Shown piece by piece: positions 1 through 64,000 of a DNA stretch of 64,000 nucleotides. The position numbers and the translations under genes are program-made. The stretch lies in NCBI GenBank assembly GCA_002189035.1, contig NEEC01000163.1:20522-84521 (forward strand), read 5' to 3'. The notes below the pieces were generated by a model. The model was not told where the DNA came from and searched no databases. It saw only the letters and a list, made by a program, of their open reading frames with translations. The stretch comes from Utricularia gibba. Lineage: Eukaryota > Streptophyta > Magnoliopsida > Lamiales > Lentibulariaceae. Every line of letters begins with the position of its first letter. Position 1 is the first letter of the stretch.

Positions 1-710
1 GCCTTCGCATTGACGCCACATCGTCCAAACCGTTTAGAGTCACGCGACACACAGCATACCGTTTCGAAGCTCATTCTGAGACGGTCGTTTTTCGTGTTGG
101 GAGTTCGCCCATCCGAGGAAAGTTCGAAGCTCGACGGATGGCCCTATATAAGCCTTGAATGGTGTCACAAAATGGCCTAGCCATTGGGGACGTTGGGACT
201 CTTTGCTCGTTTTTATGCGAAAATTGTTCTCGGCTTGCGAAACACGCGTGATTCGTTAATATATGTCAAAATCTTGAATTTCGCGGCATTCTCATGCGTT
301 TCTCCGAGTGTGCTCGGGCCCTGGGAATTCCTACATTAAGGGGTGGCCTCGCGCAGCCTTCGCCAATTGACGCCACATCGTCCAAACCGTTTAGAGTCAC
401 GCGACACACAGCATACCGTTTCGAAGCTCATTCTGAGACGATCGTTTTTCGTGTTGGGAATCGCCCATCCGAGGAAAGTTCGAAGCTCGACGGATGGCCC
501 TATATAAGCCTTGAATGGTGTCACAAAATGGCCTAGCCATTGGGGACGTTGCGACTCCTTTGCTCGTTTTTATGCGAAAATTTTCTCGGATTGCGAAACA
601 CGCGTGATTCGTTAATATATGTCAAAATCTTGAATTTCGCGGCATTCTCATGCGTTTCTCGAGTGTGCTCGGGCCCTGGGAATTCCTACATTAAGGGGTG
701 GCCTCGCGCA

Positions 711-1067
711 GCCTTCGCCATTGACGCCACATCGTCCAAACCGTTTAGAGTCACGCGACACACAGCATACCGTTTCGAAGCTCATTCCGAGACGGTCGTT
801 TTTCGTGTTGGGAGCTTGCCCATCCGAGGAAAGTTCGAAGCTCGAAGGATGGCCTTATATTAGCCTTCAATGGTGTCCCAAAATGGTCTAGCCATTGGGG
901 ACATTGCGACTCCTTTGCTCGTTTTTATGCGAAAATTATTCTCGGCTTGCGAAACACGCGTGATTCGTTAATATATGTCAAAATCTTGAATTTCGCGGCA
1001 TTCTCATGCGTTTCTACGGGTGTGCTCGGGCCCTGGGACTTCCTACACCAAGGGGTGGCCTCGCGCA
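711..1067 (+). repeat. Reference monomer, GAAGG/TTCAATGG haplotype (357 bp)
   Basis: This nearly full-length copy illustrates one haplotype. It has TCCGAGACGGTCG, then GAGCTTGCCC, then GAAGG before GATGGCC. The TATA-like stretch is TTATATTAG rather than CTATATAAG, followed by TTCAATGG, GGTCTAG and ACATTGCG. Similar combinations recur, for example in the monomers at 5934, 10887, 12661 and 22832. That shows linked inheritance of the variants rather than independent point changes. Confidence 0.9.
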
Positions 1068-1130
1068 GCCTTCGCCATTGACGCCACATCGTCCAAACCG
1101 TTTAGAGTCACGCGACACACAGCATACCGT

Positions 1131-1200
1131 TTCGAAGCTCATTCTGAGACGATCGTTTTTCGTGTTGGGAGTTCGCCCATCCGAGGAAAGTTCGAAGCTC
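1131..1200 (+). repeat. Duplicated decamer TTCGAAGCTC, 60 bp apart, within each monomer
   Basis: TTCGAAGCTC occurs at 1131-1140 and 1191-1200 in this copy, and at 63-72 and 123-132 in the first monomer. Both pairs are exactly 60 bp start to start. Each decamer contains the palindromes TTCGAA and AGCT. The pair recurs in almost every monomer, although the second copy is followed by the GACGG/GAAGG variant. It could be a remnant of an older internal duplication or a paired binding site; neither is shown. Confidence 0.85.
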
Positions 1201-1212
1201 GACGGATGGCCC

Positions 1213-1220
1213 TATATAAG
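1213..1220 (+). promoter_or_regulatory. TATA-box-like octamer TATATAAG (representative instance)
   Basis: TATATAAG matches the eukaryotic TATA-box consensus TATAWAAG. It is present in the GACGG haplotype of many monomers and altered to TATATTAG, TATATAGC or similar in others. No transcription start or downstream transcript feature can be seen, so a promoter role is speculative; a chance AT-rich octamer is the main alternative. Confidence 0.25.
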
Positions 1221-1255
1221 CCTTGAATGGTGTCACAAAATGGTCTAGCCATTGG
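1213..1255 (-). promoter_or_regulatory. Minus-strand CCAAT and TATATA pair (representative instance)
   Basis: On the minus strand CCAAT (complement of ATTGG at 1251-1255) lies 32 bp upstream of TATATA (1213-1218). That order and rough spacing resemble a simple RNA polymerase II promoter. The CCAAT part is nearly invariant in the array, whereas the TATA part varies between haplotypes. No transcript evidence is available, so this is only a candidate. Confidence 0.2.
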
Positions 1256-1311
1256 GGACATTGCGACTCCTTTGCTCGTTTTTATGCGAAAATTATTCTC
1301 GGATTGCGAAA

Positions 1312-1319
1312 CACGCGTG
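1312..1319. other. Conserved 8-bp palindrome CACGCGTG
   Basis: CACGCGTG is a perfect palindrome with two CpGs and an ACGCGT (MluI) core. It sits in the second conserved block, a few bases before the AT-rich segment, and is retained even in the degraded copy at 2485-2777. A few copies lose bases here, for example near 23778 and 56803 (AAACGCGTG). It could be a protein-binding site, but no function is demonstrated. Confidence 0.7.
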
Positions 1320-1324
1320 ATTCG

Positions 1325-1350
1325 TTAATATATGTCAAAATCTTGAATTT
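1325..1350. other. Conserved AT-rich segment within each monomer
   Basis: This 26-bp stretch has only four G or C bases (about 15%) in a monomer that averages about 50% GC. It runs from TTAATATATG to CTTGAATTT and is almost invariant, apart from TGTCAAAATC versus TGTAAAATC or TGTAAAAATC. Short AT-rich tracts of this kind often mark linker or bent DNA in satellites; that role is inferred here. Confidence 0.7.
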
Positions 1351-1383
1351 CGCGGCATTCTCATGCGTTTCTCGAGTGTGCTC

Positions 1384-1398
1384 GGGCCCTGGGAATTC
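1384..1398. other. Polymorphic GGGCCC / GAATTC block
   Basis: This copy has GGGCCC (1384-1389) followed by GAATTC (1393-1398). Other monomers have CCCCGGGACTTC or shortened forms such as CCCGGGAC, GGCCGGGAC or GGCCTGGGAC. The A/C change creates or destroys an EcoRI site. The block is a handy haplotype marker together with ATTAAGG/ACCAAGG just downstream. Confidence 0.85.
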
Positions 1399-2484
1399 CT
1401 ACATTAAGGGGTGGCCTCGCGCAGCCTTCGCATTGACGCCACATCGTCCAAACCGTTTAGAGTCACGCGACACACAGCATACCGTTTCGAAGCTCATTCT
1501 GAGACGGTCGTTTTTCGTGTTGGAGCTTGCCCATCCGAGGAAAGTTCGAAGCTCGAAGGATGGCCTTATATTAGCCTTGAATGGTGTCACAAATGGTCTA
1601 GCCATTGGGGACATTGCGACTCCTTTGCTCGTTTTTATGCGAAAACTAATCTCGGCTTGCGAAACACGCGTGATTCGTTAATATATGTCAAAATCTTGAA
1701 TTTCGCGGCATTCTCATGCGTTTCTCCGAGTGTGCTCGGGCCCTGGAATTCCTACACAAGGGGTGGCCTCGCGCAGCCTTCGCCATTGACGCCACATCGT
1801 CCAAACCGTTTAGAGTCACGCGACACACAGCATACCGTTTCGAAGCTCATTCTGAGACGATCGTTTTTCGTGTTGGGAAATCGCCCATCCGAGGAAAGTT
1901 CGAAGCTCGACGGATGGCCCTATATAAGCCTTGAATGGTGTCACAAAATGGCCTAGCCATTGGGGACGTTGGACTCTTTGCTCGTTTTTATGCGAAAATT
2001 GTTCTCGGCTTGCGAAACACGCGTGATTCGTTAATATATGTCAAAATCTGAATTTCGCGGCATTCTCATGCGTTTCTCCGGGTGTGCTCGGGCCCTGGGA
2101 ATTCCTACATTAAGGGGTGGCCTCGCGCAGCCTTCGCCATTGACGCCACATCGTCCAAACCGTTTAGAGTCACGCGACACACAGCATACCGTTTCGAAGC
2201 TCATTCTGAGACGATCGTTTTTCGTGTTGGAAGTTCGCCCATCCGAGGAAAGTTCGAAGCTCGACGGATGGCCCTATATAAGCCTTGAATGGTGTCACAA
2301 AATGGCCTAGCCATTGGGGACGTTGGACTCGTTTGCTCGTTTTTATGCGAAAATTGTTCTCGGATTGCGAAACACGCGTGATTCGTTAATATATGTAAAA
2401 TCTTGAATTTCGCGGCATTCTCATGCGTTTCTACGGGTGTGCTCGGGCCCTGGGACTTCCTACACCAAGGGGTGGCCTCGCGCA

Positions 2485-2777
2485 GCCTTCGCCATTGACG
2501 CCACATCGTCCAAACCGTTTAGAGTCACGCGACACACAGCATACCGTTTCGAAGCTCATTCTGAGACGATCGTTTTTCGTGTTGGGAGTTCGCCCATCCG
2601 AGGAAAGTTCGAAGCTCGACGGATGGCCCTATATAAGCCTTGAATGGTGTCACAAAATGGCCTAGCCATTGGGGAACTCGTTTATGCGAGTTCAAACACG
2701 CGTGACGTTACACTTGAATTTCGCATTCTCATGCGTTTCTCCGTGTTCGAATTCCTACATTAAGGGGTGGCCTCGCA
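2485..2777 (+). repeat. Degraded 293-bp satellite monomer
   Basis: The left two thirds (to about 2674) are regular. From about 2675 to 2780 the copy reads as an ordered subsequence of a normal monomer. Many short pieces are missing, but the remaining pieces (ACTCGTTT, ATGCGA, ACACGCGTGA, CTTGAATTTCGC) stay in order with little substitution. A single deletion cannot explain this; several micro-deletions or a consensus fault can. Confidence 0.9.
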
Positions 2778-5700
2778 GCCTTCGCCATTGACGCCACATC
2801 GTCCAAACCGTTTAGAGTCACGCGACACACAGCATACCGTTTCGAAGCTCATTCTAGACGATCGTTTTTCGTGTTGGGAGTCGCCCATCCGAGGAAAGTT
2901 CGAAGCTCGACGGATGGCCTATATAAGCCTTGAATGGTGTCACAAATGGCTAGCCATTGGGGACGTTGCGACTCCTTTGCTCGTTTTTATGCGAAAATTA
3001 TTCTCGGATTGCGAAACACGCGTGATTCGTTAATATATGTAAAATCTTGAATTTCGCGGCATTCTCATGCGTTTCGAGTGTGCTCGGGCCCTGGGAATTC
3101 CTACATTAAGGGGTGGCCTCGCGCAGCCTTCGCCATTGACGCCACATCGTCCAAACCGTTTAGAGTCACGCGACACACAGCATACCGTTTCGAAGCTCAT
3201 TCTGAGACGATCGTTTTTCGTGTTGGGAGTTGCCCATCCGAGGAAAGTTCGAAGCTCGACGGATGGCCTATATAGCCTTGAATGTGTCCAAAATGGTCTA
3301 GCCATTGGGGACGTTGCGACTCCTTTGCTCGTTTTTATGCGAAAATTATTCTCGGCTTGCGAAACACGCGTGATTCGTTAATATATGTCAAAATCTTGAA
3401 TTTCGCGGCATTCTCATGCGTTTCTCGGGTGTGCTCGGGCCCTGGGACTTCCTACACCAAGGGGTGGCCTCGCGCAGCCTTCGCCATTGACGCCACATCG
3501 TCCAAACCGTTTAGAGTCACGCGACACACAGCATACCGTTTCGAAGCTCATTCCGAGACGGTCGTTTTTCGTGTTGGGAGTTCGCCCATCCGAGGAAAGT
3601 TCGAAGCTCGACGGATGGCCTATATAAGCCTTGAATGGTGTCACAAAATGGCTAGCCATTGGGGACGTTGCGACTCCTTTGCTCGTTTTTATGCGAAAAT
3701 TATTCTCGGCTTGCGAAACACGCGTGATTCGTTAATATATGTCAAAATCTTGAATTTCGCGGCATTCTCATGCGTTTCTCAGTGTGCTCGGGCCCTGGGA
3801 ATTCCTACATTAAGGGGTGGCCTCGCGCAGCTTCGCATTGACGCCACATTCCAAACCGTTTAGAGTCACGACAACAGCATACCGTTTCGAAGCTCATTCT
3901 GAGACGGTCGTTTTTCGTTGGGAGTTGCCCATCCGAGGAAAGTTCGAAGCTCGAAGGATGGCCTTATATAGCCTTGAATGGTTCAAAATGGTCTAGCCAT
4001 TGGGGACGTTGCGACTCCTTTGCTCGTTTTTATGCGAAAATATCTCGGCTTGCGAAACACGCGTGATTCGTTAATATATGTCAAAATCTTGAATTTCGCG
4101 GCATTCTCATGCGTTTCTCCGAGTGTGCTCGGGCCCTGGAATTCCTACATTAAGGGGTGGCCTCGCGCAGCCTTCGCCAATTGACGCCACACGTCCAAAC
4201 GTTTAGAGTCACGCGACACACAGCATACCGTTTCGAAGCTCATTCTAGACGATCGTTTTTCGTGTTGGGAGTCGCCCATCCGAGGAAAGTTCGAAGCTCG
4301 ACGGATGGCCCTATATAAGCCTTGAATGGTGTCACAAAATGGCCTAGCCATTGGGGACGTTGCGACTCCTTTGCTCGTTTTTATGCGAAAATTGTTCTCG
4401 GATTGCGAAACACGCGTGATTCGTTAATATATGTAAAATCTGAATTTCGCGGCATTCTCATGCGTTTCTCGGGTGTGCTCGGGCCGGGACTTCCTACACC
4501 AAGGGGTGGCCTCGCGCAGCCTTCGCCATTGACGCCACATCGTCCAAACCGTTTAGAGTCACGCGACACACAGCATACCGTTTCGAAGCTCATTCTGAGA
4601 CGATCGTTTTTCGTGTTGGGAGTCGCCCATCCGAGGAAAGTTCGAAGCTCGACGGATGGCCCTATATAAGCCTTGAATGGTGTCACAAAATGGCCTAGCC
4701 ATTGGGGACGTTGGGACTCGTTTGCTCGTTTTTATGCGAAAATAATTCTCGGCTTGCGAAACACGCGTGATTCGTTAATATATGTCAAAATCTTGAATTT
4801 CGCGGCATTCTCATGCGTTTCTACGGGTGTGCTCGGGCCCGGGACTTCCTACACCAAGGGGTGGCCTCGCGCAGCCTTCGCCATTGACGCCACATCGTCC
4901 AAACCGTTTAGAGTCACGCGACACACAGCATACCGTTTCGAAGCTCATTCTGAGACGATCGTTTTTCGTGTTGGGTTCGCCCATCCGAGGAAAGTTCGAA
5001 GCTCGACGGATGGCCCTATATAAGCCTTGAATGGTGTCACAAAATGGCCTAGCCATTGGGGACGTTGGGACTCCTTTGCTCGTTTTTATGCGAAAATTGT
5101 TCTCGGCTTGCGAAACACGCGTGATTCGTTAATATATGTCAAAATCTTGAATTTCGCGGCATTCTCATGCGTTTCTCCAGTGTGCTCGGGCCCTGGGAAT
5201 TCCTACATTAAGGGGTGGCCTCGCGCAGCCTTCGCCATTGACGCCACATCGTCCAAACCGTTTAGAGTCACGCGACACACAGCATACCGTTTCGAAGCTC
5301 ATTCCGAGACGGTCGTTTTTCGTGTTGGGAGTTCGCCCATCCGAGGAAAGTTCGAAGCTCGACGGATGGCCCTATATAAGCCTTGAATGGTGTCACAAAA
5401 TGGCCTAGCCATTGGGGACGTTGCGACTCGTTTGCTCGTTTTTATGCGAAAATAATTCTCGGCTTGCGAAACACGCGTGATTCGTTAATATATGTCAAAA
5501 TCTTGAATTTCGCATTCTCATGCGTTTCTCGGTGTGCTCGGGCCCTGGGAATTCCTACATTAAGGGGTGGCCTCGCGCAGCCTTCGCCATTGACGCCACA
5601 TCGTCCAAACCGTTTAGAGTCACGCGACACACAGCATACCGTTTCGAAGCTCATTCTGAGACGATCGTTTTTCGTGTTGGGACGCCCATCCGAGGAAAGT

Positions 5701-8700
5701 TCGAAGCTCGACGGATGGCCCTATATAAGCCTTGAATGGTGTCACAAAATGGCCTAGCCATTGGGGACGTTGCGACTCCTTTGCTCGTTTTTATGCGAAA
5801 ATTGTTCTCGGATTGCGAAACACGCGTGATTCGTTAATATATGTCAAAATCTTGAATTTCGCGGCATTCTCATGCGTTTCTCCGAGTGTGCTCGGGCCCT
5901 GGGAATTCCTACATTAAGGGGTGGCCTCGCGCAGCCTTCGCCATTGACGCCACATCGTCCAAACCGTTTAGAGTCACGCGACACACAGCATACCGTTTCG
6001 AAGCTCATTCCGAGACGGTCGTTTTTCGTGTTGGGAGCTTGCCCATCCGAGGAAAGTTCGAAGCTCGAAGGATGGCCTTATATTAGCCTTCAATGTGTCA
6101 CAAAATGGCTAGCCATTGGGGACGTTGGACTCGTTTGCTCGTTTTTATGCGAAAACTAATCTCGGCTTGCGAAACACGCGTGATTCGTTAATATATGTCA
6201 AAATCTTGAATTTCGCGGCATTCTCATGCGTTTCTCGGGTGTGCTCGGGCCCGGGGACTTCCTACACCAAGGGTGGCCTCGCGCAGCCTTCGCCATTGAC
6301 GCCACATCGTCCAAACCGTTTAGAGTCACGCGACACACAGCATACCGTTTCGAAGCTCATTCTGAGACGGTCGTTTTTCGTGTTGGAAGTTGCCCATCCG
6401 AGGAAAGTTCGAAGCTCGACGGATGGCCCTATATAAGCCTTGAATGGTGTCACAAAATGGCCTAGCCATTGGGGACGTTGGGACTCGTTTGCTCGTTTTT
6501 ATGCGAAAATTGTTCTCGGCTTGCGAAACACGCGTGATTCGTTAATATATGTCAAAATCTTGAATTTCGCGGCATTCTCATGCGTTTCTCCGAGTGTGCT
6601 CGGGCCCTGGGAATTCCTACATTAAGGGGTGGCCTCGCGCAGCCTTCGCCATTGACGCCACATCGTCCAAACCGTTTAGAGTCACGCGACACACAGCATA
6701 CCGTTTCGAAGCTCATTCTGAGACGATCGTTTTTCGTGTTGGGAGCGCCCATCCGAGGAAAGTTCGAAGCTCGACGGATGGCCCTATATAAGCCTTGAAT
6801 GGTGTCACAAAATGGCCTAGCCATTGGGGACGTTGCGACTCCTTTGCTCGTTTTTATGCGAAAATTGTTCTCGGATTGCGAAACACGCGTGATTCGTTAA
6901 TATATGTAAAATCTTGAATTTCGCGGCATTCTCATGCGTTTCTCGGTGTGCTCGGGCCTGGGACTTCCTACACCAAGGGGTGGCCTCGCGCAGCCTTCGC
7001 CATTGACGCCACATCGTCCAACCGTTTAGAGTCACGCGACACACAGCATACCGTTTCGAAGCTCATTCTGAGACGATCGTTTTTCGTGTTGGGAAATCGC
7101 CCATCCGAGGAAAGTTCGAAGCTCGACGGATGGCCCTATATAAGCCTTGAATGGTGTCACAAAATGGCCTAGCCATTGGGACGTTGGGATTCGTTTGCTC
7201 GTTTTTATGCGAAAACTAATCTCGGCTTGGGAAACACGCGTGATTCGTTAATATATGTAAAAATCTGAATTTCGCGGCATTCTCATGCGTTTCTCGGGTG
7301 TGCTCGGGCCCGGGACTTCCTACACCAAGGGGTGGCCTCGCGCAGCCTTCGCCATTGACGCCACATCGTCCAAACCGTTTAGAGTCACGCGACACACAGC
7401 ATACCGTTTCGAAGCTCATTCCGAGACGGTCGTTTTTCGTGTTGGAAGTTCGCCCATCCGAGGAAAGTTCGAAGCTCGACGGATGGCCCTATATAAGCCT
7501 TGAATGGTGTCACAAAATGGCCTAGCCATTGGGGACGTTGGGACTCGTTTGCTCGTTTTTATGCGAAAATTGTTCTCGGCTTGCGAAACACGCGTGATTC
7601 GTTAATATATGTCAAAATCTTGAATTTCGCGGCATTCTCATGCGTTTCTCCGAGTGTGCTCGGGCCCTGGGAATTCCTACATTAAGGGGTGGCCTCGCGC
7701 AGCCTTCGCCATTGACGCCACATCGTCCAAACCGTTTAGAGTCACGCGACACACAGCATACCGTTTCGAAGCTCATTCTAAGACGATCGTTTTTCGTGTT
7801 GGGAAATCGCCCATCCGAGGAAAGTTCGAAGCTCGACGGATGGCCCTATATAAGCCTTGAATGGTGTCACAAAATGGCCTAGCCATTGGGGACGTTGCGA
7901 CTCCTTTGCTCGTTTTTATGCGAAAATTGTTCTCGGATTGCGAAACACGCGTGATTCGTTAATATATGTAAAAAATCTTGAATTTCGCGGCATTCTCATG
8001 CGTTTCTCCGAGTGTGCTCGGGCCCTGGGAATTCCTACATTAAGGGGTGGCCTCGCGCAGCCTTCGCCATTGACGCCACATCGTCCAAACCGTTTAGAGT
8101 CACGCGACACACAGCATACCGTTTCGAAGCTCATTCCGAGACGGTCGTTTTTCGTGTTGGGAGTTGCCCATCCGAGGAAAGTTCGAAGCTCGAGGATGGC
8201 CTATATTAGCCTTGAATGGTGTCACAAAATGGTCTAGCCATTGGGGACGTTGCGACTCCTTTGCTCGTTTTTATGCGAAAATTATTCTCGGCTTGCGAAA
8301 CACGCGTGATTCGTTAATATATGTCAAAATCTTGAATTTCGCGGCATTCTCATGCGTTTCTCGGGTGTGCTCGGGCCCGGGACTTCCTACACCAAGGGGT
8401 GGCCTCGCGCAGCCTTCGCCATTGACGCCAATCGTCCAAACCGTTTAGAGTCACGCGACACACAGCATACCGTTTCGAAGCTCATTCGAGACGGTCGTTT
8501 TTCGTGTTGGGAGTTCGCCCATCCGAGGAAAGTTCGAAGCTCGACGGATGGCCTATATAAGCCTTGAATGGTGTCCAAAATGGTCTAGCCATTGGGGACA
8601 TCGCGACTCCTTTGCTCGTTTTTATGCGAAAATTTTCTCGGATTGCGAAACACGCGTGATTCGTTAATATATGTCAAAATCTTGAATTTCGCGGCATTCT

Positions 8701-11700
8701 CATGCGTTTCTCAGTGTGCTCGGGCCCTGGGAATTCCTACATTAAGGGGTGGCCTCGCGCAGCCTTCGCATTGACGCCACATCTTCCAAACCGTTTAGAG
8801 TCACGCACAAAGCATACGTTTCGAAGCTCATTCTGAGACGGTCGTTTTTTCGTGTTGGGAGTTGCCCATCCGAGGAAAGTTCGAAGCTCGAAGGATGGCC
8901 TATATAGCCTTGAATGGTTCACAAATGGTCTAGCCATTGGGGACTTGCGACTCCTTTGCTCGTTTTTATGCGAAAATAATCTCGGCTTGCGAAACACGCG
9001 TGATTCGTTAATATATGTCAAAATCTTGAATTTCGCGGCATTCTCATGCGTTTCTCCGAGTGTGCTCGGGCCCTGGGAATTCCTACACCAAGGGGTGGCC
9101 TCGCGCAGCCTTCGCCATTGACGCCACATCGTCCAAACCGTTTAGAGTCACGCGACACACAGCATACCGTTTCGAAGCTCATTCTGAGACGATCGTTTTT
9201 CGTGTTGGGAGTCGCCCATCCGAGGAAAGTTCGAAGCTCGACGGATGGCCCTATATAAGCCTTGAATGGTGTCACAAAATGGCCTAGCCATTGGGACGTT
9301 GGGACTCGTTTGCTCGTTTTTATGCGAAAATTGTTCTCGGCTTGCGAAACACGCGTGATTCGTTAATATATGTCAAAATCTTGAATTTCGCGGCATTCTC
9401 ATGCGTTTCTCCGAGTGTGCTCGGGCCCTGGGAATTCCTACATTAAGGGGTGGCCTCGCGCAGCCTTCGCCATTGACGCCACATCGTCCAAACCGTTTAG
9501 AGTCACGCGACACACAGCATACCGTTTCGAAGCTCATTCCGAGACGGTCGTTTTTCGTGTTGGAAGTTCGCCCATCCGAGGAAAGTTCGAAGCTCGACGG
9601 ATGGCCCTATATAAGCCTTGAATGGTGTCACAAAATGGCCTAGCCATTGGGGACGTTGGGACTCGTTTGCTCGTTTTTATGCGAAAATTGTTCTCGGCTT
9701 GCGAAACACGCGTGATTCGTTAATATATGTCAAAATCTTGAATTTCGCGGCATTCTCATGCGTTTCTCCGAGTGTGCTCGGGCCCTGGGAATTCCTACAT
9801 TAAGGGGTGGCCTCGCGCAGCCTTCGCCATTGACGCCACATCGTCCAAACCGTTTAGAGTCACGCGACACACAGCATACCGTTTCGAAGCTCATTCCGAG
9901 ACGGTCGTTTTTCGTGTTGGGAGTTGCCCATCCGAGGAAAGTTCGAAGCTCGAAGGATGGCCTTATATAGCCTTCAATGGTGTCAAAAATGGTCTAGCCA
10001 TTGGGGACATTGCGACTCCTTTGCTCGTTTTTATGCGAAAATTATTCTCGGCTTGCGAAACACGCGTGATTCGTTAATATATGTCAAATCTTGAATTTCG
10101 CGGCATTCTCATGCGTTTCTCCGAGTGTGCTCGGGCCCTGGGAATTCCTACACCAAGGGGTGGCCTCGCGCAGCCTTCGCCATTGACGCCACATCGTCCA
10201 AACCGTTTAGAGTCACGCGACACACAGCATACCGTTTCGAAGCTCATTCTGAGACGATCGTTTTTCGTGTTGGGAATCGCCCATCCGAGGAAAGTTCGAA
10301 GCTCGAACGGATGGCCCTATATAAGCCTTGAATGGTGTCACAAAATGGCCTAGCCATTGGGGACGTTGGGACTCGTTTGCTCGTTTTTATGCGAAAATTT
10401 TCTCGGCTTGCGAAACACGCGTGATTCGTTAATATATGTCAAAATCTTGAATTTCGCGGCATTCTCATGCGTTTCTCCGAGTGTGCTCGGGCCCTGGGAA
10501 TTCCTACATTAAGGGGTGGCCTCGCGCAGCCTTCGCCATTGACGCCACATCGTCCAAACCGTTTAGAGTCACGCGACACACAGCATACCGTTTCGAAGCT
10601 CATTCCGAGACGATCGTTTTTCGTGTTGGGAAGTTCGCCCATCCGAGGAAAGTTCGAAGCTCGACGGATGGCCCTATATAAGCCTTGAATGGTGTCACAA
10701 AATGGCCTAGCCATTGGGGACGTTGGGACTCGTTTGCTCGTTTTTATGCGAAAATTGTTCTCGGCTTGCGAAACACGCGTGATTCGTTAATATATGTCAA
10801 AATCTTGAATTTCGCGGCATTCTCATGCGTTTCTCCGAGTGTGCTCGGGCCCTGGGAATTCCTACATTAAGGGGTGGCCTCGCGCAGCCTTCGCCATTGA
10901 CGCCACATCGTCCAAACCGTTTAGAGTCACGCGACACACAGCATACCGTTTCGAAGCTCATTCCGAGACGGTCGTTTTTCGTGTTGGGAGCTTGCCCATC
11001 CGAGGAAAGTTCGAAGCTCGAAGGATGGCCTTATATAGCCTTCAATGGTGTCACAAAATGGTCTAGCCATTGGGGACGTTGCGACTCCTTTGCTCGTTTT
11101 TATGCGAAAATTATTCTCGGCTTGCGAAACACGCGTGATTCGTTAATATATGTCAAAATCTTGAATTTCGCGGCATTCTCATGCGTTTCTACGGGTGTGC
11201 TCGGGCCCCGGGACTTCCTACACCAAGGGGTGGCCTCGCGCAGCCTTCGCCATTGACGCCACATCGTCCAAACCGTTTAGAGTCACGCGACACACAGCAT
11301 ACCGTTTCGAAGCTCATTCTGAGACGATCGTTTTTCGTGTTGGAAGTTCGCCCATCCGAGGAAAGTTCGAAGCTCGAAGGATGGCCTTATATTAGCCTTG
11401 AATGGTGTCACAAAATGGTCTAGCCATTGGGGACGTTGCGACTCCTTTGCTCGTTTTTATGCGAAAATTTTTCTCGGCTTGCGAAACACGCGTGATTCGT
11501 TAATATATGTCAAAATCTTGAATTTCGCGGCATTCTCATGCGTTTCTGGGTGTGCTCGGGCCTGGGACTTCCTACACCAAGGGGTGGCCTCGCGCAGCCT
11601 TCGCCATTGACGCCACATCGTCCAAACCGTTTAGAGTCACGCGACACACAGCATACCGTTTCGAAGCTCATTCTGAGACGATCGTTTTTCGTGTTGGGAG

Positions 11701-14700
11701 TCGCCCATCCGAGGAAAGTTCGAAGCTCGAAGGATGGCCTTATATTAGCCTTGAATGGTGTCACAAAATGGTCTAGCCATTGGGGACATCGCGACTCCTT
11801 TGCTCGTTTTTATGCGAAAATTATTCTCGGATTGCGAAACACGCGTGATTCGTTAATATATGTCAAAATCTTGAATTTCGCGGCATTCTCATGCGTTTCT
11901 CCGAGTGTGCTCGGGCCCTTGGAATTCCTACATTAAGGGGTGGCCTCGCGCAGCCTTCGCCATTGACGCCACATCGTCCAAACCGTTTAGAGTCACGCGA
12001 CACACAGCATACCGTTTCGAAGCTCATTCTGAGACGATCGTTTTTCGTGTTGGGATCGCCCATCCGAGGAAAGTTCGAAGCTCGACGGATGGCCCTATAT
12101 AAGCCTTGAATGGTGTCACAAAATGGCCTAGCCATTGGGGACGTTGGGATTCGTTTGCTCGTTTTTATGCGAAAATAATCTCGGCTTGCGAAACACGCGT
12201 GATTCGTTAATATATGTCAAAATCTTGAATTTCGCGGCATTCTCATGCGTTTCTCCGAGTGTGCTCGGGCCCTGGGAATTCCTACATTAAGGGGTGGCCT
12301 CGCGCAGCCTTCGCAATTGACGCCACATCGTCCAAACCGTTTAGAGTCACGCACACAGCATACCGTTTCGAAGCTCATTCCGAGACGGTCGTTTTTCGTG
12401 TTGGAAGTTCGCCCATCCGAGGAAAGTTCGAAGCTCGACGGATGGCCCTATATAAGCCTTGAATGGTGTCACAAAATGGCCTAGCCATTGGGGACGTTGG
12501 GACTCCTTTGCTCGTTTTTATGCGAAAATTGTTCTCGGCTTGCGAAACACGCGTGATTCGTTAATATATGTCAAAATCTTGAATTTCGCGGCATTCTCAT
12601 GCGTTTCTCCGAGTGTGCTCGGGCCCTGGGAATTCCTACATTAAGGGGTGGCCTCGCGCAGCCTTCGCCATTGACGCCACATCGTCCAAACCGTTTAGAG
12701 TCACGCGACACACAGCATACCGTTTCGAAGCTCATTCCGAGACGGTCGTTTTTCGTGTTGGGAGCTTGCCCATCCGAGGAAAGTTCGAAGCTCGAAGGAT
12801 GGCCTTATATTAGCCTTCAATGTGTCACAAAATGGTCTAGCCATTGGGGACATTGCGACTCCTTTGCTCGTTTTTATGCGAAAATTATTCTCGGCTTGCG
12901 AAACACGCGTGATTCGTTAATATATGTCAAAATCTTGAATTTCGCGGCATTCTCATGCGTTTCTCGGGTGTGCTCGGGCCCGGGACTTCCTACACCAAAG
13001 GGGTGGCCTCGCGCAGCCTTCGCCATTGACGCCACATCGTCCAAACCGTTTAGAGTCACGCGACACACAGCATACCGTTTCGAAGCTCATTCTGAGACGA
13101 TCGTTTTTCGTGTTGGGAGTTCGCCCATCCGAGGAAAGTTCGAAGCTCGAAGGATGGCCTTATATTAGCCTTGAATGGTGTCACAAAATGGTCTAGCCAT
13201 TGGGGACGTTGCGACTCCTTTGCTCGTTTTTATGCGAAAATTTTTCTCGGATTGCGAAACACGCGTGATTCGTTAATATATGTCAAAATCTTGAATTTCG
13301 CGGCATTCTCATGCGTTTCTCGGTGTGCTCGGGCCTGGGAATTCCTACACCAAGGGGTGGCCTCGCGCAGCCTTCGCCATTGACGCCACATCGTCCAAAC
13401 CGTTTAGAGTCACGCGACACACAGCATACCGTTTCGAAGCTCATTCTGAGACGATCGTTTTTCGTGTTGGGAGTCGCCCATCCGAGGAAAGTTCGAAGCT
13501 CGAAGGATGGCCTTATATAGCCTTGAATGGTGTCACAAAATGGTCTAGCCATTGGGGACATTGCGACTCCTTTGCTCGTTTTTATGCGAAAATTATTCTC
13601 GGATTGCGAAACACGCGTGATTCGTTAATATATGTCAAAATCTTGAATTTCGCGGCATTCTCATGCGTTTCTCCGAGTGTGCTCGGGCCCTGGAATTCCT
13701 ACATTAAGGGGTGGCCTCGCGCAGCCTTCGCCATTGACGCCACATCGTCCAAACCGTTTAGAGTCACGCGACACACAGCATACCGTTTCGAAGCTCATTC
13801 TGAGACGATCGTTTTTCGTGTTGGGACGCCCATCCGAGGAAAGTTCGAAGCTCGACGGATGGCCCTATATAAGCCTTGAATGGTGTCACAAAATGGCCTA
13901 GCCATTGGGACGTTGCGACTCCTTTGCTCGTTTTTATGCGAAAATTTTCTCGGATTGCGAAACACGCGTGATTCGTTAATATATGTAAAAATCTGAATTT
14001 CGCGGCATTCTCATGCGTTTCTGGGTGTGCTCGGGCCGGGACTTCCTACACCAAGGGTGGCCTCGCGCAGCCTTCGCCATTGACGCCACATCGTCCAAAC
14101 CGTTTAGAGTCACGCGACACACAGCATACCGTTTCGAAGCTCATTCTGAGACGATCGTTTTTCGTGTTGGGAATCGCCCATCCGAGGAAAGTTCGAAGCT
14201 CGACGGATGGCCCTATATAAGCCTTGAATGGTGTCACAAAATGGCCTAGCCATTGGGGACGTTGGGACTCGTTTGCTCGTTTTTATGCGAAAATAATTCT
14301 CGGCTTGCGAAACACGCGTGATTCGTTAATATATGTAAAAATCTTGAATTTCGCGGCATTCTCATGCGTTTCTCGGGTGTGCTCGGGCCCGGGACTTCCT
14401 ACACCAAGGGGTGGCCTCGCGCAGCCTTCGCCATTGACGCCACATCGTCCAAACCGTTTAGAGTCACGCGACACACAGCATACCGTTTCGAAGCTCATTC
14501 TGAGACGATCGTTTTTCGTGTTGGAAGTTCGCCCATCCGAGGAAAGTTCGAAGCTCGACGGATGGCCCTATATAAGCCTTGAATGGTGTCACAAAATGGC
14601 CTAGCCATTGGGGACGTTGGACTCGTTTGCTCGTTTTTATGCGAAAATTGTTCTCGGCTTGCGAAACACGCGTGATTCGTTAATATATGTCAAAATCTTG

Positions 14701-17700
14701 AATTTCGCGGCATTCTCATGCGTTTCTCCGAGTGTGCTCGGGCCCTGGGAATTCCTACATTAAGGGGTGGCCTCGCGCAGCCTTCGCCATTGACGCACAT
14801 CGTCCAAACCGTTTAGAGTCACGCGACACACAGCATACCGTTTCGATGCTCATTCTGAGACGATCGTTTTTCGTGTTGGAGTCGCCCATCCGAGGAAAGT
14901 TCGAAGCTCGACGGATGGCCCTATATAGCCTTGAATGGTGTCCAAAATGGTCTAGCCATTGGGACAGCGACTCCTTTGCTCGTTTTTATGCGAAAATTAT
15001 TCTCGGATTGCGAAACACGCGTGATTCGTTAATATATGTCAAAATCTTGAATTTCGCGGCATTCTCATGCGTTTCTAGTGTGCTCGGGCCTGGGAATTCC
15101 TACATTAAGGGGTGGCCTCGCGCAGCCTTCGCCATTGACGCCACATCGTCCAAACCGTTTAGAGTCACGCGACACACAGCATACCGTTTCGAAGCTCATT
15201 CCGAGACGGTCGTTTTTCGTGTTGGGAGTTCGCCCATCCGAGGAAAGTTCGAAGCTCGACGGATGGCCTTATATTAGCCTTGAATGGTGTCCAAAATGGT
15301 CTAGCCATTGGGGACATCGCGACTCCTTTGCTCGTTTTTATGCGAAAATTATTCTCGGATTGCGAAACACGCGTGATTCGTTAATATATGTCAAAATCTT
15401 GAATTTCGCGGCATTCTCATGCGTTTCTCGAGTGTGCTCGGCCCTGGGAATTCCTACATTAAGGGTGGCCTCGCGCAGCCTTCGCCATTGACGCCACATC
15501 GTCCAAACCGTTTAGAGTCACGCGACACACAGCATACCGTTTCGAAGCTCATTCTGAGACGGTCGTTTTTTCGTGTTGGGAGTTGCCCATCCGAGGAAAG
15601 TTCGAAGCTCGAAGGATGGCCTATATAGCCTTGAATGGTGTCACAAAATGGTCTAGCCATTGGGGACGTTGCGACTCCTTTGCTCGTTTTTATGCGAAAA
15701 TGGCTTGCGAAACACGCGTGATTCGTTAATATATGTCAAAATCTTGAATTTCGCGGCATTCTCATGCGTTTCCGTGTGCTCGGGCCCTGGGAATTCCTAC
15801 ACCAAGGGTGGCCTCGCGCAGCCTTCGCCATTGACGCCACATCGTCCAAACCGTTTAGTCACGCGACACACCATACCGTTTCGAAGCTCATTCTGAGACG
15901 ATCGTTTTTGTGTTGGGATCGCCCATCCGAGGAAAGTTCGAAGCTCGACGGATGGCCCTATATAAGCCTTGAATGGTGTCACAAAATGGCCTAGCCATTG
16001 GGGACGTTGGGACTCGTTTGCTCGTTTTTATGCGAAAACTAATCTCGGCTTGCGAAACACGCGTGATTCGTTAATATATGTCAAAATCTTGAATTTCGCG
16101 GCATTCTCATGCGTTTCTCCGAGTGTGCTCGGGCCCTGGGAATTCCTACATTAAGGGGTGGCCTCGCGCAGCCTTCGCCATTGACGCCACATCGTCCAAA
16201 CCGTTTAGAGTCACGCGACACACAGCATACCGTTTCGAAGCTCATTCCGAGACGGTCGTTTTTCGTGTTGGAAGTTCCCATCCGAGAAAGTTCGAAGCTC
16301 GACGGATGGCCCTATATAAGCCTTGAATGGTGTCACAAAATGGCCTAGCCATTGGGGACGTTGGACTCGTTTGCTCGTTTTTATGCGAAAATTGTTCTCG
16401 GCTTGCGAAACACGCGTGATTCGTTAATATATGTCAAAATCTTGAATTTCGCGGCATTCTCATGCGTTTCTCCGAGTGTGCTCGGGCCCTGGGAATTCCT
16501 ACATTAAGGGGTGGCCTCGCGCAGCCTTCGCCATTGACGCCACATCGTCCAAACCGTTTAGAGTCACGCGACACACAGCATACCGTTTCGAAGCTCATTC
16601 CGAGACGGTCGTTTTTCGTGTTGGGAGCTTGCCCATCCGAGGAAAGTTCGAAGCTCGACGGATGGCCCTTATATAAGCCTTCAATGGTGTCACAAAATGG
16701 CCTAGCCATTGGGGACGTTGCGACTCCTTTGCTCGTTTTTATGCGAAAATTGTTCTCGGCTTGCGAAACACGCGTGATTCGTTAATATATGTCAAAATCT
16801 TGAATTTCGCGGCATTCTCATGCGTTTCTCGGTGTGCTCGGGCCCGGGACTTCCTACACCAAGGGGTGGCCTCGCGCAGCCTTCGCCATTGACGCCACAT
16901 CGTCCAAACCGTTTAGAGTCACGCGACACACAGCATACCGTTTCGAAGCTCATTCTGAGACGATCGTTTTTCGTGTTGGAGTTCGCCCATCCGAGGAAAG
17001 TTCGAAGCTCGAAGGATGGCCTTATATTAGCCTTGAATGGTTTCACAAAATGGTCTAGCCATTGGGGACGTTGCGACTCCTTTGCTCGTTTTTATGCGAA
17101 AATTTTTTCTCGGATTGCGAAACACGCGTGATTCGTTAATATATGTAAAATCTGAATTTCGCGGCATTCTCATGCGTTTCTATGGGTGTGCTCGGGCCTG
17201 GGACTTCCTACACCAAGGGGTGGCCTCGCGCAGCCTTCGCCATTGACGCCACATCGTCCAAACCGTTTAGAGTCACGCGACACACAGCATACCGTTTCGA
17301 AGCTCATTCTGAGACGATCGTTTTTCGTGTTGGGAGCTCGCCCATCCGAGGAAAGTTCGAAGCTCGAAGGATGGCCTATATTAGCCTTGAATGGTTTCAC
17401 AAAATGGTCTAGCCATTGGGGACGTTGCGACTCCTTTGCTCGTTTTTATGCGAAAATTATTCTCGGATTGCGAAACACGCGTGATTCGTTAATATATGTC
17501 AAAATCTTGAATTTCGCGGCATTCTCATGCGTTTCTCGAGTGTGCTCGGGCCCTGGAATTCCTACACCAAGGGGTGGCCTCGCGCAGCCTTCGCCATTGA
17601 CGCCACATCGTCCAAACCGTTTAGAGTCACGCGACACACAGCATACCGTTTCGAAGCTCATTCTGAGACGATCGTTTTTCGTGTTGGGAGTTCGCCCATC

Positions 17701-20700
17701 CGAGGAAAGTTCGAAGCTCGACGGATGGCCCTATATAAGCCTTGAATGGTGTCACAAAATGGCCTAGCCATTGGGGACGTTGGGACTCGTTTGCTCGTTT
17801 TTATGCGAAAATTGTTCTCGGCTTGCGAAACACGCGTGATTCGTTAATATATGTCAAAATCTTGAATTTCGCGGCATTCTCATGCGTTTCTCCGAGTGTG
17901 CTCGGGCCCTGGGAATTCCTACATTAAGGGGTGGCCTCGCGCAGCCTTCGCCATTGACGCCACATCGTCCAAACCGTTTAGAGTCACGCGACACACAGCA
18001 TACCGTTTCGAAGCTCATTCCGAGACGGTCGTTTTTCGTGTTGGGAGTTCGCCCATCCGAGGAAAGTTCGAAGCTCGACGGATGGCCTATATAGCCTTCA
18101 ATGGTGTCCAAAATGGTCTAGCCATTGGGGACGTTGCGACTCCTTTGCTCGTTTTTATGCGAAAATTATTCTCGGCTTTGCGAAAACACGCGTGATTCGT
18201 TAATATATGTCAAAATCTTGAATTTCGCGGCATTCTCATGCGTTTCTCGGGGTGTGCTCGGGCCCGGGACTTCCTACACCAAGGGGTGGCCTCGCGCAGC
18301 CTTCGCCATTGACGCCACATCCCAAACCGTTTAGAGTCACGCGACACACAGCATACCGTTTCGAAGCTCATTCTGAGACGGTCGTTTTTCGTGTTGGGAG
18401 TCGCCCATCCGAGGAAAGTTCGAAGCTCGACGGATGGCCCTATATACCCTTGAATGGTGTCACAAAATGGCCTAGCCATTGGGACGTTGGACTCGTTTGC
18501 TCGTTTTATGCGAAAATATTCTCGGCTTGCGAAACACGCGTGATTCGTTAATATATGTCAAAATCTTGAATTTCGCGGCATTCTCATGCGTTTCTCCGAG
18601 TGTGCTCGGGCCCTGGGAATTCACCAAGGGGTGGCCTCGCGCAGCCTTCGCCATTGAGCCACATCGTCCAAACCGTTTAGAGTCACGCGACACACAGCAT
18701 ACCGTTTCGAAGCTCATTCTGAGACGATCGTTTTCGTGTTGGGAGCTCGCCCATCCGAGGAAAGTTCGAAGCTCGACGGATGGCCTATATAGCCTTGAAT
18801 GGTGTCACAAAATGGCCTAGCCATTGGGGACGTTGCGACTCCTTTGCTCGTTTTTATGCGAAAATTGTTCTCGGATTGCGAAACACGCGTGATTCGTTAA
18901 TATATGTAAAAATCTGAATTTCGCGGCATTCTCATGCGTTTCTCCGAGTGTGCTCGGGCCCTGGGAATTCCTACATTAAGGGGTGGCCTCGCGCAGCCTT
19001 CGCCATTGACGCCACATCGTCCAAACCGTTTAGAGTCACGCGACACACAGCATACCGTTTCGAAGCTCATTCTGAGACGGTCGTTTTTCGTGTTGGGAGC
19101 TTGCCCATCCGAGGAAAGTTCGAAGCTCGAAGGATGGCCTTATATAAGCCTTGAATGGTGTCACAAAAATGGTCTAGCCATTGGGGACGTTGCGACTCCT
19201 TTGCTCGTTTTTATGCGAAAATTATTCTCGGCTTGCGAAACACGCGTGATTCGTTAATATATGTCAAAATCTTGAATTTCGCGGCATTCTCATGCGTTTC
19301 TACGGGTGTGCTCGGGCCCGGGACTTCCTACACCAAGGGGTGGCCTCGCGCAGCCTTCGCCATTGACGCCACATCGTCCAAACCGTTTAGAGTCACGCGA
19401 CACACAGCATACCGTTTCGAAGCTCATTCCGAGACGGTCGTTTTTCGTGTTGGGAGTTCGCCCATCCGAGGAAAGTTCGAAGCTCGACGGATGGCCTATA
19501 TAAGCCTTGAATGGTGTCACAAAATGGCTAGCCATTGGGGACGACTCCTTTGCTCGTTTTTATGCGAAAATTATTCTCGGATTGCGAAACACGCGTGATT
19601 CGTTAATATATGTCAAAATCTTGAATTTCGCGGCATTCTCATGCGTTTCTAGTGTGCTCGGGCCCTGGGACTTCCTACAAAGGGGTGGCCTCGCGCAGCC
19701 TTCGCATTGACGCCACATCGTCCAAACCGTTTAGAGTCACGCACACAGCATACCGTTTCGAAGCTCATTCTGAGACGGTCGTTTTTCGTGTTGGGAGCTT
19801 GCCCATCCGAGGAAAGTTCGAAGCTCGACGGATGGCCTTATATAAGCCTTGAATGGTGTCACAAATGGCTAGCCATTGGGGACGTTGGACTCGTTTGCTC
19901 GTTTTTATGCGAAAATAATTCTCGGCTTGCGAAACACGCGTGATTCGTTAATATATGTCAAAATCTTGAATTTCGCGGCATTCTCATGCGTTTCTCCGAG
20001 TGTGCTCGGGCCCTGGGAATTCCTACATTAAGGGGTGGCCTCGCGCAGCCTTCGCCATTGCGCCACATCGTCCAAACCGTTTAGAGTCACGCGACACACA
20101 GCATACCGTTTCGAAGCTCATTCCGAGACGATCGTTTTTCGTGTTGGGAGTCGCCCATCCGAGGAAAGTTCGAAGCTCGAAGGATGGCCTATATAAGCCT
20201 TGAATGGTGTCACAAAATGGCCTAGCCATTGGGGACGTTGCGACTCCTTTGCTCGTTTTTATGCGAAAATTGTTTCTCGGATTGCGAAACACGCGTGATT
20301 CGTTAATATATGTCAAAATCTTGAATTTCGCGGCATTCTCATGCGTTTCTCGGGTGTGCTCGGGCGGGACTTCCTACACCAAGGGGTGGCCTCGCGCAGC
20401 CTTCGCCATTGACGCCACATCGTCCAAACCGTTTAGAGTCACGCGACACACAGCATACCGTTTCGAAGCTCATTCTGAGACGATCGTTTTTCGTGTTGGG
20501 ATCGCCCATCCGAGGAAAGTTCGAAGCTCGACGGATGGCCCTATATAAGCCTTGAATGGTGTCACAAAATGGCCTAGCCATTGGGGACGTTGGACTCGTT
20601 TGCTCGTTTTTATGCGAAAATCTCGGCTTGCGAAACACGCGTGATTCGTTAATATATGTCAAAATCTTGAATTTCGCGGCATTCTCATGCGTTTCTCGGG

Positions 20701-23700
20701 TGTGCTCGGGCCCTGGGACTTCCTACACCAAGGGGTGGCCTCGCGCAGCCTTCGCATTGACGCCATCGTCCAAACCGTTTAGAGTCACGCGACACACAGC
20801 ATACCGTTTCGAAGCTCATTCTGAGACGATCGTTTTTCGTGTTGGGAGTTCGCCCATCCGAGGAAAGTTCGAAGCTCGACGGATGGCCTATATAAGCCTT
20901 GAATGGTGTCACAAAATGGCCTAGCCATTGGGGACGTTGGGACTCGTTTGCTCGTTTTTATGCGAAAATTGTTCTCGGCTTGCGAAACACGCGTGATTCG
21001 TTAATATATGTCAAAATCTTGAATTTCGCGGCATTCTCATGCGTTTCTCCGAGTGTGCTCGGGCCCTGGGAATTCCTACATTAGGGGTGGCCTCGCGCAG
21101 CCTTCGCCATTGACGCCACATCGTCCAAACCGTTTAGAGTCACGCGACACACAGCATACCGTTTCGAAGCTCATTCCGAGACGGTCGTTTTTCGTGTTGG
21201 AGCTTGCCCATCCGAGGAAAGTTCGAAGCTCGACGGATGGCCTTATATAGCCTTCAATGGTCACAAAATGGCTAGCCATTGGGGACGTTGCGACTCCTTT
21301 GCTCGTTTTTATGCGAAAATTATTCTCGGCTTGCGAAACACGCGTGATTCGTTAATATATGTCAAAATCTTGAATTTCGCGGCATTCTCATGCGTTTCTC
21401 GGTGTGCTCGGCCCCGGGACTTCCTACACCAAGGGGTGGCCTCGCGCAGCCTTCGCCATTGACGCCACATCGTCCAAACCGTTTAGAGTCACGCGACACA
21501 CAGCATACCGTTTCGAAGCTCATTCTGAGACGATCGTTTTTCGTGTTGGGAGTTCGCCCATCCGAGGAAAGTTCGAAGCTCGACGGATGGCCTATATAAG
21601 CCTTGAATGGTGTCACAAAATGGTCTAGCCATTGGGGACGTTGCGACTCCTTTGCTCGTTTTTATGCGAAAATTATTCTCGGATTGCGAAACACGCGTGA
21701 TTCGTTAATATATGTCAAAATCTTGAATTTCGCGGCATTCTCATGCGTTTCTAGTGTGCTCGGGCCTGGGAATTCCTACATTAAGGGGTGGCCTCGCGCA
21801 GCCTTCGCCATTGACGCCACATCGTCCAAACCGTTTAGAGTCACGCGACACACAGCATACCGTTTCGAAGCTCATTCTGAGACGATCGTTTTTCGTGTTG
21901 GGAATCGAAAAAGTTCGAAGCTCGACGGATGGCCTATATAGCCTTGAATGGTGTCACAAAATGGCTAGCCATTGGGACGTTGCGACTCCTTTGCTCGTTT
22001 TTATGCGAAAATTTTTCTCGGATTGCGAAACACGCGTGATTCGTTAATATATGTAAAATCTTGAATTTCGCGCATTCTCATGCGTTTCTGGGTGTGCTCG
22101 GCCTGGGACTTCCTACACAAGGGGTGGCCTCGCGCAGCCTTCGCCATTGACGCCACATCGTCCAAACCGTTTAGAGTCACGCGACACACAGCATACCGTT
22201 TCGAAGCTCATTCCGAGACGGTCGTTTTTCGTGTTGGGAGTTCGCCCATCCGAGGAAAGTTCGAAGCTCGACGGATGGCCCTATATAAGCCTTGAATGGT
22301 GTCACAAAATGGCCTAGCCATTGGGGACGTTGGGACTCGTTTGCTCGTTTTTATGCGAAAATAATCTCGGCTTGCGAAACACGCGTGATTCGTTAATATA
22401 TGTCAAAATCTTGAATTTCGCGGCATTCTCATGCGTTTCTCGGTGTGCTCGGGCCCTGGGACTTCCTACACCAAGGGGTGGCCTCGCGCAGCCTTCGCCA
22501 TTGACGCCACATCCCGTTTAGAGTCACGCGACACACAGCATACCGTTTCGAAGCTCATTCCGAGACGGTCGTTTTTCGTGTTGGGAGCTTGCCCATCCGA
22601 AAAGTTCGAAGCTCGGATGGCCCTATAAGCCTTGAATGGTGTCACAAAATGGCCTAGCCATTGGGGACGTTGGGACTCGTTTGCGTTTTTATGCGAAAAT
22701 TGTTCTCGGCTTGCGAAACACGCGTGATTCGTTAATATATGTCAAAATCTTGAATTTCGCGGCATTCTCATGCGTTTCTCCGAGTGTGCTCGGGCCCTGG
22801 GAATTCCTACATTAAGGGGTGGCCTCGCGCAGCCTTCGCCATTGACGCCACATCGTCCAAACCGTTTAGAGTCACGCGACACACAGCATACCGTTTCGAA
22901 GCTCATTCCGAGACGGTCGTTTTTCGTGTTGGGAGCTTGCCCATCCGAGGAAAGTTCGAAGCTCGAAGGATGGCCTTATATTAAGCCTTCAATGGTCCAA
23001 AATGGTCTAGCCATTGGGGACATCGCGACTCCTTTGCTCGTTTTTATGCGAAAATATTCTCGGCTTGCGAAACACGCGTGATTCGTTAATATATGTCAAA
23101 ATCTTGAATTTCGCGGCATTCTCATGCGTTTCTCGGGTGTGCTCGGGCCCCGGGACTTCCTACACCAAGGGGTGGCCTCGCGCAGCCTTCGCCATTGACG
23201 CCACATCGTCCAAACCGTTTAGAGTCACGCGACACACAGCATACCGTTTCGAAGCTCATTCTGAGACGATCGTTTTTCGTGTTGGGAGTTCGCCCATCCG
23301 AGGAAAGTTCGAAGCTCGACGGATGGCCCTATATAAGCCTTGAATGGTGTCCCAAAATGGTCTAGCCATTGGGGACGTTGCGACTCCTTTGCTCGTTTTT
23401 ATGCGAAAATTATTCTCGGCTTGCGAAACACGCGTGATTCGTTAATATATGTCAAAATCTTGAATTTCGCGGCATTCTCATGCGTTTCTCAGTGTGCTCG
23501 GGCCCTGGGAATTCCTACATTAAGGGGTGGCCTCGCGCAGCCTTCGCCATTGACGCCACATCGTCCAAACCGTTTAGAGTCACGCGACACACAGCATACC
23601 GTTTCGAAGCTCATTCTGAGACGGTCGTTTTTCGTGTTGGGAGTCGCCCATCCGAGGAAAGTTCGAAGCTCGAAGGATGGCCTATATTAGCCTTGAATGG

Positions 23701-26700
23701 TTTCACAAAATGGTCTAGCCATTGGGGACGTTGCGACTCCTTTGCTCGTTTTTATGCGAAAATCTCGGCTTGCGAAACGCGTGATTCGTTAATATATGTC
23801 AAAATCTGAATTTCGCGCATTCTCATGCGTTTCTAGGGTGTGCTCGGGCCTGGGACTTCCTACACCAAGGGGTGGCCTCGCGCAGCCTTCGCCATTGACG
23901 CCACATCGTCCAAACCGTTTAGAGTCACGCGACACACAGCATACCGTTTCGAAGCTCATTCCGAGACGGTCGTTTTTCGTGTTGGGAGTTCGCCCATCCG
24001 AGGAAAGTTCGAAGCTCGACGGATGGCCCTATATAAGCCTTGAATGGTGTCACAAAATGGCCTAGCCATTGGGGACGTTGCGACTCGTTTGCTCGTTTTT
24101 ATGCGAAAAATTCGGCTTGCGAAACACGCGTGATTCGTTAATATATGTCAAAATCTTGAATTTCGCGGCATTCTCATGCGTTTCTCGGTGTGCTCGGCCC
24201 TGGGACTTCCTACACCAAGGGGTGGCCTCGCGCAGCCTTCGCCATTGACGCCACATCGTCCAAACCGTTTAGAGTCACGCGACACACAGCATACCGTTTC
24301 GAAGCTCATTCCGAGACGGTCGTTTTTCGTGTTGGGAGCTTGCCCATCCGCAAAGTTCGAAGCTCAAGGATGGCCCTATATAAGCCTTGAATGGTGTCAC
24401 AAAATGGCCTAGCCATTGGGGACGTTGGGACTCGTTTGCTCGTTTTTATGCGAAAACTCGGCTTGCGAAACACGCGTGATTCGTTAATATATGTCAAAAT
24501 CTTGAATTTCGCGGCATTCTCATGCGTTTCTCCGAGTGTGCTCGGGCCCTGGGAATTCCTACATTAAGGGGTGGCTCGCGCAGCCTTCGCCATTGACGCC
24601 ACATCGTCCAAACCGTTTAGAGTCACGCGACACACAGCATACCGTTTCGAAGCTCATTCCGAGACGGTCGTTTTTCGTGTTGGGAGTTGCCCATCCGAGG
24701 AAAGTTCGAAGCTCGAAGGATGGCCCTATATAGCCTTGAATGGTGTCACAAAATGGTCTAGCCATTGGGGACGTTGCGACTCCTTTGCTCGTTTTTATGC
24801 GAAAATCTCGGCTTGCGAAACACGCGTGATTCGTTAATATATGTCAAAATCTTGAATTTCGCGGCATTCTCATGCGTTTCTCCGAGTGTGCTCGGGCCCT
24901 GGGAATTCCTACATTAAGGGGTGGCCTCGCGCAGCCTTCGCCATTGACGCCACATCGTCCAAACCGTTTAGAGTCACGCGACACACAGCATACCGTTTCG
25001 AAGCTCATTCTGAGACGGTCGTTTTTCGTGTTGGGAGCTTGCCCATCCGAGGAAAGTTCGAAGCTCGAAGGATGGCCCTATATTAGCCTTGAATGTGTCA
25101 CAAAATGGTCTAGCCATTGGGGACGTTGGACTCCTTTGCTCGTTTTTATGCGAAAATTATTCTCGGCTTGCGAAACACGCGTGATTCGTTAATATATGTC
25201 AAAATCTTGAATTTCGCGGCATTCTCATGCGTTTCTCCGGGTGTGCTCGGGCCCCGGGACTTCCTACACCAAGGGGTGCCTCGCGCAGCCTTCGCCATTG
25301 ACGCCACATCGTCCAAACCGTTTAGAGTCACGCGACACACAGCATACCGTTTCGAAGCTCATTCTGAGACGATCGTTTTTCGTGTTGGGAGTCGCCCATC
25401 CGAGGAAAGTTCGAAGCTCGACGGATGGCCTATATAGCCTTGAATGGTGTCACAAAATGGTCTAGCCATTGGGGACGTTGCGACTCCTTTGCTCGTTTTT
25501 ATGCGAAAATTTTTCTCGGATTGCGAAACACGCGTGATTCGTTAATATATGTCAAATCTTGAATTTCGCGGCATTCTCATGCGTTTCTCGGGTGTGCTCG
25601 GGCCGGGAATTCCTACACCAAGGGGTGGCCTCGCGCAGCCTTCGCCATTGACGCCACATCGTCCAAACCGTTTAGAGTCACGCGACACACAGCATACCGT
25701 TTCGAAGCTCATTCTGAGACGATCGTTTTTCGTGTTGGGAGTCGCCCATCCGAGGAAAGTTCGAAGCTCGACGGATGGCCTTATATAGCCTTGAATGGTG
25801 TCACAAAATGGTCTAGCCATTGGGGACATCGGACTCCTTTGCTCGTTTTTATGCGAAAATTATTCTCGGCTTGCGAAACACGCGTGATTCGTTAATATAT
25901 GTCAAAATCTTGAATTTCGCATTTCTCATGCGTTTCTCCGGGTGTGCTCGGGCCCTGGGAATTCCTACATTAAGGGGTGGCCTCGCGCAGCCTTCGCCAT
26001 TGACGCCACATCGTCCAAACCGTTTAGAGTCACGCGACACACAGCATACCGTTTCGAAGCTCATTCTGAGACGATCGTTTTTCGTGTTGGGAGTCGCCCA
26101 TCCGAGGAAAGTTCGAAGCTCGACGGATGGCCCTATAAAGCCTTGAATGGTGTCACAAATGGCCTAGCCATTGGGGACGTTGCGACTCCTTTGCTCGTTT
26201 TTATGCGAAAATTGTTCTCGGCTTGCGAAACACGCGTGATTCGTTAATATATGTCAAAATCTTGAATTTCGCGGCATTCTCATGCGTTTCTCGGTGTGCT
26301 CGGGCCCGGGAATTCCTACACAAGGGGTGGCCTCGCGCAGCCTTCGCCATTGACGCCACATCGTCCAAACCCGTTTAGAGTCACGCGACACACAGCATAC
26401 CGTTTCGAAGCTCATTCTGAGACGATCGTTTTTCGTGTTGGGATCGCCCATCCGAGGAAAGTTCGAAGCTCGACGGATGGCCCTATATAAGCCTTGAATG
26501 GTGTCACAAAATGGCCTAGCCATTGGGGACGTTGGACTCGTTTGCTCGTTTTTATGCGAAAATAATTCTCGGCTTGCGAAACACGCGTGATTCGTTAATA
26601 TATGTAAAAATCTAAATTTCGCGGCATTCTCATGCGTTTCTCGGTGTGCTCGGGCCCCGGGACTTCCTACACCAAGGGGTGGCCTCGCGCAGCCTTCGCC

Positions 26701-28803
26701 ATTGACGCCACATCGTCCAAACCGTTTAGAGTCACGCGACACACAGCATACCGTTTCGAAGCTCATTCTGAGACGTCGTTTTTCGTGTTGGAAGTTCGCC
26801 CATCCGAGGAAAGTTCGAAGCTCGACGGATGGCCCTATATAAGCCTTGAATGGTGTCACAAAATGGCCTACCATTGGGGGTTGGGACTCGTTTGCTCGTT
26901 TTTATGCGAAAATTTTCTCGGCTTGCGAAACACGCGTGATTCGTTAATATATGTCAAAATCTTGAATTTCGCGGCATTCTCATGCGTTTCTACGGGTGTG
27001 CTCGGGCCCGGGACTTCCTACACCAAGGGTGGCCTCGCGCAGCCTTCGCCATTGACGCCACATCGTCCAAACCGTTTAGAGTCACGCGACACACAGCATA
27101 CCGTTTCGAAGCTCATTCTGAGACGATCGTTTTTCGTGTTGGGAGTTCGCCCATCCGAGGAAAGTTCGAAGCTCGACGGATGGCCCTATATAAGCCTTGA
27201 ATGGTGTCACAAAATGGTCTAGCCATTGGGGACGTTGCGACTCCTTTGCTCGTTTTTATGCGAAAATTTCTCGGATTGCGAAACACGCGTGATTCGTTAA
27301 TATATGTCAAAATCTTGAATTTCGCGGCATTCTCATGCGTTTTCTCAGTGTGCTCGGGCCTGGGAATTCCTACATTAAGGGGTGGCCTCGCGCAGCCTTC
27401 GCCATTGACGCCACATCGTCCAAACCGTTTAGAGTCACGCGACACACAGCATACCGTTTCGAAGCTCATTCCGAGACGGTCGTTTTTCGTGTTGGGAGCT
27501 TGCCCATCCGAGGAAAGTTCGAAGCTCGAAGGATGGCCTTATATAGCCTTGAATGGTGTCACAAAATGGCTAGCCATTGGGGACGCGACTCCTTTGCTCG
27601 TTTTTATGCGAAAATAATCTCGGCTTGCGAAACACGCGTGATTCGTTAATATATGTCAAAATCTTGAATTTCGCGGCATTCTCATGCGTTTCTCGTGTGC
27701 TCGGGCCCTGGGACTTCCTACACCAAGGGGTGGCCTCGCGCAGCCTTCGCAATTGACGCCACATCGTCCAAACCGTTTAGAGTCACGCGACACACAGCAT
27801 ACCGTTTCGAAGCTCATTCCGAGACGTCGTTTTTCGTGTTGGAAGTTGCCCATCCGAGGAAAGTTCGAAGCTCGAAGGATGGCCCTATATAAGCCTTGAA
27901 TGGTGTCACAAAATGGCCTAGCCATTGGGGACGTTGGGACTCGTTTGCTCGTTTTTATGCGAAAATTGTTCTCGGCTTGCGAAACACGCGTGATTCGTTA
28001 ATATATGTCAAAATCTTGAATTTCGCGGCATTCTCATGCGTTTCTCCGAGTGTGCTCGGGCCCTGGGAATTCCTACATTAAGGGGTGGCCTCGCGCAGCC
28101 TTCGCCATTGACGCCACATCGTCCAAACCGTTTAGAGTCACGCGACACACAGCATACCGTTTCGAAGCTCATTCCGAGACGGTCGTTTTTCGTGTTGGGA
28201 GCTTGCCCATCCGAGGAAAGTTCGAAGCTCGAAGGATGGCCTTATATTAGCCTTGAATGTGTCCCAAAATGGTCTAGCCATTGGGGACGTTGACTCCTTT
28301 GCTCGTTTTTATGCGAAAATCTCGGCTTGCGAAACACGCGTGATTCGTTAATATATGTCAAAATCTTGAATTTCGCGGCATTCTCATGCGTTTCTACGGG
28401 TGTGCTCGGGCCCCGGGACTTCCTACACCAAGGGGTGGCCTCGCGCAGCCTTCGCCATTGACGCCACATCGTCCAAACCGTTTAGAGTCACGCGACACAC
28501 AGCATACCGTTTCGAAGCTCATTCTGAGACGATCGTTTTTCGTGTTGGAAGTTCGCCCATCCGAGGAAAGTTCGAAGCTCGACGGATGGCCTATATAAGC
28601 CTTGAATGGTGTCACAAAATGGCCTAGCCATTGGGGACGTTGGGACTCGTTTGCTCGTTTTTATGCGAAAATTGTTCTCGGCTTGCGAAACACGCGTGAT
28701 TCGTTAATATATGTCAAAATCTTGAATTTCGCGGCATTCTCATGCGTTTCTCCGAGTGTGCTCGGGCCCTGGGAATTCCTACATTAAGGGGTGGCCTCGC
28801 GCA
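2778..28803 (+). repeat. Middle-left sub-array: 74 satellite monomers
   Basis: Seventy-four contiguous copies averaging 351.7 bp, ranging from 336 bp (21801-22136) to 358 bp (7702-8059 and 10529-10886). The GAATTC-with-ACCAAGG recombinant haplotype is uncommon here: clear cases lie just upstream of 9108, 10173, 13370, 15821, 17587, 18644 and 25638. No insertion or unique sequence interrupts the run. Confidence 0.96.
3647..3660. other. 14-bp perfect palindrome AATGGCTAGCCATT (representative instance)
   Basis: Most copies read AATGG(C/T)CTAGCCATT, which is interrupted by one central base. Copies lacking that base, like this one, form a perfect 14-bp palindrome with a GCTAGC core. The base missing is the C/T polymorphic one. 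Similar copies occur near 19528, 27569, 36348, 42328 and 54268. Confidence 0.8.
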
Positions 28804-29122
28804 GCCTTCGCCATGACGCCACATCGTTTTTAGAGTTACCGTTTCGAAGCTCATTCTGAGACGATCGTTTTTCGTGTTGGGAGCCCATCCGAGGAAAGTT
28901 CGAAGCTCGACGGATGGCCCTATATAGCCTTGAATGGTGTCACAAAATGGCCTAGCCATTGGGGACGTTGCGACTCTTTGCTCGTTTTTATGCGAAAATT
29001 GTTCTCGGCTTGCGAAACACGCGTGATTCGTTAATATATCAAAATCTTGAATTTCGCGGCATTCTCATGCGTTTCTCGGGTGTGCTCGGGGGACTTCCTA
29101 CACCAAGGGGTGGCCTCGCGCA
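28804..29122 (+). repeat. Degraded 319-bp satellite monomer
   Basis: The losses fall in the normally invariant first block. Between ACATCGT and TTTAGAGT the CCAAACCG stretch is missing (with one extra T). Between AGAGT and TACCG about 16 bp (CACGCGACACACAGCA) are missing. The variable region is also shortened (GGGAGCCCATCC) and GCCATTGACG has become GCCATGACG. The neighbouring copies are close to normal length. Confidence 0.9.
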
Positions 29123-32100
29123 GCCTTCGCCATTGACGCCACATCGTCCAAACCGTTTAGAGTCACGCGACACACAGCATACCGTTTCGAAGCTCATTCT
29201 GAGACGATCGTTTTTCGTGTTGGGAGCCCATCCGAGGAAAGTTCGAAGCTCGACGGATGGCCCTATATAAGCCTTGAATGGTGTCACAAAATGGCCTAGC
29301 CATTGGGGACGTTGCGACTCGTTTGCTCGTTTTTATGCGAAAATAATCTCGGCTTGCGAAACACGCGTGATTCGTTAATATATGTCAAAATCTTGAATTT
29401 CGCGGCATTCTCATGCGTTTCTCGGGTGTGCTCGGCCCCGGGACTTCCTACACAAGGGGTGGCCTCGCGCAGCCTTCGCCATTGACGCCACATCGTCCAA
29501 ACCGTTTAGAGTCACGCGACACACAGCATACCGTTTCGAAGCTCATTCTGAGACGGTCGTTTTTCGTGTTGGGAGTTCGCCCATCCGAGGAAAGTTCGAA
29601 GCTCGACGGATGGCCCTATAAGCCTTGAATGGTGTCACAAAATGGCTAGCCATTGGGGACGTTGGGACTCGTTTTGCTCGTTTTTATGCGAAAATTGTTC
29701 TCGGCTTGCGAAACACGCGTGATTCGTTAATATATGTCAAAATCTTGAATTTCGCGGCATTCTCATGCGTTTCTCCGAGTGTGCTCGGGCCCTGGAATTC
29801 CTACATTAAGGGGTGGCCTCGCGCAGCCTTCGCCATTGACGCCACATCGTCCAAACCGTTTAGAGTCACGCGACACACAGCATACCGTTTCGAAGCTCAT
29901 TCCGAGACGATCGTTTTTCGTGTTGGGAGTCGCCCATCCGAGGAAAGTTCGAAGCTCGACGGATGGCCCTATATAAGCCTTGAATGGTGTCACAAAATGG
30001 CCTAGCCATTGGGGACGTTGCGACTCCTTTGCTCGTTTTTATGCGAAAATTGTTCTCGGATTGCGAAACACGCGTGATTCGTTAATATATGTAAAAATCT
30101 TGAATTTCGCGGCATTCTCATGCGTTTCTCCGAGTGTGCTCGGGCCCCGGGACTTCCTACACCAAGGGGTGGCCTCGCGCAGCCTTCGCCATTGACGCCA
30201 CATCGTCCAAACCGTTTAGAGTCACGCGACACACAGCATACCGTTTCGAAGCTCATTCTGAGACGATCGTTTTTCGTGTTGGGAGTCGCCCATCCGAGGA
30301 AAGTTCGAAGCTCGACGGATGGCCTATATAGCCTTGAATGGTGTCACAAAATGGTCTAGCCATTGGGGACGTTGCGACTCCTTTGCTCGTTTTTATGCGA
30401 AAACGGCTTGCGAAACACGCGTGATTCGTTAATATATGTCAAAATCTTGAATTTCGCGGCATTCTCATGCGTTTCTCGTGTGCTCGGGCCCTGGGACTTC
30501 CTACACCAAGGGGTGGCCTCGCGCAGCCTTCGCCATTGACGCCACATCGTCCAAACCGTTTAGAGTCACGCGACACACAGCATACCGTTTCGAAGCTCAT
30601 TCTGAGACGATCGTTTTTCGTGTTGGGAGTCGCCCATCCGAGGAAAGTTCGAAGCTCGAAGGATGGCCTATATAGCCTTGAATGGTGTCACAAAATGGCT
30701 AGCCATTGGGGACGTTGCGACTCCTTTGCTCGTTTTTATGCGAAAATTATTCTCGGATTGCGAAACACGCGTGATTCGTTAATATATGTCAAAATCTTGA
30801 ATTTCGCGGCATTCTCATGCGTTTCTCCGAGTGTGCTCGGGCCCTGGAATTCCTACATTAAGGGGTGGCCTCGCGCAGCCTTCGCCATTGACGCCACATC
30901 GTCCAAACCGTTTAGAGTCACGCGACACACAGCATACCGTTTCGAAGCTCATTCTGAGACGATCGTTTTTTCGTGTTGGGAAATCGCCCATCCGAGGAAA
31001 GTTCGAAGCTCGACGGATGGCCCTATATAAGCCTTGAATGGTGTCACAAAATGGCTAGCCATTGGGGACGTTGCGACTCCTTTGCTCGTTTTTATGCGAA
31101 AATTGTTCTCGGCTTGCGAAACACGCGTGATTCGTTAATATATGTCAAAATCTTGAATTTCGCGGCATTCTCATGCGTTTCTCCGAGTGTGCTCGGGCCC
31201 TGGGAATTCCTACATTAAGGGGTGGCCTCGCGCAGCCTTCGCCATTGACGCCACATCGTCCAAACCGTTTAGAGTCACGCGACACACAGCATACCGTTTC
31301 GAAGCTCATTCCGAGACGGTCGTTTTTCGTGTTGGGAGTCGCCCATCCGAGGAAAGTTCGAAGCTCGACGGATGGCCTATATAAGCCTTGAATGGTGTCA
31401 CAAATGGTCTAGCCATTGGGGACATTGCGACTCCTTTGCTCGTTTTTATGCGAAAATATTCGGGCTTGCGAAACACGCGTGATTCGTTAATATATGTCAA
31501 AATCTTGAATTTCGCGGCATTCTCATGCGTTTCTCCGTGTGCTCGGGCCCTGGGAATTCCTACACCAAGGGGTGGCCTCGCGCAGCCTTCGCCATTGACG
31601 CCACATCGTCCAAACCGTTTAGAGTCACGCGACACACAGCATACCGTTTCGAAGCTCATTCCGAGACGGTCGTTTTTTGTGTTGAAAGTTGCCCATCCGA
31701 GGAAAGTTCGAAGCTCGAAGGATGGCCCTATATAAGCCTTGAATGGTGTCACAAAATGGCCTAGCCATTGGGGACGTTGGGACTCGTTTGCTCGTTTTTA
31801 TGCGAAAATTTCTCGGCTTGCGAAACACGCGTGATTCGTTAATATATGTCAAAATCTTGAATTTCGCGGCATTCTCATGCGTTTCTCGGGTGTGCTCGGG
31901 CCCGGGACTTCCTACACCAAGGGGTGGCCTCGCGCAGCCTTCGCCATTGACGCCACATCGTCCAAACCGTTTAGAGTCACGCGACACACAGCATACCGTT
32001 TCGAAGCTCATTCTGAGACGGTCGTTTTTTCGTGTTGGGAGTCGCCCATCCGAGGAAAGTTCGAAGCTCGACGGATGGCCCTATATAAGCCTTGAATGGT

Positions 32101-35100
32101 GTCACAAAATGGCCTAGCCATTGGGGACGTTGCGACTCGTTTGCTCGTTTTTATGCGAAAATAATTCGGCTTGCGAAACACGCGTGATTCGTTAATATAT
32201 GTCAAAATCTTGAATTTCGCGGCATTCTCATGCGTTTCTCCGGGTGTGCTCGGGCCCTGGGAATTCCTACACCAAGGGGTGGCCTCGCGCAGCCTTCGCC
32301 ATTGACGCCACAATCGTCCAAACCGTTTAGAGTCACGCGACACACAGCATACCGTTTCGAAGCTCATTCTGAGACGATCGTTTTTCGTGTTGGAGTCGCC
32401 CATCCGAGGAAAGTTCGAAGCTCGACGGATGGCCCTATATAAGCCTTGAATGGTGTCACAAAATGGCCTAGCCATTGGGGACGTTGCGACTCCTTTGCTC
32501 GTTTTTATGCGAAAACTCTCGGCTTGCGAAACACGCGTGATTCGTTAATATATGTAAAAATCTTGAATTTCGCGGCATTCTCATGCGTTTCTACGGGTGT
32601 GCTCGGGGGGACTTCCTACACCAAGGGGTGGCCTCGCGCAGCCTTCGCCATTGACGCCACATCGTCCAAACCGTTTAGAGTCACGCGACACACAGCATAC
32701 CGTTTCGAAGCTCATTCTGAGACGATCGTTTTTCGTGTTGGGAGTCGCCCATCCGAGGAAAGTTCGAAGCTCGAAGGATGCCTATATTAAGCCTTGAATG
32801 GTGTCACAAAATGGTCCTAGCCATTGGGGACGTTGCGACTCCTTTGCTCGTTTTTATGCGAAAATTTCTCGGATTGCGAAACACGCGTGATTCGTTAATA
32901 TATGTCAAAATCTGAATTTCGCGGCATTCTCATGCGTTTCTCGTGTGCTCGGGCCAACTTCCTACACCAAGGGGTGGCCTCGCGCAGCCTTCGCCATTGA
33001 CGCCACATCGTCCAAACCGTTTAGAGTCACGCGACACACAGCATACCGTTTCGAAGCTCATTCTGAGACGATCGTTTTTCGTGTTGGGAGTTCGCCCATC
33101 CGAGGAAAGTTCGAAGCTCGACGGATGGCCCTATATAAGCCTTGAATGGTGTCACAAAATGGCCTAGCCATTGGGGACGTTGCGACTCCTTTGCTCGTTT
33201 TTATGCGAAAATTTTCTCGGCTTGCGAAACACGCGTGATTCGTTAATATATGTCAAAATCTTGAATTTCGCGGCATTCTCATGCGTTTTCTCGAGTGTGC
33301 TCGGGCCCTGGGAATTTCCTACACCAAGGGGTGGCCTCGCGCAGCCTTCGCCATTGACGCCACATCGTCCAAACCGTTTAGAGTCACGCGACACACAGCA
33401 TACCGTTTCGAAGCTCATTCTGAGACGGTCGTTTTTCGTGTTGGGAGCGCGCCATCCGAGGAAAGTTCGAAGCTCGAAGGATGGCCCTATATAGCCTTGA
33501 ATGGTGTCACAAAATGGCCTAGCCATTGGGGACGTTGGACTCCTTTGCTCGTTTTTATGCGAAAATTATTCTCGGCTTGCGAAACACGCGTGATTCGTTA
33601 ATATATGTCAAAATCTTGAATTTCGCGGCATTCTCATGCGTTTCTACGGGTGTGCTCGGGCCCTGGGACTTCCTACACCAAGGGGTGGCCTCGCGCAGCC
33701 TTCGCCATTGACGCCACATCGTCCAAACCGTTTAGAGTCACGCGACACACAGCATACCGTTTCGAAGCTCATTCTGAGACGATCGTTTTTCGTGTTGGGA
33801 GTTCGCCATCCGAGGAAAGTTCGAAGCTCGACGGATGGCCCTATATAAGCCTTGAATGGTGTCACAAAATGGCCTAGCCATTGGGGACATTGCGACTCCT
33901 TTGCTCGTTTTTATGCGAAAATTATTCTCGGATTGCGAAACACGCGTGATTCGTTAATATATGTCAAAATCTTGAATTTCGCGGCATTCTCATGCGTTTC
34001 TCCGAGTGTGCTCGGGCCCTGGGAATTCCTACATTAAGGGGTGGCCTCGCGCAGCCTTCGCCATTGACGCCACATCGTCCAAACCGTTTAGAGTCACGCG
34101 ACACACAGCATACCGTTTCGAAGCTCATTCTGAGACGATCGTTTTTCGTGTTGGGAGTTCCCATCCGAGGAAAGTTCGAAGCTCGACGGATGGCCCTATA
34201 TAAGCCTTGAATGGTGTCACAAAATGGCCTAGCCATTGGGGACGTTGGGACTCGTTTGCTCGTTTTTATGCGAAAATAATTCTCGGCTTGCGAAACACGC
34301 GTGATTCGTTAATATATGTCAAAATCTTGAATTTCGCGGCATTCTCATGCGTTTCTCGAGTGTGCTCGGGCCCTGGGACTTCCTACACCAAGGGGTGGCC
34401 TCGCGCAGCCTTCGCCATTGACGCCACATCGTCCAAACCGTTTAGAGTCACGCGACACACAGCATACCGTTTCGAAGCTCATTCCGAGACGGTCGTTTTT
34501 CGTGTTGGGAGCTTGCCCATCCGAGGAAAGTTCGAAGCTCGAGGATGGCCCTATATAAGCCTTGAATGGTGTCACAAATGGCTAGCCATTGGGGACGTTG
34601 GACTCCTTTGCTCGTTTTTATGCGAAAATTATTCTCGGATTGCGAAACACGCGTGATTCGTTAATATATGTCAAAATCTTGAATTTCGCGGCATTCTCAT
34701 GCGTTTCTCCGAGTGTGCTCGGGCCCTGGGAATTCCTACATTAAGGGGTGGCCTCGCGCAGCCTTCGCCATTGACGCCACATCGTCCAAACCGTTTAGAG
34801 TCACGCGACACACAGCATACCGTTTCGAAGCTCATTCTGAGACGATCGTTTTTCGTGTTGGGAGTTGCCCATCCGAGGAAAGTTCGAAGCTCGAAGGATG
34901 GCCTTATATTAGCCTTGAATGGTGTCACAAAATGGTCTAGCCATTGGGGACGTTGCGACTCCTTTGCTCGTTTTTATGCGAAAATTATTCTCGGCTTGCG
35001 AAACACGCGTGATTCGTTAATATATGTCAAAATCTTGAATTTCGCGGCATTCTCATGCGTTTCTCGGGTGTGCTCGGGCCCGGGACTTCCTACACCAAGG

Positions 35101-38100
35101 GGTGGCCTCGCGCAGCCTTCGCCATTGACGCCACATCGTCCAAACCGTTTAGAGTCACGCGACACACAGCATACCGTTTCGAAGCTCATTCTGAGACGAT
35201 CGTTTTTCGTGTTGGGAGTTCGCCCATCCGAGGAAAGTTCGAAGCTCGAAGGATGGCCTATATTAGCCTTGAATGGTGTCACAAAATGGTCTAGCCATTG
35301 GGGACGTTGCGACGCGTTTGCTCGTTTTTATGCGAAAATTGTCGGATTGCGAAACACGCGTGATTCGTTAATATATGTCAAAATCTTGAATTTCGCGCAT
35401 TCTCATGCGTTTCTATGGGTGTGCTCGGGCCCTGGGACTTCCTACACCAAGGGGTGGCCTCGCGCAGCCTTCGCCATTGACGCCACATCGTCCAAACCGT
35501 TTAGAGTCACGCGACACACAGCATACCGTTTCGAAGCTCATTCTGAGACGGTCGTTTTTCGTGTTGGGAGTTCGCCCATCCGAGGAAAGTTCGAAGCTCG
35601 ACGGATGGCCTATATAAGCCTTGAATGGTGTCACAAAATGGCCTAGCCATTGGGGACGTTGGGACTCGTTTGCTCGTTTTTATGCGAAAACTAATCTCGG
35701 CTTGCGAAACACGCGTGATTCGTTAATATATGTCAAAATCTTGAATTTCGCGGCATTCTCATGCGTTTCTCCGAGTGTGCTCGGGCCCTGGGAATTCCTA
35801 CATTAAGGGGTGGCCTCGCGCAGCCTTCGCAATTGACGCCACACGTCCAAACCGTTTAGAGTCACGCGACACACAGCATACCGTTTCGAAGCTCATTCTG
35901 AGACGTCGTTTTTCGTGTTGGAAGTTGCCCATCCGAAAGTTCGAAGCTCGAAGGATGGCCCTATATAAGCCTTGAATGGTGTCACAAAATGGCCTAGCCA
36001 TTGGGGACGTTGGGACTCGTTTGCTCGTTTTTATGCGAAAATTGTTCTCGGCTTGCGAAACACGCGTGATTCGTTAATATATGTCAAAATCTTGAATTTC
36101 GCGGCATTCTCATGCGTTTCTCCGAGTGTGCTCGGGCCCTGGGAATTCCTACATTAAGGGGTGGCCCTCGCGCAGCCTTCGCCATTGACGCCACATCGTC
36201 CAAACCGTTTAGAGTCACGCGACACACAGCATACCGTTTCGAAGCTCATTCCGAGACGGTCGTTTTTCGTGTTGGGAGTTCGCCCATCCGAGGAAAGTTC
36301 GAAGCTCGACGGGATGGCCCTATATAAGCCTTGAATGGTGTCACAAAATGGCTAGCCATTGGGGACGTTGCGACTCCTTTGCTCGTTTTTATGCGAAAAT
36401 TATTCTCGGCTTGCGAAACACGCGTGATTCGTTAATATATGTCAAAAATTGAATTTCGCGGCATTCTCATGCGTTTCTAGTGTGCTCGGGCCCTGGGAAT
36501 TCCTACATTAAGGGGTGGCCTCGCGCAGCCTTCGCCATTGACGCCACATCGTCCAAACCGTTTAGAGTCACGCGACACACAGCATACCGTTTCGAAGCTC
36601 ATTCTGAGACGATCGTTTTTCGTGTTGGGAGTTCGCCCATCCGAGGAAAGTTCGAAGCTCGACGGATGGCCCTATATAAGCCTTGAATGGTGTCACAAAA
36701 TGGCCTAGCCATTGGGGACGTTGGGACTCGTTTGCTCGTTTTTATGCGAAAATAATTCTCGGCTTGCGAAACACGCGTGATTCGTTAATATATGTCAAAA
36801 TCTTGAATTTCGCGGCATTCTCATGCGTTTCTCCGGTGTGCTCGGGCCCTGGGACTTCCTACACCAAGGGGTGGCCTCGCGCAGCCCTTCGCCATTGACG
36901 CCACGTCCAAAAACCGTTTAGAGTCACGCGACACACAGCATACCGTTTCGAAGCTCATTCCGAGACGGTCGTTTTTCGTGTTGGGAGCTTGCCCATCCGA
37001 AAGTTCGAAGCTCGAAGGATGGCCCTATATAAGCCTTGAATGGTGTCACAAAATGGTCTAGCCATTGGGGACGTTGGGACTCGTTTGCTCGTTTTTATGC
37101 GAAAATTGTTCTCGGCTTGCGAAACACGCGTGATTCGTTAATATATGTCAAAATCTTGAATTTCGCGGCATTCTCATGCGTTTCTCCGAGTGTGCTCGGG
37201 CCCTGGGAATTCCTACATTAAGGGGTGGCCTCGCGCAGCCTTCGCCATTGACGCCACATCGTCCAAACCGTTTAGAGTCACGCGACACACAGCATACCGT
37301 TTCGAAGCTCATTCCGAGACGGTCGTTTTTCGTGTTGGGAGTTGCCCATCCGAGGAAAGTTCGAAGCTCGAAGGATGGCCTTATAAGCCTTCAATGGTGT
37401 CACAAAATGGTCTAGCCATTGGGGACATTGCGACTCCTTTGCTCGTTTTTATGCGAAAATTATTCTCGGCTTGCGAAACACGCGTGATTCGTTAATATAT
37501 GTCAAAATCTTGAATTTCGCGGCATTCTCATGCGTTTCTCGGGTGTGCTCGGGCCCTGGGAATTCCTACACCAAGGGGTGGCCTCGCGCAGCCTTCGCCA
37601 TTGACGCCACATCGTCCAAACCGTTTAGAGTCACGCGACACACAGCATACCGTTTCGAAGCTCATTCTGAGACGATCGTTTTTCGTGTTGGGAGTCGCCC
37701 ATCCGAGGAAAGTTCGAAGCTCGAGGATGGCCTATATAGCCTTGAATGGTGTCACAAAATGGTCTAGCCATTGGGGACGTTGCGACTCCTTTGCTCGTTT
37801 TTATGCGAAAATTTTTCTCGGCTTGCGAAACACGCGTGATTCGTTAATATATGTCAAAATCTTGAATTTCGCGGCATTCTCATGCGTTTCTCGGGTGTGC
37901 TCGGGCCCTGGGACTTCCTACACCAAGGGGTGGCCTCGCGCAGCCTTCGCCATTGACGCCACATCGTCCAAACCGTTTAGAGTCACGCGACACACAGCAT
38001 ACGTTTCGAAGCTCATTCTGAGACGATCGTTTTTCGTGTTGGGAGTTCGCCCATCCGAGGAAAGTTCGAAGCTCGACGGATGGCCCTATATAAGCCTTGA

Positions 38101-41100
38101 ATGGTGTCACAAAATGGCCTAGCCATTGGGGACGTTGCGACTCCTTTGCTCGTTTTTATGCGAAAATATTCTCGGCTTGCGAAACACGCGTGATTCGTTA
38201 ATATATGTCAAAATCTTGAATTTCGCGGCATTCTCATGCGTTTCTCGGTGTGCTCGGGCCCTGGGAATTCCTACACCAAGGGGTGGCCTCGCGCAGCCTT
38301 CGCCATTGACGCCACATCTCCAAACCGTTTAGAGTCACGCGACACACAGCATACCGTTTCGAAGCTCATTCTGAGACGGTCGTTTTTCGTGTTGGGAGGC
38401 CCATCCGAGGAAAGTTCGAAGCTCGACGGATGGCCCTATATAAGCCTTGAATGGTGTCACAAAATGGCCTAGCCATTGGGACGTTGGGACTCGTTTGCTC
38501 GTTTTTATGCGAAAATTGTTCTCGGCTTGCGAAACACGCGTGATTCGTTAATATATGTCAAAATCTTGAATTTCGCGCATTCTCATGCGTTTCTCCGAGT
38601 GTGCTCGGGCCCTGGGAATTCCTACATTAAGGGGTGGCCTCGCGCAGCCTTCGCCATTGACGCCACATCGTCCAAACCGTTTAGAGTCACGCGACACACA
38701 GCATACCGTTTCGAAGCTCATTCTGAGACGGTCGTTTTTCGTGTTGGGAGCTTGCCCATCCGAGGAAGTTCGAAGCTCGAAGGATGGCCCTATATTAGCC
38801 TTCAATGGTGTCACAAAATGGTCTAGCCATTGGGGACGTTGCGACTCCTTTGCTCGTTTTTATGCGAAAATTATTCTCGGATTGCGAAACACGCGTGATT
38901 CGTTAATATATGTCAAAATCTTGAATTTCGCGGCATTCTCATGCGTTTCTCGGTGTGCTCGGGCCCTGGGACTTCCTACACCAAGGGTGGCCTCGCGCAG
39001 CCTTCGCCATTGACGCCACATCGTCCAAACCGTTTAGAGTCACGCGACACACAGCATACCGTTTCGAAGCTCATTCTGAGACGATCGTTTTTCGTGTTGG
39101 AGTCGCCCATCCGAGGAAAGTTCGAAGCTCGAAGGATGGCCTATATTAGCCTTGAATGGTGTCACAAAATGGTCTAGCCATTGGGGACGTTGCGACTCCT
39201 TTGCTCGTTTTTATGCGAAAATTTTCTCGGATTGCGAAACACGCGTGATTCGTTAATATATGTCAAAATCTTGAATTTCGCGGCATTCTCATGCGTTTCT
39301 GGGTGTGCTCGGGCCTGGGACTTCCTACACCAAGGGGTGGCCTCGCGCAGCCTTCGCCATTGACGCCACATCGTCCAAACCGTTTAGAGTCACGCGACAC
39401 ACAGCATACCGTTTCGAAGCTCATTCCGAGACGGTCGTTTTTCGTGTTGGGAGTTCGCCCATCCGAGGAAAGTTCGAAGCTCGACGGATGGCCCTATATA
39501 AGCCTTGAATGGTGTCACAAAATGGCCTAGCCATTGGGGACGTTGCGACTCCTTTGCTCGTTTTTATGCGAAAATAATCTCGGCTTGCGAAACACGCGTG
39601 ATTCGTTAATATATGTCAAAATCTTGAATTTCGCGGCATTCTCATGCGTTTCTCGTGTGCTCGGGCCCGGGGACTTCCTACACCAAGGGGTGGCCTCGCG
39701 CAGCCTTCGCCATTGACGCCACATCGTCCAAACCGTTTAGAGTCACGCGACACACAGCATACCGTTTCGAAGCTCATTCTGAGACGGTCGTTTTTCGTGT
39801 TGGGAGCTTGCCCATCCGAAAAGTTCGAAGCTCGGATGGCCCTATATAAGCCTTGAATGGTGTCACAAAATGGCCTAGCCATTGGGGACGTTGCGACTCG
39901 TTTGCTCGTTTTTATGCGAAAATTATTCTCGGCTTGCGAAACACGCGTGATTCGTTAATATATGTCAAAATCTTGAATTTCGCGCATTCTCATGCGTTTC
40001 TCGAGTGTGCTCGGCCCGGGAATTCCTACATTAAGGGGTGGCCTCGCGCAGCCTTCGCCATTGACGCCACATCGTCCAAACCGTTTAGAGTCACGCGACA
40101 CACAGCATACCGTTTCGAAGCTCATTCTGAGACGCGTTTTTCGTGTTGGGAGCTTGCCCATCCGAGGAAAGTTCGAAGCTCGAAGGATGGCCCTATATAG
40201 CCTTCAATGGTGTCACAAAATGGCTAGCCATTGGGGACGTTGCGACTCCTTTGCTCGTTTTTATGCGAAAACTCGGCTTGCGAAACACGCGTGATTCGTT
40301 AATATATGTCAAAATCTTGAATTTCGCGGCATTCTCATGCGTTTCTCGGGTGTGCTCGGGCCCCGGGACTTCCTACACCAAGGGGTGGCCTCGCGCAGCC
40401 TTCGCCATTGACGCCACATCGTCCAAACCGTTTAGAGTCACGCGACACACAGCATACCGTTTCGAAGCTCATTCTGAGACGATCGTTTTTCGTGTTGGGA
40501 GTCGCCCATCCGAGGAAAGTTCGAAGCTCGAGGATGGCCCTATATTAAGCCTTGAATGGTGTCACAAATGGTCTAGCCATTGGGGACGTTGCGACTCCTT
40601 TGCTCGTTTTTATGCGAAAATTGTCTCGGATTGCGAAACACGCGTGATTCGTTAATATATGTCAAAATCTTGAATTTCGCGGCATTCTCATGCGTTTCTA
40701 CGGGTGTGCTCGGGCCTGGGACTTCCTACACCAAGGGGTGGCCTCGCGCAGCCTGCATTGACGCCACATCGTCCAAACCGTTTAGAGTCACGCGACACAC
40801 AGCATACCGTTTCGAAGCTCATTCTGAGACGATCGTTTTTCGTGTTGGGAGTCGCCCATCCGAGGAAAGTTCGAAGCTCGAAGGATGGCCCTATATAGCC
40901 TTGAATGGTGTCACAAAATGGTCTAGCCATTGGGGACATTGCGACTCCTTTGCTCGTTTTTATGCGAAAATTATTCTCGGATTGCGAAACACGCGTGATT
41001 CGTTAATATATGTCAAAATCTTGAATTTCGCGCATTCTCATGCGTTTCTCCGGTGTGCTCGGGCCTGGGAATTCCTACAAAGGGGTGGCCTCGCGCAGCC

Positions 41101-44100
41101 TTCGCCATTGACGCCACATCGTCCAAACCGTTTAGAGTCACGCGACACACAGCATACCGTTTCGAAGCTCATTCTGAGACGATCGTTTTTCGTGTTGGGA
41201 GTCGCCCATCCGAGGAAAGTTCGAAGCTCGACGGATGGCCCTATATAAGCCTTGAATGGTGTCACAAAATGGCCTAGCCATTGGGGACGTTGCGACTCCT
41301 TTGCTCGTTTTTATGCGAAAATTGTTCTCGGATTGCGAAACACGCGTGATTCGTTAATATATGTCAAAATCTGAATTTCGCGGCATTCTCATGCGTTTCT
41401 AGGTGTGCTCGGGTGGGAATTCCTACACCAAGGGGTGGCCTCGCGCAGCCTTCGCCATTGACGCCACATCGTCCAAACCGTTTAGAGTCACGCGACACAC
41501 AGCATACCGTTTCGAAGCTCATTCTGAGACGATCGTTTTTCGTGTTGGGAGTCGCCCATCCGAGGAAAGTTCGAAGCTCGACGGATGGCCCTATATAAGC
41601 CTTGAATGTGTCACAAAATGGCCTAGCCATTGGGGACGTTGGGACTCGTTTGCTCGTTTTTATGCGAAAATAATCTCGGCTTGCGAAACACGCGTGATTC
41701 GTTAATATATGTCAAAATCTTGAATTTCGCGGCATTCTCATGCGTTTCTCGAGTGTGCTCGGGCCCTGGGAATTCCTACACCAAGGGGTGGCCTCGCGCA
41801 GCCTTCGCCATTGACGCCACATCGTCCAAACCGTTTAGAGTCACGCGACACACAGCATACCGTTTCGAAGCTCATTCTGAGACGATCGTTTTTCGTGTTG
41901 GGAGTTCGCCCATCCGAGGAAAGTTCGAAGCTCGACGGATGGCCCTATATAAGCCTTGAATGGTGTCACAAAATGGCTAGCCATTGGGGACGTTGCGACT
42001 CGTTTGCTCGTTTTTATGCGAAAATTATTCTCGGCTTGCGAAACACGCGTGATTCGTTAATATATGTCAAAATCTTGAATTTCGCGGCATTCTCATGCGT
42101 TTCTCCGAGTGTGCTCGGGCCCTGGGAATTCCTACATTAAGGGGTGGCCTCGCGCAGCCTTCGCCATTGACGCCACATCGTCCAAACCGTTTAGAGTCAC
42201 GCGACACACAGCATACCGTTTCGAAGCTCATTCCGAGACGGTCGTTTTTCGTGTTGGGAGTTGCCCATCCGAGGAAAGTTCGAAGCTCGAAGGATGGCCT
42301 TATATTAGCCTTCAATGGTGTCACAAAATGGCTAGCCATTGGGGACGTTGCGACTCCTTTGCTCGTTTTTATGCGAAAATTATTCTCGGCTTGCGAAACA
42401 CGCGTGATTCGTTAATATATGTCAAAATCTTGAATTTCGCGGCATTCTCATGCGTTTCTCGGGTGTGCTCGGGCCGGGACTTCCTACACCAAGGGGTGGC
42501 CTCGCGCAGCCTTCGCCATTGACGCCACATCGTCCAAACCGTTTAGAGTCACGCGACACACAGCATACCGTTTCGAAGCTCATTCTGAGACGGTCGTTTT
42601 TCGTGTTGGGAGTTCGCCCATCCGAGGAAAGTTCGAAGCTCGAAGGATGGCCCTATATAAGCCTTGAATGGTGTCACAAAATGGTCTAGCCATTGGGGAC
42701 ATTGACTCCTTTGCTCGTTTTTATGCGAAAATTATTCTCGGCTTGCGAAACACGCGTGATTCGTTAATATATGTCAAAATCTTGAATTTCGCGGCATTCT
42801 CATGCGTTTCTCGTGTGCTCGGGCCCTGGGAATTCCTACATTAAGGGGTGGCCTCGCGCAGCCTTCGCCATTGACGCCACATCGTCCAAACCGTTTAGAG
42901 TCACGCGACACACAGCATACCGTTTCGAAGCTCATTCCGAGACGGTCGTTTTTCGTGTTGGGAGTTCGCCCATCCGAGGAAAGTTCGAAGCTCGACGGAT
43001 GGCCCTATATAAGCCTTGAATGGTGTCACAAAATGGCCTAGCCATTGGGGACGTTGCGACTCGTTTGCTCGTTTTTATGCGAAAATAATCTCGGCTTGCG
43101 AAACACGCGTGATTCGTTAATATATGTCAAAATCTTGAATTTCGCGGCATTCTCATGCGTTTCTCGTGTGCTCGGGCCCTGGGACTTCCTACACCAAGGG
43201 GTGGCCTCGCGCAGCCTTCGCCATTGACGCCACATCGTCCAAAACCGTTTAGAGTCACGCGACACACAGCATACCGTTTCGAAGCTCATTCGAGACGGTC
43301 GTTTTTTGTGTTGGGAGCGCCCATCCGAGAAAAGTTCGAAGCTCGAAGGATGGCCCTATATAAGCCTTGAATGGTGTCACAAAATGGCCTAGCCATTGGG
43401 GACGTTGGGACTCCTTTGCTCGTTTTTATGCGAAAATTTTTCTCGGCTTGCGAAACACGCGCGTGATTCGTTAATATATGTCAAAATCTTGAATTTCGCG
43501 GCATTCTCATGCGTTTCTCCGAGTGTGCTCGGGCCCTGGGATTCCTACATTAAGGGGTGGCCTCGCGCAGCCTTCGCCATTGACGCCACATCGTCCAAAC
43601 CGTTTAGAGTCACGCGACACACAGCATACCGTTTCGAAGCTCATTCCGAGACGGTCGTTTTTCGTGTTGGGAGTTCGCCCATCCGAGGAAAGTTCGAAGC
43701 TCGACGGATGGCCCTATATTAAGCCTTGAATGGTGTCACAAAATGGCTAGCCATTGGGGACGTTGGACTCGTTTGCTCGTTTTTATGCGAAAACTAATCT
43801 CGGCTTGCGAAACACGCGTGATTCGTTAATATATGTCAAAATCTTGAATTTCGCGGCATTCTCATGCGTTTCTCGTGTGCTCGGGCCCTGGGACTTCCTA
43901 CACCAAGGGGTGGCCTCGCGCAGCCTTCGCAATTGACGCCACATCGTCCAAACCGTTTAGAGTCACGCGACACACAGCATACCGTTTCGAAGCTCATTCT
44001 GAGACGATCGTTTTTTCGTGTTGGGCGCCCATCCGAAAAGTTCGAAGCTCGAAGGATGGCCCTATATAAGCCTTCAATGGTGTCACAAAATGGCCTAGCC

Positions 44101-47100
44101 ATTGGGGAACTCGTTTGCTCTTTTTATGCGAAAATTGTTCTCGGCTTGCGAAACACGCGTGATTCGTTAATATATGTCAAAATCTTGAATTTCGGCATTC
44201 TCATGCGTTTCTAGTGTGCTCGGGCCCTGGGAATTCCTACATTAAGGGGTGGCCTCGCGCAGCCTTCGCCATTGACGCCACATCGTCCAAACCGTTTAGA
44301 GTCACGCGACACACAGCATACCGTTTCGAAGCTCATTCTGAGACGGTCGTTTTTCGTGTTGGGAGTTCGCCCATCCGAGGAAAGTTCGAAGCTCGAAGGA
44401 TGGCCCTATATTAGCCTTGAATGGTGTCAAAAATGGCCTAGCCATTGGGGACGTTGCGACTCCTTTGCTCGTTTTTATGCGAAAATTCTCGGCTTGCGAA
44501 ACACGCGTGATTCGTTAATATATGTCAAAATCTTGAATTTCGCGGCATTCATGCGTTTCTCGGTGTGCTCGGCCCTGGGACTTCCTACACCAAGGGGTGG
44601 CCTCGCGCAGCCTTCGCCATTGACGCCACATCGTCCAAACCGTTTAGAGTCACGCGACACACAGCATACCGTTTCGAAGCTCATTCCGAGACGGTCGTTT
44701 TTGTGTTGGAGCGCCCATCCGAAAAGTTCGAAGCTCGGGATGGCCCTATATAAGCCTTGAATGGTGTCACAAAATGGCCTAGCCATTGGGGACGTTGGGA
44801 CTCTTTGCTCGTTTTTATGCGAAAATTATTCTCGGCTTGCGAAACACGCGTGATTCGTTAATATATGTCAAAATCTTGAATTTCGCGGCATTCTCATGCG
44901 TTTCTCGTGTGCTCGGGCCCTGGGAATTCCTACATTAAGGGGTGGCCTCGCGCAGCCTTCGCCATTGACGCCACATCGTCCAAACGTTTAGAGTCACGCG
45001 ACACACAGCATACCGTTTCGAAGCTCATTCTGAGACGATCGTTTTTCGTGTTGGGAGTCGCCCATCCGAGGAAAGTTCGAAGCTCGAAGGATGGCCCTAT
45101 TAGCCTTGAATGGTGTCACAAATGGTCTAGCCATTGGGGACGTTGCGACTCCTTTGCTCGTTTTTATGCGAAAATATTGCGATTGCGACCGTGATTCGTT
45201 AATATATGTCAAAATCTTGAATTTCGCGGCATTCTCATGCGTTTCTAAGTGTGCTCGGGGGGAATTCCTACACCAAGGGGTGGCCTCGCGCAGCCTTCGC
45301 CATTGACGCCACATCGTCCAAACCGTTTAGAGTCACGCGACACAGCATACGTTTCGAAGCTCATTCTGAGACGATCGTTTTTCGTGTTGGGAGAGGAAAG
45401 TTCGAAGCTCGAAGGATGGCCTTATATTAGCCTTCAATGGTGTCAAAAATGGTCTAGCCATTGGGGACATTGCGACTCCTTTGCTCGTTTTTATGCGAAA
45501 ATTATTCTCGGATTGCGAAACACGCGTGATTCGTTAATATATGTCAAAATCTTGAATTTCGCGCATTCTCATGCGTTTCTCGGTGTGCTCGGGCCCTGGG
45601 ATTCCTACATAAGGGGTGGCCTCGCGCAGCCTTCGCCATTGACGCCACATCGTCCAAACCGTTTAGAGTCACGCGACACACAGCATACCGTTTCGAAGCT
45701 CATTCTGAGACGATCGTTTTTCGTGTTGGGAGTCGCCCATCCGAGGAAAGTTCGAAGCTCGACGGATGGCCCTATATAAGCCTTGAATGGTGTCACAAAA
45801 TGGCCTAGCCATTGGGGACTTGCGACTCCTTTGCTCGTTTTTATGCGAAAATTGTTCTCGGCTTGCGAAACACGCGTGATTCGTTAATATATGTCAAAAT
45901 CTTGAATTTCGCGGCATTCTCATGCGTTTCTCCGAGTGTGCTCGGGCCGGGAATTCCTACACCAAGGGGTGGCCTCGCGCAGCCTTCGCCATTGACGCCA
46001 ATCGTCCAAACCGTTTAGAGTCACGCGACACACAGCATACCGTTTCGAAGCTCATTCTGAGACGATCGTTTTTCGTGTTGGGACGCCCATCCGAGGAAAG
46101 TTCGAAGCTCGACGGATGGCCCTATATAAGCAAATGGTGTCACAAAATGGCCTAGCCATTGGGGACGTTGCGACTCGTTTGCTCGTTTTTATGCGAAAAT
46201 AATCTCGGCTTGCGAAACACGCGTGATTCGTTAATATATGTCAAAATCTTGAATTTCGCGGCATTCTCATGCGTTTCTCGGTGTGCTCGGGCCCTGGGAC
46301 TTCCTACACCAAGGGGTGGCCTCGCGCAGCCTTCGCATTGACGCCACATCGTCCAAACCGTTTAGAGTCACGCGACACACAGCATACCGTTTCGAAGCTC
46401 ATTCTGAGACGATCGTTTTTCGTGTTGGAAGTTCGCCCATCCGAGGAAAGTTCGAAGCTCGACGGATGGCCTATATAAGCCTTGAATGGTGTCACAAAAT
46501 GGCCTAGCCATTGGGGACGTTTCGTTTGCTCGTTTTTATGCGAAAATCTCGGCTTGCGAAACACGCGTGATTCGTTAATATATGTCAAAATCTTGAATTT
46601 CGCGGCATTCTCATGCGTTTCTCGAGTGTGCTCGGGCCCTGGGAATTCCTACACCAAGGGGTGGCCTCGCGCAGCCTTCGCCATTGACGCCACATCGTCC
46701 AAACCGTTTAGAGTCACGCGACACACAGCATACCGTTTCGAAGCTCATTCCGAGACGGTCGTTTTTCGTGTTGGGAGCTTGCCCATCCGAGGAAAGTTCG
46801 AAGCTCGAAGGATGGCCTTATAAGCCTTCAATGGTGTCACAAAATGGTCTAGCCATTGGGGACATTGCGACTCCTTTGCTCGTTTTTATGCGAAAATTAT
46901 TCTCGGATTGCGAAACACGCGTGATTCGTTAATATATGTCAAAATCTTGAATTTCGCGGCATTCTCATGCGTTTCTCGGGTGTGCTCGGGCCCTGGGACT
47001 TCCTACACCAAGGGGTGGCCTCGCGCAGCCTTCGCATTGACGCCACATCGTCCAAACCGTTTAGAGTCACGCGACACACAGCATACCGTTTCGAAGCTCA

Positions 47101-50100
47101 TTCTGAGACGATCGTTTTTCGTGTTGGGAGTTGCCCATCCGAGGAAAGTTCGAAGCTCGACGGATGGCCTATATAAGCCTTGAATGGTGTCACAAAATGG
47201 CTAGCCATTGGGGACTTGACTCCTTTGCTCGTTTTTATGCGAAAATTATTCTCGGATTGCGAAACACGCGTGATTCGTTAATATATGTCAAAATCTTGAA
47301 TTTCGCGGCATTCTCATGCGTTTCTCCGTGTGCTCGGGCCCTGGGAATTCCTACATTAAGGGGTGGCCTCGCGCAGCCTTCGCCATTGACGCCACATCGT
47401 CCAAACCGTTTAGAGTCACGCGACACACAGCATACCGTTTCGAAGCTCATTCTGAGACGGTCGTTTTTCGTGTTGGGAGTTCGCCCATCCGAGGAAAGTT
47501 CGAAGCTCGACGGATGGCCCTATATAAGCCTTGAATGGTGTCACAAAATGGCTAGCCATTGGGGACTTGGGACTCGTTTGCTCGTTTTTATGCGAAAATA
47601 TCTCGGCTTGCGAAACACGCGTGATTCGTTAATATATGTCAAAATCTTGAATTTCGCGGCATTCTCATGCGTTTCTAGTGTGCTCGGGCCCTGGGAATTC
47701 CTACATTAAGGGGTGGCCTCGCGCAGCCTTCGCCATTGACGCCACATCGTCCAAACCGTTTAGAGTCACGCGACACACAGCATACCGTTTCGAAGCTCAT
47801 TCTGAGACGATCGTTTTTCGTGTTGGGAGCGCCCATCCGAGGAAAGTTCGAAGCTCGAAGGATGGCCTTATATAAGCCTTGAATGGTGTCACAAAATGGT
47901 CTAGCCATTGGGGACGTTGCGACTCCTTTGCTCGTTTTTATGCGAAAATTATTCTCGGCTTCGCGAAACACGCGTGATTCGTTAATATATGTCAAAATCT
48001 TGAATTTCGCGGCATTCTCATGCGTTTCTCCGAGTGTGCTCGGGCCCTGGAATTCCTACATTAAGGGGTGGCCTCGCGCAGCCTTCGCCATTGACGCCAC
48101 ATCGTCCAAACCGTTTAGAGTCACGCGACACACAGCATACCGTTTCGAAGCTCATTCTGAGACGATCGTTTTTCGTGTTGGGAGTCGCCCATCCGAGGAA
48201 AGTTCGAAGCTCGACGGATGGCCCTATATAAGCCTTGAATGGTGTCACAAAATGGCCTAGCCATTGGGGACGTTGCGACTCCTTTGCTCGTTTTTATGCG
48301 AAAATTTTCTCGGCTTGCGAAACACGCGTGATTCGTTAATATATGTCAAAATCTTGAATTTCGCGGCATTCTCATGCGTTTCTAAGTGTGCTCGGGCCCG
48401 GGACTTCCTACACCAAGGGGTGGCCTCGCGCAGCCTTCGCCATTGACGCCACATCGTCCAAACCGTTTAGAGTCACGCGACACACAGCATACCGTTTCGA
48501 AGCTCATTCTGAGACGATCGTTTTTCGTGTTGGGAGTTCGCCCATCCGAGGAAAGTTCGAAGCTCGACGGATGGCCCTATATAAGCCTTGAATGGTGTCA
48601 CAAATGGCGCCATTGGGGACGCGACTCCTTTGCTCGTTTTTATGCGAAAATTATTCTCGGCTTGCGAAACACGCGTGATTCGTTAATATATGTCAAAATC
48701 TTGAATTTCGCGGCATTCTCATGCGTTTCTACGGTGTGCTCGGGCCGGGACTTCCTACACCAAGGGGTGGCCTCGCGCAGCCTTCGCCATTGACGCCACA
48801 TCGTCCAAACCGTTTAGAGTCACGCGACACACAGCATACCGTTTCGAAGCTCATTCTGAGACGATCGTTTTTCGTGTTGGGAGTTCGCCCATCCGAGGAA
48901 AGTTCGAAGCTCGACGGATGGCCCTATATAAGCCTTGAATGGTGTCACAAAATGGCCTAGCCATTGGGGACGTTGGGACTCCTTTGCTCGTTTTTATGCG
49001 AAAATTGTTCTCGGCTTGCGAAACACGCGTGATTCGTTAATATATGTCAAAATCTTGAATTTCGCGGCATTCTCATGCGTTTCTCCGAGTGTGCTCGGGC
49101 CCTGGGAATTCCTACACCAAGGGGTGGCCTCGCGCAGCCTTCGCCATTGACGCCACATCGTCCAAACCGTTTAGAGTCACGCGACACACAGCATACCGTT
49201 TCGAAGCTCATTCTGAGACGATCGTTTTTCGTGTTGGGAGTTCGCCCATCCGAGGAAAGTTCGAAGCTCGACGGATGGCCCTATATTAAGCCTTGAATGG
49301 TGTCACAAAATGGCCTAGCCATTGGGGACGTTGCGACTCCTTTGCTCGTTTTTATGCGAAAATTATTCTCGGATTGCGAAACACGCGTGATTCGTTAATA
49401 TATGTCAAAATCTTGAATTTCGCGGCATTCTCATGCGTTTCTCGGGTGTGCTCGGGCCGGGAATTCCTACACCAAGGGGTGGCCTCGCGCAGCCTTCGCC
49501 ATTGACGCCACATCGTCCAAACCGTTTAGAGTCACGCGACACACAGCATACCGTTTCGAAGCTCATTCTGAGACGATCGTTTTTCGTGTTGGGAGTTCGC
49601 CCATCCGAGGAAAGTTCGAAGCTCGACGGATGGCCCTATATAAGCCTTGAATGGTGTCACAAAATGGCCTAGCCATTGGGGACGTTGCGACTCGTTTGCT
49701 CGTTTTTATGCGAAAATTGTTCTCGGCTTGCGAAACACGCGTGATTCGTTAATATATGTCAAAATCTTGAATTTCGCGGCATTCTCATGCGTTTCTCCGG
49801 TGTGCTCGGGCCCTGGGACTTCCTACACAAGGGGTGGCCTCGCGCAGCCTTCGCCATTGACGCCACATCGTCCAAACCGTTTAGAGTCACGCGACACACA
49901 GCATACCGTTTCGAAGCTCATTCCGAGACGGTCGTTTTTCGTGTTGGGAGTTGCCCATCCGAGGAAAGTTCGAAGCTCGAAGGATGGCCCTATATAGCCT
50001 TGAATGGTGTCACAAAATGGTCTAGCCATTGGGGACGTTGGGACTCCTTTGCTCGTTTTTATGCGAAAATTTCTCGGCTTGCGAAACACGCGTGATTCGT

Positions 50101-53100
50101 TAATATATGTCAAAATCTTGAATTTCGCGGCATTCTCATGCGTTTCTCGGGTGTGCTCGGGCCCTGGGAATTCCTACACCAAGGGGTGGCCTCGCGCAGC
50201 CTTCGCCATTGACGCCACATCGTCCAAACCGTTTAGAGTCACGCGACACACAGCATACCGTTTCGAAGCTCATTCTGAGACGATCGTTTTTCGTGTTGGG
50301 AGTTCGCCCATCCGAGGAAAGTTCGAAGCTCGACGGATGGCCCTATATAAGCCTTGAATGGTGTCACAAAATGGTCTAGCCATTGGGACATTGCGACTCC
50401 TTTGCTCGTTTTTATGCGAAAATTATTCTCGGCTTGCGAAACACGCGTGATTCGTTAATATATGTCAAAATCTTGAATTTCGCGGCATTCTCATGCGTTT
50501 CTCCGAGTGTGCTCGGGCCCGGAATTCCTACATTAAGGGGTGGCCTCGCGCAGCCTTCGCCATTGACGCCACATCGTCCAAACCGTTTAGAGTCACGCGA
50601 CACACAGCATACCGTTTCGAAGCTCATTCTGAGACGATCGTTTTTCGTGTTGGGAGTTCGCCCATCCGAGGAAAGTTCGAAGCTCGACGGATGGCCCTAT
50701 ATAAGCCTTGAATGGTGTCACAAAATGGCCTAGCCATTGGGGACGTTGCGACTCCTTTGCTCGTTTTTATGCGAAAATTTCTCGGCTTGCGAAACACGCG
50801 TGATTCGTTAATATATGTCAAAATCTTGAATTTCGCGGCATTCTCATGCGTTTCTCGGTGTGCTCGGGCCCTGGGACTTCCTACACCAAGGGGTGGCCTC
50901 GCGCAGCCTTCGCCATTGACGCCACATCGTCCAAAACCGTTTAGAGTCACGCGACACACAGCATACCGTTTCGAAGCTCATTCTGAGACGGTCGTTTTTC
51001 GTGTTGGGAGTTGCCCATCCGAGGAAAGTTCGAAGCTCGAAGGATGGCCCTATATAAGCCTTGAATGGTGTCACAAAATGGCCTAGCCATTGGGGACGTT
51101 GCGACTCGTTTGCTCGTTTTTATGCGAAAATTTTCTCGGATTGCGAAACACGCGTGATTCGTTAATATATGTCAAAATCTTGAATTTCGCGGCATTCTCA
51201 TGCGTTTCTCCGAGTGTGCTCGGGCCCTGGGAATTCCTACATTAAGGGGTGGCCTCGCGCAGCCTTCGCCATTGACGCCACATCGTCCAAACCGTTTAGA
51301 GTCACGCGACACACAGCATACCGTTTCGAAGCTCATTCTGAGACGGTCGTTTTTCGTGTTGGAGTTCGCCATCCGAGGAAAGTTCGAAGCTCGAAGGATG
51401 GCCCTATATAAGCCTTCAATGGTGTCACAAAATGGCTAGCCATTGGGGACGTTGCGACTCGTTTGCTCGTTTTTATGCGAAAATTATTCTCGGCTTGCGA
51501 AACACGCGTGATTCGTTAATATATGTCAAAATCTTGAATTTCGCGGCATTCTCATGCGTTTCTCCGAGTGTGCTCGGGCCCTGGGAATTCCTACATTAAG
51601 GGGTGGCCTCGCGCAGCCTTCGCCATTGACGCCACATCGTCCAAACCGTTTAGAGTCACGCGACACACAGCATACCGTTTCGAAGCTCATTCTGAGACGA
51701 TCGTTTTTCGTGTTGGGAGTTCGCCCATCCGAGGAAAGTTCGAAGCTCGACGGATGGCCTATATAAGCCTTGAATGGTGTCACAAAATGGCCTAGCCATT
51801 GGGGACGTTGGGACTCCTTTGCTCGTTTTTATGCGAAAATTGTTCTCGGCTTGCGAAACACGCGTGATTCGTTAATATATGTCAAAATCTTGAATTTCGC
51901 GGCATTCTCATGCGTTTCTCCGAGTGTGCTCGGGCCCTGGGAATTCCTACATTAAGGGGTGGCCTCGCGCAGCCTTCGCCATTGACGCCACATCGTCCAA
52001 ACCGTTTAGAGTCACGCGACACACAGCATACCGTTTCGAAGCTCATTCTGAGACGGTCGTTTTTCGTGTTGGGAGTCGCCCATCCGAGGAAAGTTCGAAG
52101 CTCGACGGATGGCCCTATATAAGCCTTGAATGGTGTCACAAAATGGCCTAGCCATTGGGGACGTTGCGACTCCTTTGCTCGTTTTTATGCGAAAATTTTT
52201 CTCGGCTTGCGAAACACGCGTGATTCGTTAATATATGTCAAAATCTTGAATTTCGCGGCATTCTCATGCGTTTCTCGGTGTGCTCGGGCCCTGGGACTTC
52301 CTACACCAAGGGGTGGCCTCGCGCAGCCTTCGCCATTGACGCCACATCGTCCAAACCGTTTAGAGTCACGCGACACACAGCATACCGTTTCGAAGCTCAT
52401 TCTGAGACGGTCGTTTTTCGTGTTGGGAGTTTGCCCATCCGAGGAAAGTTCGAAGCTCGAAGGATGGCCCTATATAAGCCTTCAATGGTGTCACAAAATG
52501 GTCTAGCCATTGGGGACGTTGCGACTCCTTTGCTCGTTTTTATGCGAAAATTTTCTCGGCTTGCGAAACACGCGTGATTCGTTAATATATGTCAAAATCT
52601 TGAATTTCGCGGCATTCTCATGCGTTTCTCCGAGTGTGCTCGGGCCCTGGGAATTCCTACATTAAGGGGTGGCCTCGCGCAGCCTTCGCCATTGACGCCA
52701 CATCGTCCAAACCGTTTAGAGTCACGCGACACACAGCATACCGTTTCGAAGCTCATTCTGAGACGGTCGTTTTTCGTGTTGGGTTGCCCATCCGAGGAAA
52801 GTTCGAAGCTCGAAGGATGGCCTTATATAGCCTTCAATGGTGTCACAAAATGGCTAGCCATTGGGGACGTTGCGACTCCTTTGCTCGTTTTTATGCGAAA
52901 ATTATTCTCGGCTTGCGAAACACGCGTGATTCGTTAATATATGTCAAAATCTTGAATTTCGCGGCATTCTCATGCGTTTCTCCGTGTGCTCGGCCCTGGG
53001 AATTCCTACACCAAGGGGTGGCCTCGCGCAGCCTTCGCCATTGACGCCACATCGTCCAAACCGTTTAGAGTCACGCGACACACAGCATACCGTTTCGAAG

Positions 53101-56100
53101 CTCATTCCGAGACGATCGTTTTTCGTGTTGGGAGTTCGCCCATCCGAGGAAAGTTCGAAGCTCGAAGGATGGCCCTATATTAGCCTTGAATGGTGTCACA
53201 AAATGGTTAGCCATTGGGGACGTTGCGACTCGTTTGCTCGTTTTTATGCGAAAATTATTCTCGGCTTGCGAAACACGCGTGATTCGTTAATATATGTCAA
53301 AATCTTGAATTTCGCGGCATTCTCATGCGTTTCTCCGAGTGTGCTCGGGCCCTGGGAATTCCTACATTAGGGGTGGCCTCGCGCAGCCTTCGCCATTGAC
53401 GCCACATCGTCCAAACCGTTTAGAGTCACGCGACACACAGCATACCGTTTCGAAGCTCATTCTGAGACGATCGTTTTTCGTGTTGGGAGTCGCCCATCCG
53501 AGGAAAGTTCGAAGCTCGACGGATGGCCTATATAAGCCTTGAATGGTGTCACAAAATGGCCTAGCCATTGGGGACGTTGCGACTCCTTTGCTCGTTTTTA
53601 TGCGAAAATTTTCTCGGCTTGCGAAACACGCGTGATTCGTTAATATATGTCAAAATCTTGAATTTCGCGGCATTCTCATGCGTTTCTCCGGGTGTGCTCG
53701 GGCCGGGAATTCCTACACCAAGGGGTGGCCTCGCGCAGCCTTCGCCATTGACGCCACATCGTCCAAACCGTTTAGAGTCACGCGACACACAGCATACCGT
53801 TTCGAAGCTCATTCTGAGACGATCGTTTTTCGTGTTGGGAGTCGCCCATCCGAGGAAAGTTCGAAGCTCGACGGATGGCCCTATATAAGCCTTGAATGGT
53901 GTCACAAAATGGCCTAGCCATTGGGGACGTTGCGACTCCTTTGCTCGTTTTTATGCGAAAATTGTTCTCGGCTTGCGAAACACGCGTGATTCGTTAATAT
54001 ATGTCAAAATCTTGAATTTCGCGGCATTCTCATGCGTTTCTCCGAGTGTGCTCGGGCCCTGGGAATTCCTACACCAAGGGGTGGCCTCGCGCAGCCTTCG
54101 CCATTGACGCCACATCGTCCAAACCGTTTAGAGTCACGCGACACACAGCATACCGTTTCGAAGCTCATTCTGAGACGGTCGTTTTTCGTGTTGGGAGTTG
54201 CCCATCCGAGGAAAGTTCGAAGCTCGAAGGATGGCCTTATATAGCCTTCAATGGTGTCACAAAATGGCTAGCCATTGGGGACGTTGCGACTCCTTTGCTC
54301 GTTTTTATGCGAAAATTATTCTCGGCTTGCGAAACACGCGTGATTCGTTAATATATGTCAAAATCTTGAATTTCGCGGCATTCTCATGCGTTTCTCGAGT
54401 GTGCTCGGGCCTGGGAATTCCTACACCAAGGGGTGGCCTCGCGCAGCCTTCGCCATTGACGCCACATCGTCCAAACCGTTTAGAGTCACGCGACACACAG
54501 CATACCGTTTCGAAGCTCATTCTGAGACGATCGTTTTTCGTGTTGGGAGTCGCCCATCCGAGGAAAGTTCGAAGCTCGACGGATGGCCCTATATAAGCCT
54601 TGAATGGTGTCACAAAATGGCTAGCCATTGGGGACGTTGGGACTCGTTTTGCTCGTTTTTATGCGAAAATAATTCTCGGCTTGCGAAACACGCGTGATTC
54701 GTTAATATATGTCAAAATCTTGAATTTCGCGGCATTCTCATGCGTTTCTCGAGTGTGCTCGGGCCCTGGGACTTCCTACACCAAGGGGTGGCCTCGCGCA
54801 GCCTTCGCCATTGACGCCACATCGTCCAAACGTTTAGAGTCACGCGACACACAGCATACCGTTTCGAAGCTCATTCTGAGACGGTCGTTTTTCGTGTTGG
54901 GAGTTCGCCATCCGAGGAAAGTTCGAAGCTCGAAGGATGGCCCTATATAAGCCTTGAATGGTGTCACAAAATGGTCTAGCCATTGGGGACATTGCGACTC
55001 CTTTGCTCGTTTTTATGCGAAAATTATTCTCGGCTTGCGAAACACGCGTGATTCGTTAATATATGTCAAAATCTTGAATTTCGCGGCATTCTCATGCGTT
55101 TCTCCGAGTGTGCTCGGGCCCGGGAATTCCTACATTAAGGGGTGGCCTCGCGCAGCCTTCGCCATTGACGCCACATCGTCCAAACCGTTTAGAGTCACGC
55201 GACACACAGCATACCGTTTCGAAGCTCATTCCGAGACGGTCGTTTTTCGTGTTGGGAGTTCGCCCATCCGAGGAAAGTTCGAAGCTCGACGGATGGCCCT
55301 ATATAAGCCTTGAATGGTGTCACAAAATGGCCTAGCCATTGGGGACGTTGGGACTCCTTTGCTCGTTTTTATGCGAAAATAATTCTCGGCTTGCGAAACA
55401 CGCGTGATTCGTTAATATATGTCAAAATCTTGAATTTCGCGGCATTCTCATGCGTTTCTCGGTGTGCTCGGGCCCTGGGACTTCCTACACCAAGGGGTGG
55501 CCTCGCGCAGCCTTCGCCATTGACGCCACATCAAAAACCGTTTAGAGTCACGCGACACACAGCATACCGTTTCGAAGCTCATTCTGAGACGGTCGTTTTT
55601 CGTGTTGGGTTCGCCCATCCGCAAAGTTCGAAGCTCGGATGGCCCTATATAAGCCTTGAATGGTGTCACAAAATGGCCTAGCCATTGGGGACGTTGCGAC
55701 TCCTTTGCTCGTTTTTATGCGAAAATTATTCTCGGCTTGCGAAACACGCGTGATTCGTTAATATATGTCAAAATCTTGAATTTCGGGCATTCTCATGCGT
55801 TTCTCCGGTGTGCTCGGGCCCTGGGAATTCCTACATTAAGGGGTGGCCTCGCGCAGCCTTCGCCATTGACGCCACATCGTCCAAACCGTTTAGAGTCACG
55901 CGACACACAGCATACCGTTTCGAAGCTCATTCTGAGACGGTCGTTTTTCGTGTTGGGAGTTGCCCATCCGAGGAAAGTTCGAAGCTCGAAGGATGGCCTT
56001 ATATAGCCTTCAATGGTGTCACAAATGGTCTAGCCATTGGGGACGTTGCGACTCCTTTGCTCGTTTTTATGCGAAAATTATTCTCGGCTTGCGAAACACG

Positions 56101-59100
56101 CGTGATTCGTTAATATATGTCAAAATCTTGAATTTCGCGGCATTCTCATGCGTTTCTCGGGTGTGCTCGGGCCCTGGGAATTCCTACACCAAGGGGTGGC
56201 CTCGCGCAGCCTTCGCCATTGACGCCACATCGTCCAAACCGTTTAGAGTCACGCGACACACAGCATACCGTTTCGAAGCTCATTCTGAGACGATCGTTTT
56301 TCGTGTTGGGAGTCGCCCATCCGAGGAAAGTTCGAAGCTCGACGGATGGCCCTATATAAGCCTTGAATGGTGTCACAAAATGGCCTAGCCATTGGGGACG
56401 TTGGGACTCGTTTGCTCGTTTTTATGCGAAAATAATCTCGGCTTGCGAAACACGCGTGATTCGTTAATATATGTCAAAATCTTGAATTTCGCGGCATTCT
56501 CATGCGTTTCTCGGGTGTGCTCGGGCCCGGGACTTCCTACACCAAGGGGTGGCCTCGCGCAGCCTTCGCCATTGACGCCACATCGTCCAAACCGTTTAGA
56601 GTCACGCGACACACAGCATACCGTTTCGAAGCTCATTCTGAGACGATCGTTTTTCGTGTTGGGAGTCGCCCATCCGAGGAAAGTTCGAAGCTCGACGGAT
56701 GGCCTATATTAGCCTTGAATGGTGTCACAAAATGGTCTAGCCATTGGGGACGTTGGACTCCTTTGCTCGTTTTTATGCGAAAATTATTCTCGGCTTGCGA
56801 AACGCGTGATTCGTTAATATATGTCAAAATCTTGAATTTCGCGGCATTCTCATGCGTTTCTACGGGTGTGCTCGGGCCGGGACTTCCTACACCAAGGGGT
56901 GGCCTCGCGCAGCCTTCGCCATTGACGCCACATCGTCCAAACCGTTTAGAGTCACGCGACACACAGCATACCGTTTCGAAGCTCATTCTGAGACGATCGT
57001 TTTTCGTGTTGGGAGTTCGCCCATCCGAAAAGTTCGAAGCTCGACGGATGGCCTATATTAGCCTTGAATGGTGTCACAAAATGGCTAGCCATTGGGGACG
57101 TTGCGACTCCTTTGCTCGTTTTTATGCGAAAATTATTCTCGGATTGCGAAACACGCGTGATTCGTTAATATATGTCAAAAATCTTGAATTTCGCGGCATT
57201 CTCATGCGTTTCTCCGAGTGTGCTCGGGCCGGGAATTCCTACACCAAGGGGTGGCCTCGCGCAGCCTTCGCCATTGACGCCACATCGTCCAAACCGTTTA
57301 GAGTCACGCGACACACAGCATACCGTTTCGAAGCTCATTCTGAGACGATCGTTTTTCGTGTTGGTCGCCCATCCGAGGAAAGTTCGAAGCTCGAAGGATG
57401 GCCCTATATAGCCTTGAATGGTGTCACAAAATGGCCTAGCCATTGGGGACGTTGGGACTCCGTTTGCTCGTTTTTATGCGAAAATTATTCTCGGCTTGCG
57501 AAACACGCGTGATTCGTTAATATATGTCAAAATCTTGAATTTCGCGGCATTCTCATGCGTTTCTCGGGTGTGCTCGGGCCCGGGAATTCCTACAAAGGGG
57601 TGGCCTCGCGCAGCCTTCGCCATTGACGCCACATCGTCCAACCGTTTAGAGTCACGCGACACACAGCATACCGTTTCGAAGCTCATTCTGAGACGGTCGT
57701 TTTTCGTGTTGGGAGTTGCCCATCCGAGGAAAGTTCGAAGCTCGACGGATGGCCCTATATAGCCTTGAATGGTGTCACAAATGGCTAGCCATTGGGGACG
57801 TTGCGACTCCTTTGCTCGTTTTTATGCGAAAATTATTCTCGGCTTGCGAAACACGCGTGATTCGTTAATATATGTCAAAATCTTGAATTTCGCGGCATTC
57901 TCATGCGTTTCTCGGAGTGTGCTCGGGCCCTGGGAATTCCTACACCAAGGGGTGGCCTCGCGCAGCCTTCGCCATTGACGCCACATCGTCCAAACCGTTT
58001 AGAGTCACGCGACACACAGCATACCGTTTCGAAGCTCATTCTGAGACGATCGTTTTTCGTGTTGGGAGTTCGCCCATCCGAGGAAAGTTCGAAGCTCGAC
58101 GGATGGCCCTATATAAGCCTTGAATGGTGTCACAAAATGGTCTAGCCATTGGGGACGCGACTCCTTTGCTCGTTTTTATGCGAAAATTTTCTCGGCTTGC
58201 GAAACACGCGTGATTCGTTAATATATGTCAAAATCTTGAATTTCGCGGCATTCTCATGCGTTTCTAGTGTGCTCGGGCCCTGGGAATTCCTACACCAAGG
58301 GGTGGCCTCGCGCAGCCTTCGCCATTGACGCCACATCGTCCAAACCGTTTAGAGTCACGCGACACACAGCATACCGTTTCGAAGCTCATTCTGAGACGGT
58401 CGTTTTTCGTGTTGGGAGTTCGCCCATCCGAGGAAAGTTCGAAGCTCGACGGGATGGCCCTATATAAGCCTTGAATGGTGTCACAAAATGGCCTAGCCAT
58501 TGGGGACGTTGGGACTCGTTTGCTCGTTTTTATGCGAAAATATCTCGGCTTGCGAAACACGCGTGATTCGTTAATATATGTCAAAATCTTGAATTTCGCG
58601 GCATTCTCATGCGTTTCTCTGTGCTCGGGCCCTGGGACTTCCTACACCAAGGGGTGGCCTCGCGCAGCCTTCGCCATTGACGCCACGTCCAAACCGTTTA
58701 GAGTCACGCGACACACAGCATACCGTTTCGAAGCTCATTCTGAGACGGTCGTTTTTCGTGTTGGGAGCTTGCCCATCCGAGGAAAGTTCGAAGCTCGAGG
58801 ATGGCCCTATAGCCTTGAATGGTGTCAAAATGGCTAGCCATTGGGGACGTTGGACTCGTTTGCTCGTTTTTATGCGAAAATTTTCTCGGATTGCGAAACA
58901 CGCGTGATTCGTTAATATATGTCAAAATCTTGAATTTCGCGGCATTCTCATGCGTTTCTCCGAGTGTGCTCGGGCCCTGGGAATTCCTACATTAAGGGGT
59001 GGCCTCGCGCAGCCTTCGCCATTGACGCCACATCGTCCAAACCGTTTAGAGTCACGCGACACACAGCATACCGTTTCGAAGCTCATTCTGAGACGGTCGT

Positions 59101-59365
59101 TTTTCGTGTTGGGAGTTGCCCATCCGAGGAAAGTTCGAAGCTCGAAGGATGGCCCTATATAGCCTTGAATGGTGTCACAAAATGGTCTAGCCATTGGGGA
59201 CATTGCGACTCCTTTGCTCGTTTTTATGCGAAAATTATTCTCGGCTTGCGAAACACGCGTGATTCGTTAATATATGTCAAAATCTTGAATTTCGCGGCAT
59301 TCTCATGCGTTTCTCGGGTGTGCTCGGGCCCTGGGACTTCCTACATTAAGGGGTGGCCTCGCGCA
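29123..59365 (+). repeat. Middle-right sub-array: 86 satellite monomers
   Basis: Eighty-six contiguous copies averaging 351.7 bp. Within it, 43923-45628 holds five consecutive short copies (336-348 bp, mean 341). By contrast, 48780-55509 holds nineteen well-preserved copies (349-357 bp, mean 354.2). The GAATTC-with-ACCAAGG haplotype is frequent here, including consecutive runs upstream of 53738, 54094 and 54446, and of 57264, 57613, 57965 and 58315. Confidence 0.96.
43923..45628 (+). repeat. Cluster of five shortened monomers
   Basis: Consecutive copies measure 339, 348, 345, 338 and 336 bp. Missing bases are scattered at several sites per copy. Examples are TTGTGTTGGAGCGCCC near 44701, ATTGCGATTGCGACCGTG near 45176, and GGGAGAGGAAAG near 45390, where the GTTCGCCCATCC stretch is absent. 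The copies immediately to the left (43214, 43570) are 356 and 353 bp. Confidence 0.85.
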
Positions 59366-59677
59366 GCCTTCGCCATTGACGCCACATCGTCCAAACCGTT
59401 TAGAGTCACGCGACACAGCATACCGTTTCGAAGCTCATTCTGAGACGATCGTTTTTCGTGTTGGGAGTTCGCCCATCCGAGGAAAGTTCGAAGCTCGACG
59501 GATGGCCTATATAGCCTTGAATGGTGTCACAAAATGGTAGCCATTGGGGACGTTGCGACTCCTTTGCTCGTTTTTATGCGAAAATTGCGAAACACGCGTG
59601 ATTCGTTAATATATGTCAAAATCTTGAATTTCGCGGCATTCTCATGCGCTCGGGGGAACACAAGGGGTGGCCTCGCA
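59366..59677 (+). repeat. Degraded 312-bp satellite monomer
   Basis: The first half is nearly normal. Around 59584 the copy passes from GAAAATT straight into GCGAAACACG, losing the usual ATTCTCGGCTT stretch. Around 59646 it passes from CATGCG into CTCGGGGGAACACAAGG, omitting most of the TTTCTCCGAGTGTG and CCCTGGGAATTCCT pieces. The surviving words keep their order, as in the degraded copy at 2485-2777. Confidence 0.9.
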
Positions 59678-62600
59678 GCCTTCGCCATTGACGCCACATC
59701 GTCCAAACCGTTTAGAGTCACGCGACACACAGCATACCGTTTCGAAGCTCATTCTGAGACGGTCGTTTTTCGTGTTGGGAGTTCGCCCATCCGAGGAAAG
59801 TTCGAAGCTCGACGGATGGCCCTATATAAGCCTTGAATGGTGTCACAAAATGGCCTAGCCATTGGGGACGTTGGGACCTTTTGCTCGTTTTTATGCGAAA
59901 ATTCTCGGCTTGCGAAACACGCGTGATTCGTTAATATATGTCAAAATCTTGAATTTCGCGGCATTCTCATGCGTTTCTCGGTGTGCTCGGGCCCTGGGAA
60001 TTCCTACAAGGGGTGGCCTCGCGCAGCCTTCGCCATTGACGCCACATCGTCCAAAACCGTTTAGAGTCACGACACACAGCATACCGTTTCGAAGCTCATT
60101 CTGAGACGGTCGTTTTTCGTGTTGGGAGTTGCCCATCCGAGGAAAGTTCGAAGCTCGAAGGATGGCCCTATATAAGCCTTGAATGGTGTCACAAAATGGT
60201 CTAGCCATTGGGGACGTTGCGACTCCTTTGCTCGTTTTTATGCGAAAATATTCTCGGCTTGCGAAACACGCGTGATTCGTTAATATATGTCAAAATCTTG
60301 AATTTCGCGGCATTCTCATGCGTTTCTACGGTGTGCTCGGGCCCTGGGACTTCCTACACCAAGGGGTGGCCTCGCGCAGCCTTCGCCATTGACGCCACAT
60401 CGTCCAAACCGTTTAGAGTCACGCGACACACAGCATACCGTTTCGAAGCTCATTCTGAGACGATCGTTTTTCGTGTTGGGAGTTCGCCCATCCGAGGAAA
60501 GTTCGAAGCTCGACGGATGGCCCTATATAAGCCTTGAATGGTGTCACAAAATGGTCTAGCCATTGGGGACATTGCGACTCCTTTGCTCGTTTTTATGCGA
60601 AAATTATTCTCGGATTGCGAAACACGCGTGATTCGTTAATATATGTCAAAATCTTGAATTTCGCGGCATTCTCATGCGTTTCTCCGAGTGCTCGGGCCCT
60701 GGGAATTCCTACATTAAGGGGTGGCCTCGCGCAGCCTTCGCCATTGACGCCACATCGTCCAAACCGTTTAGAGTCACGCGACACACAGCATACCGTTTCG
60801 AAGCTCATTCTGAGACGGTCGTTTTTCGTGTTGGGAGTTCGCCCATCCGAGGAAAGTTCGAAGCTCGACGGATGGCCTATATAGCCTTGAATGGTGTCAC
60901 AAAATGGCCTAGCCATTGGGGACGTTGCGACTCGTTTGCTCGTTTTTATGCGAAAATAATCTCGGCTTGCGAAACACGCGTGATTCGTTAATATATGTCA
61001 AAATCTTGAATTTCGCGGCATTCTCATGCGTTTCTCGTGTGCTCGGGCCCTGGGAATTCCTACACCAGGGGTGGCCTCGCGCAGCCTTCGCCATTGACGC
61101 CACATCGTCCAAAACGTTTAGAGTCACGACACACAGCATACCGTTTCGAAGCTCATTCTGAGACGGTCGTTTTTCGTGTTGGAGTTGCCCATCCGAGAAA
61201 GTTCGAAGCTCGGATGGCCCTATATAAGCCTTGAATGGTGTCACAAAATGGCCTAGCCATTGGGGACGTTGGGACTCGTTTGCTCGTTTTTATGCGAAAA
61301 TTATTCTCGGCTTGCGAAACACGCGTGATTCGTTAATATATGTCAAAATCTTGAATTTCGCGGCATTCTCATGCGTTTCTCCGAGTGTGCTCGGGCCCTG
61401 GGAATTCCTACATTAGGGGTGGCCTCGCGCAGCCTTCGCCATTGACGCCACATCGTCCAAACCGTTTAGAGTCACGCGACACACAGCATACCGTTTCGAA
61501 GCTCATTCTGAGACGATCGTTTTTCGTGTTGGGAGTTCGCCCATCCGAGGAAAGTTCGAAGCTCGAAGGATGGCCTATATTAGCCTTGAATGGTGTCACA
61601 AAATGGTCTAGCCATTGGGGACATTGCGACTCCTTTGCTCGTTTTTATGCGAAAATTATTCTCGGCTTGCGAAACACGCGTGATTCGTTAATATATGTCA
61701 AAATCTTGAATTTCGCGGCATTCTCATGCGTTTCTCGGGTGTGCTCGGGCCCTGGGAATTCCTACACCAAGGGGTGGCCTCGCGCAGCCTTCGCCATTGA
61801 CGCCACATCGTCCAAACCGTTTAGAGTCACGCGACACACAGCATACCGTTTCGAAGCTCATTCTGAGACGATCGTTTTTCGTGTTGGGAGTCGCCCATCC
61901 GAGGAAAGTTCGAAGCTCGAAGGGATGCCTATATTAGCCTTGAATGGTTTCACAAATGGTCTAGCCATTGGGGACGTTGCGACTCCTTTGCTCGTTTTTA
62001 TGCGAAAATTTTCTCGGATTGCGAAACACGCGTGATTCGTTAATATATGTCAAAATCTTGAATTTCGCGCATTCTCATGCGTTTCTAGGGTGTGCTCGGG
62101 CCTGGGACTTCCTACACCAAGGGGTGGCCTCGCGCAGCCTTCGCCATTGACGCCACATCGTCCAAACCGTTTAGAGTCACGCGACACACAGCATACCGTT
62201 TCGAAGCTCATTCGAGACGGTCGTTTTTCGTGTTGGGAGCCCATCCGAGGAAAGTTCGAAGCTCGACGGATGGCCCTATATAGCCTTGAATGGTGTCACA
62301 AAATGGCCTAGCCATTGGGGACGTTGGGACTCCTTTGCTCGTTTTTATGCGAAAACTAATCTCGGCTTGCGAAACACGCGTGATTCGTTAATATATGTCA
62401 AAATCTTGAATTTCGCGGCATTCTCATGCGTTTCTCGGTGTGCTCGGGCCCTGGGACTTCCTACACCAAGGGGTGGCCTCGCGCAGCCTTCGCCATTGAC
62501 GCCACATCGTCCAAACCGTTTAGAGTCACGCGACACACAGCATACCGTTTCGAAGCTCATTCCGAGACGGTCGTTTTTTGTGTTGGGAGCTTGCCCATCC

Positions 62601-63899
62601 GAGGAAAGTTCGAAGCTCGAAGGATGGCCCTATATAAGCCTTCAATGGTGTCACAAATGGCCTAGCCATTGGGGACGTTGGACTCCTTTGCTCGTTTTTA
62701 TGCGAAAATTTTCTCGGCTTGCGAAACACGCGTGATTCGTTAATATATGTCAAAATCTTGAATTTCGCGGCATTCTCATGCGTTTCTACGGGTGTGCTCG
62801 GGCCCGGGACTTCCTACACCAAGGGGTGGCCTCGCGCAGCCTTCGCCATTGACGCCACATCGTCCAAACCGTTTAGAGTCACGCGACACACAGCATACCG
62901 TTTCGAAGCTCATTCTGAGACGATCGTTTTTCGTGTTGGGAGTTCGCCCATCCGAGGAAAGTTCGAAGCTCGACGGATGGCCCTATATAAGCCTTGAATG
63001 GTGTCACAAAATGGTCTAGCCATTGGGGACGTTGCGACTCCTTTGCTCGTTTTTATGCGAAAATTATTCTCGGATTGCGAAACACGCGTGATTCGTTAAT
63101 ATATGTCAAAATCTTGAATTTCGCGGCATTCTCATGCGTTTCTCCGAGTGTGCTCGGGCCCTGGAATTCCTACATTAAGGGGTGGCCTCGCGCAGCCTTC
63201 GCCATTGACGCCACATCGTCCAAACCGTTTAGAGTCACGCGACACACAGCATACCGTTTCGAAGCTCATTCCGAGACGTCGTTTTTCGTGTTGGGAGTTC
63301 CCCATCCGAGGAAAGTTCGAAGCTCGACGGATGGCCCTATATAAGCCTTGAATGGTGTCACAAAATGGCCTAGCCATTGGGGACGTTGCGACTCCTTTGC
63401 TCGTTTTTATGCGAAAATTTCTCGGCTTGCGAAACACGCGTGATTCGTTAATATATGTCAAAATCTTGAATTTCGCGGCATTCTCATGCGTTTCTCGGTG
63501 TGCTCGGGCCCTGGGACTTCCTACACCAAGGGGTGGCCTCGCGCAGCCTTCGCCATTGACGCCACATCGTCCAAACCGTTTAGAGTCACGCGACACACAG
63601 CATACCGTTTCGAAGCTCATTCCGAGACGGTCGTTTTTCGTGTTGGGAGCTTGCCCATCCGAGGAAAGTTCGAAGCTCGAGGATGGCCTATATAAGCCTT
63701 GAATGGTGTCACAAAATGGCCTAGCCATTGGGGACGTTGGGACTCCTTTGCTCGTTTTTATGCGAAAATTGTTCTCGGCTTGCGAAACACGCGTGATTCG
63801 TTAATATATGTCAAAATCTTGAATTTCGCGGCATTCTCATGCGTTTCTCCGAGTGTGCTCGGGCCCTGGAATTCCTACATTAAGGGGTGGCCTCGCGCA
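59678..63899 (+). repeat. Right sub-array: twelve satellite monomers
   Basis: Twelve copies of 348-356 bp (mean 351.8). They mix GAATTC/ATTAAGG, GACTTC/ACCAAGG and recombinant haplotypes. The copy at 61787 carries the rare GGTTTCAC variant, also seen only near 17 kb and 23.7 kb. No sign of an array boundary appears. Confidence 0.95.
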
Positions 63900-64000
63900 G
63901 CCTTCGCCATTGACGCCACATCGTCCAAACCGTTTAGAGTCACGCGACACACAGCATACCGTTTCGAAGCTCATTCTGAGACGGTCGTTTTTCGTGTTGG
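63900..64000 (+). repeat. Partial satellite monomer at the right edge
   Basis: The first 101 bp of a monomer, ending in TTTTTCGTGTTGG. It has the TCTGAGACGGTCG variant. It is cut by the window edge, so the array extends further right. Confidence 0.95.

Follow-up and report, generated by a model that had tools for sequence, protein, structure and literature searches.

The window, a 64,000-nt stretch spanning positions 20,522-84,521 of the 84,521-bp contig C74 in a Utricularia gibba genome of 100.09 Mb in 516 contigs, is occupied from end to end (1..64000, + strand) by a head-to-tail satellite array with a unit of about 357 bp; Tandem Repeats Finder and wrap-around alignment identify 182 full copies. 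The open frames in the window are chance frames inside the satellite, and an Rfam search of its first 4 kb returned no match. The satellite runs all through C74 where read, and it fills or borders contigs C382, C385, C402 and C410; in C402, a 2.63-Mb contig, the array lies at the start. No higher-order repeat was found in C74, in contrast to part of C410, where positions 20001-35000 hold a divergent satellite subfamily with a higher-order repeat of five units, about 1.78 kb long, and a mismatch between successive units as low as 0.07%; outside this block, C410 is ordinary array. Elsewhere, the chloroplast rbcL frame is intact on C516. Besides the chloroplast contig, C2 (near 3.01 Mb and 3.54 Mb), C515 (near 58 kb), C451 and C375 contain broken rbcL-like pieces; these are plastid DNA moved into nuclear contigs and a probable mitochondrial contig. 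A literature search found no direct report of the satellite or of the exact loss artefact described here.

The copies in the window are missing many single bases. There are 1118 deletion columns versus 43 insertion columns, a ratio of about 26 to 1, and the heaviest losses fall at unit columns 105, 145, 151, 177, 197, 226-229 and 306-307. For example, GGCTAGCC, derived from GG(C/T)CTAGCC by loss at column 177 (28/204 in C74), occurs at 26 places in the window, including 2948..2955 (+). The TCT(CCGA/ACGG)GTG site, at columns 306-309, yields TCTCGGTG in 20 copies, including 5527..5534 (+), and a further loss product, TCTCGGGTG, in 27 copies. The original prediction had proposed that such losses fall at the very sites where copies differ, and its motifs are real: the loss forms at TCT..GTG and ACA..AAGG, together with GGCTAG and GTTGGAC, were all found in the window. 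GACGTCG, which is GACG(A/G)TCG without its polymorphic base (column 85), is present at precisely the four predicted positions, one of them at 26772..26778 (+). The CATTC(T/C)GAG loss, CATTCGAG (column 78), occurs at 8483, 43287 and 62209 (62209..62216, +), where two of the three predicted coordinates were off by 1-2 nt. Three copies, beginning at 2485, 28804 and 59366, are shredded more severely, with 38 to 64 scattered columns missing and the remaining letters still in unit order; about 64 columns are absent in scattered pieces from the copy at 2485..2777 (+) and 45 from that at 59366..59677 (+), the other being at 28804-29115. Such shredding fits a consensus that broke down, not one clean deletion.

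To account for ambiguous placement, each isolated single-base loss was sorted by every column able to explain it, given the alleles in other copies. A polymorphic column fits 244 of the 355 classifiable losses in the window (69%), where random deletion would place 8.9% and run-length-weighted deletion 8.5%. In particular, 237 losses can be placed either at a polymorphic column or at an invariant one next to it, 7 at a polymorphic column only, and 111 at an invariant column only. The corresponding shares under random deletion are 7.3%, 1.6% and 90%, and they are approximately the same under run-length weighting; 10 further isolated losses had no explaining column. The enrichment of gaps at segregating columns, which the original prediction had put forward as its check, thus shows losses that are far from independent of polymorphism. 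The claim stands as an enrichment, 69% versus 9%, but nearly all of the excess in the window lies at columns where one allele equals an adjacent base. Other contigs behave similarly, and they also have some excess of losses explained by polymorphic columns alone.

An ordinary contraction of homopolymers in long reads, independent of polymorphism, would be compatible with these losses to the extent that they shorten runs of two to four bases, and losses do occur in invariant runs (46/4464, or 1.0%, for two-base runs and 4.9% for four-base runs). The invariant stretches are mostly but not completely intact, with single bases losing 0.36%. Moreover, the two main example sites of the original prediction, columns 78 and 85, have loss rates of about 2% (4/206 and 4/205), close to that of the invariant two-base runs. 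Run-weighted contraction nevertheless leaves the 69% at polymorphic columns unexplained, and it carries no left/right polarity, unlike the losses.

This polarity becomes visible when well-separated polymorphic columns are classed according to which neighbouring base matches an allele: left only (78, 85, 136, 203 and 329), right (177, 269 and 306), both (145, 151 and 197) or neither (158, 193 and 236). In the C74 window, left-neighbour columns lost 19/865 bases (2.2%) and right-neighbour columns 71/469 (15.1%; p=1.7e-18), with 85/501 (17.0%) lost at both-neighbour columns and 3/499 (0.6%) at no-neighbour columns; columns 78 and 85 are accordingly low-rate sites here, and column 177 is a heavily hit one. 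The left/right difference appears in each 10-kb block of C74, except for the short last piece. As the rule was first noticed in C74, it is post hoc for that contig; contigs C402, C410 and C382 served as its test. C410 from 1 to 10 kb is the mirror of C74, with losses of 40/136 (29%) on the left and 1/79 (1.3%) on the right (p=1.9e-8), and this mirror polarity holds over the first 10.6 kb. C382 has right-type losses. Read in the orientation of the satellite, C402 is right-type up to about 28 kb and left-type in everything read past about 31 kb; because the satellite is reversed in C402, a flip of the whole contig had been forecast, and the forecast held only in part, as the side changes within the contig. 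Overall, one-sided, neighbour-matched loss with a changing side was found in blocks of C74, C410, C402 and C382, as well as in the simulation described below. The side of loss changes at C402:29000-31000 and C410:10000-12000, which suggests that these are joins of separately built, oppositely oriented consensus pieces.

In C410 from 20 to 30 kb, the same runs are mostly intact (2% left, 1% right), a further observation against homopolymer contraction, which is very improbable as the general cause; run contraction probably explains much of the residual loss at invariant columns. The higher-order block of C410 (20-35 kb) has 38 substitutions/kb and 4.3 gap columns/kb, compared to 16-19 gap columns/kb in C74. 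The repeats of this block are either nearly the same or plainly different, and mixed reads would therefore be expected to agree. Unique nuclear DNA looks clean as well, as judged from one gene family: about eleven single-exon acyltransferase matches cover at least 380 of 434 model positions in one stop-free frame, where the loss rate of C74 would have placed some 20 losses into each frame.

The losses do not follow descent. Across 2,533 pairs of C74 blocks, the number of gap openings per kb shows no dependence on the number of mismatches (slope 0.04, r 0.07, intercept 16.7). In C410 at 20-25 kb, 23 gap openings but just 2 mismatches separate a near-identical pair of 2.8 kb. Where blocks of the window are duplicated, substitutions agree with a kappa (corrected for chance) of 0.66 and losses with one of 0.14; at held-out sites in these blocks, agreement is 0.35-0.52 for substitutions versus 0.06-0.26 for losses, although some loss units are partly shared (kappa 0.39 at column 177 and 0.71 at column 287). 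These measurements bear on the second explanation offered by the original prediction, in which the repair of mismatched heteroduplexes between copies makes real deletions where copies differ. Such repair would account for the enrichment at polymorphic columns, and the duplicated blocks indicate that array copies do recombine. It is contradicted by losses that are not passed on to duplicated copies, by a polarity that changes between contigs and within C402 and C410, and by the no-neighbour sites, which form mismatches equally well yet remain almost immune (3/499); the roughly 26-fold excess of deletions over insertions also counts against it. Heteroduplex repair is consequently rejected as an extremely improbable source of the losses.

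A minority of the loss forms could be genuine inherited length alleles, a proposal that is compatible with an artefact for the rest and to which somewhat less than an even chance is assigned. The candidates are CCCGGGAC at column 324 and perhaps CGCGCATTC at column 287. At column 324, within CCC(T/C)GGG, about 15% of bases are lost in every block, polarity notwithstanding, and mostly together with the C allele at column 329; CGCGCATTC is nearly limited to C74, with 8/177 in the window and 0-2 in other places, and it is the unit whose kappa reaches 0.71 in duplicated blocks. Weighing against this proposal, the copies are few and the same reads could have served both places. The losses shared near 23.8 and 62.1 kb, which had been taken as a sign of real indels, carry little weight, as their blocks are at background divergence (38 mismatches/2216 bp) and do not lie within a close duplicate. 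It is tentatively suggested, with slightly less confidence still, that a small residue at columns 287 and 324 consists of real inherited single-base deletion alleles hidden among artefacts, and that left/right polarity could act as a read-free marker of mixed-copy consensus and of changes of orientation within assembled contigs.

The missing bases are, with high confidence, consensus errors of a noisy-long-read assembly that averaged different satellite copies. The losses are enriched at polymorphic columns, obey the neighbour rule, show a polarity that switches side, are not inherited and can be reproduced by simulation. The mixing of reads from different copies is the likely origin, and the consensus program was presumably of a DAG type (pbdagcon or similar). 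In pbdagcon, mismatches are converted to indels and gaps are moved to one side. Under the proposed mechanism, reads of differing but similar satellite copies would be piled onto one backbone. At a site with two competing alleles, one of which is identical to the following base, the mismatch would be split by the aligner-normaliser into an insertion and a deletion, and the deletion would slide along the run to one side, away from the insertion. The best read-graph path could then pick neither allele, dropping one base; at sites without an equal neighbour, no such path would exist and one allele would be retained. The side of loss would be set by the orientation in which each consensus piece was built, which would make it constant over C74 and different between and inside other contigs. 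The first explanation of the original prediction, a consensus built from reads of different copies, is thereby strongly supported and refined to one-sided gap placement. Its plain form, that disagreeing bases were dropped, is incomplete, since the highly variable columns 203, 236 and 329 are almost never dropped. A model in which every polymorphic column loses its base was rejected for the same behaviour at columns 158, 203, 236 and 329.

The mechanism was simulated with two alleles mixed 50:50 and PacBio-like errors: after alignment of the reads to a backbone, each mismatch was converted to an insertion and a deletion, gaps were moved right or left, and the best read-graph path was taken. With gaps moved right, bases were dropped in 27% of runs at right-neighbour, 17% at both-neighbour, 0.6% at left-only and 0% at no-neighbour sites; with gaps moved left, the outcome was a mirror image (12.5% at left-only and 2.2% at right-only sites), and pure reads yielded drops of about 0%. 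Simulating multi-column variants gives GAGTTGCC, TCTCGGGTG, TCTCGAGTG and AAATAATCTC, which are among the loss products observed, and the low loss at ACA(CC/TT)AAGG agrees with its prediction. The common loss forms GAGTCGCC and TCTCGGTG were not produced by the two-haplotype simulation, perhaps because more than two copies are mixed in reality. A pair-HMM likelihood consensus, according to which the maximum-likelihood template is the shorter one, was also simulated and rejected; it drops far fewer bases than observed, and the explanation therefore needs a graph- or column-type consensus.

These results call for caution with the satellite arrays of noisy-long-read assemblies, which are easily misread as evidence of mismatch-repair deletion, frame breaks or indel haplotypes. 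Losses of about 17 columns per kb in such arrays are mostly made by software. Further, the left/right polarity provides a test for a mixed-copy repeat consensus from the assembled sequence itself, and it marks probable changes of consensus orientation in C402 near 29-31 kb and in C410 near 10.6 kb.

The array resembles the centromeric and pericentromeric satellite arrays of plants in the head-to-tail arrangement of its approximately 357-bp unit and in its extent, with arrays of tens of kb to more than 100 kb in several contigs; the likeness is one of sequence layout. As a template-plus-DAG consensus, pbdagcon is used in long-read assemblers, and a modified pbdagcon serves for contig consensus in Canu (PMC5411767). 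The published PacBio assembly of Utricularia gibba was made with HGAP at 88x coverage and comprises 581 contigs (PMC5793159). Compared to pbdagcon-type systems, C74 differs in that its polarity is constant over 84 kb, longer than a typical read, and both seed-read correction and contig consensus are possible stages for the losses. The resemblance is that a simulated consensus similar to the DAG consensus of mixed or collapsed repeats from PacBio CLR reads (pbdagcon in HGAP, and Canu) reproduces the losses of C74.
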